Assembly (NCBI GenBank): GCA_024305745.1
Contig: JAHRBS010000004.1
Coordinates: forward strand, 3,658,001 to 3,722,000
Direction of reading: 5' to 3'
Length of the DNA stretch: 64,000 nucleotides
From: Polyporus tsugae
Taxonomy: Eukaryota; Basidiomycota; Agaricomycetes; Polyporales; Polyporaceae
The position numbers and the translations under genes are program-made. Shown here one piece after another: positions 1 to 64,000 of the stretch; the stretch's first letter is position 1, and every line of letters starts with the position of its first letter. The notes beneath the pieces are model-generated. The model was not told the DNA's origin and did no database searches. It was given only the letters and a program-made list of their open reading frames with translations.

Positions 1-275
1 GATATGGGTGGTCTTCAAAGAACCCGTATTGCCAAGTTCGAATTCGCGCTGCGATATCAGTTTAGGTAGCATGTTACATATGTTATGGTCTGGCGGATTT
101 TGGCTGTCTGTGTGTTTCTTTGGTACTGGCGAGATGTATGCAACACGACCGTCTACTCCATGTTCTTCGGTCCTTGCAATGCGCTGTCCCTTATCCGGCG
201 CGAGTAGGAGTTGAATGACGTCACTCGTCAGCCTGAATGCGTACCTTGTCCCCACACACTCTCTAGACTCTAGTC
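1..275. other. Window start, no gene recognised
   Basis: No coding stretch is recognised here. The last part is presumably the promoter and 5' leader of the gene starting at 276. Confidence 0.4.
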
Positions 276-1723
276 ATGCCAACTACTCGCTCGCAAGACG
301 TCGCAAAGGGTGGTGTGAAGACGTCCGAAGGAGGCGATAGATCCGCTTCTGTGAAAGCCGCATCCAAGTCGAAGAAGCCGCCGCGGACGAAAGCTGCGTT
401 GCCCCCAACGGAACAGGAAAAGGAGCTCGTGGAAGTCGGGGAGAAGCGTAAGGACACCGAAGAGGAAGAAAACAGGGGAGAGGGACCGTCCAGTAAGAAG
501 GTCAAGACTGAAGGCGTCGCTGGCGAGGAGCAAGATCATCCCGCGGGAGAGGAGGAAGCAGAGACGCAGAGTGTTCAAGCCGGGAGCATGTACGAGACAG
601 GTGCGTGCCCCGTTCTTGTAGATGGCCAAGCATCATTCACGGGAGAGACAGGCACCATCGAGCGCGGGCACATCTACTTCTTCTACCGGCCGAAGGTTGA
701 GCTGGAGAAAGCGCATTCCATCGACGACGTCCAGCGTTTCTACATGTTGCTCGTCCCGCGTCCCCCGCAGTTCGCCGCTGGAGGCCCAGGACTGACCACA
801 AAGGGGGACAACGACGAAGGGCAGCAGGAAATGACCTTGATCCAGAAAGGTGCAGATGCCGTCCCTGCAGAAGAGCCGATAGACAAGACGAAGAAGAGAT
901 TCCGCCTGATCGTGGTCGGAAAGAAGGGCTTGCCTGACCCTGAGGCGAAGGGGCGCGGCCGGGTGTTCTGGGGAACAGTCTCCACTGTCGGCGAGGACCT
1001 GAAGAAGCTCGAAGAGGGCCTGGGGGAATCAACCTACGAGACCAAGACCCGAGGTGAGCCGTGCTTCCAATCAGCTGCAGTTGCGAGCCGTCTGAGGCAT
1101 GTTTCTAGGTACTCGCCACCAGAGCTCCGCACGACTCGCTGCACGCGGCGCGTATGCCATCGTCAACGCAGAGGCCGCCACGTCGTCGAAGCGAGCATCA
1201 CATCTTGGGTACCACCTCTCGCATCCATCCGGCGACGAGCTAGGTGAAGTGCAAGGGGCGTTGGGCATCCATCAGGCGTCTTCATACGTCCTTCAAGTCA
1301 AGAACCCGTTGGCACCTCCCACGGGGCCCGCCCAGGTCGGCTTGAACAAGAATCGCCGCGCGGATTATCCTGAGTACATCTTGCGGGGCGTGTTTGGGAT
1401 GGGTGGACGGAGGGGCCGCGAGTCCTACGGGTTGAGGTTTGCGTCCTGCGAGAGGCAGGAGCTACTCGACTATGAAGGAGTGGAATTGTTGTTCATTGCA
1501 GCGCGGAGTGGGGAGGAAGGTCTTGAGCAGAGCCTAGGTGAAGGACGAGGGCATGGTGAGTGATGCAGAACGCGCCGACTACGAATATATGCTGAAACAC
1601 CTCGCAGCCCTCGAAGAAGTCGAAAAGAGCGAAGGCAAAGAGAAAGTCGACCAGATTTTGAAAGAACTTGCGATGGAGAACGAGAAAATTCCAGCTGATC
1701 CGCTGGAAGGGGAATGGGTATAA
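276..1723 (+). CDS. Conserved fungal nuclear-type protein, apparent frameshift near the C-terminus
   Basis: Starts at ATG 276. The N-terminus is rich in Lys, Glu and Ser with nuclear-localisation-like stretches (KSKKPPR, KKVKTEG). A conserved domain follows, with GHIYFFYRPKVE, DDVQRFYMLLVPRPP, KKRFRLIVVGKKGLP and YETKTRG. An intron of about 56 nt after position 1053 leads to a second exon (RHQSSARLAARGAYAIVN ... DYEGVELLFIAARSGEE). From memory this resembles fungal proteins database-labelled 'BTB domain transcription factor', though I see no BTB fold, so the function is unknown. The second exon runs to a stop at about 1563. The expected tail (ERADYEYMLKHLAALEEVE ... PLEGEWV) continues in another frame to the stop at 1721-1723. 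Either a 1-nt insertion or 2-nt loss lies near 1550, or a 31-nt intron (1535-1565 region) is spliced out. Confidence 0.7.
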
Positions 1724-1959
1724 TTACGGAACCACGCACCTAATGAGATGCGAAGAGCAGTGAAGGATGGCACTCTGTACAATATCTTGCTGGGATGCAT
1801 AACAGTTGGATCCGTTGCGGCCGACATGCTTCCGGGTGTCTGTAAAGGACTGCGCACGAAAGCAACAGAAGTATAGCTTGAGGGTATACATCATGAAGTA
1901 TCGTGAGGAGTACAATGTCATATCATACAATACAAATGGTCCGTACTGCAACAGCCCTG
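1724..1959. other. Convergent intergenic space
   Basis: AT-richer spacer between the 3' ends of two convergent genes. It probably holds both 3' UTRs and terminators; no other structure was seen. Confidence 0.4.
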
Positions 1960-2782
1960 TCATGGTGATTCGGTGTCTTCGTTATCCGTATTGATTCTGA
2001 GCACTTTGACCCATTCCCGGTAATTGAATTGCCCATTCCTCGTGAACGGTCCCTTCAGTAACTTGTCGATCTACACGTATCAATTAGCACCCGTCACGCC
2101 ATTCCGGTCGGGAGAACAGTCCCCGCAGACAGGCCGACAAGAAACAGGCACTCACCTCATGCTCGTCCATCCGCTCACCCACATCGCCCAGCCACTTCCT
2201 GATCTCGTCGCACTTCACGAAACCCGTGTCCCCCTCATCAAAGCACTCAAATGCAGCCAGCAGCTCCGAGTCCGCATCGAAGTCGTACAGGTGCTCACCC
2301 ATCATGGTGAGGAACATCGGGAAGGTGATTCCACGGTCGGACCCGCCGTCGTCGGATGGGTCCCGAGAGTGGGCCCCACCTAGGCTGCCGCGGCGGTCTC
2401 CTGGGCGGTCTGCGAGAAGTTGGTCGACTGTAGAACGAGAGGGCGATATGCCTGATCAAATGCAATGCGTCCGACGTTACAGACCGGCCAAATGCAAATG
2501 CGTGCAGTTCAGGTTCAGTGGCTCCGTGTATGCACCACACTTGCAACGCGACGCACCCAATGAGCTGAATATGTGCTTCAGATCCTGCTCTCCGACAATT
2601 CCGTCTCCATCGTGGTCGATGAGCGAGAACGCTTCGCGGAACTGCTGGATCTGGGGAGGGGAGAAGAGGGAGAATACGCCGGAGGGCTCGCGCCGTGCCC
2701 TCGACTTCTGTGCCTTCGTGAGCTTGGTGGGCGTGCTCGTTGGTGTGATGTCGGGAGACAGCCCATAAGGATAGCGAGACAT
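1960..2782 (-). CDS. Myosin regulatory light chain (EF-hand protein)
   Basis: EF-hand protein of the myosin II regulatory light chain type, which binds the heavy-chain IQ motif and acts in the cytokinetic actomyosin ring. Exons on the minus strand are 2782-2557, 2451-2156 and 2070-1960. They join in phase to 211 codons (210 residues). After a Ser/Thr-rich head comes EF-hand 1 (residues about 50-70, IQQFREAFSLIDHDGDGIVGEQDL) with the full D-D-D-G loop. Then follow GISPSR, an inserted Gly/Asp/Ser-rich linker, ITFPMFLTMMGEHL, a second EF-like segment with a degenerate loop (FECFDEGDTGFVKCDE) and a C-terminal FNYREWVKVLRI. One good Ca/Mg-binding hand plus decayed ones is usual for this family, and the fission yeast Rlc1 type is the closest I know. 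The linker of roughly 25 residues between the first two hands is longer than in animal light chains. Signs of decay are absent. Confidence 0.88.
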
Positions 2783-2991
2783 GGTAGCAGGACGACTGGG
2801 TGGGCCAGGGTATGGAGTGGAACAAAGCAGACAGACGAAGACCAGAGAATAGAGGACGGCCCGCGGCCTGGTAGGCGCCGGGCGTGTACTGAACACCTTT
2901 ATCAATCCCACTGACAAGAAGGAAGTGATCGTTGTTTGTAGTCGAATCATAATGCTTGTCTTCATCTGATTCCAATACAATGCGCAACATT

Positions 2992-4059
2992 CTAGGAAAC
3001 AAGAAAATGGACGTATATCAAGTACACATTTACATCGCCTTCGCTAGTTGCTCCCTCCGCCTTTCCACAGTTTGAAACAGATTCCAAAGTAAGTAGACGC
3101 AACAGAATACCCCTCGGTATCAACTTCAAAAGCCCTATAATGAAGAGGGCGAAGCCCACCGTAATATACCTCGACGGGTGTGGAACGAGGGTATTCGCGA
3201 CAACATCCCGGGCGTACTGAGGTGGGAGGGGTATGCCAGTGTTCGTGCGGCTCGCCTGGAAGTCGTCGCGGATGACGTCGAGATAGTCGGTGTGCAGCGT
3301 GGTCGGGGGAACGCCCATGTTGTCCACCAGGTTATTCATGACGTTCGACTTCGCCCCTCCGGATGATACGAGCACAACCGAGATGCCGAGCGGGCGGCAT
3401 TCCTGCCACAGGGAGTCGCTGAGGGAGTGCACGGCCCGGGCTGCCTTGGAGGCAGCGTAGATGTCTGCGAACAAGTTCGAAGTCAAGCTTAACTCTGGGT
3501 GTATGCGTGTGACCAGGAGACGTACAACTCGCCGAGGAAGGAGCCAAGGTTGACTATTGTTCCGCACTTGCGTGCGGCCATGTGGGGATGACCGCTTGCG
3601 ACATGCGAATAATCCCATAAAGGTTGGTGCCAAACGTCCTTTGAACCAGCTCCAATGAGATATCCGCCACCGGACGTGGGAGCACCGCACCGAGATAGAC
3701 GTATCACTGTGTAATGGGAACCTTGAGTACGGTCTCACCTGAGCACGTTATTCCCGCATTGTTTACGAAGATATCTATCCGTCCTTCCTTCTTGATGACG
3801 TGTTCCACAGCAGTCTTTACGCTGGCTTTGTTCGTGACGTCCAACTTCGGCGTTCGCATGTGTCAAGCTCTCCATGGTTTCCACCCGCCTGGCGGTGGCA
3901 AAAACCTTGCAGCCCCTCGAAGCAATTTCGTTGGCCCTGTGGATGATGCACCACTTGAGAAAGACAGCTATCTGGGGATGTGATTTGGACTTACGCCGCG
4001 AAGCCAATCCCTCCTTCGGAACACCCGGTAATGAGAACCACTGTCGATGAGCTCGATAT
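2992..4059 (-). pseudogene. Short-chain dehydrogenase pseudogene A (AYR1-like)
   Basis: Clear homologue of the intact gene at 6337-7388 on the opposite strand, but broken in three places. The codon aligned with the start ATG reads ATA (4059-4057), followed by SSSTVVLITGCSEGGIGF. A frameshift lies near 3845, between the [11 protein letters not shown] and LDVTN segments. A base is missing near 3582 (GTC ATC CCC ACA instead of the expected CCC CAC ATG), so VIP and HMAARKCGTIVNLGS are in different frames. The 3' part is still open: IYAASKAARAVHSLSDSLW has the YxxxK active site, and a long hydrophobic C-terminus ends near 2992. The intact family encodes NADPH-dependent reductases of the 1-acyldihydroxyacetone-phosphate reductase type. 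A functional product is unlikely unless these are assembly errors. Confidence 0.75.
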
Positions 4060-4301
4060 GGGGTCAGGATAAATGAATGGCTGTGGAGAGGATAGTTGAA
4101 GCGTTTTGAATTCAACGATGGGTGTCCGTGGCTGACCTCATCGAGACGAAACCATGGGAGTCGAGCTTCCATATAAGCATTATGTAGAGCGATTGACGTA
4201 GATACCTGGGTAATCGTAACCTTGTATTCAACCCGACTCATCGCATAGAACGAGGCATGTATACTCACAAGCAATCACTTTGTCTTCTGCGCAGCCTTCC
4301 A

Positions 4302-4896
4302 TTAGTTCCAGATCATGTCGAACACCCACTCGCGAGGAAGCCATTGGAAAACCTTGGCCCAGCCAGTCAATTTTCCCAAGCTCACGTACCTCGGTGGCCT
4401 CGTCTGGAGCACGGCGCTCACGGTCGTTTGGGCATACACCTCCGTCGGCATGGGGTTGTTCTCCTGGACGAGAGTGAGGCTCTCTAAGATGTGATCGAAG
4501 TAATCCTTGTACAGGCTGTCCGGCGGCAGGCGGACGTGTGGCGCCTGGTTGGTAGCAATGTTGGACTTCACGGCGCCGGGGACGATGTTGATGTTCGGCT
4601 TGCACTCCATATATAGCGAGCCGGTGAGCGAATGTGACGCAGCCTTACTCGCAGCGTAGACACCACCCCGTGGAGAGGGCCTTGCAAATTCGCGTGGTGA
4701 GTACAGTAACACGGAGAAAGGGACATGGGGTTGAGGACATACATGATCCCAGCGACGGATCCTACGTTTACGACCATGCCGTGTTTGCGAGCGACCATGT
4801 GCGGGACGGGATGACAGTCTTTGCAGTACGAATGGCCGCGAATACGTTAGTGTTGTGCGAACAATCTCCCCACCATCTCGACGTCAATGAGTGGTG
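4302..4896 (-). pseudogene. Short-chain dehydrogenase pseudogene B, 5'-truncated
   Basis: Second broken relative of the dehydrogenase family, upstream of pseudogene A on the same strand. It begins at what was an internal exon (acceptor at 4897, APLIDVEM segment). No TGxxxGxG nucleotide-binding exon can be found upstream. A frameshift lies between APLIDVEM and TNVFAAIR. A tandem duplication of the 5-mer tcccg (minus strand, near 4805) separates KTVIP from MVARKHGMVVNVGS. The 3' half still reads GVYAASKAASHSLTGSLYMEC with YxxxK and runs open to 4302. The loss of the coenzyme-binding end and two frame breaks make this a non-functional copy. Confidence 0.75.
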
Positions 4897-5465
4897 CTAA
4901 AAGCACAAGCTTCAGCGGTAGACGTTGCGGTTGAACGTTGAACGTTGAGATCTGAGATCTTGAGAGTTGAACGAGGTGGCCAAATAGACGACAGCAAAAC
5001 AGGCGGCTCCGGGGCGGTGACCGGCCCGGGAGCCTCAGAGTACTCGTCGTTTCCTCGATTTATCATTTCGCAGGATTTCGCCGAGTCCCGACGAACCTTT
5101 CTGAACTTCCAAACGCTCTACCCCCTACCCCCATCAAGCTCCCCCCCTTGTAGCCTCTCCCAACGCGGACGTTAAGAAGAAGGAGAAGTCGAAGTTGGCG
5201 AGCAAAGTGGTGCTCAAGAACAGTCCAGCAGGTGCGTTATGACCCCATCTCCTGGAGCTATTAAGCTCGTTCGTGGGCGATTACTCGTCGTATGCGTGCA
5301 ATCCGGAGGAAGAGGGCAACTTCCAAGAAGGTGTCGGATAAGTGGCATAATGCCCCCGTGAAATACACAATGTTCGGGTACGTCTTGCTCGTGTGGTATC
5401 ATCGAAGAAAATCGCTCCTACTGCATAGATTATAATGCCGTACCCCATAGTGGGCATGTACGTAA
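4897..5465. other. Intergenic, no gene recognised
   Basis: Contains short open stretches such as KKKEKSKLASKVVLKNS near 5175-5225, followed by a possible donor site. It could be part of the same relic as the BRCT fragment that follows, but the match is too short to support a call. Confidence 0.3.
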
Positions 5466-5760
5466 CGGTATTCCTCGACCAATGACCACCAACGGCCGAA
5501 ATTTGGAAGACGACCACCACGTTCGCAGCGCAGTGCCACGCAGAACTATCGGAAGATGTCACACACGCCATTACATACCGCGCCCAAGGCACTCCTTCCC
5601 CACTTCCACGTCCGCTCATGTCTACGACAGAACAGCACGCAGAAGGTCGCCGCCGCGCGCGGTTACCCGGTCTCCACATTGTCCGGCTTAACTGGCTGAC
5701 GGACCTCCTTGTACTCTGGCGCGGTCAGGACGAGACTACGCCACGAAGGGTCGCTCACGC
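5466..5760 (+). pseudogene. Relic of an FCP1-like BRCT domain
   Basis: Three frames together give a recognisable BRCT domain of the kind found in FCP1, the phosphatase of the RNA polymerase II C-terminal domain. The pieces are VTVFLDQ, an in-frame stop, PPTAEIW, FAAQCHAELSEDVTHAITYRAQGT, KVAAARGYP and IVRLNWLTDLLVLWRGQDET. The order and spacing follow the family pattern (first strand, GAxCxxEL-THxVA, conserved W before the last helix, then xWxRxDE). The stop codon and frame changes exclude a working product. The catalytic phosphatase domain (DxDxT) is not in the window, so this is a fragment of a duplicated or degraded gene. Assignment rests on motif memory. Confidence 0.6.
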
Positions 5761-6336
5761 GGCCGGCCCAGTTGTGAGTCCCGCTTCGGATGCTCAACAA
5801 ACGAGCTCTGACCCAACCCCGACGCACGTGGTTGCGATGAGCCCCCCGCGCGCGTCGGCTTCCTTGGTGTCGAGCGGCCGAGCGGACCACTCGAGCTCGA
5901 CGAATTCGACTGAGACGCGACCAGCGGCTAAGTGCAGGTGGCTATGAACGAGAGCGATGACTAGAAAGAGTGCGAAGGGGGCAATGTGAAGAGTGAGGGC
6001 GGTGGCAGGATCATGTCAGACGAGACGAACAGCGTCATTCAGTACGTTTCCAGCCACGGGCTATGTGGGTTACCGTGTCTTCTGTGGGGGAAAAACTGAA
6101 ATTCCTCTTCTCATTGCTTCTCTCGTCTTTGGCTGAGTAATCCAAGTATCTAGGGCGGTACAACCCACGCGTGTTTTAATCGGAAACCGTATCCATTCGC
6201 GGGATGCATTATATGTTCAAGGAAGACGCTTCGTTCTCACACTCAGGTCATATGATTGCCTCATGTTCTGAACACTGGGGACAAGAGTCGACTCACAGGT
6301 GGCATACCCTCCCTCACACAACCAACAGCGCTTAAC
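5761..6336. other. Intergenic, no gene recognised
   Basis: No coding signal beyond a Ser/Thr-rich tail of the preceding relic (to about 5947). The last 200 nt are presumably the promoter of the dehydrogenase gene at 6337; no clear TATA box was seen. Confidence 0.3.
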
Positions 6337-7388
6337 ATGTCGAGCAGCAAGACGGTTGTCCTTATCACTGGATGCTCGAAGGGAGGCATTGGCTTTTCCT
6401 TGTGCGTATGAATATGTTTTCCTCCGAGTCTCCAGCGAACATTACTGACGATCGTAGGTGCGAGGCTTTCGCAGGCAAGGGATGTACTGTCTATGCAACC
6501 GCACGGAAGCTCGAAGCCATGGGTGACTTCAGCAGTGACGACATTCACAAGCTAACCCTCGACGTCACCAAAGAGGATGAGATCAAGGCTGTTGTTGCCA
6601 CTGTCATTCAAGCAGAGGGCCAGATCGACATCCTAGTGAACAACGCTGGGATAGCCAACAAAGGTACGGTTGTTATTGGCTCGGTACTGTGGTACGGTCG
6701 TGCTGATCACCGTCCCTCACCATAACACCTGGAACACAGGAGCGCTCATCGACGTCCCAATGGAGTTGTGGCTACAAATATACGAGACGAATGTCTTTTC
6801 GATTGTTCGCATGTCGAAGGCGGTCATTCCCCACATGGCAGCCCGCAAGCGGGGGATGATTATCAACGTAGGCTCGATCCTCGGCCAGACGTACGTAGTC
6901 CTCACGGCGGAGAGCGAGAATAGCTTTGCTTACTCAGTATACTGTCCGGCAGCCCAACGCCGTTCTCAGGCGTGTATGCCTCTGCCAAAGCGGCTGTCCA
7001 CTCTATCACCGACACACTTTACATGGAATGTGCGCCGCTCAATATCGAAGTCGTGCTCCTCGCCCCGGGTATCGTCAAATCCTCCATCGCCCGCAAAGCA
7101 ATATCGAACATCACTACCATGGGGACTACCTCCCTTTACTCGGATTACACCGTGTCTATGGGTACGACTCTGGCTGCCTCCTTTGGTAGAACAGCCATGG
7201 AGACGGAGACTTTCGCTCAGAGGGTTGTCGATGCCGTGCTTCGTCCTAAGCCGCCGAGGTACTTGACACTGGCGCCGTTGGCCAAGACATGGAGCTTCTT
7301 CGAGTGGCTCCCGCGGGCATGGGTTCTACAATATGTGTGGAGGGTCCAAGGAGAGGGTCCAAGACAGATCACCCGCGGGGCGAGTTAG
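6337..7388 (+). CDS. Short-chain dehydrogenase/reductase, AYR1-like, intact
   Basis: Four exons, 6337-6401, 6458-6663, 6740-6890 and 6953-7388, join in phase to 285 codons plus stop, the usual size for classical SDRs. Visible motifs are the coenzyme loop TGCSKGGIG (residues about 11-19), NNAG in LVNNAGIANKG, the serine in INVGSILGQ and the catalytic YASAK in GVYASAKAAVHS. A hydrophobic, aromatic C-terminus follows. TGCSxGGIG is typical of NADPH-dependent 1-acyldihydroxyacetone-phosphate reductases (yeast Ayr1, lipid droplet/ER, phosphatidate synthesis), but related SDRs act on other keto-lipids or secondary metabolites. It is the only undamaged member of the local cluster; both relatives on the opposite strand at 2992-4896 are broken. 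Confidence 0.88.
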
Positions 7389-7767
7389 AAGAGTGCTTAT
7401 GCGGTGGCGAGAGGTTAGGTTCGGAGATGAGGCTTTACAATTGTAGGCACTACTTGATTATCATTGGGCTTTATCTCAACTTGTATGGCTTGGTGTCCTC
7501 ACAGATACATTTGTTGTACTACGCACCTTCAGTTCCCCTATTTGATTCCAGAAGGAATCCATCTCTGTAGCTCTTCAAGCTTGATCCTCAAACCAGTCGA
7601 GGAAATACGCCGGATTCCGAAAACCCCGTTCCATTATCTTCACCTTCCTTCTTTCGACGACGCGTGGTATCAAATATTCAGAGTCGGTCCGTCTGAATTT
7701 CAGACGGACCGAGCCCGGATATCCCAAATGGTCAGCATGGATGGAGGGCCCGGAAGTCATGAGAGAA
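7389..7767. other. Intergenic left flank of the large transposon
   Basis: Non-coding as far as can be seen. It carries the dehydrogenase 3' end, a near-perfect palindrome at 7685-7711 and the target-site trinucleotide GAA at 7765-7767. Confidence 0.5.
7685..7711. repeat. 27-bp palindrome (13-bp arms, 1-nt centre)
   Basis: The arms cggtccgtctgaa and ttcagacggaccg are exact reverse complements around a single T. It lies 56 bp outside the left transposon end. It could form a hairpin, be a dimeric protein-binding site, or be the remains of a small element. Confidence 0.85.
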
Positions 7768-7835
7768 CACGACGGGCACGGGCCAGAAAACAGTGAAGGA
7801 AAAACTGTGTTATTTTCCCGGATAGCCCTACCTTT
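7768..7835 (+). repeat. Left terminal inverted repeat of the giant transposon
   Basis: 68 bp beginning CACGACGGGCACGGGCC. It matches the reverse complement of 37309-37376 with one difference (position 25, A against G) and then diverges abruptly. Confidence 0.9.
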
Positions 7836-7901
7836 TCGGTAGATTTTCCTGTCAGCTTTTTTCGTAGGATCTTTAAACTTCCTCTTGCAATCTCCGAAAC
7901 C

Positions 7902-8280
7902 ATCGCCATTGGGGGAAGTCAATCTTAGGCTGTACACATCCACAATTGGATAAACGTCCGACAAAGGTCATGTTCGCCATGAGGATACCCGACGACGAAA
8001 GGGGCGGTGAAGGTAAACATTGCCGCCCTTTCCACCATTGGCTGAAGGAAACCTTTCCCAGCAATTTGCCTGTCAGGGATATTTGTTCCAATGTCATTGT
8101 TTTCGCTGGATGTCAAACGAGTGGCCAAGACTTCCTATCCTGATATGGCATCGTGGCGGCGAAGGCTGGGGAAACTCTTCCTTTCCCTTCCCTTTCCTCC
8201 CGCTGGCTCTCTTTGCCAAAGGTAAACATCTCTCTGCCTTCTCCTGCGCGCGATATCTCCTGGTCAAAGGTTTCCTTTCC
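7902..8280 (+). repeat. Subterminal repeat A, left copy (379 bp)
   Basis: Reads as identical by eye to 36853-37231, in the same orientation. It begins atcgccattggggg, ends aggtttcctttcc, and has no coding features. It starts 66 bp inside the left inverted repeat. Confidence 0.9.
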
Positions 8281-8583
8281 ATGGATGAGAAAAGAAACCT
8301 TTCACACCGGTTCAGTAACCAGAGGATCGTTGGGGAGATGGAGTGCAATCCAACGCATCACGGCGCACTTCATTGCGGTAAGTCGTTCCCCGGTGCGCTA
8401 GATCGCATGTCCGCGCACTTCATTGCATTGATTGGTCTGTTGTCGCCCACATTTTCTCCTGGCACTCAACCCGTCAATGCGCCAGACTGCCCCCGGTCAA
8501 TAGCCTTAGTCACAATCAAGACTACTCTCAACTCCTGCTGTAGTCCTTCCCATTCGCATGGATGGCGCGCCTTCGGAATCAAT

Positions 8584-9030
8584 GGGTGCGCCAAGAATGC
8601 AATGTCGGAGCCACTGCGGCGCAACGAGATTGCCCTAGGGCGCACGTCGGTGAGGAGGGAGGCGTCGCGCCGGAGTGCACGCGAAGCGCGTACGTTGCGC
8701 GCCCCATACTAGTCCTCGGGGCGCGCAATGTGTGTGTGCAGCGGTATGGCGGCGTGTCGGGAAGGCATCCTTTGGACCATAAACCGTGCACCAACGACGC
8801 GACATTGGGTGCGTCAGAATGCAACCTGGAGCGTGGGCAGTGCCCCTGCGGCGCGACGAGGAGGCCCAGGGCGCGCGTCGGTGATGAGGGACGTCGCGCC
8901 CGAGTGCACGCGCGGCGCATACGTTGTGTACCCATACTAGTCCTTGGGGCGTGGTGACCGTACGTGCAGCGCCATAGCTCGTCGGGGCGGCGCCCTTTGG
9001 ATCAAATACGTGCACGAAGGGCGGCATTTG
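8584..9030 (+). repeat. Two diverged tandem units of about 223 bp
   Basis: A unit starting gggtgcg at 8584 recurs at 8807 with the same succession of motifs (agtgcacgcg, catactagtcct, gcagcg, tttggac/atc). The units have diverged by many substitutions. The second copy is part of repeat block B. The open frames they contain are a by-product of GC-rich repeat sequence. Confidence 0.7.
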
Positions 9031-9391
9031 CGCGCGGGCGCGGCACCGTCAAACTCATCGCTCTGAAACGCACGGGATGTACCACTTATTGCAATTGTTG
9101 CGTATGTCTTGCAGTTGCAGTTGAGGAGTGGATAGTGGTTCTCGAAAACCCTTATACGGATTAAAGGCGCGTCGCAGGAGCCTTTCATTCTTTGCGCGTG
9201 CAAGTCAGTTGCAACGAGAACGCCTCAGAGGACAAATGGCGCAGCTAGGGTAAGCCGCGCGCATCAACGGCGCGACTTGGAGCATTCACGCATGCCAGGA
9301 CCGCGCTCAAATGCTCCCAGTGCGCGATCAACGCGTAATGTGAGTGCCTAATAGTGCATCGCGCGCATCCCCGGGTACAAGCCGGCGCATC
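8622..9391 (+). repeat. Subterminal repeat B, left copy (770 bp)
   Basis: Very close match, without length change, to 35841-36610 in the same orientation. It is GC-rich with many GCGC and CGCG runs. Homology stops at ggcgcatc on the right. On the left it fades into the tandem unit starting at 8584. Confidence 0.88.
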
Positions 9392-10023
9392 AAGTGTGCG
9401 TTCGAGACAGGTCCATGGAGAACATGCATCATGCACTCCATAGACCGGTAAATGCGCATCCACCTCGGCGCAACCGACCTGCGCCCACGTCGCGCGCGCA
9501 ATTGCACAAGGGGAAGGAAAAGTGGAATGGACATCCACCTCAGTGCAACTCCTTCCGTGCAGAAAGCGCGGTCACGTAGCGACAGAGAGCACCGGTTCTA
9601 TGGCTGCGTCTTTCCATCATCGATCACATCATGCTCATTGTGGGCCTGCCTGGGCAGTCCCCGTGGAAGGACGCGGTGCCAACGATATGTAGTCCACCAA
9701 TGGTGGACTTCGGATCCTTGGGACCTCGCCGTTCCACCTTAATGGTCAGGATAACTCGCAGCCAAAGCGTAGGTACGCGTGGGGAGGGGGCAGTTGGAGG
9801 ACGAAACGGAGCGTACTTACATCTAGTGCATATTGAGCCCTCGGAACACGTGCTCGACGCATCTCGTTGATAAAAAATACATGATGCTTTGCAATGGAAA
9901 CCTCACATAGAAGATCTAGAAAGAATACATGACATAGTTTTGCACTCACAACTACTCTGATACCTTCAACGACGCAACAAGACAACGACGCACTTCTGGA
10001 AGCATCATCCACCCTTCCGCCCC
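9392..10023. other. Non-coding interior of the transposon
   Basis: No gene recognised. A short imperfect inverted pair (ggtccatgga ... tccatagacc) occurs near 9409-9446. The right part presumably contains the 3' UTR of the gene ending at 10024. Confidence 0.3.
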
Positions 10024-10826
10024 TCAGGCCTCATTCGGCGAGACAACGGGAGAGCCCTCGTTGCCCAAAGCTGTACCGGTGCTATCGTCACCCTGATCAT
10101 CGCCCTGATCGCCGAGCTGCGAGCCGTCTGCATCAGCGCCATCTTCGTCGAAGTCCTCCAGGTTATCGAAGTACTCGTCGCCCAGGTACTGGCGGCAGTA
10201 GGCAGCGAAGTTCGAGGGGTTGCTGAAGGCGATGTCTTCGATACGGTCCTGCAGGAGGCGTATCTTCGACTGGACGTCCCAGAGGATCTCCCAGAACACC
10301 CTATTGAAGTCCGCGAATAGAAGCCGGTTGGAGAAGCGGAGATACAGCCAGGCGGGGCCGCGTAGGAACCTGCTCGTCCCCGACGACCAGCGCACTTCGA
10401 GCCACTCCTATGATCGTCACTGTAGTCAGATTGAAGCAAAGCAAAGAAGAGCGGATGGGGGGTAAGGGTAACTCACGATGTCGGACATGACCTGATAGTT
10501 ATGCGTGATGGTCATCGCTGCGATGGAACAGCTGCACGGCTGTGCCGTGATGATGATTGCGACTATGTCCGCCAGGGACAATAAGTATGTGCGACCAGGT
10601 AGCAGACGGGGATCACCGAACTTACATTCTCCAGGAACTAGCTCAGCCAACATCACGCCACCAGGCTTGAACTCCACGTTGGGGTGCTGATCATTGGTGC
10701 CGGCGAACTCGACGCCATGGACAGCCGCAAAACGAACAATCGGGCTAGGGAAGAGTAAGCGTCAGAGTACGACGTGTAATTCCATTGAGCGACTCACTAG
10801 GTCTGAGTAGCGTCGTTAACGTTCAT
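10024..10826 (-). CDS. Small acidic-tailed protein encoded beside the transposase
   Basis: Exons 10826-10798, 10744-10477 and 10407-10024 join in phase to 226 residues. The protein starts MNVNDATQTYPIVRFAAVHGVEF and continues through a proline/glycine-rich middle and a hydrophobic segment (YLLSLADIVAIIITAQP). It ends in a helical part (FWEILWDVQSKIRLLQDRI) and an Asp-rich tail (EDFDEDGADADG, GDQGDDQGDD). I recognise no domain. Its position just downstream of the transposase, on the same strand and with its own promoter, makes an accessory role comparable to the second proteins of plant CACTA elements possible; that is only inference. Confidence 0.65.
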
Positions 10827-10966
10827 GATGGGATACGAGAGAGAGGAGTGATTGTTGACAGAAGAGCGATATGCAGGGGAGGAGCGACTCGGATGACGAT
10901 GACGGAGGACAAAGAAGAACTGTACGAGGCAGAGGAGCGAGGGCGAGGAAAATGGAGAGGGGCAAT

Positions 10967-10974
10967 ACTTATAG
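10967..10974 (-). promoter_or_regulatory. TATA-like box upstream of the small transposon gene
   Basis: Reads TATAAGTA on the minus strand, about 140 nt before the ATG at 10826, followed by a CT-rich leader. It separates this gene from the transposase that ends at 11095. Confidence 0.5.
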
Positions 10975-11094
10975 ATAACGAACAAAGGGTGTTGGAAATG
11001 GGCATGCTGGGCGGGGCCGGGCAGACGCAACGTGGTTGTGCCACTCGTCCTCGAGTCGCCAAGGGCGCTTGACGCGGTGTGATGTTCGCGCCCT

Positions 11095-14000
11095 CTAAGT
11101 CTAGAATCGTGACAGATGAAGTGAGTAAACTGTCAAGCAGGCGTGCAGTATGAATTAGCAGAGTAAACGCAACTTACGCGATCGAGATTCCGAACCACAA
11201 TACATTCGCGGCCGAGCGCGTTCGGAGTATACGCGAAGGCGGCAAAGTGGGAAACAATATCTTCCAGGCCGATGACCTGCTGTTCGCTTTGAAATGCGTT
11301 GTAGTAGAGGCTCGTGTGGATGTCAGGCCACCTGCGGTATGGATCATGGATCTCGTCGTCTCCCGACAGGGGTTCATAGACATCGACGAGGATGAACGGC
11401 TCCACCACGAGTTCCCCACGGAAGGTCCGCGTGTGAAGAAAAATCCGGGAAATTTGCCCTGCGCGACTATCGCCGCCCTGACCTTTGAAGATGACGAAGG
11501 AGTCGCGGACTCCCTTGCTGCGAGTGGAGAAAGAGACCTTGCCTTGATTCGTGCGGCTAACCTCTTGCGCAGTGGGAGAGAGTACGAGGCGATCGGTCTG
11601 GCCGAAGGAAGTGGTGTATTCGGAAGCGAAGATTTCGACGCCGGATTCATTCACAAGGCGTAGGATTGCGTCGTAAACGGCCTTCGGGAGTTCGACCTCG
11701 CGGATCTTGGAGATCGCCCGACCACCGTTGTGATGTGGCCCGGATAGAGAAGACACCGGGTTGAATGCGTCGGCGCCCCGCGAGGCCACCGAAAACGCAC
11801 GGCCAAAGCTATTCATCATATCCGCGTACTCCGGGTCGTTAGGTAGGTCGAGGCCGGCCATCAACTGGCGGAGGTTTGCGCCAATGTAGAAGTAGCGCAT
11901 GAACGTCAAAGGCATTTCCGCTGTAACCTTCAATCAGCTCACAGGATATATATGATCGGGTTATATGGACGTACCAGGCTTGTGGTTGATGTTAACACGA
12001 TGCATGAGCCCATTGTAACGCTCGAACGGGAAAGCCCACCAGCCATGAACGGGTCCGAAGAGGACCAGACATTCGTAAAGGTGCAACGATAGATGGTGAT
12101 TGGGGACGAAATCGTGGTCAAAGATGTCCTGCAGACCGCAGAGGTAGTGGAACATGTGCTTGTCATAGGCTGCTGCGCGGTCACGAGACATGGAGCGTCG
12201 AGAAGCGATGTCGACAGCGGCGACGAGGTGCAAGAAGTTCTCCAAAAGCAGCTTGTCATGGGGTGAAGCCTCCGGGGAGTCCCAAAGGCGGATAAGGGTG
12301 ATAACCATGTTCACAGTACAGATCGTTCTCCATTGGTCTGCTTTCAGCTTTCCGTGGCTCGGACTGCCGAAGTTCGATGGTGGTCGCTCCAGCCAGGAAG
12401 GAAGATATGTGGAGCGCAGGTCTGCGCGGATACTCTGGAGGACATCGTAGGATAGGACGCGATACTTCGAGATGTCCGCGGCGGTGTCGTCTGACAAATG
12501 GAAGTCCGTCGCGTCGTAGTCGAGAACTGGCGGGAGACGAATCGCATCGACGGCGACAGTTTTAACCTAACATGGGCTTCAGTAAGAATTCGAAACTAGA
12601 GTTTAACAGCAATGTACCCAGTCTAATAACGCACTGACATACGCGGATTTCGTCAACACTGCACCGGTAGGAGTGACGTTATTGAGCTTTGCGATGGAGA
12701 CGATGTAGCCCTTCCGAAGTTTGCCAAGCGCAGTCGCTGAACGCTTCTTCAAAGCATCGAGAGTGCGTTGTAGGAACTTCGTCTGCTCCTCGGGCGTATG
12801 AGGCAGAAGCTTCTTTGGGCCAGGCGCTTTATCCCGGATGTCGATGCCCCAGACGTTCATGCAATGGTGGCGCAACTCGCCTAAGAACAGATTATGCATA
12901 GAGTCGAGGACGGCAAATCTGGTGGGATCCCAATACGGCAGGCGAAGGAGCTCAGACCACCGCAGTCCATGCTCTTCGAAGATCTCATCCCGTCGCCCCC
13001 TGTTGGCGTCTCGCCACTCAGTCGCGATCTCCAGATGCTCGGCCCAGGTCCTCCGAGCGGGCCAGGTGGAGCGATCGAGATTGCGGATGTCATCTTTCAG
13101 TAGGGGGCAGAAGGAGCAGAGGTGCTTAGAAGAGTGTCCGGCAAAGCCGGCTGTCTTTCGCAGGGCAGGGAGGTCACAGACAAGCGGAATGAGGGCAGCG
13201 CGCACGAAGCGGCCCATCCATCGTAACGCAGTGCGACCAAAGTACAATCCATGGGTCCACAGTACCAGTAATTCGTCGATGAGGGGCCGGAGGAAATGAT
13301 TGAGCTCCTCAAGCGCTGGTTCTCGAGGTCCGGGGATTATGCCCACGACGTAAATATACTCGGGAGCGTATCGCATGTCGATCGGGAGGTTCAGGCAAGC
13401 CATATAGATAGCGCCAATGGAGTGGGATTTGCCTGCCTTCTTGTTCCCGTAGGGATTGAACCAATCGACAAAGAGACTGAAGACGAGATTGAGGGAGCCA
13501 TGCTGCTGGACGGAAAACAAGGTTGTGTTATCAGGACCGCGGAACTGGCGTATGGCTGGAGAGTTCATGATATCGCGCCATGCGCCGGATGGGTCGTTGT
13601 GCTGCCAACTAGTCGCTAATGCCGCTTCGACCTCTGGACGGGATAGAAAGACCTTCAGCCACGACCTCAGAGTCCTGTATGGAAACACACGAAACGGCTT
13701 GAACACCGTTCGCTTCGGGCCGTTCTTCTGCTTCGGTGCTTGCGTCTCCTCGAAGACCAGCTTGGCACCACAGAGCTCCTCGTCGGCAGTAGAATTGGTG
13801 CAGTAGTGGGGGTAAGGGTCGTCGCATTCCGTGGGATCGTGACTTGGAGCATAGAGAGCGCAACAGCGAGGGCAACAGGCGTACCGGACGATGTCTGGTT
13901 CCAGACGGAGGGTGCGTAGTACAGTCCTGATGTCGCGCGGAATACATTTCAGGAGAAGGCGCTGCGCTGCGCTCACGGATCGCGATGGCGCATTGCACCA

Positions 14001-15384
14001 CACGAACGCTCCGAAAAGCACTGCCCTCAGGCCAGACAAGACAAACGCAACCTCTGGGCGAGCTACCGCGGCCATTCCATGGAGAACAACTGTGATGATG
14101 AGGGCGACTGTGACAAAGGGCTCCATCACGTTCCTGGCCACGAACATGTCATCTGCAGTAGACAGGGTGAGCGATGCACACCACATAAGACATCGCACGT
14201 TGGAGCATCACCTGTCGTTACAATGACCGGGCCATCTTCGAGCCCGTCGAGGTTCACATGCGGAAGTTTCATCACCTCGTTCCTCCACGCGGTGAGCTGC
14301 GCTCGCACAGCTCGCTCCGTATAGGTCTCAATATCCTGGACGAGCCGTTCGTGCAGTCGGTCGACGCTACGGTCACCAATGGGGAGCAGATGCGACGCTT
14401 GAGCATGAAGATTTGGCAATGTTACGGTGCGGTACTCCACGAACTCCGCAGTGGGAGGATCGGAAGCGTCCAGATCAGACGGTGGATCGTTGTAGCTGTG
14501 AGGGGTGTCGGTGAATTTGAGAATTGGGTGCTTGAAGCGTGCCTCGGCACGATGGAGTATAGATTGTATATCTCCGATTTCTCGCAAGCGTTGCTGTGGC
14601 CGAGGCGGTAAGCTAAGAGCACAGACAAAGCGGACCTCCATGGAATACGCTCACCTCCAGACTGACGGTGTCGTCCACAAGTATCTCGTCGAACTCAAGC
14701 GCAGGAGGGTCATCAGACTCGACGTGCGTCTCCGGTGCTCCTTGGACGGCGGGCTGCGTCTGCACAGGACGTTAAGATTGCAACCTGACGCGCGAAGTTT
14801 CCGAAGAGAAATGACTTACGTTAGTCGCAAGCCTATCTGCTTCCACGTCATAGCGACGCATCGGACGCTCATCATGCTCGACGACCAGCTCGGTGGTTGC
14901 TTGAACAGTATCCTGCTTCTTCATATGGCGCGTTAGATCGCAACTGGACGCGAACTTTTGACAGGCGAATGACTTACGCTGGTCTCCGCACTGACTCCCT
15001 GCACGTCGCTAGCACGCGTTCGACGTCCATCGGGCTCAATGTGCGACTCTGAAGCTGCGTCGTGCTGCTTCGTATGGTGCATTAGATTGCGCTTTGAAAG
15101 AGATATCTTCGAAGGGAATGACTCACGTTGGTTGCGACGCTGTCTACCTGAACGTCGCGGCGATGCACAGCTATGGAATCCTGCGATCGGACGGCCAACC
15201 GGTCGGACATTGTGGCCAAAAGAACGTCCGTTCCGGGCGAGCGCGAAGCGTATTTCGGCTTCGCCGTGTGGCTGCTGACGGTCTTCGGATCCAGGAGTCG
15301 TCCAGGTCGATGTTCGCCATGTTCGTCCAAGTAGGTCCATTTCTTACAGTCCTCACAGGTACACGGCTTCTTTTTCAAAGCCAT
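11095..15384 (-). CDS. Tnp2-type (CACTA/EnSpm) transposase
   Basis: Very probably the transposase of the element. It starts MALKKKPCTCEDCKKW at 15384, with a Cys-x-Cys-x2-Cys cluster and a GEHRPGRLL segment, as in many basidiomycete Tnp2 proteins. Four short, similar exons follow (see 14650-15330), then an exon from about 14597 and a long exon to about 12640. The long exon carries CCPRCCALY, CGAKLVFEE, DWFNPYGNKKAGKSHS, GIIPGPREP, PLVCDLPALRKTAGFAGHSSKHLCSFC and RFAVLDSMHNLFLG, the core of the family with its conserved Asp residues. Downstream exons (12573 to about 11980; 11925-11178; 11100-11095) contain HLLSLHLYE-like helices, GWWAFPFERYNGLMH and EMPLTFMRYFY, ending NLDRT. Frames agree across every junction checked and no stop interrupts it, so it may be active. 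Length is roughly 1,300 residues. Confidence 0.85.
14650..15330 (-). repeat. Serially duplicated exon-intron units inside the transposase gene
   Basis: On the minus strand, four successive exons of similar length each end in a related sequence (SVATN, SAETS, RLATN, TVSLE). Each is followed by a similar intron: gtRagtcatt at the start, a ctaaYgc branch-point-like motif, and a gaagcag-type acceptor. Period is about 150-190 nt. Each unit encodes an acidic and charged stretch (for example ATTELVVEHDERPMR). The phase is preserved, so units can be added or lost without breaking the frame. Confidence 0.75.
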
Positions 15385-15584
15385 GAGACGCAGCAGGAGA
15401 GAGGGGAAGGAGGAGAAGGGGAAAGAAAAAAAGGTGGGGAACGAATTAATTATAAGGGCCGTCCAACGATGAAAGTAGATAACAGAACGCGAACAGGTTA
15501 TCAATTGATCTCAGTAACGAGGGAGACACATTCATATTGACTAATGGGGAATAAAACGATGGTAGCATTTACAGCGCCGAGTGC

Positions 15585-16809
15585 TCACGCGCGAGCCAAT
15601 TGCCATACGGGGCGATCTTCGATGGATGACCGAGTGCAATACCCAAAGATCAGAAGGAAGAGAATGAACCAGACTAAGCCCCAGATAAGGCCAGTGGGAA
15701 GCGTGATAATTCCGGCGCAGCGAGTGGATGCCCACTGACAGCCATGGATCACGGTCTTCAACACGTGAGTCTGGTTGATGCGTAAAGTTAGCAACGCCTC
15801 ATTTCCGAGCAGCGACTGAACGACGCACCATTCGGCCAAAGATGCGACTTGCTATCTGTGCACCTGATGTCAGTAACTCCAATACACGCCGGCCGTAGTC
15901 GTCTCGCAGTGTGTCTCGAAGCTCTTGAAAGGCTGCTGGCAGGACGGAGCGGCGAGCATCATTCGCTTTCAGCTCTTCTAGCTCGGCTTCGAGACCGCGC
16001 AAGGCATCGAGGATCGTCGTGTTTCGCTCGTTCATGGAGGCGAGGTCGACGTTCAGTTGACAGATGTCTTCGCTGAGTGTGTTTTGAACAGCGATCGCAA
16101 GTCGTTCCTCACTCCGCATCGCCTCGCGCTCCTTCCGAACGTGCTCTGAAGAAAGTCAGGGACATGTCGGTGACTTCCGTAGAGCAGTGAGCTTACCACG
16201 AGCGCGATACAGCAGCCTATTCGCCCTATACTGCACGCTCCCCACGTCCCCCCGGACATTGACCATCGTGCTCTCCAGGTTCAACAACCGTTCACTGGTC
16301 TCCTCCTGTAGAATAGAAGGCACGTTACACTGCGGGTTCAGGGCGATCGTTCGGGGGGTGAGGACGTACCTGCAGCTGAGCAAGCTGCTTGGTAGCTTCG
16401 AGCGTTTGGCTAATGAGCGTAGCGACGGCCACCATATCTTCGGTCCCTTGCGTCAAATCCTCCCGACCGGGAGCAGCGTCTTCCCCTTGCGCAATCCTAG
16501 AAAACATTGGCGACCGACAAGAGGGAGCGGGTTGAACAAAACTCACTGATTCCCTGACACTCTTGAGACCAGCTCATGAGACAGACTTAGAAGCGTCGAC
16601 ACGGTGCGAGCGACCTCTGTGGAGGAGGCAAGGGCTTTGACCGCCGGTTCTATGGTTAAGTCACCACCGTCGACAGAGGAAGGGGGCGAGCGGAGAGGAG
16701 AGGCGGGTTGGGAAGACGAGTCGGTGGGGGAGTGATGAAAGGCGATCGAGGAGATACTGGAAGATAGAGAGGATTCGCCACTTGGAGATCCAACGAACGT
16801 CGGGGACAT
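15585..16809 (-). CDS. Coiled-coil protein with C-terminal membrane segment
   Basis: Starts MSPTFVGSPSGESSLSSS at 16809. A Ser/Pro-rich head is followed by helices rich in Leu, Glu and Ala: VAVATLISQTLEATKQLAQLQ, EETSERLLNLESTMVNV and LDALRGLEAELEELKAND. These look like a long coiled coil. After a final intron comes GIITLPTGLIWGLVWFILFLLIFGY, a strong transmembrane segment close to the C-terminus. Introns between these parts join in phase (for example after 16549, 16371 and 16197). I know no family for it. It is cargo of the large transposon and shares the 'coil plus tail anchor' design with other cargo proteins; a topology with the coil in the cytoplasm is inferred. Confidence 0.6.
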
Positions 16810-17453
16810 GTCGCTGTGTGCGTTGAGGGGCGTAAATTGGTGGTCAGGTTGAGATTCGGTTGGGAGGTGAGCAGCTCGAGGTCATTCGAAGCGGGCCCCA
16901 TAACTATGCTCCCAGAGATAAAGCGTGATCGGCTTAAAGAGCCAGCCATAGAAGGACGCAGCATCGAGGAGGTAAAGATATAAAGAAGGCGCATGAATGT
17001 ACGCGGGCGAAAGTCGGCAAGCAAATGCGCGTTGCAGTGCTTTCAACGTAGCGATGGTTTGCGCATGTTTGCCAAAGGCATTGCACCGGCTCCCGGCCCA
17101 AAAACATCGCCTTGCCGTAGGCGCTACAGTACCAGAAGAAGCGCAAGCGACCACGGATAACGAAACATTAAGCTCCTCTGAGTCCTCTCATTCGTTCAAT
17201 TGCACAGACAAATATCGGTGTAACTACAGCATATAACTACATCAATAAACGGAGTCTGGCTAACTGGTACACCGGCATAATACTATACTAAACTGCGTCC
17301 AGTTGAACGCATTCACCGCAACGTCGTGGGCATCGGATGCTCAATCTGGTCTCGACGTCGTGAGCATCAGAGGCTCGATCTAGTCCCAACGTTGAGAATA
17401 CGTGAGCCGATACGAAAGGTGCAGGAAAAGGACGACCAACCTCACCTTGGATC
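16810..17453. other. Intergenic space in the transposon
   Basis: No convincing gene. The part next to 16810 should contain the promoter of the coiled-coil gene; minus-strand open frames at 16882-17154 show no family features. Confidence 0.3.
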
Positions 17454-18691
17454 TCAGAAATCTACGTCATCCAGGTCGTCGCCGACGATGGGCTCACCCA
17501 GACGTCGCCAATCTTCACCATCTTTGAACCACTTGCTGAGGGCCTGTTCGTTGCCCCTGGCCCCGTACCAGATGCGGACATGGTACAAGCTGGGGTGTGC
17601 CTTTGCGCTGGCAGGAGGACAGCGCAAGGCCCGCGTTCGCACACCATAGACCCATCCTAAAACGAGTGAACGCTCAAGATCGTAGTTTCCGGGCTGCCGA
17701 ACCAACCCAGCAGAGGTTTGGAGCGAAAGCTCTTCGAGAAAACGGAGCTTACGCAAGGCGCGAGCCCATGTGAGAGCGTCGTTGAATGGACGACGTCCAG
17801 ACTGAACGCGTCTCTGTCATATGAATGGGATCAGGTACTGCGACAGAGAGGAGCAGGACGACGGAACTTACCACGGAGGCCCCGCGCTGCTCGAGGAGCT
17901 TGAGTTTCCGCAGGAACAGCGCAAACAGGCTGAGGTTGTCCAGAACGTCGACGTCATCCGGGAAGAAGTCGATGGTAAGGCTATATAAGCCAGAAGCGCA
18001 CATGGGAGACGTGCGGAAAACGACCCCGATACGAGGGCCCCCTGTCGACTTGCCGATCGTAAGACGGAAAAGGTCGCTATGCGCAAGTGATCGCACGCAT
18101 TCGGCGTCGCATTCGAGGTCTGTGACGTGGGCAAGGTCGACTTCGAGAAGCGGGCACCGTCTCGTAGGGCCACAGGGCCCCAAAACAAGAACAGACACTG
18201 ACTGGTGGCGCGCCAGGAACGCGGCAAGAACAGCGTGGGGTAGGTTGGACTTGAAAAATTGGAGACCGCCGAAATTGACGTCGAGAAGAAGGTCGGGTGG
18301 CGTTGTAACGGGTAGAAGGAGGGTGAGGTCCGTGAGGTGGGGAACGAGTTGTAAGGATGTGTAGATGGGCAGGATATGAGCGTCTTGAAAAACAGGCAAG
18401 CCCGAGAGACGGATGATGAGGTCTTGAATCCTGGTGCCAGACCGGATTTTGACGCTCATGTCGTCAACGAAACGCTGGGCATTCTCGATGGACGAGATCG
18501 TGAACACGCCCTGTCGGACCGAGTTAAAGTCTGAGTGCGTCGATTGGTCTGATAATAACTCACATGAGAGGAGGCTACCACCACCTGCTGAAGGACCACT
18601 GAGAACGCATACGGTACAACACGAGAGGAAAACGACTTACACGGACTGATGGGTGGCGAGCGACAAGACTGATGTCGGCGTTGCGAGACAT
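17454..18691 (-). CDS. F-box/LRR-like protein (degenerate F-box)
   Basis: Starts MSRNADISLVARHPSVR at 18691; two short introns lead to the body, and a third intron lies near 17820-17875. The body contains repeated hydrophobic strand-like stretches (IQDLIIRLSGL, HLTDLTLLLP, VSVLVLGPCG, VTDLECDAECV, LYSLTIDFFP, LRKLKLLEQRG) spaced as in leucine-rich-repeat-like solenoids of basidiomycete F-box proteins. The C-terminus reads FLEELSLQTSAG ... YHVRIWYGARGNEQALSKWF. The N-terminal F-box normally found in the group is barely recognisable, so binding to Skp1 is uncertain. Such proteins form very large, fast-evolving families in mushrooms and usually select ubiquitination targets. Frames agree across the introns. 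Confidence 0.6.
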
Positions 18692-19437
18692 GGAGAGTGC
18701 AGAAGTAGCGTGGGCGGGGGAGCCAAGGGTTGAGAAGTATAAGAGGGCCCTGGGCCGTCCCGCCCATGATAAAGAACGTTTGGTGATTGACCCCGGTGCA
18801 AAGAGATAAACGAGCATTTCCCTTCGTGTGCTTTGTTAGTCTAAGTGGATCGCAGTAATCACAGTAACCTCGTACCTGTATCTCCGAACACACATTGCCG
18901 AGCTTGGTATGCAGAGGACAGGCATCGAGAATTTTGCCCACAACGCCCAGGAACTTAGTGGACGATTAGGGGTGATCGTGTGGGCAGAAAGGATATAGTT
19001 ATAGGACGTACTTCGTCGATCAGTTCATCAATATTGAATTTGGGCTATTGGCCAGCATGTTCGCGAGCCGAACGAGGGTTTGAGGCGGCCTATTACACAA
19101 TCCCAAAATGTGGTCTCGAAGGATACGCAGAGCATGGAGAGCGCGAGCGCGGATGACAATTAGTGGAGTAGCAGCGGGACGGGGCAAGGCGCCGTTGACA
19201 CGTGAATTGCAACGCCTCAGCAAGCTATTGGGCGATAAACGAGCGGAGAACTGGAAGGAAACTATGGGTCGACGAAGGGCAGAAGGAAACGCGTCGATGC
19301 GACCCGGTTGCGACTTGGAGCTGTGGCCGAGGCAGTGCGGGCGCGGGCGTCAATAACTTGTTGTCTTCCAACCCGAGTCGCTACTGAACGTTGAACGCTC
19401 CCACAAGCACGGAAGCAAGATCTCGTCGTATCTCGCC
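18692..19437. other. Shared upstream region, no gene recognised
   Basis: Lies between two divergent genes (F-box-like to the left, WD40 to the right). A minus-strand helical stretch near 19020-19223 (IRARALHALRILRDHILGLC) could be an exon of an unrecognised gene, but start and partners were not found. Confidence 0.3.
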
Positions 19438-20938
19438 ATGTCTCCGCCCGGAATGCCGGTTCTGCGCTACAAAGAAGTCTTCAGCACCGATGTCCATGCT
19501 GTAGGCATCACGTCTATAGCGTTCAGTCCCCACGGTACTTTCCTGGCCGCTGCCGGACTCGACGGGAAGGTGTGCGTCTGGTACGTTGAAAACAGCCGAA
19601 GTCACCGTACATTTACGGGAGAAACCGCCGTACTCTCCCTTGCTTGGCTTCCCAACCGCGAAGACAAAATTGTAATTGGCTATCAAGATGGCAATGTCGC
19701 GATCCTTTCGCTGACTTCGACCGTGAGTAGAACGTGTTTTTCTTAAGTCGGTGTTATCATGACATTTTATGTACAGACAGCTATCCATACCAATGGATTT
19801 TGGGCCCATAATTTTCCTGTGGAATGCTTGGACATCTGTGGAGATCTCATTGCAACGGGTGCTCAGCGTGAGGTGCGTGTACGGGAGTGGCACCATAATG
19901 GTTGGTCTTTGTTCCAGACACCACTTGCCGGGTTGTTGACATTCTTCAGAACCATGGAAGAGGATCACTACTCTTCCGCAGCCTCCAACTACTTCTCACA
20001 ATTATGCTTTGGAGATCCTTGTCACAAGTGTACAATGGACGTCCTGGCGGCGCCTCAGAACGCCAGTGTTGTCAGTAACTTACATGAACCACGGTGTCTT
20101 GTACGTTTTCGCCTTAGCGATTGATATCCTGATCGTGGAGATATACTCAAGCGGTTCTAACAGCTTATACGAAGCTACATCGTGGACGTTGGTGCACAGG
20201 ATTCCCATCCAGCTCCCAATGTATTTGTTTCTATTCTATCTCACGAGATCCCCCACTGAATGCACACCCAGCGCTCGCACCCGCCTTTCCGCCAACGGTG
20301 ATTTGATTGCCGTCTCTAGCTTAGGAAAGGGCTTCGATGTTTACGATACACTGTCCGGGGCGGCCAAGTGCACCTTTCCTCACGATGCTCGTGAGAAGTA
20401 CTTGACCCCCGTACTGTTCATCCACGGGGATACCGGCGTCATGACAGGAACAACCATAGGGACGGCGACCTTATGGGATGTACATAGCTCCCTCAAGATT
20501 CAAGATTTGCCGCATCAGAGTACGTCGAATTGTCGTTCTCTCTTACCCTCGCCGAAACGTCATATACCTCCCCAGAGGACGACCGAGTGCTCTGTCTTGC
20601 GGTACGTCAAGCCTGACCTGCATGTAACTGCGCCATCTGATAGTTGGCTAGGCGCACTACGTCCCGAACGTAGATCGGTTCTTGATCGCGACAGGCACCT
20701 ATGGTCGCCGTGGGCAGCCCATTGTGAAGGTATGGGCAACTGCTGGAAAATTGGCCAGCAGCCAGGCAATCGGAAACGCTACACGCAAGGTGAGCTTGAT
20801 GTGGTGGCGGCGATTGTTGGCGTCAACTCAACAGCGTAGACTCAGGGGCTCACATGGATTGCATATGTCGTCGTCGCAATTTTTGCTCTTCTCGCCTTTC
20901 TATTTTTCGCACCGAAATCTCAATCCACATCGCTGTAG
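19438..20938 (+). CDS. WD40-repeat protein with C-terminal membrane anchor
   Basis: ATG at 19438. WD40-like blades are visible as VGITSIAFSPHGTFLAAAGLDGKVCVW, AVLSLAWLPNREDKIVIGYQDGNVAIL, FPVECLDICGDLIATGAQREVRVREW, TRLSANGDLIAVSSLGKGFDVYD and FLIATGTYGRRGQPIVKVW, enough for one propeller of about seven blades with some degenerate. Several introns of 45-65 nt join in phase. The last exon reads TWIAYVVVAIFALLAFLFF, a transmembrane helix 10 residues before the stop at 20936-20938, so the protein is probably tail-anchored. One junction near 19940-19975 could not be resolved, and a small frame defect there is possible. WD40 proteins are scaffolds; the partner is unknown. Confidence 0.65.
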
Positions 20939-23399
20939 TTAGAGGCTGCTGTACTAGTTCTATTCGCCTTCCATTATTCGTGTTCATACCTTTACCAATG
21001 CGAGTTCAAACCGAGGCACCATACATTTGGAATACGAGGGTACATCGACCACTACTCAACAGCGTCAGTGAGCCAGATGTTGCACTATCCCAACCTTCTC
21101 CTTCATCCGCGCCTCGACCATCCAGACGCCGCCAAGGTTGGAAGGCTCTATCTGATTGAAATGGAATGGATGGGGGCAGCGCGGCGCGAAACAATGCAAA
21201 CAAATGACGCACCAGAATTTGCCTCGCGATGAAGTCCCCCGGCTTGCCCTCAGCGGAATGACCACACATGGTATAGGACTTGCGGCGGCGCTCCTGGGTT
21301 GTTAGTCAGGCTCACGAGGGCCGCAGTGTCGCGCTCACATCGCTCACAGAGCCCTCTGGGCCCTGTCTGGTCCATCTTGCAGATTCAGAACCAGGTCGCA
21401 TATAACCGCATCCCCGGGTTGGTGGCGAAATCACGGTCCTCCTGCGCACGTACACGCGTACAGAGTGCAGGTCACTTTGAGAGGACTAGTGTGGGAGTCG
21501 TACTGGGGAAACCAAAGCGCGTAGCGAGAGCGAGGGCGTGCACAGGCATAGATGTATAGGCAGCTAGCAATAAGCATGCTCGGGTTGGTCCTGGGTGTGA
21601 TAAGTAAGTACGTACCTGAGCCATAGACGCTCTCCGATGTTCATGAACACCTCGCTCTCTCTACGAGCCGGTTGCCTTTCCGAGTGCGGAGTCGGGAGAG
21701 AGAGGACGCAGACTGTAACCGTAGACGACAGCATTCCTTGTGGGAAACAATAAGCTGGGGCAGGGTAGGAACTGGTAAGCTGAGGGAGCGATGTGGTGCG
21801 CCCTGGCGGCAATCGTGCAAGGCTCCAAGCCCTATATCTCCGAATGAAATCTGCGCCTGCGGAGAATGAAACGGGGCGCTTTGCGGACTTTTGCACTCTG
21901 GTTGCACTCCTCCGCGCCTTCTCGCAGATGATCCCGGCCTTCGCGCGTTGACGGCCCCTTCCGCGCGTTGTCCTCCATTGCTATAGCCTTTCCTTTTTTC
22001 AACCGCGCGCACTGCTGGACGTGACGACGGCCGACCTCTGTTACGGAGAGGAACAGTGTATGTGTGGGTATGCAAATAAGTGACCTGTCGTTCTCTCCGG
22101 GCGTCTCTGACAACTCTACACATTCGCCTTACCCACAGGTCCACATATTGCGTGGTGGGACGGGCATAAACCCTGCCTAAGGTAGAGATGCCATTGCCTA
22201 GCTGCTCCGAATTGAGCGACGGCGAGTTCAGACAAAGGTAAGTTTCGTCCCGCGTCATACGTCGCCCTTGTTGAACTGTGCCGTTTTCCTTCGCTTGAAC
22301 AGGCCGAAAGGACGTAGTCGCAGGGAGGACGTTACCCCACTTGCCGCCTCCGCATAGTTTTCTCTAGTTCCCTCCGTGCTGTGAATCACTCGTGCCCTCC
22401 ATGGTGCAAGTCTGATCAGTTCATCCTTTCTCGGGAAGGGGCCTTTCATTTCTCCATTTGATAAATACGCCTACATGCTCCCACTCCACGTCTCGCATCT
22501 CTCTTCCTCACTGCTCCACACAGCGGAGTCTCTCGACTCATCTCGACCACTGGTTCCAGTATTTCGTGATCACGGTTCCTGTGCTCGTGTCGACGCTACT
22601 GGCCCCCAATGTGTACCAGTCCCGCGGTGAGTCACTCTGATGCTCCATAGAGACGACAACAAATGAACCATCCGCTCTTCGTTTAGAAGTCTACTCTGGA
22701 AACTTCGACTGGATGCCGATCGGGTGCGACATAAGTGATGTGCGTTTTCGATCCTCACTAAACGGTTGGCGGCCCTTGACGTGCAAAACCAGGCGCTACG
22801 CTTGTAACCCGCCCTTCAGCCAACGGCTCTGCTCACATCCTTGCGTCTGTATGTACATCGGCGGCCAGGAGGCTGAGGGACATGTATCAAACTCAGTGGT
22901 GTAATACGCTTCTTACGCTCTCTCGCGTGTTAAAATGTGTGTACCATTCTCCGGCATCGTCGAACATGCATCGAGTTCGCCTCTACATGCGCTGTAATCA
23001 TATGTCTTTCCGAACAATTACAGAGAAGATTGCGGCACCTGTATTGACCTGGTACTGCGCGAATATTGATAGCCCCCATTGCTCATTTAGCGGGCATGAT
23101 GTGACATGTCACCCGGGGGCTCCGGGCTGGCGCCTACTTCTCTCCCCACCATCCACTGACGTGCTGCCCCTGCTCTGGCTCTGGAACCACTTTCCGCTGG
23201 CTCTCGTCTCTGCTGCCGTTTTTTTCGCACCCACAATGCAACATTTTTTGCTTTCGCAATCATTGAACCGCGTGCGCGGCATCGTCGCGGCGTTCAAATC
23301 ACGACGAGGTTCTCTTTTGTTCGGCTCTACGCGTCCGATATAAAATCAACACACACGTTCGGATTTTTGACTCCACAGTGTCAATCCTTCGGATCCACA
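20939..23399. other. Long stretch of transposon interior without a confident gene
   Basis: About 2.5 kb. Open frames at 21564-22258 (minus) and 22482-22620 (plus, with a donor-like gtgagt after it) show no family features and no convincing exon partner. The last 60 nt are the promoter of the gene at 23400. Confidence 0.3.
23339..23345 (+). promoter_or_regulatory. TATA box of the first PH-like gene
   Basis: TATAAAA, 55 nt before the ATG at 23400. Confidence 0.6.
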
Positions 23400-24135
23400 A
23401 TGGCCTACAACCCTAGGTAAGTTGTTCTTCACACCGCCTATGGTGGGTTGGTTGACATTTGTTCCAGCGACCCGCCTTATATTGCGCTGTCGACGCCCCA
23501 CGCCTGGTACTGCGATGGCGCAGAAACTCCCGCAGAAGGCTCGGATGCATGGAAACGGGTGATCGTGGTAGTCGCCGAGTTAACGCCTAAGACCAGTAAG
23601 GTTTCAAGTTCCTACCTGACTGCCCATGACCAAACCATACCACAGGCTGTCTCGTCGTCTGTCCTGCAATGGACTGCAACCTTGCACCCTACCCTTACCA
23701 GCCCACTGTTCAGGTGCTCTTCCCCGAAGATCATGCCCTCCTTACGTCTTCCGATGCGGTACGTTTTCTTGGCCCGGCGTAGAGATGGAACTTTGAGCGT
23801 TCCTTTACCAGGAAAGCCAGGTAGTTTGCTTCCGTCTTGTCGAGAAGGAACGCGCGTCGCACTTCAGTCTTCGGTTTGCCGACCGCCTAGAATTCTGGGA
23901 CTGCGTGCGACTCATCTCGAACGTCCTTTGCGACGCTGAGGGACACCGCTGCGACCTTGTTTCTCGGATGTCGCAGGTCATCGAGATGGTCCCATCTCAT
24001 GAACCCGGTCAAGCCTCTCAGGGCCTTTGTGCTAACCCAGCACATGCACCGCGTATGTCCTCTCTATCGCTTCATTTTCACCGCTGTGACACATATCGGC
24101 CAGCAGGGGATGAAGGCATGCAAATGGATCGCTGA
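23400..24135 (+). CDS. PH-like-fold protein, paralogue 1
   Basis: ATG at 23400 opens a very short first exon (MAYNP), then introns after about 23416, 23594 and 23758. The frames join to a protein with VIVVVAELTPK, PYPYQPTVQVLFPEDHALL and SQVVCFRLVEKERASHFSLRFADRLEFWDCVRLISNVL. The alternation of short strands and the terminal helix (HFSLRFADRLEFWDCVRLI) resembles the last strand and C-terminal helix of PH, EVH1 and Ran-binding domains; this is a fold guess, not a family match. The gene at 24609 has the same arrangement and is a paralogue. The predicted end at 24135 lacks the membrane segment present in paralogue 2, and the final exon may be wrong. Confidence 0.5.
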
Positions 24136-24608
24136 TGTCTCTATGTGATGTACGACTCCATCCATTACGCCCAGCTTGTTGTATATATATGTACCATACA
24201 CAACGTTAACGCTTACTGTCTACGACACTTGTCCACCTCTATCCAGCTGCGAGCACACGCTCTTCGGTAGACGGAGCGAGTGCTGGCGTCTTTGGAAATC
24301 GGAGCATCACGCGATGCTGTATGTACTACGCACGCCATGCCGGTCTTTCGCATCAACTCGTTCCATGTCCAGCCTTCCAACTCCGAGACTTCTAGATCGT
24401 TCTCATGCTATCACGACTAATCCACATGTCGCCTTGTTTTGTTGTGATGCAGGGAACCCAGTTCTACACCACTACACACGTTGCCCTCCTTTGTCTGAAT
24501 TTTAATCCACTGGCATGGCAAATTCGACGGCAAGGTCGTCGCCGTCGAGTTTAATAGGCCAGGCGCATAGCGAGAGGGGGGTCGGTATCAACCGCAGCGC
24601 CGCTCAAC
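24136..24608. other. Spacer between the PH-like paralogues
   Basis: No gene recognised; AT-richer in the first half. Probably a 3' UTR and a promoter. Confidence 0.3.
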
Positions 24609-25462
24609 ATGAGTGCTTCAGACAGGTACGAACGCTGTCTGACTGGTGTGCACTCCACTCATTCGCACAGGGACCCTCAAATCATCTTTTCCACCACTCG
24701 AGTGGCTGCGGCCTCGTCGCACAACAACATGCTCCCTGCCCTTCCATCAACCGATGTTCAGTTCCGAGTCGTGCTTTCCAAACTTGCGCCGGAGTTATGT
24801 AAGGCCACAACTACTACGTTCTGCCCGCTCGTCTCTTCCTCATTCACTGCTTCTGTAGATTCGTTGTTCATCTTCAAGCTTGCCGATGGAGAACATGATG
24901 CGAACATGCCCGAACCTGAGGTCACGATCCTCATCTGCGACGCTACCTGGACTGCGCACGAAGAGGTGAGTGCGTATCACCGTTTTGTGCCGGAATTACT
25001 CATCTGAGCCCGAGCGGAAAGCAATCCGGTGTTATTACCGTATGTGGCGCCACGAGCGACGACCCCCACTTTTCCCTGCATCTTCGTTTCGACGACAGGG
25101 AGGACTTCTGGACGTTCCTGCGCCTCCTCATCACCGCCAAGGAAGCCACATACAGGCGCCACATGGAGATCAGCAGCCTTGTCAGGCGGGCTATCAGTAT
25201 GGTGCCTCAAGGCAAAGGTGAGCCAACCATCGCGAACAGGTGCACATTCTCGCTGACTGAATTGCGTACATCCGAATCGATAATGGTATCGCACCCGCAG
25301 AGTAACTTGAAGCTATCTAGATCAGCCTCTCCGGAGTCCCGCCTCCCATACTCGTCTCGCCTTGCCATCACCTATGCCATAGTAGCTTCCGCGGTCCTCA
25401 TGTTTGTAATGTTCGTAACTTTCCCATACTTGTGTAATGAAATGAGCCTGCGGGCGGCCTAG
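24609..25462 (+). CDS. PH-like-fold protein with C-terminal membrane segment, paralogue 2
   Basis: First exon MSASDR, intron to about 24670, then IIFSTTRVAAA, VQFRVVLSKLAPEL, SVDSLFIFKLADG and EVTILICDATW. After a second intron follow VITVCGATSDDPHFSLHLRFDDREDFWTFLRLLI and YRRHMEISSLVRRAISMVP. The last segment matches paralogue 1 position by position (HFSL, F-D-R, FW, LRLI, MVP). A Ser-rich linker and LAITYAIVASAVLMFVMFVTFPYL, a transmembrane helix, end the protein. I infer a cytoplasmic PH-like domain held at a membrane by a C-terminal anchor; ligand and membrane are unknown. Confidence 0.55.
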
Positions 25463-25680
25463 AAGTGGTCATACTGCTGTGCCCCATAACAAGCCTTCGG
25501 CAGCGTCTCGGGACGCTGTGGCCAAACACATGTAAACAGCTTTCGCGAGTTGTTGCGCCCAATTCTCCATCTCTCTCATGCAAATGCGGCCGCGTCCATC
25601 TACTCCTTCCCTTCTTCGTTTCTCTCTCTCTCGCTCTGCCCTCACGACCAATACTCTCCCAGGCGCGAAGCGCAACCCCA

Positions 25681-26340
25681 ATGCCAGCAGCTTCCGATGT
25701 CCCAAACCCTCCTGACCGTGCGGTTCTGGAGCAAATTAACCCCACCGAGTCTCCGGGTCAGTCGCCTCTCAATGCACGCAATCTATGGTCTACGAGTCTC
25801 GCTTACAAAATACCACAGCCATCCTTCACAGTACATTTGCGTCTCAGTCGAACTTGCAGTTGCGGGTCCATGTCCCCTTGGAATGTAAGACTAGCATCGG
25901 TCTATTCGTATATCTTTTTTTCACCGTTCGCAGACATCACGGGCATGGAAGCACGGATTGCTGCCTTGCAGGCGGAACTCCAACACTTGACGGCGCAGCA
26001 TCAGTCCGAGGTAGAGCAAAAGGAAGCTGAACACCAGTCCGAGCTCCAGCAGAAGGAGGGTCTGCATCAGGTGGAGCTGGAACGCAAGGACGCAGAGTTC
26101 AAGGCCTATGCCGAGAAGAAGGATACGGAGTCTAGTGAGCTGAGAATGTCCATCAGACTTAATCGTTATGTTTGGGACTCCTTCTCCCGACAAAACAAGG
26201 AGTTTGAGTCGATGCTTTACCCGTTCCTCGACCCCGAGACTAGACGGATTCAATTTCCCCTCATCACCTTCCCGGCGTGTGTTTGTGGCGCTGGGAGTCA
26301 ATGGTGCGTCCTTCGACCTGAGGCCTCTGACGAAGTCTGA
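25681..26340 (+). CDS. Coiled-coil protein
   Basis: ATG at 25681 gives a proline-rich head (MPAASDVPNPPDRAV). One intron may be removed near 25887-25932. A charged heptad-like stretch follows: MEARIAALQAELQHLTAQ, SEVEQKEAEHQSELQQKEG, VELERKDAEFKAYAEKKD. The strictly repeated 'HQSE-QQKE' pattern indicates internal duplication of an 11-12-residue unit. The end has FESMLYPFLDPETRRIQFPLI. No known family. The exact splice model is unsure because the candidate intron does not join in phase with every acceptor. It continues the plus-strand gene series inside the transposon. Confidence 0.45.
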   Translation: MPAASDVPNPPDRAVLEQINPTESPGQSPLNARNLWSTSLAYKIPQPSFTVHLRLSRTCSCGSMSPWNVRLASVYSYIFFSPFADITGMEARIAALQAELQHLTAQHQSEVEQKEAEHQSELQQKEGLHQVELERKDAEFKAYAEKKDTESSELRMSIRLNRYVWDSFSRQNKEFESMLYPFLDPETRRIQFPLITFPACVCGAGSQWCVLRPEASDEV

Positions 26341-26990
26341 TGCCCTATCTAGCCGTAATCACACCTGAATCATATGCAGGAGTTAGTTTAGCTCATGTCC
26401 TCTGTGCCGAGTCATCGCGTCGTTCGCCGTCGCCCTCTATTCACCTTTCGCTCTGTTCACCTTTCGCTCTATTCTCCTTCAAGTTGTTCACCTATGTGCT
26501 CCTGTATGTTGTTATCAATCACATCTTGCGCCATCTCATGCTTCGAACCATATCGTAATTTGAATTTATCGCGGCACCGTGCGTTAAGTACGTACTAGTC
26601 GGCGAGTCCCCCGGCACTTGCCCATAGCATCGTGACGCAAAGCCGCGTCCACCTCTCTCGCTCATTGATTGTCGGAGGTACTACTACTTGGTGCGTCACT
26701 GCTGTTGCAAACTCTGGTTCTGCTCGACGCTCAGCCAAAACGTAGCATTGCTGTCATCTCGGTGCTCGAGGTCCTCAGAGCAGGAGGCTAACGGAGGTCT
26801 GCCTCATGTTTCTCGCTCGTGGCCTTGCTGATGTCAATGTGGTGCGCGCGGACTCGCGCCAGTTCTCCCTTTTCCGCTCTGAGTGGCACAGCTGCTTAAA
26901 AGTCCCGGCGACCTCGCTTGCAACTCATCTCTCTCTTTCGCACTTTACGCTCACACCACCAGCAACGCCTCTCAGTTTATAACACTGACG
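26341..26990. other. Intergenic space in the transposon
   Basis: No gene recognised. A TATA-like cttaaaag occurs about 95 nt before the ATG at 26991, followed by a CT-rich leader. Confidence 0.35.
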
Positions 26991-28578
26991 ATGAACACAG
27001 GCCCTCGTCGTACTAGGGGTAAAGCCAAAGGCGCAACCGCTGGTAGAGTGAGTGCTCCGTCTGATCCTTTGTGCACGCCACTTGCTAACTAGCTTGCGTG
27101 TAGGGTGCCGCACAGACTGCGTCGTCGGCCTCCGATAGTGGACAAGCCTCCGCGTCCAGCAGTGCCGTCTCATCCGCCATTTTGAGTTCGGCTAACGTCG
27201 TCGAGGAACAGAAGTTCGTCCCTCCCCCCGACCTACCCGTCCATCCTCCCCACGTACCCGTCCCCGCCCCGGCTCCCCCTCCCGTCCCGGGCCCGCTTGC
27301 TCCGGTCCCAGCCCCTGCTCCCGCCGTCGGCCCGGTTCTTGCTGCAGACGTCAATGCGGAGATTGCTCATGGTAGCCGCTTCACCGGGCTTGTTGCCATC
27401 TTTGTAACACTTGTGCGATCGGTCATGGACGCTGTGAGGGTCGTCATCGTTCTTCTCAAGGTCCCTTTCACCCTGTTCCTCTTCGTGTACCTGTCCTTGC
27501 TTCTCCTCGGCCGCGTCGTCGACACCGCGTCGGAGAGACTCGCCCCCATCTGCAATATCTTCCCCAACATCCACGTTTGCCGAGTCACAGCTGCCACCGA
27601 CAACTTGTCTGCTACACTCGGTAACGTTGGACACAAGCCAGCCAGCCACGTTTACCACGTCGACTTTCCCGGCCTCATGGATTTGCAGAGTCGCACACTT
27701 GACCAGCTCTTGGCCCAGTCTACCTCTGGATCTCAGCTCGCACTCAGCGTCAAACAAGCCGAGCTTGCAGTCAAGGACCTTGGTATCGTTGTGAAGGCCA
27801 GCAATCTCACGAGTAAGGACATCCTCGCCCGAGCCCTGGAGGAGTTCTCCCAGGAGGCAAAGTTGGTCGGGCGGGACTTGCAACGACTCTCAGCGAAGCT
27901 CTATGGAACGGTGGATACGTACGTCGTCTCACATGTTATCATTTCTCTCGGAGCCTGACACATGTTGGCAGCGTGCTAGCTTTTGACGATTATGCTCTCC
28001 GGTCGATCGCGTCGGCACAGACGTCAGGTGCTGACGTGAGGGACACCGCCGTCGCGACGTTCCAATCCACGATGACGACTCTCGCCTCGGAGGTGGCACG
28101 TGTCATCTTGGATGCCACAACGGTTGCCTCCTCCCTCGACGTGTTGGAGGAGAAGCTCTCGATTATCCGCTCTCTCTGCGAGCAGGAGATGGTACTTACC
28201 AAGTCGAACTTGAGCGACGTCCTCTCAGAGCTCTGGACTGCCCTCGGTGGCAACAAGGACAAGCTCTATCACCTGACCAACCAAGTCGAGATCCTTCGTA
28301 ACGTGGACTGGTACCGCTCTCTCTCCGTCGCGCACGTTGTCGCTACCACCGAAGTCCTGTTGACACTCGAAGCCGAGCTCTCCGAGCTTCGAGACAAGCT
28401 CAGCACCCCGGAGCTCATCGGAGACGCGATTCCCATCGAGGTTCAGATTGCCAGCATCGAGCGGGGCGCGCGCCGTATCAAGGAGGAGAAGCTCAAGACT
28501 CGCGAGCTCGCCCGCCAGGCCGGAGACGGCCCGAGCGTTGCATCCACTCGTCACCAAGGTCCACTCGGTGGCGTCTAG
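26991..28578 (+). CDS. Pro-rich single-membrane-span protein with long helical C-terminus
   Basis: Three exons: 26991 to about 27047, an exon ending VDT near 27918 and a last exon to 28578, in phase. A basic, Ser/Ala-rich start is followed by a Pro/Ala/Val low-complexity stretch (VPVPAPAPPPVPGPL, about residues 70-105). A hydrophobic region VPFTLFLFVYLSLLLLG follows. Beyond it is a Cys pair (CNIFPNIHVC) and a long, mostly helical C-terminal half with heptad-like Leu/Ile spacing (for example TTEVLLTLEAELSELRDKL). No known domain. It precedes the N-anchored protein and the SUN-domain gene on the same strand, all in the same transposon. Confidence 0.6.
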
Positions 28579-28679
28579 CGTGACGCCGTTGAGTAGTCGT
28601 GGCAGCGTCGCAACAACTGCTCGACGATAGTCGTCCGAGAAGGCGGAAGGCAGGTCTGCGTGGGGAGGGTAGATAAGGC

Positions 28680-28880
28680 GTGTAGACGCGGGTGAGCGGG
28701 TCGTAGAGGCGGACGAACCGGTTGTAGAGGCGGAAGAGCGGGTCGTAGAGGCAGACGAGCGGGTGTAGAGGCGGACGAGCGGGTCGTAGAGGCGGGCGAG
28801 CGGGTCGTAGAGGCGGGCGAGCGAACGAGCGGTTCGTAGAGGCGGGTGTACGAGTTTTAGCACCTGGTCGTAGAGGGTTT
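28680..28880 (+). repeat. Minisatellite, about 21-bp unit
   Basis: Roughly eight imperfect copies of gcgggtcgtagaggcggacga. It lies just downstream of the preceding gene, in its 3' UTR or the spacer. It generates long open frames on the minus strand that are not genes. Confidence 0.8.
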
Positions 28881-29171
28881 ATTGTGCTTTGTCGCGTGTG
28901 TGGTGGCCTGTTGTATCTGTATGTTTTGTTGAACATATGAGAAGATTTGAACGGCGACGTAGTATGAGTGAGTCAACGCACCCGATACTCAGTCAGCAGA
29001 AGATCCGTCTTTCAAGCATTGGGATGCGACAATCATGTGATCGCGTTCGCTGCCGCCTCGTGCAAAATATGTGCCACTCAGTTTGAAGCCCTCAGCGTGC
29101 GACCTCCAACCTCTCTCCCAAACGCGACACTTCAGCGGCCCAATCTTTCCTTGCGCTCAGTTCCGACAACT

Positions 29172-30420
29172 ATGGATCCATTCTTCTTGGCTGTTCTGGG
29201 AACCATGTCGCTCCTCTTGGCCTACATCATTACCTTGAAGGAAAGTGTCGAGAACGATGGTCCTCGCTACCCCGACAACAGGAATATCTTCTCTACGAGC
29301 GGCGCTACGCGCGCCGAGGGCAACGCACTCATCTCGGAGTATACCCCGCCCCACCCGCCTCATGATAACGTCGGTGCCGTGCCGAGCATGACGAGGGTTT
29401 TCAATAACCTGCTGCTAGTCGAAAAGTGCGTCATTCGTCACTTGCCTCCATTGCATGCGGTCTTTAACAGCATCAATAGAGACCGTCGGACCCCGCTGAG
29501 CTATCGTAACACTCTGAAGATCGACCCTCTTGAAGGAGGCTCCTCTGTCTCCGCCGTGTCTCTCAAACAAGCACGCAAGACCGATTCTTCCGACGCACAG
29601 TCCCCCACTCCTGCGGACAAGGGTGATACGTACCGCGCGATGTCAGCTCCGCCCGGATCACCCCTCCCTTCGGTATCCTCCTTCCTGCGAGTTCACAACA
29701 CCAGCAGAGCTGGTACCCCTGCACCAAATATTGCACCGACTACGCCTGTATCTTCGTCCTCCAGCGCCCCGCGAAGCATCCTTACGCGCTCACGATCCAC
29801 GTTACGTGTCTCCTCCCCTCAGCCTGGTGCAGCGGCGCGGTCGATGTCAGTTCCCGTTAGTCATGCCCCGGTCGCGAGCTCACCGTCAAAGTCGCCCAAG
29901 GTGCGAAACCTCACGGTCTCCAAGCGCCACACACGAAAATGTGCACGGAATCCAAAATTCCTTAACATTCTCCCAAACAGTGACCGACCAGCGACTGCGT
30001 ATTTCCTGTCATCCGACCGGAAACCCGTGGATGAGCCGCTGATGGAGGAGCTCTTGAAGAAGTGGCCCGCCCTCCAAGTCGGTGATTTGTACTGCCACAA
30101 AATGCCGTCTGTGACGCTCATCTGGATTTATCTTGAAGACAAGGACAAGATGGAGAGGTTCTGGGAGCGGATCGACGTTGGGTACGTGCGTGAGCTGGAT
30201 GGCAGGATGCTGTCTCTCACCGCCTCGGGGAAACCAAACTTCGTGGGAGATGAATGGGCTAATAAGCGTCAGAATACGGAAGGTAAGTCGAAAGTTTAAC
30301 GAGTGAATCTATGAGACTGAATTCGATCTAGAGAAACGCAGGAAGAAGGGGAAAGGGAAACAGGTGGAGGAGGAGGCGGGCGACGATGAGTCGGATGAGT
30401 TTGAATCCGAAGACGAGTAG
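29172..30420 (+). CDS. N-terminally anchored protein with Ser/Pro-rich middle and acidic tail
   Basis: ATG at 29172. Residues 3-20 (PFFLAVLGTMSLLLAYII) form a membrane anchor or signal anchor. A Ser/Pro/Thr-rich low-complexity middle follows (SSSSAPRSILTRSRSTLR), then a globular C-terminal region (ATAYFLSSDRKPVDEPLMEELLKKW, TLIWIYLEDKDKMERFWERI). An intron of about 49 nt near 30282-30331 joins in phase to a basic-then-acidic tail (KRRKKGKGKQ, DDESDEFESEDE). No family known. The KRRKKGKGK run could be a nuclear localisation signal, consistent with an inner-nuclear-membrane protein next to the SUN gene, but that is speculation. Confidence 0.6.
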
Positions 30421-30699
30421 TTAGACTTTCATGAAACTTCATAATTACATGCACCTTGTACTCCAGTTATGTATATCCATGAAAGCTTGGTCGGTTGCCT
30501 TCACTGGTGACTTGGTGTGGTGATTCGGAGCACTTGTTTGCGACGGAAGTGTGGCCGTCTTTGCGATGATGACATAAGCTGGCGCTCCAACTCACCCGCG
30601 CGCCACCTGGGGGAAATTTACAACCGTTGCGGTATTGCACTTGCCCTTCCCCTGCCAGCCATCCTCATCTCCTCTCGGTTTTGTAACGTGGGAGCCCAG
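30421..30699. other. Spacer before the SUN-domain gene
   Basis: 3' UTR and promoter space; nothing else seen. Confidence 0.4.
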
Positions 30700-31821
30700 A
30701 TGTCCGTCGTCCCTCAAGATCCGTTTAACCCCAACCGATTTCTCTCTGCTGACACTACTGGTACGTGCTTCGTGATGGAGTTGTCGACATATCTCTTACG
30801 TGCCGCTCGCAGTTGTGGAAAAGCAAGTCCGCTTTGACGAACATCAGCCTGGCTCCGCTAAGCCTGTGGTCGACTCTACCATGCACCATTCTCAGCCAGC
30901 AAGTGCCGGCGGGCCTACTTCCATGGTCAATTCTCCACGACATAGTAGATGGCTACCATGCCCCCCACCGTGGCGCGGTGTGGTGAGCTTCATTTTGGCG
31001 TTGATTGGAGCTGCCGCGCTGCTTTCTGCCTTCACCTCATACCACGGCACGTTCTCCGTCTCTCGTCCATTTTGGCAATACATCCGTCACTCTTCGCTCC
31101 GCTCTGCGTTTCCACACTCCTTCAGAGCGGCTTCAGACGTTCGTGCTTCCATCGCCGACAGCTTCCTGGCCAGAGCCCTTTCTGTCGGGCGACACGACTA
31201 CGCACTTTCAGCCAATGGTGGCAAGGTCTTCCTTCCGCTCACCACTCCACATGACGACTCTCTTGCTTCCGTCGCTTCGCTCCCCATCGACTCCATTCTC
31301 ACTGATGACGTACGGCTCGATGGCTCCTGGTTTTTTCCAGGTTCTCATTTCCAGGTTGGCGTTTCCTTTGCGACGACCATTTATCCAACCCACTTCACCA
31401 TCGATCACGCCTTCCTCCCGGACGCGGCCGGCTCTAGCAAGGCTCCCCGGCACATCGTCGTTTGGGGTGTAGTTGAAGGCGTTAGCAACAAGGGTCGGGC
31501 CACCCGCGTGGTTGCGGACCTGGACATTGGGGATGTCTACAACCGTACGGCGCCGAACTTGCACCAGCGCGAGAACTTCTTGCCGTTGGCGACCATCGAG
31601 TACAACATTCACGGGAGCTCCCATGTGCAGACCTTTCCGGTTTATCCTCATGCGGTGGAATCCAACATCGACTTTGGCGTCATCGTTCTGGAGGTGCTTG
31701 ACAACTGGGGAGAAGTGACGCATTTGTACCGGGTTCGCGTCCATGGTGAGTCTAATGCGCATCATCTCTCTGGCTTCGTTTGCTGAGCACATGTACTACT
31801 TCAGGTCTCGCAAAGACGTAG
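30700..31821 (+). CDS. SUN-domain membrane protein (Sad1/UNC-84 family)
   Basis: Three exons (30700-30760, about 30813-31745, about 31810-31821) join in phase to roughly 330 residues. A short N-terminal region is followed by a transmembrane segment, VVSFILALIGAAALLSAF (about residues 75-92). The C-terminal half is a SUN domain: DYALSANGGKVFLPLTT, the WFFPGSHFQVGVSF core, FTIDHAFLPD, PRHIVVWGVVEG, FLPLATIEYNIHGSSHVQTFPV and a final VLEVLDNWGEVTHLYRVRVHG. This order and the terminal NWG...LYRxRVHG are diagnostic. SUN proteins sit in the inner nuclear membrane, project into the perinuclear space and bind KASH peptides to link nucleus and cytoskeleton. This one has only a short coil-free linker between anchor and domain. 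A SUN protein as transposon cargo is unexpected. Confidence 0.85.
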
Positions 31822-32038
31822 CCATTGTTATCAAGCGTTGTATTATTTTTCAGTACCTCGTCTATCCATCCATCTTTACCTTTCTTTGTTGAGCGAGTAA
31901 GCCTTGATCACTTCATTGACATAAACGAACTTCCCCATGGTTCCTCGCGTTCTTAAGTAGCCTGTCCAGAGTTCACTCCGCTCTGCTCATCTCTTCAGTT
32001 CTCCTCTCCTCTCCTCTCTGCTGCAGCGTCGCGACGAA
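31822..32038. other. Spacer before the repeat-rich gene
   Basis: Promoter-like, CT-rich before the ATG at 32039; no gene. Confidence 0.4.
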
Positions 32039-34141
32039 ATGAGTTCACATATTAACGCTCCCGCGCCACCACCCTCCGCAGACGCCGGTCCGTCTGCCAC
32101 AGCGGATCCGAAGATGGACCCGCCACCTTCCCCGCCGGCACCGGTGCATGGCGTGAAACGGATCCTTAGCGCGAACGAATGGAATGTCAAGGGAAGTAAA
32201 TCGGCCAGGACCAAACTCAGGGTGAGCAATATTGCCTTGCGCTGCCGCTGGTAAAGTTATAACTCCGTTTTGTAGGACAACGCCGCACCTCTCAAGTTGG
32301 CGCAGAAGAGGCGTCTGTCTCGCTTCCGTACCATGCAAAATAAAGCTGCCAGAGCGAACGCTAAGCATACGACGGTCGAAGGTTGTACCGGCATCCCGGG
32401 ACAGGACCTCGAGCCCGCTACGCAAGGATCTACCACTCCTGTCGGCTCTCCTCGCGGTTTGGGCAGCACGGTGCTGGTGAGTGCAACGAGGTTACGTGCC
32501 AGTCTACGCAACGCTCACCCCGGCCAGGACACCGACGTCGAAATCAACGATGAGAACGGTGACATCGGTAGCGATATGGATGACGAGGAGGTTGATGCTA
32601 TCATTGATGAGTACGATGCTGGGGATGAAGACGAAGGGGACGAGAGGATGACAGTCGTAAGTACCTCCTGTTCCGACAGCGCGATTCATCATCTAATCAT
32701 CAATTGTGCGGGAAAACCTGGGTCTCAGTCGTCCCAGTTGCAACCCGCTGTCTCTGTCGCGCATCAGCCTGGACCGTCTCAAGTAGGAACGTATCCGTTA
32801 GATCAACATGCCTCGCACAGTTACAGTCAACATGGGAATTGTGACGCTATCCAGCACAACGCTCATGTCCAGCACTCTCAAGTTTCCCATCCGCCAGATC
32901 ATTACACATCCATATCGTACTCCCAAGCTCCACAGCCACCGGGTCTGCAGGCTGCGTCACCGTACACTCATACTCCCCAGCATCAAATTCCGTACACTCC
33001 CGCTCCGTACGCCCAGCAACTGGCTGCGGGCATTCCCGCTCAGTACGCCGAACAACACGGCGTGGGCGTTCCCGCCCAATACGCCCAGCAACTGGCCGCG
33101 GGCACTCCCGCCCAGTACACCCAACAACAGGCCGCAGGCACTCCCGCTCAGTACGCTCAACACGGCATGGGCGTTCCCACCCAGTACGCCCAACAACAGG
33201 CCACGGGCACTCCCGCTCAGTACGCTCAACATGGCGTCGGCGTTCCCGCCCAGTACGCCCAGCAACAGGGCGTGGGCGTTCCCGCTCAATACCATCCTCA
33301 GCGCCAGGCGGCATATGCTCCCATTCATCAACTCCAAGATCTACAGAGCCAAGGGCCGTACGTGCCCGCGCAGTATGCTCAAGGAGCTGCATCTCACTAT
33401 TCATTCGCTTCCGCGCCGTATCCCTCGTCGGGGAACCAGCAGGGTGCGCATGCTCCTCCACAGCCAGCGCTATCGGCGGAGAAGCAGATGGCGCCACAGA
33501 ACCCCCCGGGCCCTGCTTCTGACCACCAGCTTCGATCGCCGACCGCTCACGCCGACGACTCTCAGGCTGGAGCCATGTCGAGTCAGCAACCCATCCAGTT
33601 CGTTACCGTGGACCCGTCAAAGCCACCCACCCAGCGACGCAGGATAACTTCTACAAACAGTCTCGCGAGTTTGCCGGAAACTTCCACAGCTAGCGTCGGC
33701 CCCTTACCTGCAGCGGCTGCGTCTGGGTCACGCCGCAAAGCACCCAGTCGGGCCCCTTCGTCGAAGAACGTCAGCAAGGAGCGCGCGTATCATCCCTATG
33801 TCAATGGACAGCGCTACGAACCTCCACCCGACCCGCCAGCCTACCACCCCCCACCCCAGCAGCCAAGAGCCACAGACGACGTGCTTCCCGGCAACCGTAG
33901 TGTGGCTGGTCGCCATCCGAGTGCTTCGGCGACCCCCGGGCCTAGCCGCGACCCACGCCAAGAGATCGTCGAGAGGCTCTCGTTGTTGGACGAGGCAGAC
34001 AGGCTCCGTGTTATGGCCGCACTGTACCCTCAAAACCATGCCACAGAGGTGAGCGCGTACCATCTCGCATGCTGTGCGTGTTTTGACAGGACGTCACTGC
34101 AAGATGGACGTCGACAAAGACACTCCTCCATCCACAGGTAA
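32039..34141 (+). CDS. Pro/Gln/Tyr-rich repeat protein with acidic segment
   Basis: ATG at 32039; one intron after about 32222 joins in phase to a long exon. The start is Pro-rich (NAPAPPPSADAGPS). A basic region (LAQKRRLSRFRTMQNKAARANAK) and an acidic one (DMDDEEVDAIIDEYDAGDEDEGDE) follow. Then about twelve copies of a 10-13-residue unit, consensus G-x-P-A-Q-Y-A-Q-Q/H (32985-33330), resemble the low-complexity tails of RNA-binding or phase-separating proteins. A KAPSRAPSSKNVSK basic patch and a short helical end (QEIVERLSLLDEADRLRVMAALYP) complete it. The stop at 34141 overlaps the next gene by 38 bp. The two may be one gene whose joining splice I could not find. Confidence 0.5.
32985..33330 (+). 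repeat. In-frame tandem repeat encoding GVPAQYAQQ-type units
   Basis: About a dozen 30-39-bp units of the type ggcactcccgctcagtacgctcaacaa. They alternate between two versions (AAGTPAQYAQQ and GVGVPAQYAQH). Frame is kept throughout, implying selection on the protein. Confidence 0.85.
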
Positions 34142-35618
34142 AGGCAAGTCGCGAGCAGACAAGCTTCCTGCTCTGGCCATGGTTTTGGATAAGGTTCAGC
34201 GTGTCGAGGACGTTTGCCGCGACAATGCGAAGCGATCAAAGCAGTTCGAGTACGTACTTGCTCTTTCGTCAGCATCCACTGGATATTGAGAACTTCTCCA
34301 TAATTTTGCAGAGCGCGGGTGCAGGACACCTTGACCCAAGTCCAACAAGAAATGGCGGGAATCAAAAACGTGGACCCACGCGCGCGCAAACATACCCTTC
34401 AGGCGCGGCGGGCGGTCAAACCTCCCCGTACTCCTCGCCAGTCCCGGATAATGCAGATCGAAGAGCATCTTCCGCCTGATTTCGACACCATGGACGTCAG
34501 GGACCGGGAAATTTGGCTTCGGCAGCAGAAAGATCAGTTGGACTTGCTAGCGGTATGTCTGCACACGCGCGACACGGAGAGCTCCGTGCTGATCACTTCC
34601 GCAGCGTCACGTCAGGACCCACCTGAAGAAGATGCTTGGATTCCAAACATGGGAAGAATTGGTCAAGAAGAACCCCCCCCTCTCCGGCGACCAGATCAAG
34701 TTATTTGCGAACCCCGGAACCTCCGTCCTCGACATCTTTCCTGGTCGAAGGCTCCATTTCGACTTCGAGCAGTCTTGGGAGAAGTTTTCCTTTAATCGCG
34801 AGGCAAGCAAGCTCTTCGTCGCCGATTTCCTCTCCAAGGTCAAAGCGGGCCAGTATTCGAATCCCCCGGTGGCGCCGCGCTACTTGACAGCACACAACGT
34901 TGCGAGCATTCTCACGGCGTACATGGACACCTGCAGGAGGAAGTACCGGGAAGTTCTCGATCCCATCAGTGCGGACGAGAAAGAACGCCGAGCTGATTCT
35001 TCGTGCAAGAATGGTCGTCGGAGCACAGTGAGTACCACAGTGCATTGCATATGAAACTGAACTGAACATCGAACAACACAGCTCCTGCATCAACGCATAC
35101 TCACGACCGAGCGAAGGGGCTGGGATCAATTCGATCCACTCTGGCAGGCGCTGACTCCGGCGAATATGAGCGATGACGAGACCGACTCAGGAAGTAAGAA
35201 GGGTAAGGGTAAGGTGACTCGACGCAGGAAGCGCCATTGGCCGACGTGGACCGTCATTCGATCCCTCTGGCAGAGCGACGCGCTCGTTGAGTTCTTGCAT
35301 GGAGTCGACAAGCACTACAGGCGGGACTGGGAGAATCCGGGACGGTATAGCGGGAAGCGCAAGTCTAGCGGGCAGCCTCCTCGCAGGTGCTATCTGAAGG
35401 AGACTTCAAAAGTCGAAGAAGGGGTCGTGCCTCCAGGGTTGTGGCGTAATTGCTACAATCCTGCATGGTTAAAGACCCTCCGGCCCGACGAGATCGCTGC
35501 CTTGCAGATCATCGACGAGGATTTCGATCTGAAGCTCCCTGCTCCCGCCCGGGATACGTCGGATGAAGAGTCCGACGAGCCTGATGCGCAAACGCCGGAG
35601 GACGAGGAGATGGAATGA
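34104..35618 (+). CDS. Charged basidiomycete-type orphan protein
   Basis: Proposed ATG at 34104 (MDVDKDTPPSTGKGKSRADK). Introns near 34250-34312, 34553-34605 and 35030-35081 join in phase. Segments include VQDTLTQVQQEMAGIKN, RIMQIEEHLPPDFDTMDVRDREIWLRQQ, RTHLKKMLGFQTWEELVKKNPP, FDFEQSWEKFSFNREASKLFV, LLHQRILTTERRGWDQF, MSDDETDSGSKKGKGK and RHWPTWTVIRSLWQSDALVEFLHGVDKHYR. It ends in VPPGLWRNCYNPAWLKTLRPDEI and an acidic tail. I have the impression that similar proteins (DETD motif, then a W-rich region and NxYxxxWL) are widespread and uncharacterised in mushrooms, but I cannot name a domain. The charge pattern suggests a nuclear protein. It is the last gene before the right repeat block. Confidence 0.6.
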
Positions 35619-35840
35619 ACGTGATCAAGACTCGATGATCCAGGGTCTGGGGGTGGGTGGGTTGCACCGAGACGTGAATGCCTCCTTGTGGGTATACGTA
35701 TTTTAATTGGCATCTGACGAGCTGTGCTCGTTTTGGTAATGGATTGGACTTCGGCTCAGACTCATATATACGAAGGACCATTGGCGGTGATTGGGTGCGA
35801 CGCGAATGCGACCTGGAGCGTGGGCAGTGCCCCTGCGGTG
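35619..35840. other. Spacer into the right subterminal repeats
   Basis: 3' UTR space, then from about 35790 diverged sequence of the 223-bp tandem unit leading into repeat block B. Confidence 0.5.
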
Positions 35841-36610
35841 CAACGAGGTTGCCCTAGGGCGCGCATTGGTGAGGAGGGAGGCGTCGCGCCGGAGTGCACG
35901 CGAAGCGCGTACGTTGCGCGCCCCATACTAGTCCTCGGGGCACGCAATGTGTGTGTGCAGCGGTATGGCGGTGTGTCGGGAAGGCATCCTTTGGACCATA
36001 AACCGTGCACCAACGACGCGACATTGGGTGCGTCAGAATGCAACCTGGAGCGTGGGCAGTGCCCCTGCGGCGCAACGAGGAGGCCCAGGGCGCGCGTCGG
36101 TGATGAGGGACGTCGCGCCCGAGTGCACGCGCGGCGCATACGTTGTGTACCCATACTAGTCCTTGGGGCGTGGTGACCGTACGTGCAGCGCCATAGCTCG
36201 TCGGGGCGGCGCCCTTTGGATCAAATACGTGCACGAAGGGCGGCATTTGCGCGCGGGCGCGGCACCGTCAAACTCATCGCTCTGAAACGCACGGGATGTA
36301 CCACTTATTGCAATTGTTGCGTATGTCTTGCAGTTGCAGTTGAGGAGTGGATAGTGGTTCTCGAAAACCCTTATACGGATTAAAGGCGCGTCGCAGGAGC
36401 CTTTCATTCTTTGCGCGTGCAAGTCAGTTGCAACGAGAACGCCTCAGAGGACAAATGGCGCAGCTAGGGTAAGCCGCGCGCATCAACGGCGCGACTTGGA
36501 GCATTCACGCATGCCAGGACCGCGCTCAAATGCTCCCAGTGCGCGATCAACGCGTAATGTGAGTGCCTAATAGTGCATCGCGCGCATCCCCGGGTACAAG
36601 CCGGCGCATC
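35841..36610 (+). repeat. Subterminal repeat B, right copy (770 bp)
   Basis: Same orientation and same length as 8622-9391, with few substitutions, mostly near its left end. No gene; the open frames it holds also occur in the left copy. Confidence 0.88.
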
Positions 36611-36852
36611 GAGAGAAGCCTTCCTCCTTTGTTAGCAGACTGAGTGATGTTTGCACCCAACACCATCAGCTGTAGACGCTACATAGTCACTCCATTTTGC
36701 GACGCAGAGCGTTCGAGCTCGACCACATGCAATGTAGCGCACGAGGGCGTGCCCCTACGCGTCCAATTGTGTAGGGTTGAGGGGAACCGCTCCCGTTGAC
36801 TCTGGCTTTCTGCGCCATCAACAGCACGCGAAAGGAAAACCATGCAGGACCA

Positions 36853-37231
36853 ATCGCCATTGGGGGAAGTCAATCTTAGGCTGTACACATCCACAATTGG
36901 ATAAACGTCCGACAAAGGTCATGTTCGCCATGAGGATACCCGACGACGAAAGGGGCGGTGAAGGTAAACATTGCCGCCCTTTCCACCATTGGCTGAAGGA
37001 AACCTTTCCCAGCAATTTGCCTGTCAGGGATATTTGTTCCAATGTCATTGTTTTCGCTGGATGTCAAACGAGTGGCCAAGACTTCCTATCCTGATATGGC
37101 ATCGTGGCGGCGAAGGCTGGGGAAACTCTTCCTTTCCCTTCCCTTTCCTCCCGCTGGCTCTCTTTGCCAAAGGTAAACATCTCTCTGCCTTCTCCTGCGC
37201 GCGATATCTCCTGGTCAAAGGTTTCCTTTCC
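36853..37231 (+). repeat. Subterminal repeat A, right copy (379 bp)
   Basis: Reads as identical to 7902-8280, in direct orientation. It ends 77 bp before the right inverted repeat. Between B and A here is 242 bp of unrelated sequence, as opposed to 341 bp between A and B on the left. Confidence 0.9.
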
Positions 37232-37308
37232 CGGTTTGCGAAATCCAGTGTATTGATGTGCAGAACCTAACCTATCACTTCCAGGAAATTTGTTGTTATT
37301 TAACTAGG

Positions 37309-37376
37309 AAAGGTAGGGCTATCCGGGAAAATAACACAGTTTTTCCTTCACCGTTTTCTGGCCCGTGCCCGTCGTG
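37309..37376 (-). repeat. Right terminal inverted repeat of the giant transposon
   Basis: Reverse complement of 7768-7835 with one mismatch; ends CCCGTCGTG at 37376, followed by the target duplication GAA at 37377-37379. Confidence 0.9.
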
Positions 37377-39519
37377 GAAGCGACTGGGCCGGACAGGTGC
37401 TGGTATGTACTTGCCTTCCAAATTTAGGTACGGCACAGCCTCCGATTGATAATGTCAACTTGAAGTTCCGATGCGTTTGCATTCCTCCCTGCTAAGTATT
37501 GCGATTGGAACCTCGTCCGCGTCTGACTTTGTATTCAAGTTCCCAGACTGGTACAGTACTGCGTCAACGGTCCGCTCGCCAACAATCACTGCGTTTGCGG
37601 GGGTTCGAAACTGGGCTGGTTTAGATGCGGCAAGACCATTGAATCCGGACAAATCCAGGGTGTGCTTACCTTGCCTAAACCTGGGGTGGATTAGGCCGGT
37701 CGGCGTCACATAGTTCATATCTAAGCCAGGGCTTGGTTTGACAGTCGTGCACAGGGTTGATTTCGTTGGGAAAGGCTGTCGAACCCAGGGTGGGACAATA
37801 TTGGATTATGCCACCCAATCCCGCCTGGACAGCACTGGATTAGAGACGGCACGGTACTCGACGTCCGTCAAATATAGCGCTCAATATTCCAATGGATCGC
37901 AGTCATAAGGCTGAATGAAATGCCCGTTTCGATAAGCTCGATAAAAGTCCTCGGATGCGCATTAAGCTGAAGCCTTTACAATAAAGTATGTATCGTTTGC
38001 CGCTGAGCAATTTACGATGACTCCCGGTCTACTCCACCATGGCTTCCGAATCGTCCTTCAGGTGCCAGGCTTCGAACTGACGAACAATATTGGCGTAGTC
38101 TCAGTGCGCAAAGCGGAGCGGGCGAGGACGAGCGACAGGACGCGGTGCCCCTGTTTTGCTTGGGATGGGGTACTTCCGGTATGCGCCCTATCGAGCCAAT
38201 GAGCACGCAAGTAAACACACCGAGAAGCCTTCCACTGGCGCACCTGGACTGACTTCAAGAACCGCGAGAGCCGGCCCCACGCGTCACCGGGCGAGCCTGA
38301 AGGGCGAGCAGGGATCGCGTCGGTGTACAGGGACAACCAGTTGAGTGGGCGAGCGGAGCGAAGCGGTCGCGACTGCGTAGCTCGCACCTGCGACACCCAA
38401 AGTGATGCGTCTAGGTTGTCCTTGCTGAAGCCTGACCGAGTGTCGAGCCTGGCCGTATGGATCCCGCCAATGGGAAGAGCAGACTCTACAAGCGCCACCA
38501 GCGTGAAGGTCGACGGGTCCACGAAGATACCTTCGTGTGCGCCCTAATCAGAGTAGTCATGAGGATAAAAGCCAGAATCAAAGAAGACACGGACGTACCA
38601 ATGTCACATCCACATCCACCTTCAATACGATCTCCACCTCCGTCTTCAACTGATCGTCGTTAGACAGCAGACCGTCATCCGGTTCTTCCGCGAAAAATGA
38701 ACGGACGAAGAACTCCGCTGGAGAGCGACTTTCGGGTGCTGGACGAGCGTGTCTCGTCGTGAGGTCGCGAGGTCGGAGAGGAGCGACAGCGTTACGACCG
38801 AACGCCAGGAGTCTGGAGGTACGAGCGAGAGTGGAGCGCGAAGTCTTTGCCACGGAGAACGTTCAAGTTCGACGTGTGGGCCATAACTGCAGAAGAGTCG
38901 AATATGTACAACAGGCTGAGCGTTGTCCAGAGCCAGGAGGATGGGGCAAGACAGTCTAAGATGGGTGGATTAGGCTGGATTAGACGGTAAGGATCTGGTG
39001 AACCCGCTCAGTTTGCGCGGAACGTCCCGTGTGAACCTACTGCGGCCATCACGTGCTTATCCAAGCTCGGATTAGATGCACTCTCTCCGCCTTGTCCAGC
39101 CTGGATTAGACACGCTTACACAGGAGAATCCGCCGTAAACCATGGCCCGTCTCATCACGCCTCAACACCTCTCGTACTAGGCAGGCACGACAGCCTCTCC
39201 AGGGTTGCTTAGGTTGGATTAGGGCGGCAACAGGTCGGTTTAGACGGGACAGCTCGTCTTGCTCCATCCAATCCACCCTGGACAGCATACCAGGCAAACA
39301 CAGTGAATAACGCCTGCGACACCCTCAATAACGCTATCACGGGCTCGCGCTACTGCCAGCGTACTGACGTGGAGCTGCTTTCCAACATGATTCCTGTTTC
39401 TCCGGGTGTCCCCCAGTTATGACTTCCGGTCTGTAACATGGCCGGGGGGGTCGGGGGTTGTAAGTCGTGTTTTCTCACTCAGAGACATACCGTCTTACTA
39501 TCACGTCTATTTCTGTTAG
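37377..39519. repeat. Decayed region rich in TGGATTAG motifs, no gene
   Basis: About 2.1 kb without a convincing coding gene. The octamer tggattag or its complement, often as 'gtccagcctggattag', recurs near 37690, 37795, 37840, 38960, 38970, 39065, 39100, 39210 and (as complement) 39265. This suggests remains of a dispersed repeat. A 154-codon open frame at 38058-38522 (minus) has no recognisable features. Confidence 0.45.
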
Positions 39520-40850
39520 CATGGAGTTGCTTCCACTGACCCCGAAGTCATGCCCGGGCCTCCAAAACTTCAGCTCTGCCATGTCCCTCCTACAGTGGCC
39601 TTTCCTTATGGCTGCTCACTTCAACGACGACCCTCTAACGGCGGTGGTCACCATTGCGAGCACCGAGGGCCGCGCGTTCAACAACCTTGACCACGGGAGG
39701 GTCCGAAGGGGTCAAATATTGGACACTGAACATCGATGGTGAGTGTTTCGCATGTATGACGTGACTTTAATCTCCCCGCAGTTTACGCTTACTCTCCATC
39801 CAGCTTAAAAGCATCCTCGCTGGGGTCAGGGCCAGGAGGAAGTTTGGACGAGCCGGTCACGGCCGAGCAGTCAGTGGGGCTTAGCCTGAGAATCAATTAG
39901 GCTCGATGACGCAGCTCGCCGGTGTGGGCAAGCCGCTGATTGTCGCGCAGTTCAATGGCGGTCAAGTGGACGACTCGGCGCTGAGCGCTGAGGGTTAACC
40001 GCGCGGTACGTCATTCGAAATTGCACCCAGTCTCCATATCCCCGGGCGTGGTTACGTGCATTTACCCATTTTTGTCACGGTCTGGCTTGGAGGCTTTTCT
40101 CGGGCTGGGTGCTCCAAATGAATTGTAACTGACCCTCACACGTTTGACACTGACATCTATATGTCTATGATGTGCCTCACACAGGTCAATGCGATCATCT
40201 CCGGCGGGTTTCCTGGCCAGAGCTGCGGTACGTACAGTCCTTTTCGACATCCTAACGGGCAAGGCGGCGCCAGCGGGACGCCTTCCATCGCGAAGTATCG
40301 CGCCGAGTATATACGCAGACCAGGGACCCATGACGGACATGAGACTCCGGCCGAGCGCGACGAATCTTGGCCGAACCTCCAGCTCGGCCGCACGCACAAG
40401 TGGTACACCGGCACGCATGTGTTCGATTTCGGCTTCGGGCTGCACTGCATGACGTTCTCGTTCCCCTGGACCTGAGCGCGCTCGCCAATGCCTCTTCGAC
40501 CGTGAGCGGAGACAGGGCCGTGGCGTTCCTCGACCTCGCACCGCTCGAGACCTTCCCCGCACTCGTAACGAATACCGGGAACGTCACGTCCGACTATCTC
40601 ACGCTGCTCTTCGTGAATGGAACGTTCGTGCCCGCACCGCACCGGACCAAGCAGCTCTTCTCGTACGCACGCGTGCGTGTGCTCACCCTGAATGAGAATG
40701 CGGTCGCGGAGCTGAACGTGACGCTGGGTGCGATCGCGAGCGTAGACGAGGGCGGGGCGAAGTGGGTGTATCCGGGGACGTATACCCTCGCGTTGGACAC
40801 AAGTGGACAGCTGACACCTTCTTTCGAGCTGGTGGGGGAGGTGAGGACGA
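39520..40850 (+). pseudogene. Beta-xylosidase-type GH3 glycoside hydrolase pseudogene
   Basis: Fragments of a GH3 beta-xylosidase in the correct order but broken frames. They are AVVTIASTEGRAFNNLDHG (39640-39690); WTLNID in another frame before an intron; then after a large internal deletion TQLAGVGKPLIVAQFNGGQVDDSAL (39905-39995) and a stop; then ILTGKAAPAGRLP and GPMTDMRLRPSATNLGRT in one frame and THKWYTGTHVFDFGFGLH in another. The fibronectin-like C-terminal domain VVLDL-AFLDLAPLETFPALVTNTGN ... LVGEVRTI is nearly intact to about 40850. The missing middle would have held the catalytic Asp and much of the barrel, so no enzyme can be made. Family assignment is firm; substrate (xylo-oligosaccharide) is from family knowledge. 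Confidence 0.8.
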
Positions 40851-41646
40851 TCACGAAGAATGCAAGGAGCGTAAGCTTCAGTGCACATAGGAATAGCCGG
40901 AAGTTTGTAAGGTTCTGTGGAATATCTGTTCCGGCTTTGTCTGTGGAGAATCTGATGCATAAGTTCGACCTCCTCTGTGGATGCGTTATTTGCGCACGGC
41001 GGCGGAACGGAGTCGATCGCGGGTCGTGCGCCGCCGTCCGGCCAGCGCGGGAACGCGCCTTCTGCACCGCGTGGGTGCCAGCACCTGTCTCGTACGACTT
41101 GGAGGGGGTCGAGTCCGAGTCGGCGGAGGAGAATGTGTAATGATCAAAAATAAATCGGCACGAGAACGATAGAGAATGGGGTGGGTGCGAAAAAGAAGAA
41201 GCACTCGAAGCCGAGGACTCAGAGGTAGGGGAAAGAAAAGGCGTGAACAGCGGAGAACTCGACATCGAGAGCATATAGTACTAAGTAAATACGACGCTAT
41301 AAGCAGATCGAACGTGCACCGAAGAAATAATAGAGATAGCTTGACAGCCATGTCATAGAAGGGACCATCCAGAGGCGCAGAGTGCACGCGGCGCAGTGAC
41401 TGTCTGCATGGAGCCTAAGTTGGGCACAACAAAGTCGCACGCGCGACATACGAAATTTGAGCACTGGGTTTCATAAATTATACAGCGCGATTTTTACAAT
41501 TGCCCCGAAGTACGAACTGGATATCCGCAGCCCAATATATACACACCGCCAGTTGCCAACGCCATAGCGCGTTCAACTGGTGAGCAAATCACGGTCTAAC
41601 ACAATACCGGACCATCCCATGATGTCTGTGGGAGTCTGCCCGTCGC
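40851..41646. other. Intergenic, 3' side of GH3 relic and of laccase
   Basis: No gene recognised; a Cys/Arg-rich continuation of the GH3 reading frame to 41140 has no family features. Confidence 0.35.
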
Positions 41647-43747
41647 TTACTGATCATCAGCAGAGAGCGCATCGTACGTCGGGCAGAGGTCCGACCACGC
41701 CTTCGGCACAGGGTTCGCCAGGGATGCGTCGGGGGCGTCCTCAGCGAATACGACGGCGAAGCCTGCGTCGAGGTGGAAGTCGATGTGGCAGTGGAGGAAC
41801 CACGGGCCGGGATTGTCGGTCTGGAAGCGGATCGTGACGTTGTCGCCGGCGGCAGGGGTACCAGTCGAGACGACGTCGCGCCAGACGGGGTTGTCATAGT
41901 TGTACACTGTAGAGCCCGCGCTGCGGACCACAGCGAAAGCGTGCTGGCGGGGAAATAGAGGTGAGTATGCAGTGACGAGGACAAGCATATGGCGGACTTA
42001 CACCGTGCAGGTGGAAGGGGTGGGGAGCCCCAGGGGCGTTGGCCGTAGCGGGGAAGGTGAGTTCGATGGACTTGTTGATCGGTAGCTCGTAGACACTTCC
42101 AGACGGCAAGAGGTCCTGGGCGGTCTGTGCGCCGCTCAGAATCTGAAGGAGGACGGGGACCGTGGGAGGCGTGAAGGACGCATTGTTGATGAAGAAGCTC
42201 GAACCGTTGAAGGTGAAGACCATGTTGATGGCCTTATCGACACCGCCTGGAGTAGCCAGGCCAGGCTGAAGGAAGAGTCGGCATAAGCATCGAACATCGT
42301 CTCATGTATTGAGTTGAAAGTGAGGCATACCATCCGTTTGGCGACAAAGGGGTGGAGGTCGACCTCGTTGAGGAGATTTTGTGTAGTTTGTTGGGACGTC
42401 GTAGGTTCGATGGGGTCAGCTCCGGCGTAGCGCAGGATAGCAGAGTTGATTCCATTCGTGAAACCGACATTGCCAAAGTTCGGATTGGCGCGGATCCAGT
42501 AGTTACCAACAGTCTGGTTCGCAGTTAGCTAGAAGAGACTATTTAGCTTCAACTTCAAACGGATGGGCGACAATTACTTACTACGAAAGAGTAACGTTGA
42601 GCGGAGAAAATTTGGATGGTGTTGACGGTGACGGGTTGAGTTTCAATACCATCCGCCTCGATAACGGTCAAGTTATGGTCGTCAATGCTGAAGGTGTAGT
42701 TGGGGTCGCATGACAAGGACACAAGGCGGAAGCGGTAACTATTCAAACGAAGTTGGCATACTCTTCGCATTGACAAACATCATGCATGCACGTACCGTTT
42801 GCCCTGCGTGACGCTGATAACGGCGAGCTCTGCCGTGCCGTTGGAAGTGCTACGGCCCAGACCATTGATGAGAGTCGTGTCCGACCCGAGCCTGTATCCC
42901 ACGTCAAATTAGCGTTGATATTCTTCCTGGGAAGACCCACGACGGATGCCGGGCGTACTCACGGGAAGCGCGGTCCAAGCCTGGCAGCAACGTGATACCA
43001 ATCGGAAAGGGTTATCACAGTCGAGTCTGTATGAAATCAACGTCAGGTAAACCCAAAGGGGTAACAGTGATGTTAGCAAGAACTGACCGTTATCAACGTC
43101 GTAGAGCTTCTTGAGGGGGTCTTTGGGATCATATACCACGAATGGACCCCTGAGACCATCACAGTACTGCGTGGAGAGATGGCTGTGGTACCAGTAAGTA
43201 CCTGCGCAACTAGCGTGAGCATCCGAGTGTGCGACACACTGCAAAGGATATAGCTTACCGGCCTGATCCGGAACCTGGAAATCGTAGAGGAATGAGTGCC
43301 CACTGGCAATCGGACACTGGTTGATAAAGGCAGGTCCGTCCGCCCAGTTCGTGCCCTTCTGGAAAAAGCCATGCCAATGCTAGAAAAAATAATGAGCTAG
43401 ATATTTATTCAGCAATGAAGGGGCGTACAATGCTGGTGGCCTTCAACATTGTGTGGTTCGTCATTTGGTCGATGACGTTGAGCTGGAAGCGGTCACCCTG
43501 TCAACAAGCATGAACAGCATGTTAGTGAATATGTTGGGAGACAGGGAGTGTGTGCGCCGCTCACCTTATTCCCTGTGATGAGCGGGGCCGGGAAGACGCC
43601 ATTGACCACAACGGCAGTACGAGTGTAGCCATCGGGAGCGACGTTGGCATTGGAAATGGTCAGGTCGGTTTTAGGACCGATGCCTGCATAGGCTGAGGCG
43701 GCGAAAAGGAGGGTGATGCAGGAGAGCAACGACTGGAACCTGGCCAT
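41647..43747 (-). CDS. Laccase (multicopper oxidase), secreted, intact
   Basis: Secreted blue copper oxidase that oxidises phenols and, with mediators, lignin, reducing O2 to water. Start at 43747; signal peptide [21 protein letters not shown], then mature [15 protein letters not shown]. The gene has many short introns. All four copper signatures are present: [49 protein letters not shown] and [19 protein letters not shown]. Ten residues after the type 1 Cys stands Phe, the non-coordinating axial residue typical of high-redox white-rot laccases. Other family marks are DWYHVAA, GLGRST and [14 protein letters not shown]. The end is LSADDQ, stop at 41647-41649. Length about 520 residues, normal for fungal laccases. 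All exons examined join in phase. Confidence 0.95.
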
Positions 43748-43825
43748 TGGGGTAACAGGTGAAGAGCACTGTCTGAAGACTCAAGCGGGGCTGGAGCTGG
43801 GTTGAACGGCCTCCCCAGCGCATCC

Positions 43826-43831
43826 TTTATA
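43826..43831 (-). promoter_or_regulatory. TATA box of the laccase gene
   Basis: TATAAA on the minus strand, 79 nt before the laccase ATG, the usual spacing for basidiomycete laccases. Upstream sequence was not resolved into metal or xenobiotic elements. Confidence 0.7.
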
Positions 43832-46800
43832 CTCCTCCATCGAAGTTGGCGCGCCAGAGGATAATATGGAAGTCCACGCGGCCACTACGGCTGCCGGTCC
43901 ATGACGCTGGTTGACTGAGTTCCGTTCCACCTGGTATGACCATGGCACTGAGGCGCATTCAATCGCGTCGGCCCTGAAAGGCGGTCGTCGCGCGAATCCT
44001 TCGGTACGCGTGAGAGCTTCATTTGGCGCAGCGCATAACCCTACCTCCCACGAAACTTTGGTTGCTTGCGCGCCCCATTGCGCGTCGATAGGGATCGATG
44101 TCCCGATGGGTGCGGTTCGGAACCGGTGGAAGGATGACCTTGTATGGACTGTTGGAGTCCCATCTGGGATCTGGGCCGCAGCCCTTGCACGGTTCTAATG
44201 CCATATGTGAGATCCACAATGTATAGCTCGAAAGGCTCAGTACTCTAGAGTGATTAGATTGCGCACCTTGAGCGATATTTACGACAGAGGATGGTCGCGT
44301 CATTGAAGCCCCCCGGGAGTCCGAAGCGCTGTGATGATGGCGGAGGTGGACCCCGCTGACAAAGTCTATGATGGTTCCTGTGAGCACTGAGCGCAGTAGG
44401 TATCCGAGAAGAGAGGATACCAGAGAAATCTGCAGAGATGTCCATTATAACGACATAAGGTTTTCGGAGGGTGTTGTTCAAAAGAGGTAATGTTGCGGGT
44501 GTCCGATACGAACAATGAAATACGGTGAGTAGATACTGTTTGAGCTAAGATAATCAGGCACAGGCAGATAGTGGGTGATAAATATCCGCTTTTACTTACC
44601 TGGCTCGGAGCAACAGCAACTTGAGATGGGTCGGGTCAAGGTCGGGTGGGAAACAGCGTCGGCGAACAAGGTCGCTTTCCATAAACGGGACCTTGCTGGC
44701 CACGTGGCGCACTCTGGCGCTTACGGTACCACCCACGGGGCCACCACTTGGCCACTACCAACGACGTCCTTGCGACATCCACGCTCAAACCCGTCCAGAG
44801 ACCGTCATGTTACCTCGCAAGGTGCAGGCCCAATTGGCTAAGTGATGATGTGCGAAAATTTCTCAGTGGTGAGAGCGACGGTCACTGATCTTCCTCACCA
44901 ATCAGTACAGACATCCAGCCCGCCGATTTCTCTTTCCGTTCTTACAGTTCTCAAGCCATGGGATTTCAAACGCGTGCGTGCTCCGCTAATTGAGATTTCC
45001 TGCGCAGTCGTTATTTGTAGGACTTATTCCGTCTAGTCCCATCCTAAAGTGAAAACACATTACCATCTGCGTGATCGCCTGGCCACCGTGCTCCGCCGCA
45101 TGAGCCCCCTTCGTGGTCCTTGTGTCAACGTTTACGGGGCCTGTCATACTCTGTGGGGCATAGTACAGGTTCAGGGGACCATCGTCGTCAAGTGTGTCTA
45201 ATATGAACCCACTGCCTTGCCCGGACGGTCGGTTCCTGCTACGAGTCAGCCCGCACCTCCCGTTACTTCGAACTCAGTGCTTAATACTCATCCTCAACTT
45301 CATCCGTGGGATACTGTCTACGGTCCATATGGCTATCAACCTCCAACGTACCTGTTTTCCCGCACTAGCCTTAGAACGTACGTCACCTGTGCGTATTATC
45401 TCTGATTCTCTTGGCATTCCTTTTCTCAAGTTCACCCATCCTCAAGCAGAATTTTGGTGAATGCCTCGCGCACGGAAATGACTCCGAAAATCTTCACTTA
45501 TGTCCCTAGCTAGGCAATCGCGTCGGAAAGTCCGTTCGCGAAAAGACAAGCTCAGAACAGATCAGAAATTTGGGATCCCGTCTGATTCTGGTCGAATAGC
45601 TGGGTACCTCCTCTACATCTCTCTTGATCTTACTGACAACAGTAACTATAGCTTGTCTGCGCATTTCACGAATTCCACGTAGCGCAGGTCCATCAGAATG
45701 AACGAGCTGCAGTCCGCACCCCAAACGATCGTTCTGCTTCCCCGTTTTCTCCTCCCCCCCAGGCACACGTCGGTGCGATGGCATTCGCCCGCTCGTCATA
45801 TACAAGACTGCCAAACACGGCAACTTCACCCGTACTTCAATACAAGCGCGGCAGCCACCCGACGGTCGTGGTCTCCAGCCCGCGCTTCATCCACCGTCGA
45901 CGCATGCCGGTTCTCACCAAATACCGGCAGACCCTGGCTTCCCCCGCATCCCCGCCGCTCTTAAGTGACAGGAGCTTTTCTGCCACCAACATACCGGACA
46001 GACGGGCACCCCTCGAGAACCGCCGCAAGCAAGCGGTCCCGATTGATCCACCCGAGGTTTCTCCCATCGGTGAGAGCAGCAGAAGCGACCCAATGAGTGC
46101 TGCGCGCATGGCACATATCTCTCTTCCGACCCCTCCGCAGTCGGCGCAGAGACATTGGAGCAGATGGTTGGGATCAGGTTCCAGACTTTCGGAAGCGCAG
46201 ACGAGAGCGCTCCGATAGAGTAGTAATAACGTGGAAATCAAGATAACCGGCTGGAATATCGCCAAGTGACGAAGTTTCGTGGAGGCGCGTAGGTATGCTG
46301 TTATCCATAATGCAAGCTTCATCCCTGCCGGCGCCGGCGACGGTCGTGTACGGAAACACGGCTCGGCAACGGAGCGTCTAGGAGATTCAGTAATACTAGT
46401 TCGTAAGTAAGCGTTCTCCCTGATGGGGGCTACGGGCAAACTGACAAGGGATGCGGTTGCGCTGGGCAGGGACGAACATCTCGACCCCCGGGCCATGACT
46501 CAACCATTTACTCCCCTTCTCTCTCACACGGCGTCTCACGGCGGGTAGGTGCAATCGTCTCCTTGTGCCCTTGGAGATGGTCACAAGCTCTTTGACATGC
46601 AATTCTCTATGTCGGTGCGTGATCAGGTCGCGGGTTGGGGGTCTTCTGACAATATGTCTAGACTCGCACGTACATATATCGTTCGTGCCATGAGGTCATT
46701 GAACGGCTGGTTGCTTTGGAATGCCGGTGAGTTACTCAGCCCCACTCGACCTTCTCGAAACCATCATGCAGCCTATGACCGGTTCATGATCCGACTTTGT

Positions 46801-49202
46801 CATATCCCTTGCTATGTTCAGGGCTAGACACATCGTGGCTGGTGTTTCACCATCCATACGCAATCCATCGGTCCCCGCCTTGCAGTCATCGCCATTCGTG
46901 TCCTTTCTATCCCACTATCGCCCCCTCGCCACGGTCCCGACCGCCACCTCAGGTACATGCACACCGCCGAGCGATCTTAATCTGCCCAAACGCGAATCCC
47001 ACAAATGTCTCGTAAAGGTAAAGCGGCTGTTTGCTTTCCATGCATGGAAATAACCTGACACATGCCGTTGTAGTCGCGCGCAGAGCCTGTGCAATAAGTC
47101 CCCGGCCGGATGGGTAGCGCTGCGACCGTTGACCCTATTCAGGCATCTATGGACTCCCGCACAGCACGTAAGGAAGGCTACATCATACTGCACTTCTTAC
47201 AGCGAGTGTTCCGTTCTACTCACGCGCCGCTGTATTGGCCTCAAGTCATCCAAGCTATGGCTTACTCACCGATGGTTGCTTCTCTACAGTCTGGCGGCCG
47301 ACGCGGGCGTCGTACACGTCACGACAATTGCCGCCACTCTCCGACCATGTATACCCAGTACGTATGTGCATACTTCGACGTGTAACTTACCCCTTGGACG
47401 TATACGTAATTAACGGCGTCCTTTCGGGGCACCCAAACCCCACTCCCCAGCACAATCAGCGCTGCGGCGGGTGCGGTGCGAGCTTCCGAGCGATCGCTAG
47501 CACTCGTCCCGCGAGCCCTCATGCACATGTGCACACGTACGTACGGCGTTTGCGCCTGCGTCTTCCGCGCCTGGGGCCCGCGTCGTATGGCAGGCCTCGC
47601 ACCCCAGCATCCTCTGGCCTGGCAACTGTCATCGGCGCAGCACGATGATCATCCGTAAACGGCCATCTATCGGCCACAAACGTCGCTCGCTGTCGCTGCG
47701 CCGCCGCCGAACGCCCTCGGCGCAGCGTGCTGCAGCATGGACCGAACCCAGGTTCTGCTCTTCCCCTTCCCATCTGTCTTCTCTGTCTGTCTTCTCTTCG
47801 CATCCGTGCGTCCAAATTTCAGCCACACCGCTATTCTCGTCGCAACACGTTGAAGGACGGCCTCACACGCGCAGCTTAAAACGGAAAGGAAGGACAGGAC
47901 GACGCAACTGCAAAGACGGGGTCACCCTCCTAGGCTCCTGCCGACTGCCGTATGCAGCCTGAAATCCGAGTGCGATCATCGCTAACCTGGGATGGCAGCA
48001 CGGGATCACGTACCAATCGTGATTCTTGTGCAGACGTCCGTGCAATTTAGTCCCCTCTAGGTAGACCATGTACAGTCTATGGAGCGGGGATCCAACGGAC
48101 GACCGTGCAATCCGCGGCGGGAGCGACTCTTCCGCGCACTGTATGTGGTGCACGTTCTCCATGTAATGGTCTGGAGATGGTATATGGTTTTATGCGATCA
48201 CGGATTCGCCTCACCGCGAAGCTACAGAGCATTCATTGAAAGCGTCGTCGCGGTGGATGAGGTGAGGGGCAACTTATACCAGTCTATACCAAACTCACCA
48301 CACGTATTGGACTCGACCCCAGCCTTCAACCTGTCTCCTGCTTCCTTTCCTTTCGAGGTGTCCAATACCCGTCCGCTGACACGAGACTACCACACCTCTT
48401 GGTTGAGCCGACCGTTACTTTGGGGGGCTTGACCATCCGCCCAAGATGGGTCGGGAGTCGGGACGGGCTCACTTCCGGCTTTCATCTCGGTGATGCGCCG
48501 CCGATGAGAATGGACGAGTGCCATCAGGACTGGACGACGATGGGTACCGTATCACGCCCTCTAGGCACGCAGAAACCCCTCTCAGTCTTCCAATCCAACA
48601 ATGTGATGAGTGCGAGCATCGTGCTGGTTGATGGATCGTGCATGAGAATGAGCAAACGGAATGGCTGCGGTATGTATATGCCGGCCAGGTGGAATCATTA
48701 TGAGATGCTACATTACAATAGTCAGACGATGCGCCAAAGGGAGGACAACGAAGGAGTCAGGGATGTGTGTGGTCGTGTCCGAGACGATGAGGACGATCAT
48801 CGGGTGCCGCGAAGATACATGAGACTTCGAGTCCAGGCGCGTTGGTCGCGCATGCCAGAATACAATGATTACTGATCCTGGATATCTCGCGAGTGTGCAC
48901 GTCGTGGTGCAAGTCCGTTAGTCGGAGGATTCAAGGATTGGAGTGTAGGCCCAACGGACTGCGGAGGGCCATTGAATCGACCACGGAGCCGCAGGTGTAA
49001 AACGGACGGGCCGGACCTCCTTAGCCGCCGAACGATGCTCCATCAACAACTCGTTTTCGAGAAACATGACGCTCACGTACCAGCGTAACGCCGACATATG
49101 ATAGGCACAACGCCAAGGAAACCAAAGAGGTCCCTGATACGAGTCTAGGGGCAATGCATGGGCTCTTTGCATGAACGGGAAACACGAAATGGGGCATACC
49201 AG
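43832..49202. other. Long stretch without a confident gene
   Basis: About 5.4 kb. The left part holds laccase promoter sequence. A plus-strand open frame at 45778-46218 (MAFARSSYTRLPNTATSP ..., Ser/Pro/Arg-rich), and an upstream segment near 45220-45340 in a different frame (PWDTVYGPYGYQPPTY), could be exons of an unknown Pro-rich protein. Start, splice sites and stop do not form a clear model. Open frames at 46549-47413 and 48399-48875 show no family features. No tRNA, transposase or repeat array was seen. Confidence 0.3.
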
Positions 49203-50060
49203 CTATGGAATGCCTGCTGCGGCCTCCAATCGTGCGACCTCTTCCACGAGCGCATCTCTACCTTCTTCAAGCCACTGGATGTAGCCCCTCGCACGGAAAA
49301 GAATGCCGCTCTTTCCTTTCGTTCCTCGGCCGCGGGTGCCGCTACCCTTCGGACGCCCTCGGGTTGGCATCCCGGATCCTGGAGGCGCACCGGCAGGTGC
49401 AAGCAGCGTCGTTAGCTGGAGGTAGCCATCGCGGATGGCGTTACGGCGCTTCTGCTCGGACATGATGTGGTTTAGCCTCTTTTGAGGAGTGGAAAGAAGG
49501 GGCTTGACGCTGGGACCAGCGGACGCCGACGGGGTACCGCCAGATGGAGAGGAGGACGATCTGGATGCAGAGCGACTGCGGGAGCGTATTGGAGGGTTGG
49601 CTTCAGGACTATGGGTGAATAGAGGTTGCTGCGGGGGAGGAGGAGGTCGCAGGGCCTGCTGGTACTGGTACTGGTGCTGGTGCTGGTGCTGGTGCTGGTG
49701 CTGGTGCTGGTGCTGGAGAGGATCCGGCTGAGAAGAGAAAAGGCTCGATGAGGGCGGGAGTAGATCTAGGCCGGGAGGGGCCGTCTCCTGCAGTGGATTG
49801 TGGTAGAGAGGATCTGACGAGTGAACGTCCGGTAGTTGTGGAAAGGCATCTACATTAAAGTCCCAATCGAAGTTCTCGAGGAAACCGAAGAGATCTGTGG
49901 TCTCCGAAGCGGAGAACAGCTCATGTGATGGGGGAAGGGGAGGGGGTGGGGGAGCGCCTGCGCCGTGCAAACCAGCGTTGAAGAATTGGAAGTCGTCGAA
50001 GGGGACGGGGGGCAGAATTGGGTCGGGGAGCGGGGGAGAGCGGGGATGCGGAGCAGACAT
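49203..50060 (-). CDS. bHLH transcription factor
   Basis: Single exon of 285 codons, start MSAPHPRSPPLPDPI at 50060. A Pro/Asp/Phe-rich N-terminal half could be an activation domain (FGFLENFDWDFNVDAF). A His-Gln repeat run of about 20 residues (49674-49725) and an Arg/Ser stretch (RSRSRSASRSSSSP) follow. The bHLH domain is at about residues 190-280: basic region RLNHIMSEQKRRNAIRDGY with the H-E-R triad at the DNA-contacting positions, helix 1 LQLTTLLAP, a long Gly/Arg-rich loop (GRPKGSGTRGRGTKG) and helix 2 SGILFRARGYIQWLEEGRDALVEEV. The H-E-R pattern predicts binding to an E-box such as CACGTG. The loop is longer than usual. Its start is 188 bp from the divergent Zn2Cys6 gene. Confidence 0.88.
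   Translation of the reverse strand: MSAPHPRSPPLPDPILPPVPFDDFQFFNAGLHGAGAPPPPPLPPSHELFSASETTDLFGFLENFDWDFNVDAFPQLPDVHSSDPLYHNPLQETAPPGLDLLPPSSSLFSSQPDPLQHQHQHQHQHQHQHQYQYQQALRPPPPPQQPLFTHSPEANPPIRSRSRSASRSSSSPSGGTPSASAGPSVKPLLSTPQKRLNHIMSEQKRRNAIRDGYLQLTTLLAPAGAPPGSGMPTRGRPKGSGTRGRGTKGKSGILFRARGYIQWLEEGRDALVEEVARLEAAAGIP
49674..49725 (-). repeat. Trinucleotide-like CAG/CAC run encoding poly(Gln-His)
   Basis: Alternating ctggtg on the plus strand, about nine hexamer copies, translated as QH repeats in the bHLH protein. Length is likely to vary between strains. Confidence 0.85.
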
Positions 50061-50248
50061 GGCAATGGTGATGATGGTCCGAGAGCAAGTGCCGGAATGC
50101 CGGTGCGCGCTCCGTCACGCGACCGCCGACGGGAGGCCGGTGACACCGGCTGCAGCCGGAGGGGGCCCGGAGAACCCGGAGAACCGGGGAAGGAAGTCGG
50201 GACAGGGCGGCCACGTGAGGGAGGAAAAAGGAAGAAAAGCGGGGGATA
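50061..50248. promoter_or_regulatory. Shared divergent promoter of bHLH and Zn2Cys6 genes
   Basis: Only 188 bp separate the two start codons, so both promoters must overlap. A CACGTG E-box-like gccacgtgag occurs near 50210-50219, matching the binding site expected for the bHLH protein encoded next to it. Confidence 0.6.
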
Positions 50249-51106
50249 ATGACCGTAGGGCCCGAAACACCGCCCATCACCTCCATGTCGGCCCTCTCAG
50301 AGGCCTCCACCCCGGCCCAGGACGGGGCTCCTCCGTCGATCGACGCCCAACAACTTCAACAACACAACCAGCAGCTCGCCTCAGACCTCGGCCAGCAGCC
50401 ACAGCAGCCAGGCTCCGGCTCGTCCTCCGCCCCGCCCGCCGACGGCAGCCGCAAGCGTGCGTGTCCCTTCCCTGCCCCGCCCACGCCCCGCCGTTGCCCG
50501 TCCTGACCTCCTCCGCTCCAGCCAAGGCGCCCTCCGTTCGGAGGGCCTGCACCGCCTGCCACGCCGGCAAGACAAGGTGCAGCGAGGTCCTCCCATGCCA
50601 GGTCCGTCCTAGATTCCCTCCCCACCCCTCGTACTTACACCCCTCCAGAGCTGCCTCAAGAGAGGAATGGGTGCATCATGCACTTATCCCGACCCAGACG
50701 CCGATAACCACCAGCCTCAAACCCAACCTCGTAAGTTTCTCACCCCCCTTCGGCTATCGTCGGCCACACCCCCTGACGTCCATCACCAGCCCAAGTTCCC
50801 CCCTTCGCCGCTGCCATCGCATACCCCCCGCCCATGCAGGGACTCCCCCACCCCCACTACTACGACTACAACAGCACCTTCGCCGCCACCCCCAACCCAG
50901 GCGCCTCCACCTCCACATTCCGGCCCGCCAAGCGACCACGGCCGCTCACCGAAGAAGAGGCCGCCGCTATTACACGCAACTTCACCCGTGGCGATTTCTT
51001 CGTCGGGTCTAGCGCTCCGGTCCGCATCGACCCCCGCCTACCCGTCCGCCTAACCCTCGCCGAAGGCGATCAAGTCCACTTCTCTATCGGGGAGGCTATC
51101 GTCTGA
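50249..51106 (+). CDS. Zn2Cys6 (Gal4-type) transcription factor, short
   Basis: Start at ATG 50249 (MTVGPETPPITSM); an ATG at 50285 is an alternative. Exon 1 is Gln/Ser/Pro-rich (QQLQQHNQQLASDLGQQPQQ). Introns after about 50455, 50599 and 50731 join in phase. The zinc cluster reads CTACHAGKTRC-SEVLPCQSC-LKRGMGASCTYP, with all six cysteines in C-x2-C-x6-C-x5-C-x2-C-x8-C spacing and a Lys/Arg before the third. The tail is aromatic and Pro-rich (MQGLPHPHYYDYNSTF), then AKRPRPLTEEEAAAITRNFTRGDFF and RIDPRLPVRLTLAEGDQVHF. The product has about 220 residues and lacks the large fungal middle homology region, so it may act as a partner or repressor. Confidence 0.85.
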
Positions 51107-52207
51107 CTTCTTGTCTCCCGTCTTTGCTATCTTCCCGTAATGTAGGTACGAATGATGGACTTGCAGTCTGTGTTGTTGTCCGCTAGCTTTCTTGGTGTGC
51201 ATGATCTATGTATGTAATATACTATCATGAATTCGTTTCGTCCTGCCTCACGCCGTGTCGACTGCAGGTTGTCTACCAAAACCGAAAGCAGTGAATGAAC
51301 AACGGTGAGATGCTTGCCCTCTGCGCGCAGCTTAGATGATGCGTTATCGCTAGGATGGTCGCTATATGCTGGTCAAAGACCGGGCAGCGCGGAAACTAGG
51401 GCTGCGGAGGAGTTCACCCTTCGCATATGCCTGGCACAGCTTCAGGCTAGAAGCATTCGCGTGCACCAAGTACTTGGACGAGGCACACCGACGACCGGAC
51501 CTGATTGGGTTCACCGAGACGCATCGAAGTGGCCCAGTGTACCGCACGGTTGACAGCCGAATACCATGTACACTCGGACCCACAAGATATCTCGCAGCGG
51601 CGCGGCCGTCGGCGCGTTCAGATACCAACTATCCAAACCGATCCTTGTGGTTTAGGTGGGAGTTCTGCTCGGCGTCGAGGGCATCTACCTGACCTTGCTG
51701 AGTGGGCGATGAGTTGGATCAAGTACAGCGGCATTGTGAGCACCTCTTCTCACTGCCAGCGGCCTCATCACATCTTCGTGAGGTGATGGTGGTGTGGTGA
51801 GCGCATGGGCGTGGTCTCAACGTTACAGCATGTGGTCCGAGAGGGGGAGGAGACGTCGGTTTGGCACCCTTCGCGATTGCACCCTTTCGCAGATATGCCT
51901 GCCACTGGTCCTAATTGGCTGTGTTTTTTGCGATCCGAATGTCCAAGGGGTTCGCAAATATTCACGGCGCCGCCGCTGGGGGCGATGGCCGCCGGGAAGT
52001 CGACTGGACGGTGGACCCCCTCTCCCGTGTAAGCGTGGCTCTGCTTTGTTCTCGCTACTCTTGCTCTTAACCTTACTTTGGGTACTGCCAGCGACTGGAG
52101 GATATATAAATGCCTCGCTGCGTTGTTCCATCTGCAGTGAACATCTGTCCCAGGCGATACGACTACCCTTCAAGTCCCTCTTCGCTCTCCCGCCTTCTTG
52201 TTTCGCC
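51107..52207. other. Intergenic, no gene recognised
   Basis: Contains only incidental open frames. A TATA box at 52103-52110 belongs to the next gene. Confidence 0.4.
52103..52110 (+). promoter_or_regulatory. TATA box of the small secreted/membrane protein
   Basis: TATATAAA, 98 nt before the ATG at 52208. Confidence 0.65.
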
Positions 52208-52850
52208 ATGTTTTCTAAGTCTCCCGTTGTTGCCCTCTTCTGCTTTCTTGTCGCGTTCGCTATCACAGCGAGCGCTACCGCCGTCGTCGAGGAGAGGAAC
52301 TGTGAGTTCCTCTCATCACTTGTCGAAAGCGGACACTGATACCGTGTTACATAGTGATCGACGACTTTACCTCCGCAGGTATGTCCGTCAGACACAAACC
52401 AAGTGCCCCCCTAATATCAGCCTGCAGTCGCCAGTGTCGCGACCGGTGCTCTGGACGGCCTTGAGCACATAGGGACTATCATCACCTGTACGTGTACCGC
52501 CTGAATAAACAGTCTCGAGTCTCACCTGAGCGTCTGGCACTTTCTACCCTCCCTTTAGCCGCCGCAGGACACGAGTTCACCGTCCTGACCGCCGACGGCG
52601 GCCACATCCTCACCTTGGCCGCTAGCGGTGAGGGCATCGCGACCTCCATCGCCGGAACGCTCTACACCATCGCGACTGCAGACGTCGGGAAGGCACTGTA
52701 CGTCTCTGCGCTTACGTGTCCGTTTACTTGTTCTCCACAGGTGCTAATTGAGAGCTTAGCAACGGTGCGCTTTCCCTTCCCGGGCCCTTGCTCGGTGGTT
52801 TCTTGACAGCCTTTGTGGGCATAATCCTTGGTGCCTTTATGATATTCTAG
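52208..52850 (+). CDS. Small secreted or membrane-anchored protein, unknown family
   Basis: Five small exons separated by introns of about 50-70 nt join in phase. An N-terminal signal peptide (MFSKSPVVALFCFLVAFAITASATA) is followed by a short mature region VEERNLIDDFTSAVASVATGALDG, GHEFTVLTADGGHILTLAASGEGIATSIAGTLYTIATAD. A hydrophobic, Gly-rich end (PGPLLGGFLTAFVGIILGAFMIF) follows and is the last thing before the stop at 52848-52850. The design, signal plus C-terminal hydrophobic tail, fits a GPI-anchored or single-span surface protein of about 130 residues. No homologue is recognised. Confidence 0.65.
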
Positions 52851-53037
52851 ACTCGCCGGCAGCAGTGGGGATTTCTGGTTGGCTAATTTCGGTCTGAGCT
52901 GTATTTTATTGGACTGCTTGTTATTGTATGCTTCAAAGTCTCTCAGACCTCTTTCGATTCTAAATGAAGACTGCTTATTTAAACATATAGGAATTGGATA
53001 GCAGGACTATATCAATAATTACAAGCGGGGGAGATGT
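52851..53037. other. Spacer, no gene
   Basis: AT-rich, presumably a 3' UTR; nothing else seen. Confidence 0.4.
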
Positions 53038-53128
53038 GGTGAGATGGCCGAGCGGTCTAAGGCGCCAGACTAAGGTTTACGCAATCATCTGGTCCGAAAG
53101 GGCGTGGGTTCGAATCCCACTCTCATCA
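53038..53128 (+). tRNA. tRNA-Leu (anticodon AAG), with intron
   Basis: Acceptor strands GGTGAGA and TCTCATC pair with one G-U. The D-arm (GGCCGAGCGGTCTAAGGC) and anticodon stem (CCAGA/TCTGG) are present, as are a long variable arm (TCCGAAAGGGCG) typical of leucine tRNAs and a T-arm (GTGGGTTCGAATCCCAC). The anticodon loop reads C-T-A-A-G-G, then an 11-nt intron (tttacgcaatc), then A, giving anticodon AAG (codons CUU/CUC). Discriminator A at 53128. Confidence 0.92.
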
Positions 53129-53352
53129 TTCCATAGATCCCAATGTCGTTTTTTGAGAGAAACGGAACAACTACAATTAGGACGTCGGTGAAATGAGCTT
53201 TCCACGCCATGGAGCGTTGGCGTTGAACGTGAACGTTGCATGATCGAAATGCTGCTTTACGCACAAATACTTCGAGGCTTTTAGACACCCGTCCTTGGTT
53301 GTTTGCCCGAAATGGTGATGCGGACGGGATGACGTTACTTAGCTGAAATGTA

Positions 53353-53852
53353 TGCAACTACATGAAAAACTATTAAACTTTGGGCCCGTTCGGCGCGGGT
53401 CTATTACGCGTAATAGACCCCATTAGATTAACTCTCCATTAACTAAAATTAGGCGCCTTGTAATCCGACCCGTGGGAAGTCGTTTTGCTCCGGGCGCTCG
53501 TTCACCATCTGTCGTGAATCCACCTCCCTCTGCTGGTCTCTCCACCACCAAAACTTATCCGTAGGGCCAGAAAACTAGAACTATTATTTGATATGTCTGT
53601 GGAGACCATTATATAAATTTTCGCAGAAAATCTCGTTGGGGAAGGGATGATATAGAGCTCCAAGTTGACTGGCAACAGATGGGCGGGGTCGATTGCCAGT
53701 GGCTTAATGGAGACGTTAATGGAAGCGGCGCCGAACACAAGGTCTGTTAAGTCGGCGTCGGGTTGATCTTATCGTAATCTAATGGAGTCTATTACGCGTA
53801 ATAGACCCCCGCCGAACGGGCCCAAAGTTTAATAGTTTTTCATGTAGTTGCA
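53353..53852. mobile_element. 500-bp MITE-like element with 65-bp inverted ends
   Basis: Left arm tgcaactacatgaaaaac... (from 53353) and right arm ending ...gtttttcatgtagttgca (53852) are reverse complements over about 65 bp with a single difference. Each arm ends inward in a perfect 20-bp palindrome gtctattacgcgtaatagac (53399-53418 and 53787-53806). It has no coding capacity and an AT-rich centre. A target duplication is not obvious; if the true ends are the inner gggcccgttcgg motifs, the flanks on both sides are symmetric AT sequence. It sits 225 bp downstream of the tRNA-Leu. Confidence 0.85.
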
Positions 53853-54170
53853 CGTCAAGCATTTGTGAATCTGCTGTAGACCCTGTTGCAATGAATTCGA
53901 AGTTTTTTTGGTATGCCGGTTTGTGCCTAATGCAGTTCATACAATACATTCTGGGAACTCTTCTGAATGGAGAATCATCATGTATCTCACAAATGATCAG
54001 AGTGGGACACGGACCGGCGAAAGGTTGGAACTCTTCAATCGAGAGGCATTTCTTGCACTGGAATAGCCTCAAGACTTAGGTTGCCAGTGTCGCTAGCATA
54101 GCTTCAGGTCTATAGTGGAATACCGGGGACGAGCTGGAAAGCAGGTGTTGTTGACACTACAATAACGAGC
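53853..54170. other. Spacer between the MITE and the helicase gene
   Basis: AT-richer 3' flank of the helicase gene; no gene seen. Confidence 0.4.
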
Positions 54171-57100
54171 CTAATCTACGTGATCATCGTCTCCGAACAT
54201 AATCTTAAGGTTCTCGATGCTCTCTGGGTCCGTATCTCGCTTGCCCTTGAAAGCTTCCTTGACAATCGCGGTCTTCCTCTTCTGGATCTGGAGAATGCGA
54301 CCTTCGATGGTTCCGGATACCTTCGCGAAGCATATTGGTGAGATCATGAGTCGACAACATTGCGAGTGGGCTACGTACGATGAAGTGTGTCACAACGACC
54401 ATCTTCTCCTGGCCGATACGGTGAACTCTGTCAATAGCTGGCGTGGAGGGTCAACTTGAGCTTGAGCAATAGTCTAACGTATGCGTACCTTGGTTTTCTG
54501 TTGCGGCGTTCCACCAACAATCCATCTACTAGCCTTCAGCAAACGACCGAAGCAAACCGTTGCTGGAACAATGAACTCACCATGAAGACGTGGCTGGCGT
54601 TCGTCAGCTGTCGCGTATGATTTTCAGCGTAAAGTCCATATGATGGAAGAACGAAGAGCCTACGTTCAAACCAACACCGCCAGCCTTGAGACTGATAATG
54701 AGAACCTTAGCCTCGCGCGAGGGTGCCTTGAAACCAGTCACCGCCTCGTTGCGCTTCTTAATGTCCATCGAACCGTCGAAGCGGTACCACGGAAGGCCCT
54801 CGCGTTCCAACACGTTCTGAATCAAATCGAGAAAGGAAGTGAATTGGGAAAAGACCACGGCACGGAAGCACGGATCCTGGTCCCTCAACCGACCTACAGC
54901 ATTGTCAGGCGGCCATACGAAATAATGATCGCTGAAACAGAGACTCACGAAGATGCTGAATAAGCGCCTCGAGCTTGGTCGACGACCGGAAGTCGTTACG
55001 ACGGAGAGTCACGGTGGGTGGTGGAGACTGCCGAGGGTCGCTGGACCCCTCGTTGCTATTCTGTCTTGACCGAACAATCTCGAGCAGATCACCCTCCTGG
55101 ATAAGAAATGAATGAATGACAGGATCGCGGGGTAGTCATGGCGGGGCTCACCTTGACGGGACCCTTGTTGCATGTTGGGCATTTGCCATCCTCGCCTTTC
55201 TCCCTGCACTTCTCGATGAACGCGATCATACAGTCTTTGCAGCTGCAAACTGGGGTGAGCCACTCCGTATTCGATCAACGCACAGACTACGTACCATTGG
55301 TGCATACACTCAGGCAAGATCGTCGGTGTCTCCATCACGTCGAAGCAGATAGGACACTCCGCATCTTCTTCTTGGCCGAGGTTCGCCAAGACGCTCTCGG
55401 CGTACACCTTACTATCGCTCACGACGTTCTCACCCTCGCCAAAGCGCTGTATCAGCTCCTTCACATCGACTGTGCCGCTGCTGGTCGAAGACTTCGCTGC
55501 ACGACCACCGTTGCTGGATGAAAGCACAAGGTTGGGGTGCAGAACTGCGCGGCGTAATCTACCAGCGTCTTCATTCAGTTGACCAGTACGAAGTAATTTG
55601 GAACATAACTAGCTTACCGCATGAGCATCGCGAGAATGTGGGTGTAGTTCTTGTTGACGAGACCTTTCTCGCTGAGATGCTCAAAGTCCTTCTTGGCATC
55701 AGAGTACAGCGAGTCGTAGATCTTGCGCTCCAGAGGAGAGAACTCGAGCTTCTCAATCGTGATCTGAACACTCGCGTCAGTATCCTGACTCCTCCGATAC
55801 AGGGATGGATTGGACGTTCGTACCTCTTTCGGCGGCAGCTCAACAATTCGCTTTCCATCAGAATCGAGCATGTCCTTTTCACGACGCAAGAGCACGCTCT
55901 CGAGGATAACCTGAACGACCTCCACGGCCTTGCGATCGCGAGCCAGGAACGGCAGCGTGATGAACCTGTTTAACCGTCAGTCTATGGTTACTGTGAGCAA
56001 AGTGCTAATGCTAGTGCTCACGATCGGAAGAAGGTATAGTTCGACCAAGGTGTGAAGTCCAGGAACTTCCTGCATGGCAAAGGCTATAAGAAAATCATTG
56101 AGATAATATTAGAAATAACGCACAAGAGGGAGTAGAGGTCCTCTAGACGGTTGACGATAGGCGTCCCAGTGACCGCCCATCTTCGCCGGGCACGTAGGGC
56201 GTACACCGCTTTCGCAGTCTTGCTTGTCCGTGACTTGCAATGATGCGCCTCGTCCAGAACCACCCCTAGAACAGTTGAGAATTCTAGACAAAGTCTAGTA
56301 CCTAAGACTTACGAAGCCATTCAACTGTGCCATAATCGCCGGAGTCAGCATCACAGTGGGCTTGAAGGTGCCATCTGGACGGTACGTACCTTCAAACACG
56401 GAGGACGGCATCTTCTCGTGCTTCGCGTGTTCGGACACCAGCGTTCCGTACGACGTGACAACTACGTGGATCACGTCCTCTTCGTCAACCGCTGTGTCCA
56501 GATCCAGTCTATTGGTGCCATGCCACACAAGCACCTTGACTGTGTCCGGTTTGCTCGACCGCTGCAGCTCCTCCCCCCATTGTGCCAGTAGGGATGTCGG
56601 TGCGACGATCAATGTCGCCGACGGTCCTTTCCGCCGTTGTGGTGACGGCTTTTGGACGACGCGGAAGGCGTTATTGAGCCTGAGCTGCTTGGCTCTGGAG
56701 GAGCTTGGAGTGTCTTCAGCCGGCGCTTCTGGTTCGCGGGCTGTTTGGATGAGAGCAGAGATCATGATCGTTTTGCCCATTCCCACTATGGCAGTACGTT
56801 AGCTGACGCAGCCGGTGCGAAGAAGCTAGACGACTTACTCTCTGAAAACACATGGTGGGAGGAGAGGGGACGCGGTCAGCAACAGCTTGGTTTTAGCATT
56901 CGGAATTTCATTACCGTCTCTGTATGCGGCCAGATTAGGGGCGTGATAAACTATGAAAAGTAAGCCCAATGGAAAACCCACGCAAGGATGCCGCTTTTGG
57001 ATTTGCGCTCCGCTTTCGGAAACTCGAGGCTAAGCTCGCCGGAGTACTCGTTAAAGTAAAACGACTGTTCGTCAGCAGTGAGGTCCACGATCTCGTCGTT

Positions 57101-58726
57101 CGGATCGAGAGGAAACACATATCTAGTGCTCCAGTAAGCGTGTATCCCGGTGACAGACTGAGCTAAGACTCACTCTTTCCATAGAGGATGCATTGACTGT
57201 GCTTCTCGTGCTGAAGCAGCACCTGTTTCGATAGAGTACATCCACCTGCGACTTCTCAGTAACGTCGCTATAAAGCGAAGAAAATCGACCTACAAGAGCG
57301 CCTGCCTCTGGTAACTTCGCAAATTCAACGTGAAGGTATCAGCGGGATCCATCCCGCCCATTTGTATATCGTTCTGCTGCGCCCTTGGCATGTATTCAGC
57401 AATCTATAATTGCGCGAATCGGAGACACTTACTTCTTGTAAATGAGGTCGATCTGCTCCTCGGTGATATCGCCCTCCTCATCGTCCTCGGCGTTACCAGA
57501 CTGGGCCGGCTTTACAGCACCCGGCCGCTGTTGAGTCAACAACTCAAGGTCCTGCTGATCTAACTTGACCCCAGCTCTGCCGACAGAGTTATTGCCTTTG
57601 CGAGGTTTCAGGTTGATGCGCTTGAAGAGGCTGATGAGCGATCGCTTCCGTTCTCGCAGAATCTGCTCGGTTTCCGTCTCTTGCCCTTCGTTGAACATCG
57701 CTTTAGCTTTGTCTTCGGAAGAACAGGAAGATGGACGGAAGGCGCTCGGCTTCATGTATATCGATAGAGAAAGTATCAAGTCCGCGCCTGTCGTAAGCTT
57801 CCCTGGGCACTCGACTACGGTGCACTTCCGGAACTCAACAATGTCTGTCTTCCGTCTCAGTACGCTGAAGGCAAAGAAGCGGGGATAACTTGCCTAAGTC
57901 AAGCAGTCGCGAAACCCACGATGCAATCTCCTGGGGTAATCGACCAAACTCTGGGGACATTGTTACTAGGATACGCCGCATATACAGACGTGACCATACC
58001 GAAGCCCCTGGTATTCGTTATCCGGACCACGCAGTCTTGTTTCTTCTTCGCAGTGGGCTTCGCAGGTGCAGGTTTGAACATGGTAGCGATAGTGAGTTGT
58101 TTCTTGCCGTCAGCTCCCTTCTTTGCTGGTTTCTTCGGAGGAGGGGGAGGTTTGTCAAGTTCTTCGCGTTCAATGAGGATTTCTTCGCCAGGTTTGATAT
58201 AACCAGTACCCTTCACAGTACTCCAAGCGTTGTCAACGAGGAGATACCCAAGATACATTGAGCTAGACGCTGCCAATACTTGTGCGGGGGGTGACAGCCT
58301 TCGCTTCTTTGCAGGTGGACCGTCGGGTTTGACGGGGTTGATGGGATTTTCGTCAACGATCGGGTCCGGGGAAGACTTGCGTTTCGCTTCATCTCGTCCT
58401 GACGATGCGTCGCTGGACACGCTCGAGGCCCTCGGCACGTCTCCGAACTCTGGCATCTCCACATCGAACTCGATATCCGCAGCGTCGTCAGAATCGAGTA
58501 TTGGAGGAAGACTTCTCTGTCTGTAGTTCATCGGCTCCTCATCATCGCTGTCAGCAAAGAATAGTGGCTTTTGTGTTGGAGACCTGCGTTGAGTCGCGTC
58601 CGGGGTGTCCGGGGTGTCCTGGGTTGGCAAGTTTACTGCGGCTGCCTGAGTATGGGGTTGCGCATCGTTCATGTCTTCGTCGTCAGAACCAGCAAAGAAC
58701 ATAGATCTCTCGCCGTTTGCGGCCAT
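54171..58726 (-). CDS. RAD5/HLTF-like SNF2 helicase with HIRAN and RING domains
   Basis: DNA-damage-tolerance protein: a SWI2/SNF2 translocase and RING ubiquitin ligase that, in yeast Rad5, drives polyubiquitination of PCNA and fork reversal. Start [19 protein letters not shown] at 58726, acidic Ser-rich head with KKRRLSPP. The HIRAN domain is split by introns ([49 protein letters not shown]). Helicase motif I DEMGMGKT lies near 56770-56850, Ia [20 protein letters not shown] near 56250, [17 protein letters not shown]. The RING reads [20 protein letters not shown] ... CPTCNKG. Motif V/VI region is [36 protein letters not shown] and DRVHRIGQ. It ends FGDDDHVD, stop at 54171-54173. The many introns join in phase. 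One intron near 57880 appears to use a GC donor (gcaagt). Confidence 0.9.
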
Positions 58727-58975
58727 GGCTGAGGATATGCGAGGAGTGACGGGGAGGTGGATGATCGGGAGAGACGTGTCGACCGTGTCCGAATCCGAGT
58801 CGCGTCAAGTCCCAGCCACCAACGCGGGTCCGACGCGTCAACAAGACCAAACATGGGAGTCGAGCTTAGATAGGCAGCATATTCCCACAGATAGCTCGGG
58901 GTAGTCGAGACTAATCGAGGAGAAGATCTGACCCATTCTTGCCTCCATCCTTGCTTTTCGCCTTCGTCTACCAAC
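58727..58975. promoter_or_regulatory. Shared divergent promoter of the RAD5-like and CCT7 genes
   Basis: 249 bp between the two start codons, so regulatory elements are probably shared. No TATA box seen, as expected for housekeeping genes. Confidence 0.5.
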
Positions 58976-60939
58976 ATGCAGCGAGGTCTGCCTATGGTGT
59001 GTCGCCATTGTATGCGCTTCGATCCTGACCTCACACTGTGTGCAGCAACCCACCGTCGTCCTCCTCAAGGAGGGCACTGACACCTCCCAAGGAAAGCCAC
59101 AACTCCTCTCAAACATCTCTGCATGCCTTGCGATCGCGGAGACCCTTGCCAGCACCCTCGGTCCTCGCGGAATGGACAAACTTATTGTAAACGAGCGTGG
59201 AGAGGCTCAGATCACGAACGATGGCGCAACAATCCTCAAACTCCTGGACATCGTCCACCCCGCCGCGCGTACGCTCGTCGACATCGCTCGGGCACAAGAT
59301 GCGGAGGTCGGTGACGGCACGACTAGTGTTGTGTTGTTGGCCGCACGACTGCTGAAAGAGGTTCGAGGGTTCATCGAAGAAGGTGTTAGCCCGCACATCA
59401 TCATGAAGGGTTTCAGGAAAGCGTCGGAACTGGTGAGTACATCCGTCCTCTGGCTTGTCCGCTCACTAGTTGATTTCTTCATAGGCTGTAGAGCACATAA
59501 AGTCCATCCAGATTACCGTTGACAAGTCAGATGCTGAGTTCGTCCTACGTCCACGAACTTCCTCGAGTGATGCTTAATTTCTGCGTAGGCAATTCCACTC
59601 CCTCCTCCTCAAATGCGCGTCCACATCCATGTCATCCAAACTCATTCACTCAGAAAAGCCCTTCTTCTCCAACATGGTCGTGGACGCCGTTCAGTCTCTT
59701 GACCAGGACGATCTGAACGAGAACCTCATCGGCGTCAAGAAGGTTGCTGGCGGGGGCATGCAAGACTCCCTCCTCGTTCGCGGGGTTGCCTTCAAAAAGA
59801 CGTTCACGTACGCTGGTGCTGAGCAACAACCAAAATCGTTCCGCGACCCCCTCATCGTCAGTCTGAACGTCGAGTTGGAGTTGAAGGCGGAGAAGGACAA
59901 CGCGGAGGTCCGGGTAGAGCACGTATCGGACTACCAGGCGATCGTCGATGCCGAGTGGGAGATCATCTACCGCAAGTTGGAGGCGATCGAGAAGACGGGC
60001 GCGAAGGTCGTTCTCAGCAAACTCCCGATCGGCGATCTGGCGACGCAGTGGTTCGCGGACCGCGATATCTTCTGTGCGGGCCGAGTGCCTGGCGATGACC
60101 TTCAGCGCGTCGTGCAAGCCGTTGGCGGCTCAATTCAGGCCACCTGCTCCGATATTAAGCGGGAGCACCTCGGCACCTGTGGCTCTTTCGAAGAGAAGCA
60201 GATCGGTGGCGAGCGCTTCAACTTGTTCACCGAGTGCCCGAAGGCGAAGACATGTACCATCGTGCTTCGCGGTGGCGCGGAGCAGTTCATTGAAGAGGTC
60301 GAGCGGAGTCTGCACGATGCGATCATGGTGGTGAAGCGTGCTGTAAAGAACGGCGATATCGTCGGAGGCGGAGGTGCCATCGAGGTATTATGCATTCAGC
60401 ATTGCATAAAGACGGCTGTAGCTGACAGGTGTTTCCGTTCCTGCAACACAGATGGACATTGCGTTCCGTATTCGCCAACACGCCTTGACTATTCCGGGCA
60501 AGCTCCAGATGGTCATGACTGCGTTTGCGAAGGCACTCGAAGTTATCCCCCGCCAGATCTGCGACAACGCAGGTCTAGACTCGACCGACATCATGAACAA
60601 GCTACGCGTGAAGCATGCAAACGGCGAGAAGTGGTTCGGTGTAGACGTCGACGGCGCAGAGGGCATTCGCAACAACCTCGATGCGTTCGTGTGGGAGCCG
60701 AGCTTAGTCAAGGTGAACGCTATCAACAGCGCGACGGAGGCAGCGTGCTTGATCTTGAGCGTTGATGAGACTGTGCGTGCACCACAAAGCGAAGCGGTGA
60801 GTCCACGCGATATTCGGCCAACGCGCGAACAGTTGCGCTGACGCAGTTCCTCCTAAAGCAAAATGCCGGACCTAGGGCTCCTCCAGGCACCGCACAGCGT
60901 GCTCTTCGTGGTAGGGGACGTGGGATGCCGAGGCGGTGA
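58976..60939 (+). CDS. CCT7: T-complex protein 1 subunit eta (CCT7)
   Basis: Cytosolic group II chaperonin subunit that folds actin, tubulin and WD40 proteins. The real start is ATG 58976 in a 21-bp first exon (MQRGLPM), followed by a 43-nt intron; starting at the in-frame GTG at 59040 would be wrong. After it come [20 protein letters not shown], the equatorial [28 protein letters not shown] and the nucleotide motif [14 protein letters not shown]. Apical-domain sequence [22 protein letters not shown] follows, then the second nucleotide region [15 protein letters not shown] later exon has [19 protein letters not shown], and the last exon ends in the eta-type tail [15 protein letters not shown]. 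The order and the Gly/Arg tail identify the eta subunit. Introns near 59430, 59540, 60385 and 60796 join in phase. Length about 560 residues, as in other eukaryotes. Confidence 0.93.
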
Positions 60940-61382
60940 GGGGATAGAAAGACGAAATGGCGAAATATGTAGACGTATCGATATCACCACCCACTTACAT
61001 CCTGCGGAGCGGGTGACTGAACGTTTTTGCCTCCAACTGCGCTCGCGGCCACAGTGCGCTCAACGATAAGACAAACCACGGTCACGCACAGCATAGCGGC
61101 TAGTCAAGAAGCCGTGGAAAACGGACGGTAAAGATGTTCGGAATCGCACTTTGGCGGGAGAGGGAATGTCGCCATCCCGTGGGGTAACACGCAATACTGA
61201 CCATCACTTCGTTGGGCAATATGCCCACCCCATGTCGCCAGGCCTCATATCGCTCATGGGTCCCTTGCTACTCTTTGAGAGGTATGATGACGCTGACACA
61301 ATGCTATAAAACCAGATAAGCAAGAGGACCGTCTCACCGGTTGCTCCTCTAGCTGAAGGCCCTCCGGCTTCAGGCCTCCGTC
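60940..61382. other. Intergenic, no gene
   Basis: CCT7 3' region and transporter promoter; nothing else recognised. Confidence 0.4.
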
Positions 61383-63793
61383 ATGTCCACAGTATCGGCT
61401 AAGCCGCTCCACGCCAAAACTCCGTCGGACTCCGACTCGGGCTCTATCAACAAAGGGACGTTTAGTCCTACAGACAGCGTCCTTGAGGTCCCGACGGAAG
61501 GCGCGTCCGCTCCGCTGAAGGAGACGCGCTCGTTCTGGCGCAAGCCGAAGCACGAGCTGGACAGCATCGCGACTCAGCCCTCCGTCTTTGATGATCCTGT
61601 CACGCTCGAAATCTACCGCCCCCCTGCAATCTGGGAGAATGCCCACCGTTTCGAGCCATCGGCGCGTTGGACATGGCGCGAGGAATATGTGAGGTTCCGC
61701 CGCCCCTCGTACTCGGGCTCCCTACACGCTTCTGACTTCGCGCTCGTGCCCAGCGCATTGTCCGCAGGATTGACGTCCTCGTCATGCTCTGGGCATTCAT
61801 CATGTTCTTCAGCCTTGACCTTGACCGCTCCAATCTCTCCCAGGCGAACACGGATAACTTTCTGGGCGACCTCGGGCTGACGACCAACGACTTCAACTTA
61901 GGTAACACCCTGTTCAAGGCAAGTGATATACCGCCATCTCCATGGCGCTGAAAATATTGAGTTCACCGAATTCCTGTTCTTTTCATTTAGTTATGCTTCT
62001 TGATTGCCGAGCTGCCTTCGCAACTCATCTCGAAACGAGTCGGTCCTGATGTCTGGATTCCCACTCAGGTAAGTTCTTTCTACACTTCGAGAAGTCGGGC
62101 TCATTCCTTGTAGATGGTTCTCTGGAGCTTCGTCTCAGCGGGTCAGTTCTGGCTCAGTGGGAGGGCGAGCTTCCTTACCACACGGCACGTCCTCTCGTTT
62201 GCGTACATGACGTCTATTTACCTCGAAGCAGGTGTCTCCTAGGGTTTATGCAGGGAGGGTTCATACCCGATGTCATTCTATACTTGTCGTACTTCTACGT
62301 CAAGTCGGAGCGTGAGTTTTGCTCTTACACCCTTCCATTAAGCCTGGTCTTATGCAGCCCCCTTGGATGATAGTGCCGCTTCGCTTAGCCTGGTTCTGGG
62401 TATCGAACTACTTGGCTGAAATCATTGGCGCGTTCATGGCGACTGGGCTCCTCCGCCTGCGCGGCGTTGGCGGCAGGGCGGGCTGGCGGTACCTCTTCCT
62501 CATCGAAGGTATCCTGACGCTCATCGTTGGTATCGCATCGTACTTCATGATGCCCCCCAGCCCGACGCAGACCAAGGCATGGTTCCGACCTAAGGGATGG
62601 TTCACTGAGCGGTACATTGTGTGCTGAGATATATCCACGTACCCTCGACTGACACCACTTCCCAGCGAGGAGATCATCATAGTCAACCGCGTTCTGAGGG
62701 ACGACCCATCCAAGTCCAACATGCATAACCGTGAGGGCCTTTCGATCAAGAAGATCTGGCACATCATCAAGGATTGGCGTATGTGGCCCATCTACGGGCT
62801 GGGTATCATCTTCCTGGGTACGCGCGACCAGTAACTGCGTCAGCCTTCTAGTTTCCTTATGTTTTCCCGTTTAGTTCCTGTCACGCCTCCGCAGACCTAC
62901 CTCACGCTCTCGCTGAAGAACCTTGGGTACACCACCACACAAGCGAACCTCCTCAGCGTCCCCTCCAAAGGCCTAGGGATAATCCTCCTCCTCATATTCT
63001 GCTACCTCTCCGAGGTCGTCAACAGCCGCATCTCAATCCTGGTCGCCATGCAATTCTGGGCATTGCCGTTGCTCGTTGTTCTCTACACCTTCACCTCGGA
63101 GACGTCCCCATGGGCTTATTTCGCAGTCGTCAGCCTTATCGCCGCCTTCCCATACGTCCATCCCGTACAAGTTGCCTGGGCGTCCACAAACTCTGGCGGC
63201 GTTGGCACGCGCACAGTCTCAGCGTCAATATACAACATGTTCGTCCAAGCAGGCGGTATGATCGCCGTGAGTACCCTCCACTCTCACCTGCCGTCTCCTT
63301 ATCCTGACTATCAGCATTGAACGCTTAGGCCAACATCTACCGGGATGACGACAAGGTACGCCTGACCTGTCTTACAGCATGCTTCAGCGACTGACCAACT
63401 GCATCCTGTCCTCTAGCCGCTTTGTAAGTCTACCCGATGTGAGCGATTGAAGGGTTATGTCGCTAACTATAGCACAGATAAGCGCGGAAATCGGGTTCTA
63501 ATTGGAATCACCGTCCTGAACATCGTCCTCTATGGCTTCACGTGGTTGTTCTACACCGGCATCAACAGACGTAGAGACAGGATATGGAACAAGTGGACGG
63601 CCAAGGTAAGGGTTGCACACCGTCTCCCTTCATCCCAGCCTCTCACGGTACGATCTCCAGGAACAACACGAATATCTCGAGACGACCAAAGACGAGGTAC
63701 GTGTGGACGATCCCACGACTCTGGTCATGGGGCTGACTGACACGACACGCATCCCAGGGCAATGCAAAGATGAACTTCCGTTTTCTTTATTGA
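61383..63793 (+). CDS. MFS transporter, Dal5-like anion:cation symporter group
   Basis: Twelve-helix plasma-membrane carrier of the allantoate/nicotinate/pantothenate permease group. ATG at 61383, cytosolic Ser/Pro-rich start of about 95 residues, then TM1 region [26 protein letters not shown] (the family marker DRxNL/IxxA). [65 protein letters not shown] with the E-G motif, and [11 protein letters not shown] follow. Then [56 protein letters not shown] and [22 protein letters not shown]. Nine or more introns join in phase; the stop TGA is at 63791-63793 after KMNFRFLY. The substrate cannot be read from sequence; carboxylates such as allantoate, vitamins or small peptides are usual. No break found. 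Confidence 0.85.
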
Positions 63794-64000
63794 AGAACCT
63801 TGGATCGTGTCCTCATAGACCACTCACTACATTCAAACACATCGTAATAGACTCAGCTATGCTCGCATATGATGACAGTATTCCACAGCTTGTCGGTGAA
63901 CCCGAAACGAAAGGAATATTAATCCGGCACAACTAAATGCCGATAAGCCTTTCCAGTAACGAGAAAACAGCCTCCATTAGGACACCACCAGAACGTCTAG
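63794..64000. other. Window end, no gene
   Basis: 3' UTR of the transporter and AT-richer flank. Confidence 0.4.

Follow-up and report, generated by a model that had tools for sequence, protein, structure and literature searches.

A 29.6-kb CACTA/EnSpm-type DNA transposon with a SUN-domain gene in a polypore genome

Positions 7768-37376 of the window (the whole 64,000-nucleotide stretch of Polyporus tsugae DNA that was analysed) are a complete DNA transposon of 29,609 bp. It is very probably a copy of a 29.6-kb CACTA/EnSpm transposon that entered two sites of this genome whole, likely through a cut-and-paste reaction of its own Tnp2 transposase. The element is a member of the fungal EnSpm/CACTA group that is unusual in size and content. 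Its features are listed in Table 1.

Table 1. Features of the element, in coordinates of the whole window
Feature	Position	Strand	Match or remark
Target-site duplication GAA, left	7765..7767	.	
Left terminal inverted repeat, 68 bp, begins CACGACGGGCAC	7768..7835	+	
379-bp subterminal direct repeat, left copy	7902..8280	+	100% identical to 36853-37231
785-bp subterminal direct repeat, left copy	8610..9394	+	98.7% identical to 35829-36613
Predicted small gene 3' of the transposase	10024..10744	-	Predicted jointly with the transposase, the split being the authors' reading; in this genome only in the two copies
Tnp2-type transposase, nine predicted exons, 1,246 aa, without stop in the window copy	11178..15384	-	PF02992
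Predicted coiled-coil-like protein (judged by eye)	15588..16875	-	G. sinense GSI_08405
Predicted protein, F-box/LRR-like	17484..18510	-	Collinear with GSI_08405 residues 27-348, 76-82%
Predicted protein, hydrophobic segment near end of open frame	24657..25459	+	G. sinense P0018
Predicted coiled-coil-like protein	25675..26283	+	P0018 residues 151-318, 57%
Predicted membrane and long helical protein, ~490 aa	26991..28578	+	G. sinense / G. leucocontextum matches
Open frame, N-terminal hydrophobic segment	29172..30296	+	In this genome only in the two copies
SUN-domain gene, 336 aa, one predicted transmembrane segment	30700..31821	+	PF07738
Predicted 585-aa repeat-rich protein	32333..34141	+	C5 copy has 69 bp more, in frame
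785-bp subterminal direct repeat, right copy	35829..36613	+	
379-bp subterminal direct repeat, right copy	36853..37231	+	
Right terminal inverted repeat, 68 bp	37309..37376	-	
Target-site duplication GAA, right	37377..37379	.	

The first-pass annotation had described 68-bp inverted ends with one mismatch, termini CAC...GTG, and the trinucleotide GAA directly outside both ends. Re-alignment of the arms (68 nt each, 1 mismatch, 99% complementary, 29,473 nt between them) and reading of both ends and their flanks bear out all three. The element has the characters of EnSpm/CACTA, namely a PF02992 transposase with the D, D, C(2)C, H(3-4)H and E motifs, a 3-bp target-site duplication, and inverted repeats ending in CAC...GTG; the last are part of the EnSpm definition (PMC12730594, section 3.1.5). 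The literal CACTA is not found at the termini, where the terminal pentamer is CACGA; superfamily members without it exist, such as SmTRC1, which begins with CCC (PMC1636069).

Inside the ends lie long direct subterminal repeats (379 bp and 785 bp), which are absent from the first-pass annotation. Between the window element and the second copy at C5 (see below), the 785-bp repeat differs at 2 positions left to left and 5 right to right, as against 10 and 11 in the left-right comparisons. Over the first 840 bp there are five occurrences of the heptamer CCTTTCC, the best of many k-mers tried, where the interior would predict 0.22; no 8-mer reached four. Plant CACTA elements have closely spaced short subterminal motifs, which the long direct repeats here do not resemble.

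It had been suggested that further pairs of the 68-bp end might be found about 30 kb apart, and one such pair, at 29.7-kb spacing, bounds a second full copy at C5:1082181-1111861 (29,681 bp, 99.5% identical to the window copy, target-site duplication TAG). Both of its ends also bear the 12-bp terminus of the window copy, and homology between the two copies ends exactly at the inverted repeats. Chance is thereby rejected as the origin of the inverted repeat, since the same ends bound another complete copy elsewhere, homology stops there, and TAG stands on both sides of that copy. The C5 copy interrupts a repeat of which two intact copies, each with a single TAG, are present at C1:263728-264216 and C1:5260878-5261365; these empty sites match the joined C5 flanks at 99% with no length change. 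The joined flanks of the window copy, in contrast, gave no empty site in a search of the genome, so that the empty-site check proposed earlier succeeded for the C5 copy and failed for the window copy. Matches to the window flanks from query position 600 on come from another, short repeat within the right flank and were rejected as an empty site.

Only two full copies were found in this genome, and their near identity might suggest that a gene cluster bounded by inverted repeats by chance had undergone segmental duplication or been duplicated in the assembly. This is very improbable, because homology breaks off precisely with the inverted repeats, a separate 3-bp duplication flanks each copy, and two uninterrupted versions of the C5 target exist; the empty sites rule it out unless they are products of precise excision. 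The proposal that the whole block moved as one unit is upheld by the second full copy, its own target-site duplication and the uninterrupted pre-insertion sites.

The two copies differ by 138 substitutions over 29,609 aligned bases and by 2 indels, and 116 of the 138 are CpG transitions, a bias like that of published Ganoderma RIP. CpGs have been lost from both copies since the element was copied, which is what CpG methylation or CpG-type RIP would produce.

The predicted transposase matches PF02992 (Tnp2) at E 6e-14 (52.2 bits, cut-off 28.6), and DUF4218 at E 1.1e-5, which is under the curated cut-off of that family. It is 87% identical, across 59%, to G. sinense GSI_08405. Its motifs include FVDWFNP (517), VCDLPA (614), CSFC (635), HHLSLH (958) and WAFPFERYNG (978), and the D, D, C(2)C, H(3-4)H and E motifs of the CMCT group are all present. 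The catalytic residues presumably lie within these motifs, an assignment made in part after the fungal EnSpm paper (PMC12730594). The PF02992 match shows the Tnp2-type gene of the first-pass annotation to be real.

Ends of the form 5'-CACGRCGGGCA and 3-bp duplications are common to other elements in the genome, both giant (at C7) and short. Seven elements, three giant and four short, were read at both ends and carry an exact CACGRCGGGCAY terminus at each of them; all have a 3-bp duplication, namely GAA, TAG and TGA in the window, C5 and C7 elements, and CAT, GTA, TAA and TAT in the short ones. Six short elements have the same 12-bp ends, and the four read all have 3-bp duplications. Facing pairs of the 12-bp end less than 1 kb apart number six against 0.044 expected by chance. 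At 25-40 kb there are three against 0.52 expected, with up to four in 2,000 trials, which alone is no proof; the three giant elements rest on their long inverted ends and duplications. A relative at C17 with one degenerate end has no matching target-site duplication.

The second giant element (C7:451639-485100; 33,462 bp) has inverted ends of ~1.1 kb and carries Tnp2 and SUN genes 56% and 38% identical to those of the window, in the same relative order and orientation. Its ends, which were not detected with the 68-bp window end or its inner motif, came to light when the sequence was read where gene spacing had placed them. A candidate third giant element is suggested by a SUN gene at C1:5549369 and a Tnp2 fragment at C1:5570242, in the same order and 21 kb apart, although no exact CACGRCGGGCAY pair brackets them.

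Such relatives raise the question of whether the element is no longer self-mobile and was mobilised in trans by a related transposase elsewhere, e.g. that of C7. The genome contains 19 PF02992 matches including the two copies, 17 of them above the cut-off; the C7 Tnp2 exon is an open frame, the C7 terminus differs from that of the window element at 2 of 12 positions, and the C5 transposase is interrupted by a stop codon. In the window transposase, however, no stop interrupts the frame, every predicted intron is GT-AG and no motif is missing, and no similarity was found between the C7 and window ends beyond the terminus, so that mobilisation in trans is rather unlikely. For transposition by the element's own enzyme, Tnp2 would bind the 68-bp ends, cut at CAC/GTG and join them to a target with a 3-base stagger. 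The short elements with shared ends would be non-autonomous relatives.

Ten gene models were kept, a model being retained if it scored high, had a homologue outside this genome or was a long open frame; the earlier count of about a dozen genes was roughly right. The initial gene scoring was weak in the middle of the element, and lowering the gene penalty produced many meaningless small calls; no convincing gene was seen between 19 and 24.6 kb of the window. Among 20 element frames scanned with Pfam, four had matches (Tnp2, SUN, and, below cut-off, DUF4218 and a CCDC90-like family) and 16 had none. The absence of a tyrosine-recombinase captain from these 20 frames speaks against a Starship, and the Tnp2 domain and the 3-bp duplications, as against the 7-8 bp of Kyakuja/Dileera (PMC12730594), speak against a KDZ (Kyakuja-Dileera-Zisupton) element. 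Such giant elements share with the present one a similar size, a fungal host and the carriage of several genes, but a DDE transposase and long inverted ends make this identification extremely improbable.

The closest named protein matches of this genome are from Ganoderma. The seven gene models for which homologues were sought all have a counterpart in G. sinense, and six of them are collinear with two fused annotations there, in pieces of 51-90% identity. In one of these, GSI_08405, residues 356-646 are collinear with 15826-16875 (59-62% identity). The hydrophobic C-terminal piece of that model (15588-15851) is attached by a guessed splice, and hydropathy shows no such segment in GSI_08405 residues 356-720. 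The product of 17484..18510 we take to resemble fungal F-box/LRR proteins, and Pfam scans of two frames of this region gave no match. Residues 2-150 of P0018 match 24657-25216 (51-60%), and the hydrophobic segment of that model lies outside the matched part and has no equivalent in P0018 1-160. The G. sinense annotations lack two of the five accessory hydrophobic segments. The CCDC90-like match is that of 25675..26283 (18.2 bits, cut-off 33.5). The model at 26991..28578 is 80% identical over 100% to GSI_08401 and 99% over 74% to G. leucocontextum LXA43DRAFT_880971.

The SUN gene matches PF07738 at E 1.7e-13 (51.2 bits, cut-off 22) and SUN2 at E 2.5e-32 in a PDB profile search, and has a 72% counterpart in G. 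sinense. A structure model of the G. leucocontextum sequence, with a mean pLDDT of 65.9 and reliable chiefly in the C-terminal half, matches SUN1/SUN2 in Foldseek (E 1.2e-13 to SUN1), with other proteins, many of beta-sandwich type, below rank 12. The likeness to SUN1/SUN2 (PDB 3unp, 5ywz and others) consists of the SUN domain, by profile and model, with one predicted transmembrane segment before it. The transposon protein, known here from sequence and model, differs in being short and transposon-borne, with 21-25% identity in the fold match.

It is possible, though we think it the weaker reading, that the inner genes other than Tnp2 are host-captured passengers useless to the element. Plant CACTA elements do capture gene fragments (PMC8978399; Tpn1 of Ipomoea nil, PMC5105172), and the five of eight models other than Tnp2 and SUN with which the genome was searched had no match in the C7 element. 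The two hydrophobic tails missing in G. sinense, together with gene capture by large plant elements (PMC5105172), raise this possibility slightly. Nevertheless, unselected fragments would hardly keep the collinearity of six models, a SUN frame that is open in both copies despite CpG decay, and the recurrence of Tnp2 and SUN, with order and orientation kept, in a diverged giant element. Because gene order is kept in the G. sinense proteins and Tnp2 and SUN recur in this way, the element genes look, from sequence comparison, more like a conserved set than like random captures. The earlier term 'cargo', in its Starship sense of variable passengers, fits less well than a conserved set.

For such a set, the SUN protein and the predicted membrane and helical proteins might form an accessory module acting at the nuclear envelope, e.g. 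through an anchorage or placement of the element or of its nucleus that helps the element persist. This is the weakest step and, taken by itself, rather unlikely. Envelope anchoring would be the favoured role of the SUN gene, although its odds are lowered by the two hydrophobic tails missing in G. sinense and by gene capture in large plant elements. The case for an envelope function is built on hydropathy and a single domain assignment. Still more speculative, and on balance unlikely, is a polypore giant CACTA lineage with its own nuclear-envelope complex (SUN and membrane-anchored helical proteins) that tethers the element or nucleus and promotes transposition, inheritance or spread through dikaryons. 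If true, a lineage of DNA transposons would possess a LINC-like module, and basidiomycetes would have their own counterpart of Starships, with a DDE enzyme at its core.

The giant gene movers described from fungi have mostly been Starships. The present case is a mushroom in which a set of about ten predicted genes was moved by a CACTA-type (DDE) transposon whose ends, target-site duplications and empty site could be read directly. Comparisons of gene content among polypores could mistake such element genes for host accessory genes, and the recurring SUN gene offers a concrete way into the question of how transposons may cope with the nuclear envelope and a two-nucleus life.

Starships likewise are giant fungal elements that move many genes as a unit, and eight have been reported in Tremella fuciformis (PMC13066641); unlike the present element, they have a tyrosine-recombinase captain, a size of ~42 to 700 kb and many accessory genes (PMC12134995, PMC13066641). 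Of the earlier view of a giant DDE transposon on the scale of Starships, the Tnp2-type enzyme, the 3-bp duplication and the second copy agree, while Starship-style variable cargo does not. Size and gene capture both have CACTA precedents: in Ipomoea nil, elements of the Tpn1 family (161 to 40,619 bp) capture host genic regions (PMC5105172; also cited in PMC8195511). Tpn1 shares with the present element the CACTA superfamily, 3-bp duplications, large size and captured genic regions, but its gene-capturing members are described as non-autonomous, with their insides replaced by host sequence (PMC5105172), whereas here the transposase and a gene set recur together. Soybean Tgmt* (20.5 kb) is also large, with Tnp2 and a 3-bp duplication, but has one large transposase gene, and no accessory gene set is described for it in that account (PMC2613891). 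In the red alga Chondrus crispus, enlarged En/Spm families of 16-20 kb (Kojima et al. 2013 via PMC6431247) belong to the CACTA superfamily and likewise carry extra ORFs, but they are smaller than the window element and, with 4-5 ORFs, have fewer. The main text of PMC12730594 contains neither 'SUN domain' nor 'Ganoderma'. The fungal EnSpm elements described there (Kojima 2025), some with TET/JBP genes, share with the present element the CAC...GTG termini, 3-bp duplications, C(2)C and H(3-4)H motifs and an extra gene beside the transposase. There the extra gene is a TET/JBP dioxygenase, whereas here about ten predicted genes, with SUN among them, are found in elements of 29.6-33.5 kb.

The first-pass annotation had described the giant element (the window copy) as bounded by 68-bp inverted ends with CAC...GTG termini and GAA on both sides. 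Reading confirmed the arms, the outermost letters CAC..GTG and the GAA on either outer side, and two pairs of direct repeats lie between the arms. The annotation had also proposed looking for further pairs of the 68-bp end at about 30-kb spacing, and one more was found. A search of the genome (43,241,137 bases, 18 contigs) with the element's first 133 bases gave five matches, which are both ends of the window copy, both ends of a second full copy (the C5 copy), and one diverged end on contig C17. The copies are 99.5% identical (138 substitutions in 29,609 aligned bases), with two in-frame indels of 3 bp and 69 bp, and no similarity between their flanks was found beyond the ends. The 69-bp indel is one unit of a repeat-rich protein, the repeat number of which can therefore change fast.

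Coordinates of features (bare positions refer to the window, the others to contigs of the same genome)
Feature	Position	Remarks
Inverted arms	7768-7835 / 37309-37376	68 nt, 99% complementary; spacer 29,473 nt
Direct repeats	7902-8280 / 36853-37231	379 bp, 100%
Direct repeats	8610-9394 / 35829-36613	785 bp, 98.7%
Tnp2 model	11178-15384 (-)	nine exons, 1,246 aa; predicted introns all GT..AG, 51-65 nt
Tnp2-matching exon	12606-14207 (-)	Pfam Transposase_21/Tnp2, 52.2 bits (cut-off 28.6)
27-kb protein	26991-28578	
Repeat array	28680-28844	~21-bp units, between two genes
SUN gene	30700..31821 (+)	Pfam PF07738, 51.2 bits (cut-off 22)
Stretch of repeat-rich protein	32976-33300	
Palindrome	7684-7712	29 nt, 55 bases left of window copy
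Inverted-repeat stretch	53353-53852	500 bp; arms 78 nt (97%), 344 nt apart
C5 copy	C5:1082181-1111861	29,681 bp
Palindrome	C5:1082132-1082171	40 nt, 9 bases left of C5 copy; part of target repeat
Uninterrupted target sites	C1:263728-264216; C1:5260878-5261365	489 and 488 bases, 99%, no length change
C7 element	C7:451639-485100	33,462 bp
C7 transposase match	C7:480645-482162	56%
C7 SUN match	C7:457099-457698	38%
SUN and Tnp2-fragment pair	C1:5549369 to 5570242	21 kb apart, same orientation
SUN match	C11:2496904	near contig end
Tnp2 fragment	C14:4747	99% identical; near contig start
Tnp2 fragments, then right end of window-copy type	C5:1169114-1171264	57-59 kb from C5 copy
Facing 12-bp-end pair	C6:1315023-1331186	16.2 kb apart, no Tnp2 match between
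4.3-kb stretches	C11:1741026-1745297; C14:225099-229370	100% identical; Tnp2-like gene, 32% to window-copy Tnp2

The C5 copy has TAG on either side. When 400 bases from each of its flanks were joined by one TAG and compared with the whole genome, 15 matches were obtained, two of which cross the junction uninterrupted; in the 80 bases read at each of these C1 sites, a single TAG joins the flanks. Therefore, the target of the C5 copy is one member of a pre-existing repeat, and the whole 29.7 kb was inserted as a unit with a 3-bp duplication. Empty sites were thus found for the C5 copy; for the window copy none was found in the genome, the joined flanks giving their own two flanks and partial matches to a right-flank repeat. 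Palindromes lie near both insertion sites, and a target preference for hairpins is possible. The copy number of a transposon could rise through repair from the sister chromatid. As the termini and 3-bp duplications are those that characterise EnSpm elements (PMC12730594), movement would be by cut-and-paste with the encoded Tnp2.

The presence of a Tnp2-type gene, also claimed at first pass, is borne out by a Pfam match, the motifs and a stop-free frame in the window copy. The exon models are derived from a self-trained, splice-aware gene predictor written for this analysis. The exon following the Tnp2 match has a weak DUF4218 match (25.7 bits, just under the Pfam cut-off of 27). Predicted Tnp2, with no stop codon in the window copy and one in the C5 copy, is 87% identical to GSI_08405 of Ganoderma sinense across 59% of its length, and contains in order two Asp motifs, CxxC, HxxxH and a PFER Glu motif. 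D248, D345, C364 and C367 (exon numbering) are conserved in five aligned relatives; the Glu motif falls beyond that exon, and GSI_08405 has it too.

Transitions account for 135 of the 138 differences between the copies, and 116 (84%) are CpG versus TG/CA (66 lost in the C5 copy and 50 in the window copy), while CpG positions make up 16% of the bases (binomial p ~2e-68). Two other duplicated Tnp2 loci give 33/35 and 23/25, so the CpG decay is not peculiar to the giant element. In G. sinense 98.7% of 5mC is at CpG, and RIP-like transitions in Ganoderma favour CpG (PMC4457147). Because only 22 differences are non-CpG, the duplication looks recent.

The transposase exon has 26 matches in the genome, the closest besides the two copies being on C7; SUN, the SUN-domain gene, has six (the two copies, C7 and three others). 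The C7 genes have the order and relative orientation of the window copy. In 13 kb read at the places predicted for the ends, inverted repeats of ~1.1 kb (99.8% identical) were found, with CACGGCGGGCAT termini and a flanking TGA at either end. Genome-wide, there are 81 occurrences of the pattern CACGRCGGGCAY versus 31 for the reversed control. Facing pairs less than 1 kb apart number six versus 0.044 expected for random positions, and the four of these that were read all have 3-bp duplications (CAT, GTA, TAA and TAT). At 25-40 kb there are three versus 0.52 expected, and the maximum over 2,000 trials was 4; spacing by itself is therefore no proof of the giant elements. Outward-facing pairs within 50 kb also number three. 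One end of a ~745-bp relative on C17 is good and the other degenerate, with no clear target duplication.

Other loci were observed. A third SUN and Tnp2-fragment pair lies on C1. The SUN match of the same kind on C11 and the Tnp2 fragment on C14 may be one broken copy. The fragments on C5 are a decayed relative. The C6 pair is either chance or a non-autonomous mid-size element, and the 4.3-kb stretches reflect either a recent duplication or very recent copying of a different element. The inverted-repeat stretch in the window looks like a short non-autonomous element.

Ten gene models were kept in the window copy. Of these, the seven covered by the outside search all have G. sinense counterparts: GSI_08405 is one annotation, probably fused, collinear with the F-box-like, coiled-coil-like and Tnp2 models; P0018, likewise a single annotation and named 'transporter', extends over three more models at 24.7-28.6 kb; and GSI_14463 is a separate SUN counterpart (72%). 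Six are in conserved order within a piece. GSI_08401 is 80% identical to the whole 27-kb protein. Contigs are of equal size for GSI_08401 and GSI_08405 (249,401) and for P0018 and GSI_14463 (2,256,307), which is taken to mean that each pair shares a contig. In G. leucocontextum, the SUN protein is 99% identical and the 27-kb protein 99% over 74%, on contigs of equal size (758,071). The genome under study probably belongs to a Ganoderma near G. leucocontextum. Six named species have both proteins among the matches; the contigs are equal-sized in four (G. sinense, G. leucocontextum, Trametes meyenii and T. versicolor) and not in Lentinus tigrinus and Earliella scabrosa. On megabase contigs such co-location is only suggestive. 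The 27-kb protein has four more relatives in the genome (35-39%), none inside the C7 element, and the 10.0, 15.6-16.9, 24.7-25.5 and 29.2 kb products, searched as one joined query, are found in the two copies only. Within the scope of these searches (Tnp2, SUN, the 27-kb protein and those four products), the C7 element shares Tnp2 and SUN.

A profile of 13 SUN relatives retrieved ten PDB sequences (best E 2.5e-32), all of them SUN1 or SUN2, including the mouse SUN2 construct 5ed8, and the first 12 Foldseek hits of the predicted structure are SUN1/SUN2. One hydrophobic segment (hydropathy >1.6 in a 19-residue window) is present in SUN and in the 27-kb protein, for which the G. leucocontextum and the G. 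sinense protein, respectively, were scored. The 29.2-kb frame and the N-terminal part of the transposase also have one each, as do the 15.6-16.9 and 24.7-25.5 kb models in their tails. These tails depend on guessed exons, since they are unmatched in the G. sinense annotations, where the corresponding parts stay below 1.4. The predicted membrane proteins adjoining SUN suggest a putative nuclear-envelope module, and SUN and its neighbours might act at the nuclear envelope.

Among the matches listed from the open-licence PMC literature (subscription papers and most preprints lie outside it), neither a SUN gene within a CACTA element nor a giant multi-gene CACTA element from a basidiomycete is reported. 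Fungal EnSpm elements that carry an additional gene have already been described (PMC12730594). Large size in CACTA elements is also known already: Chondrus elements are 16-20 kb with 4-5 ORFs (Kojima et al. 2013, as cited in PMC6431247), a soybean element is 20.5 kb (PMC2613891), and those of Ipomoea nil range from 161 to 40,619 bp, the non-autonomous ones capturing host genic regions (PMC5105172).
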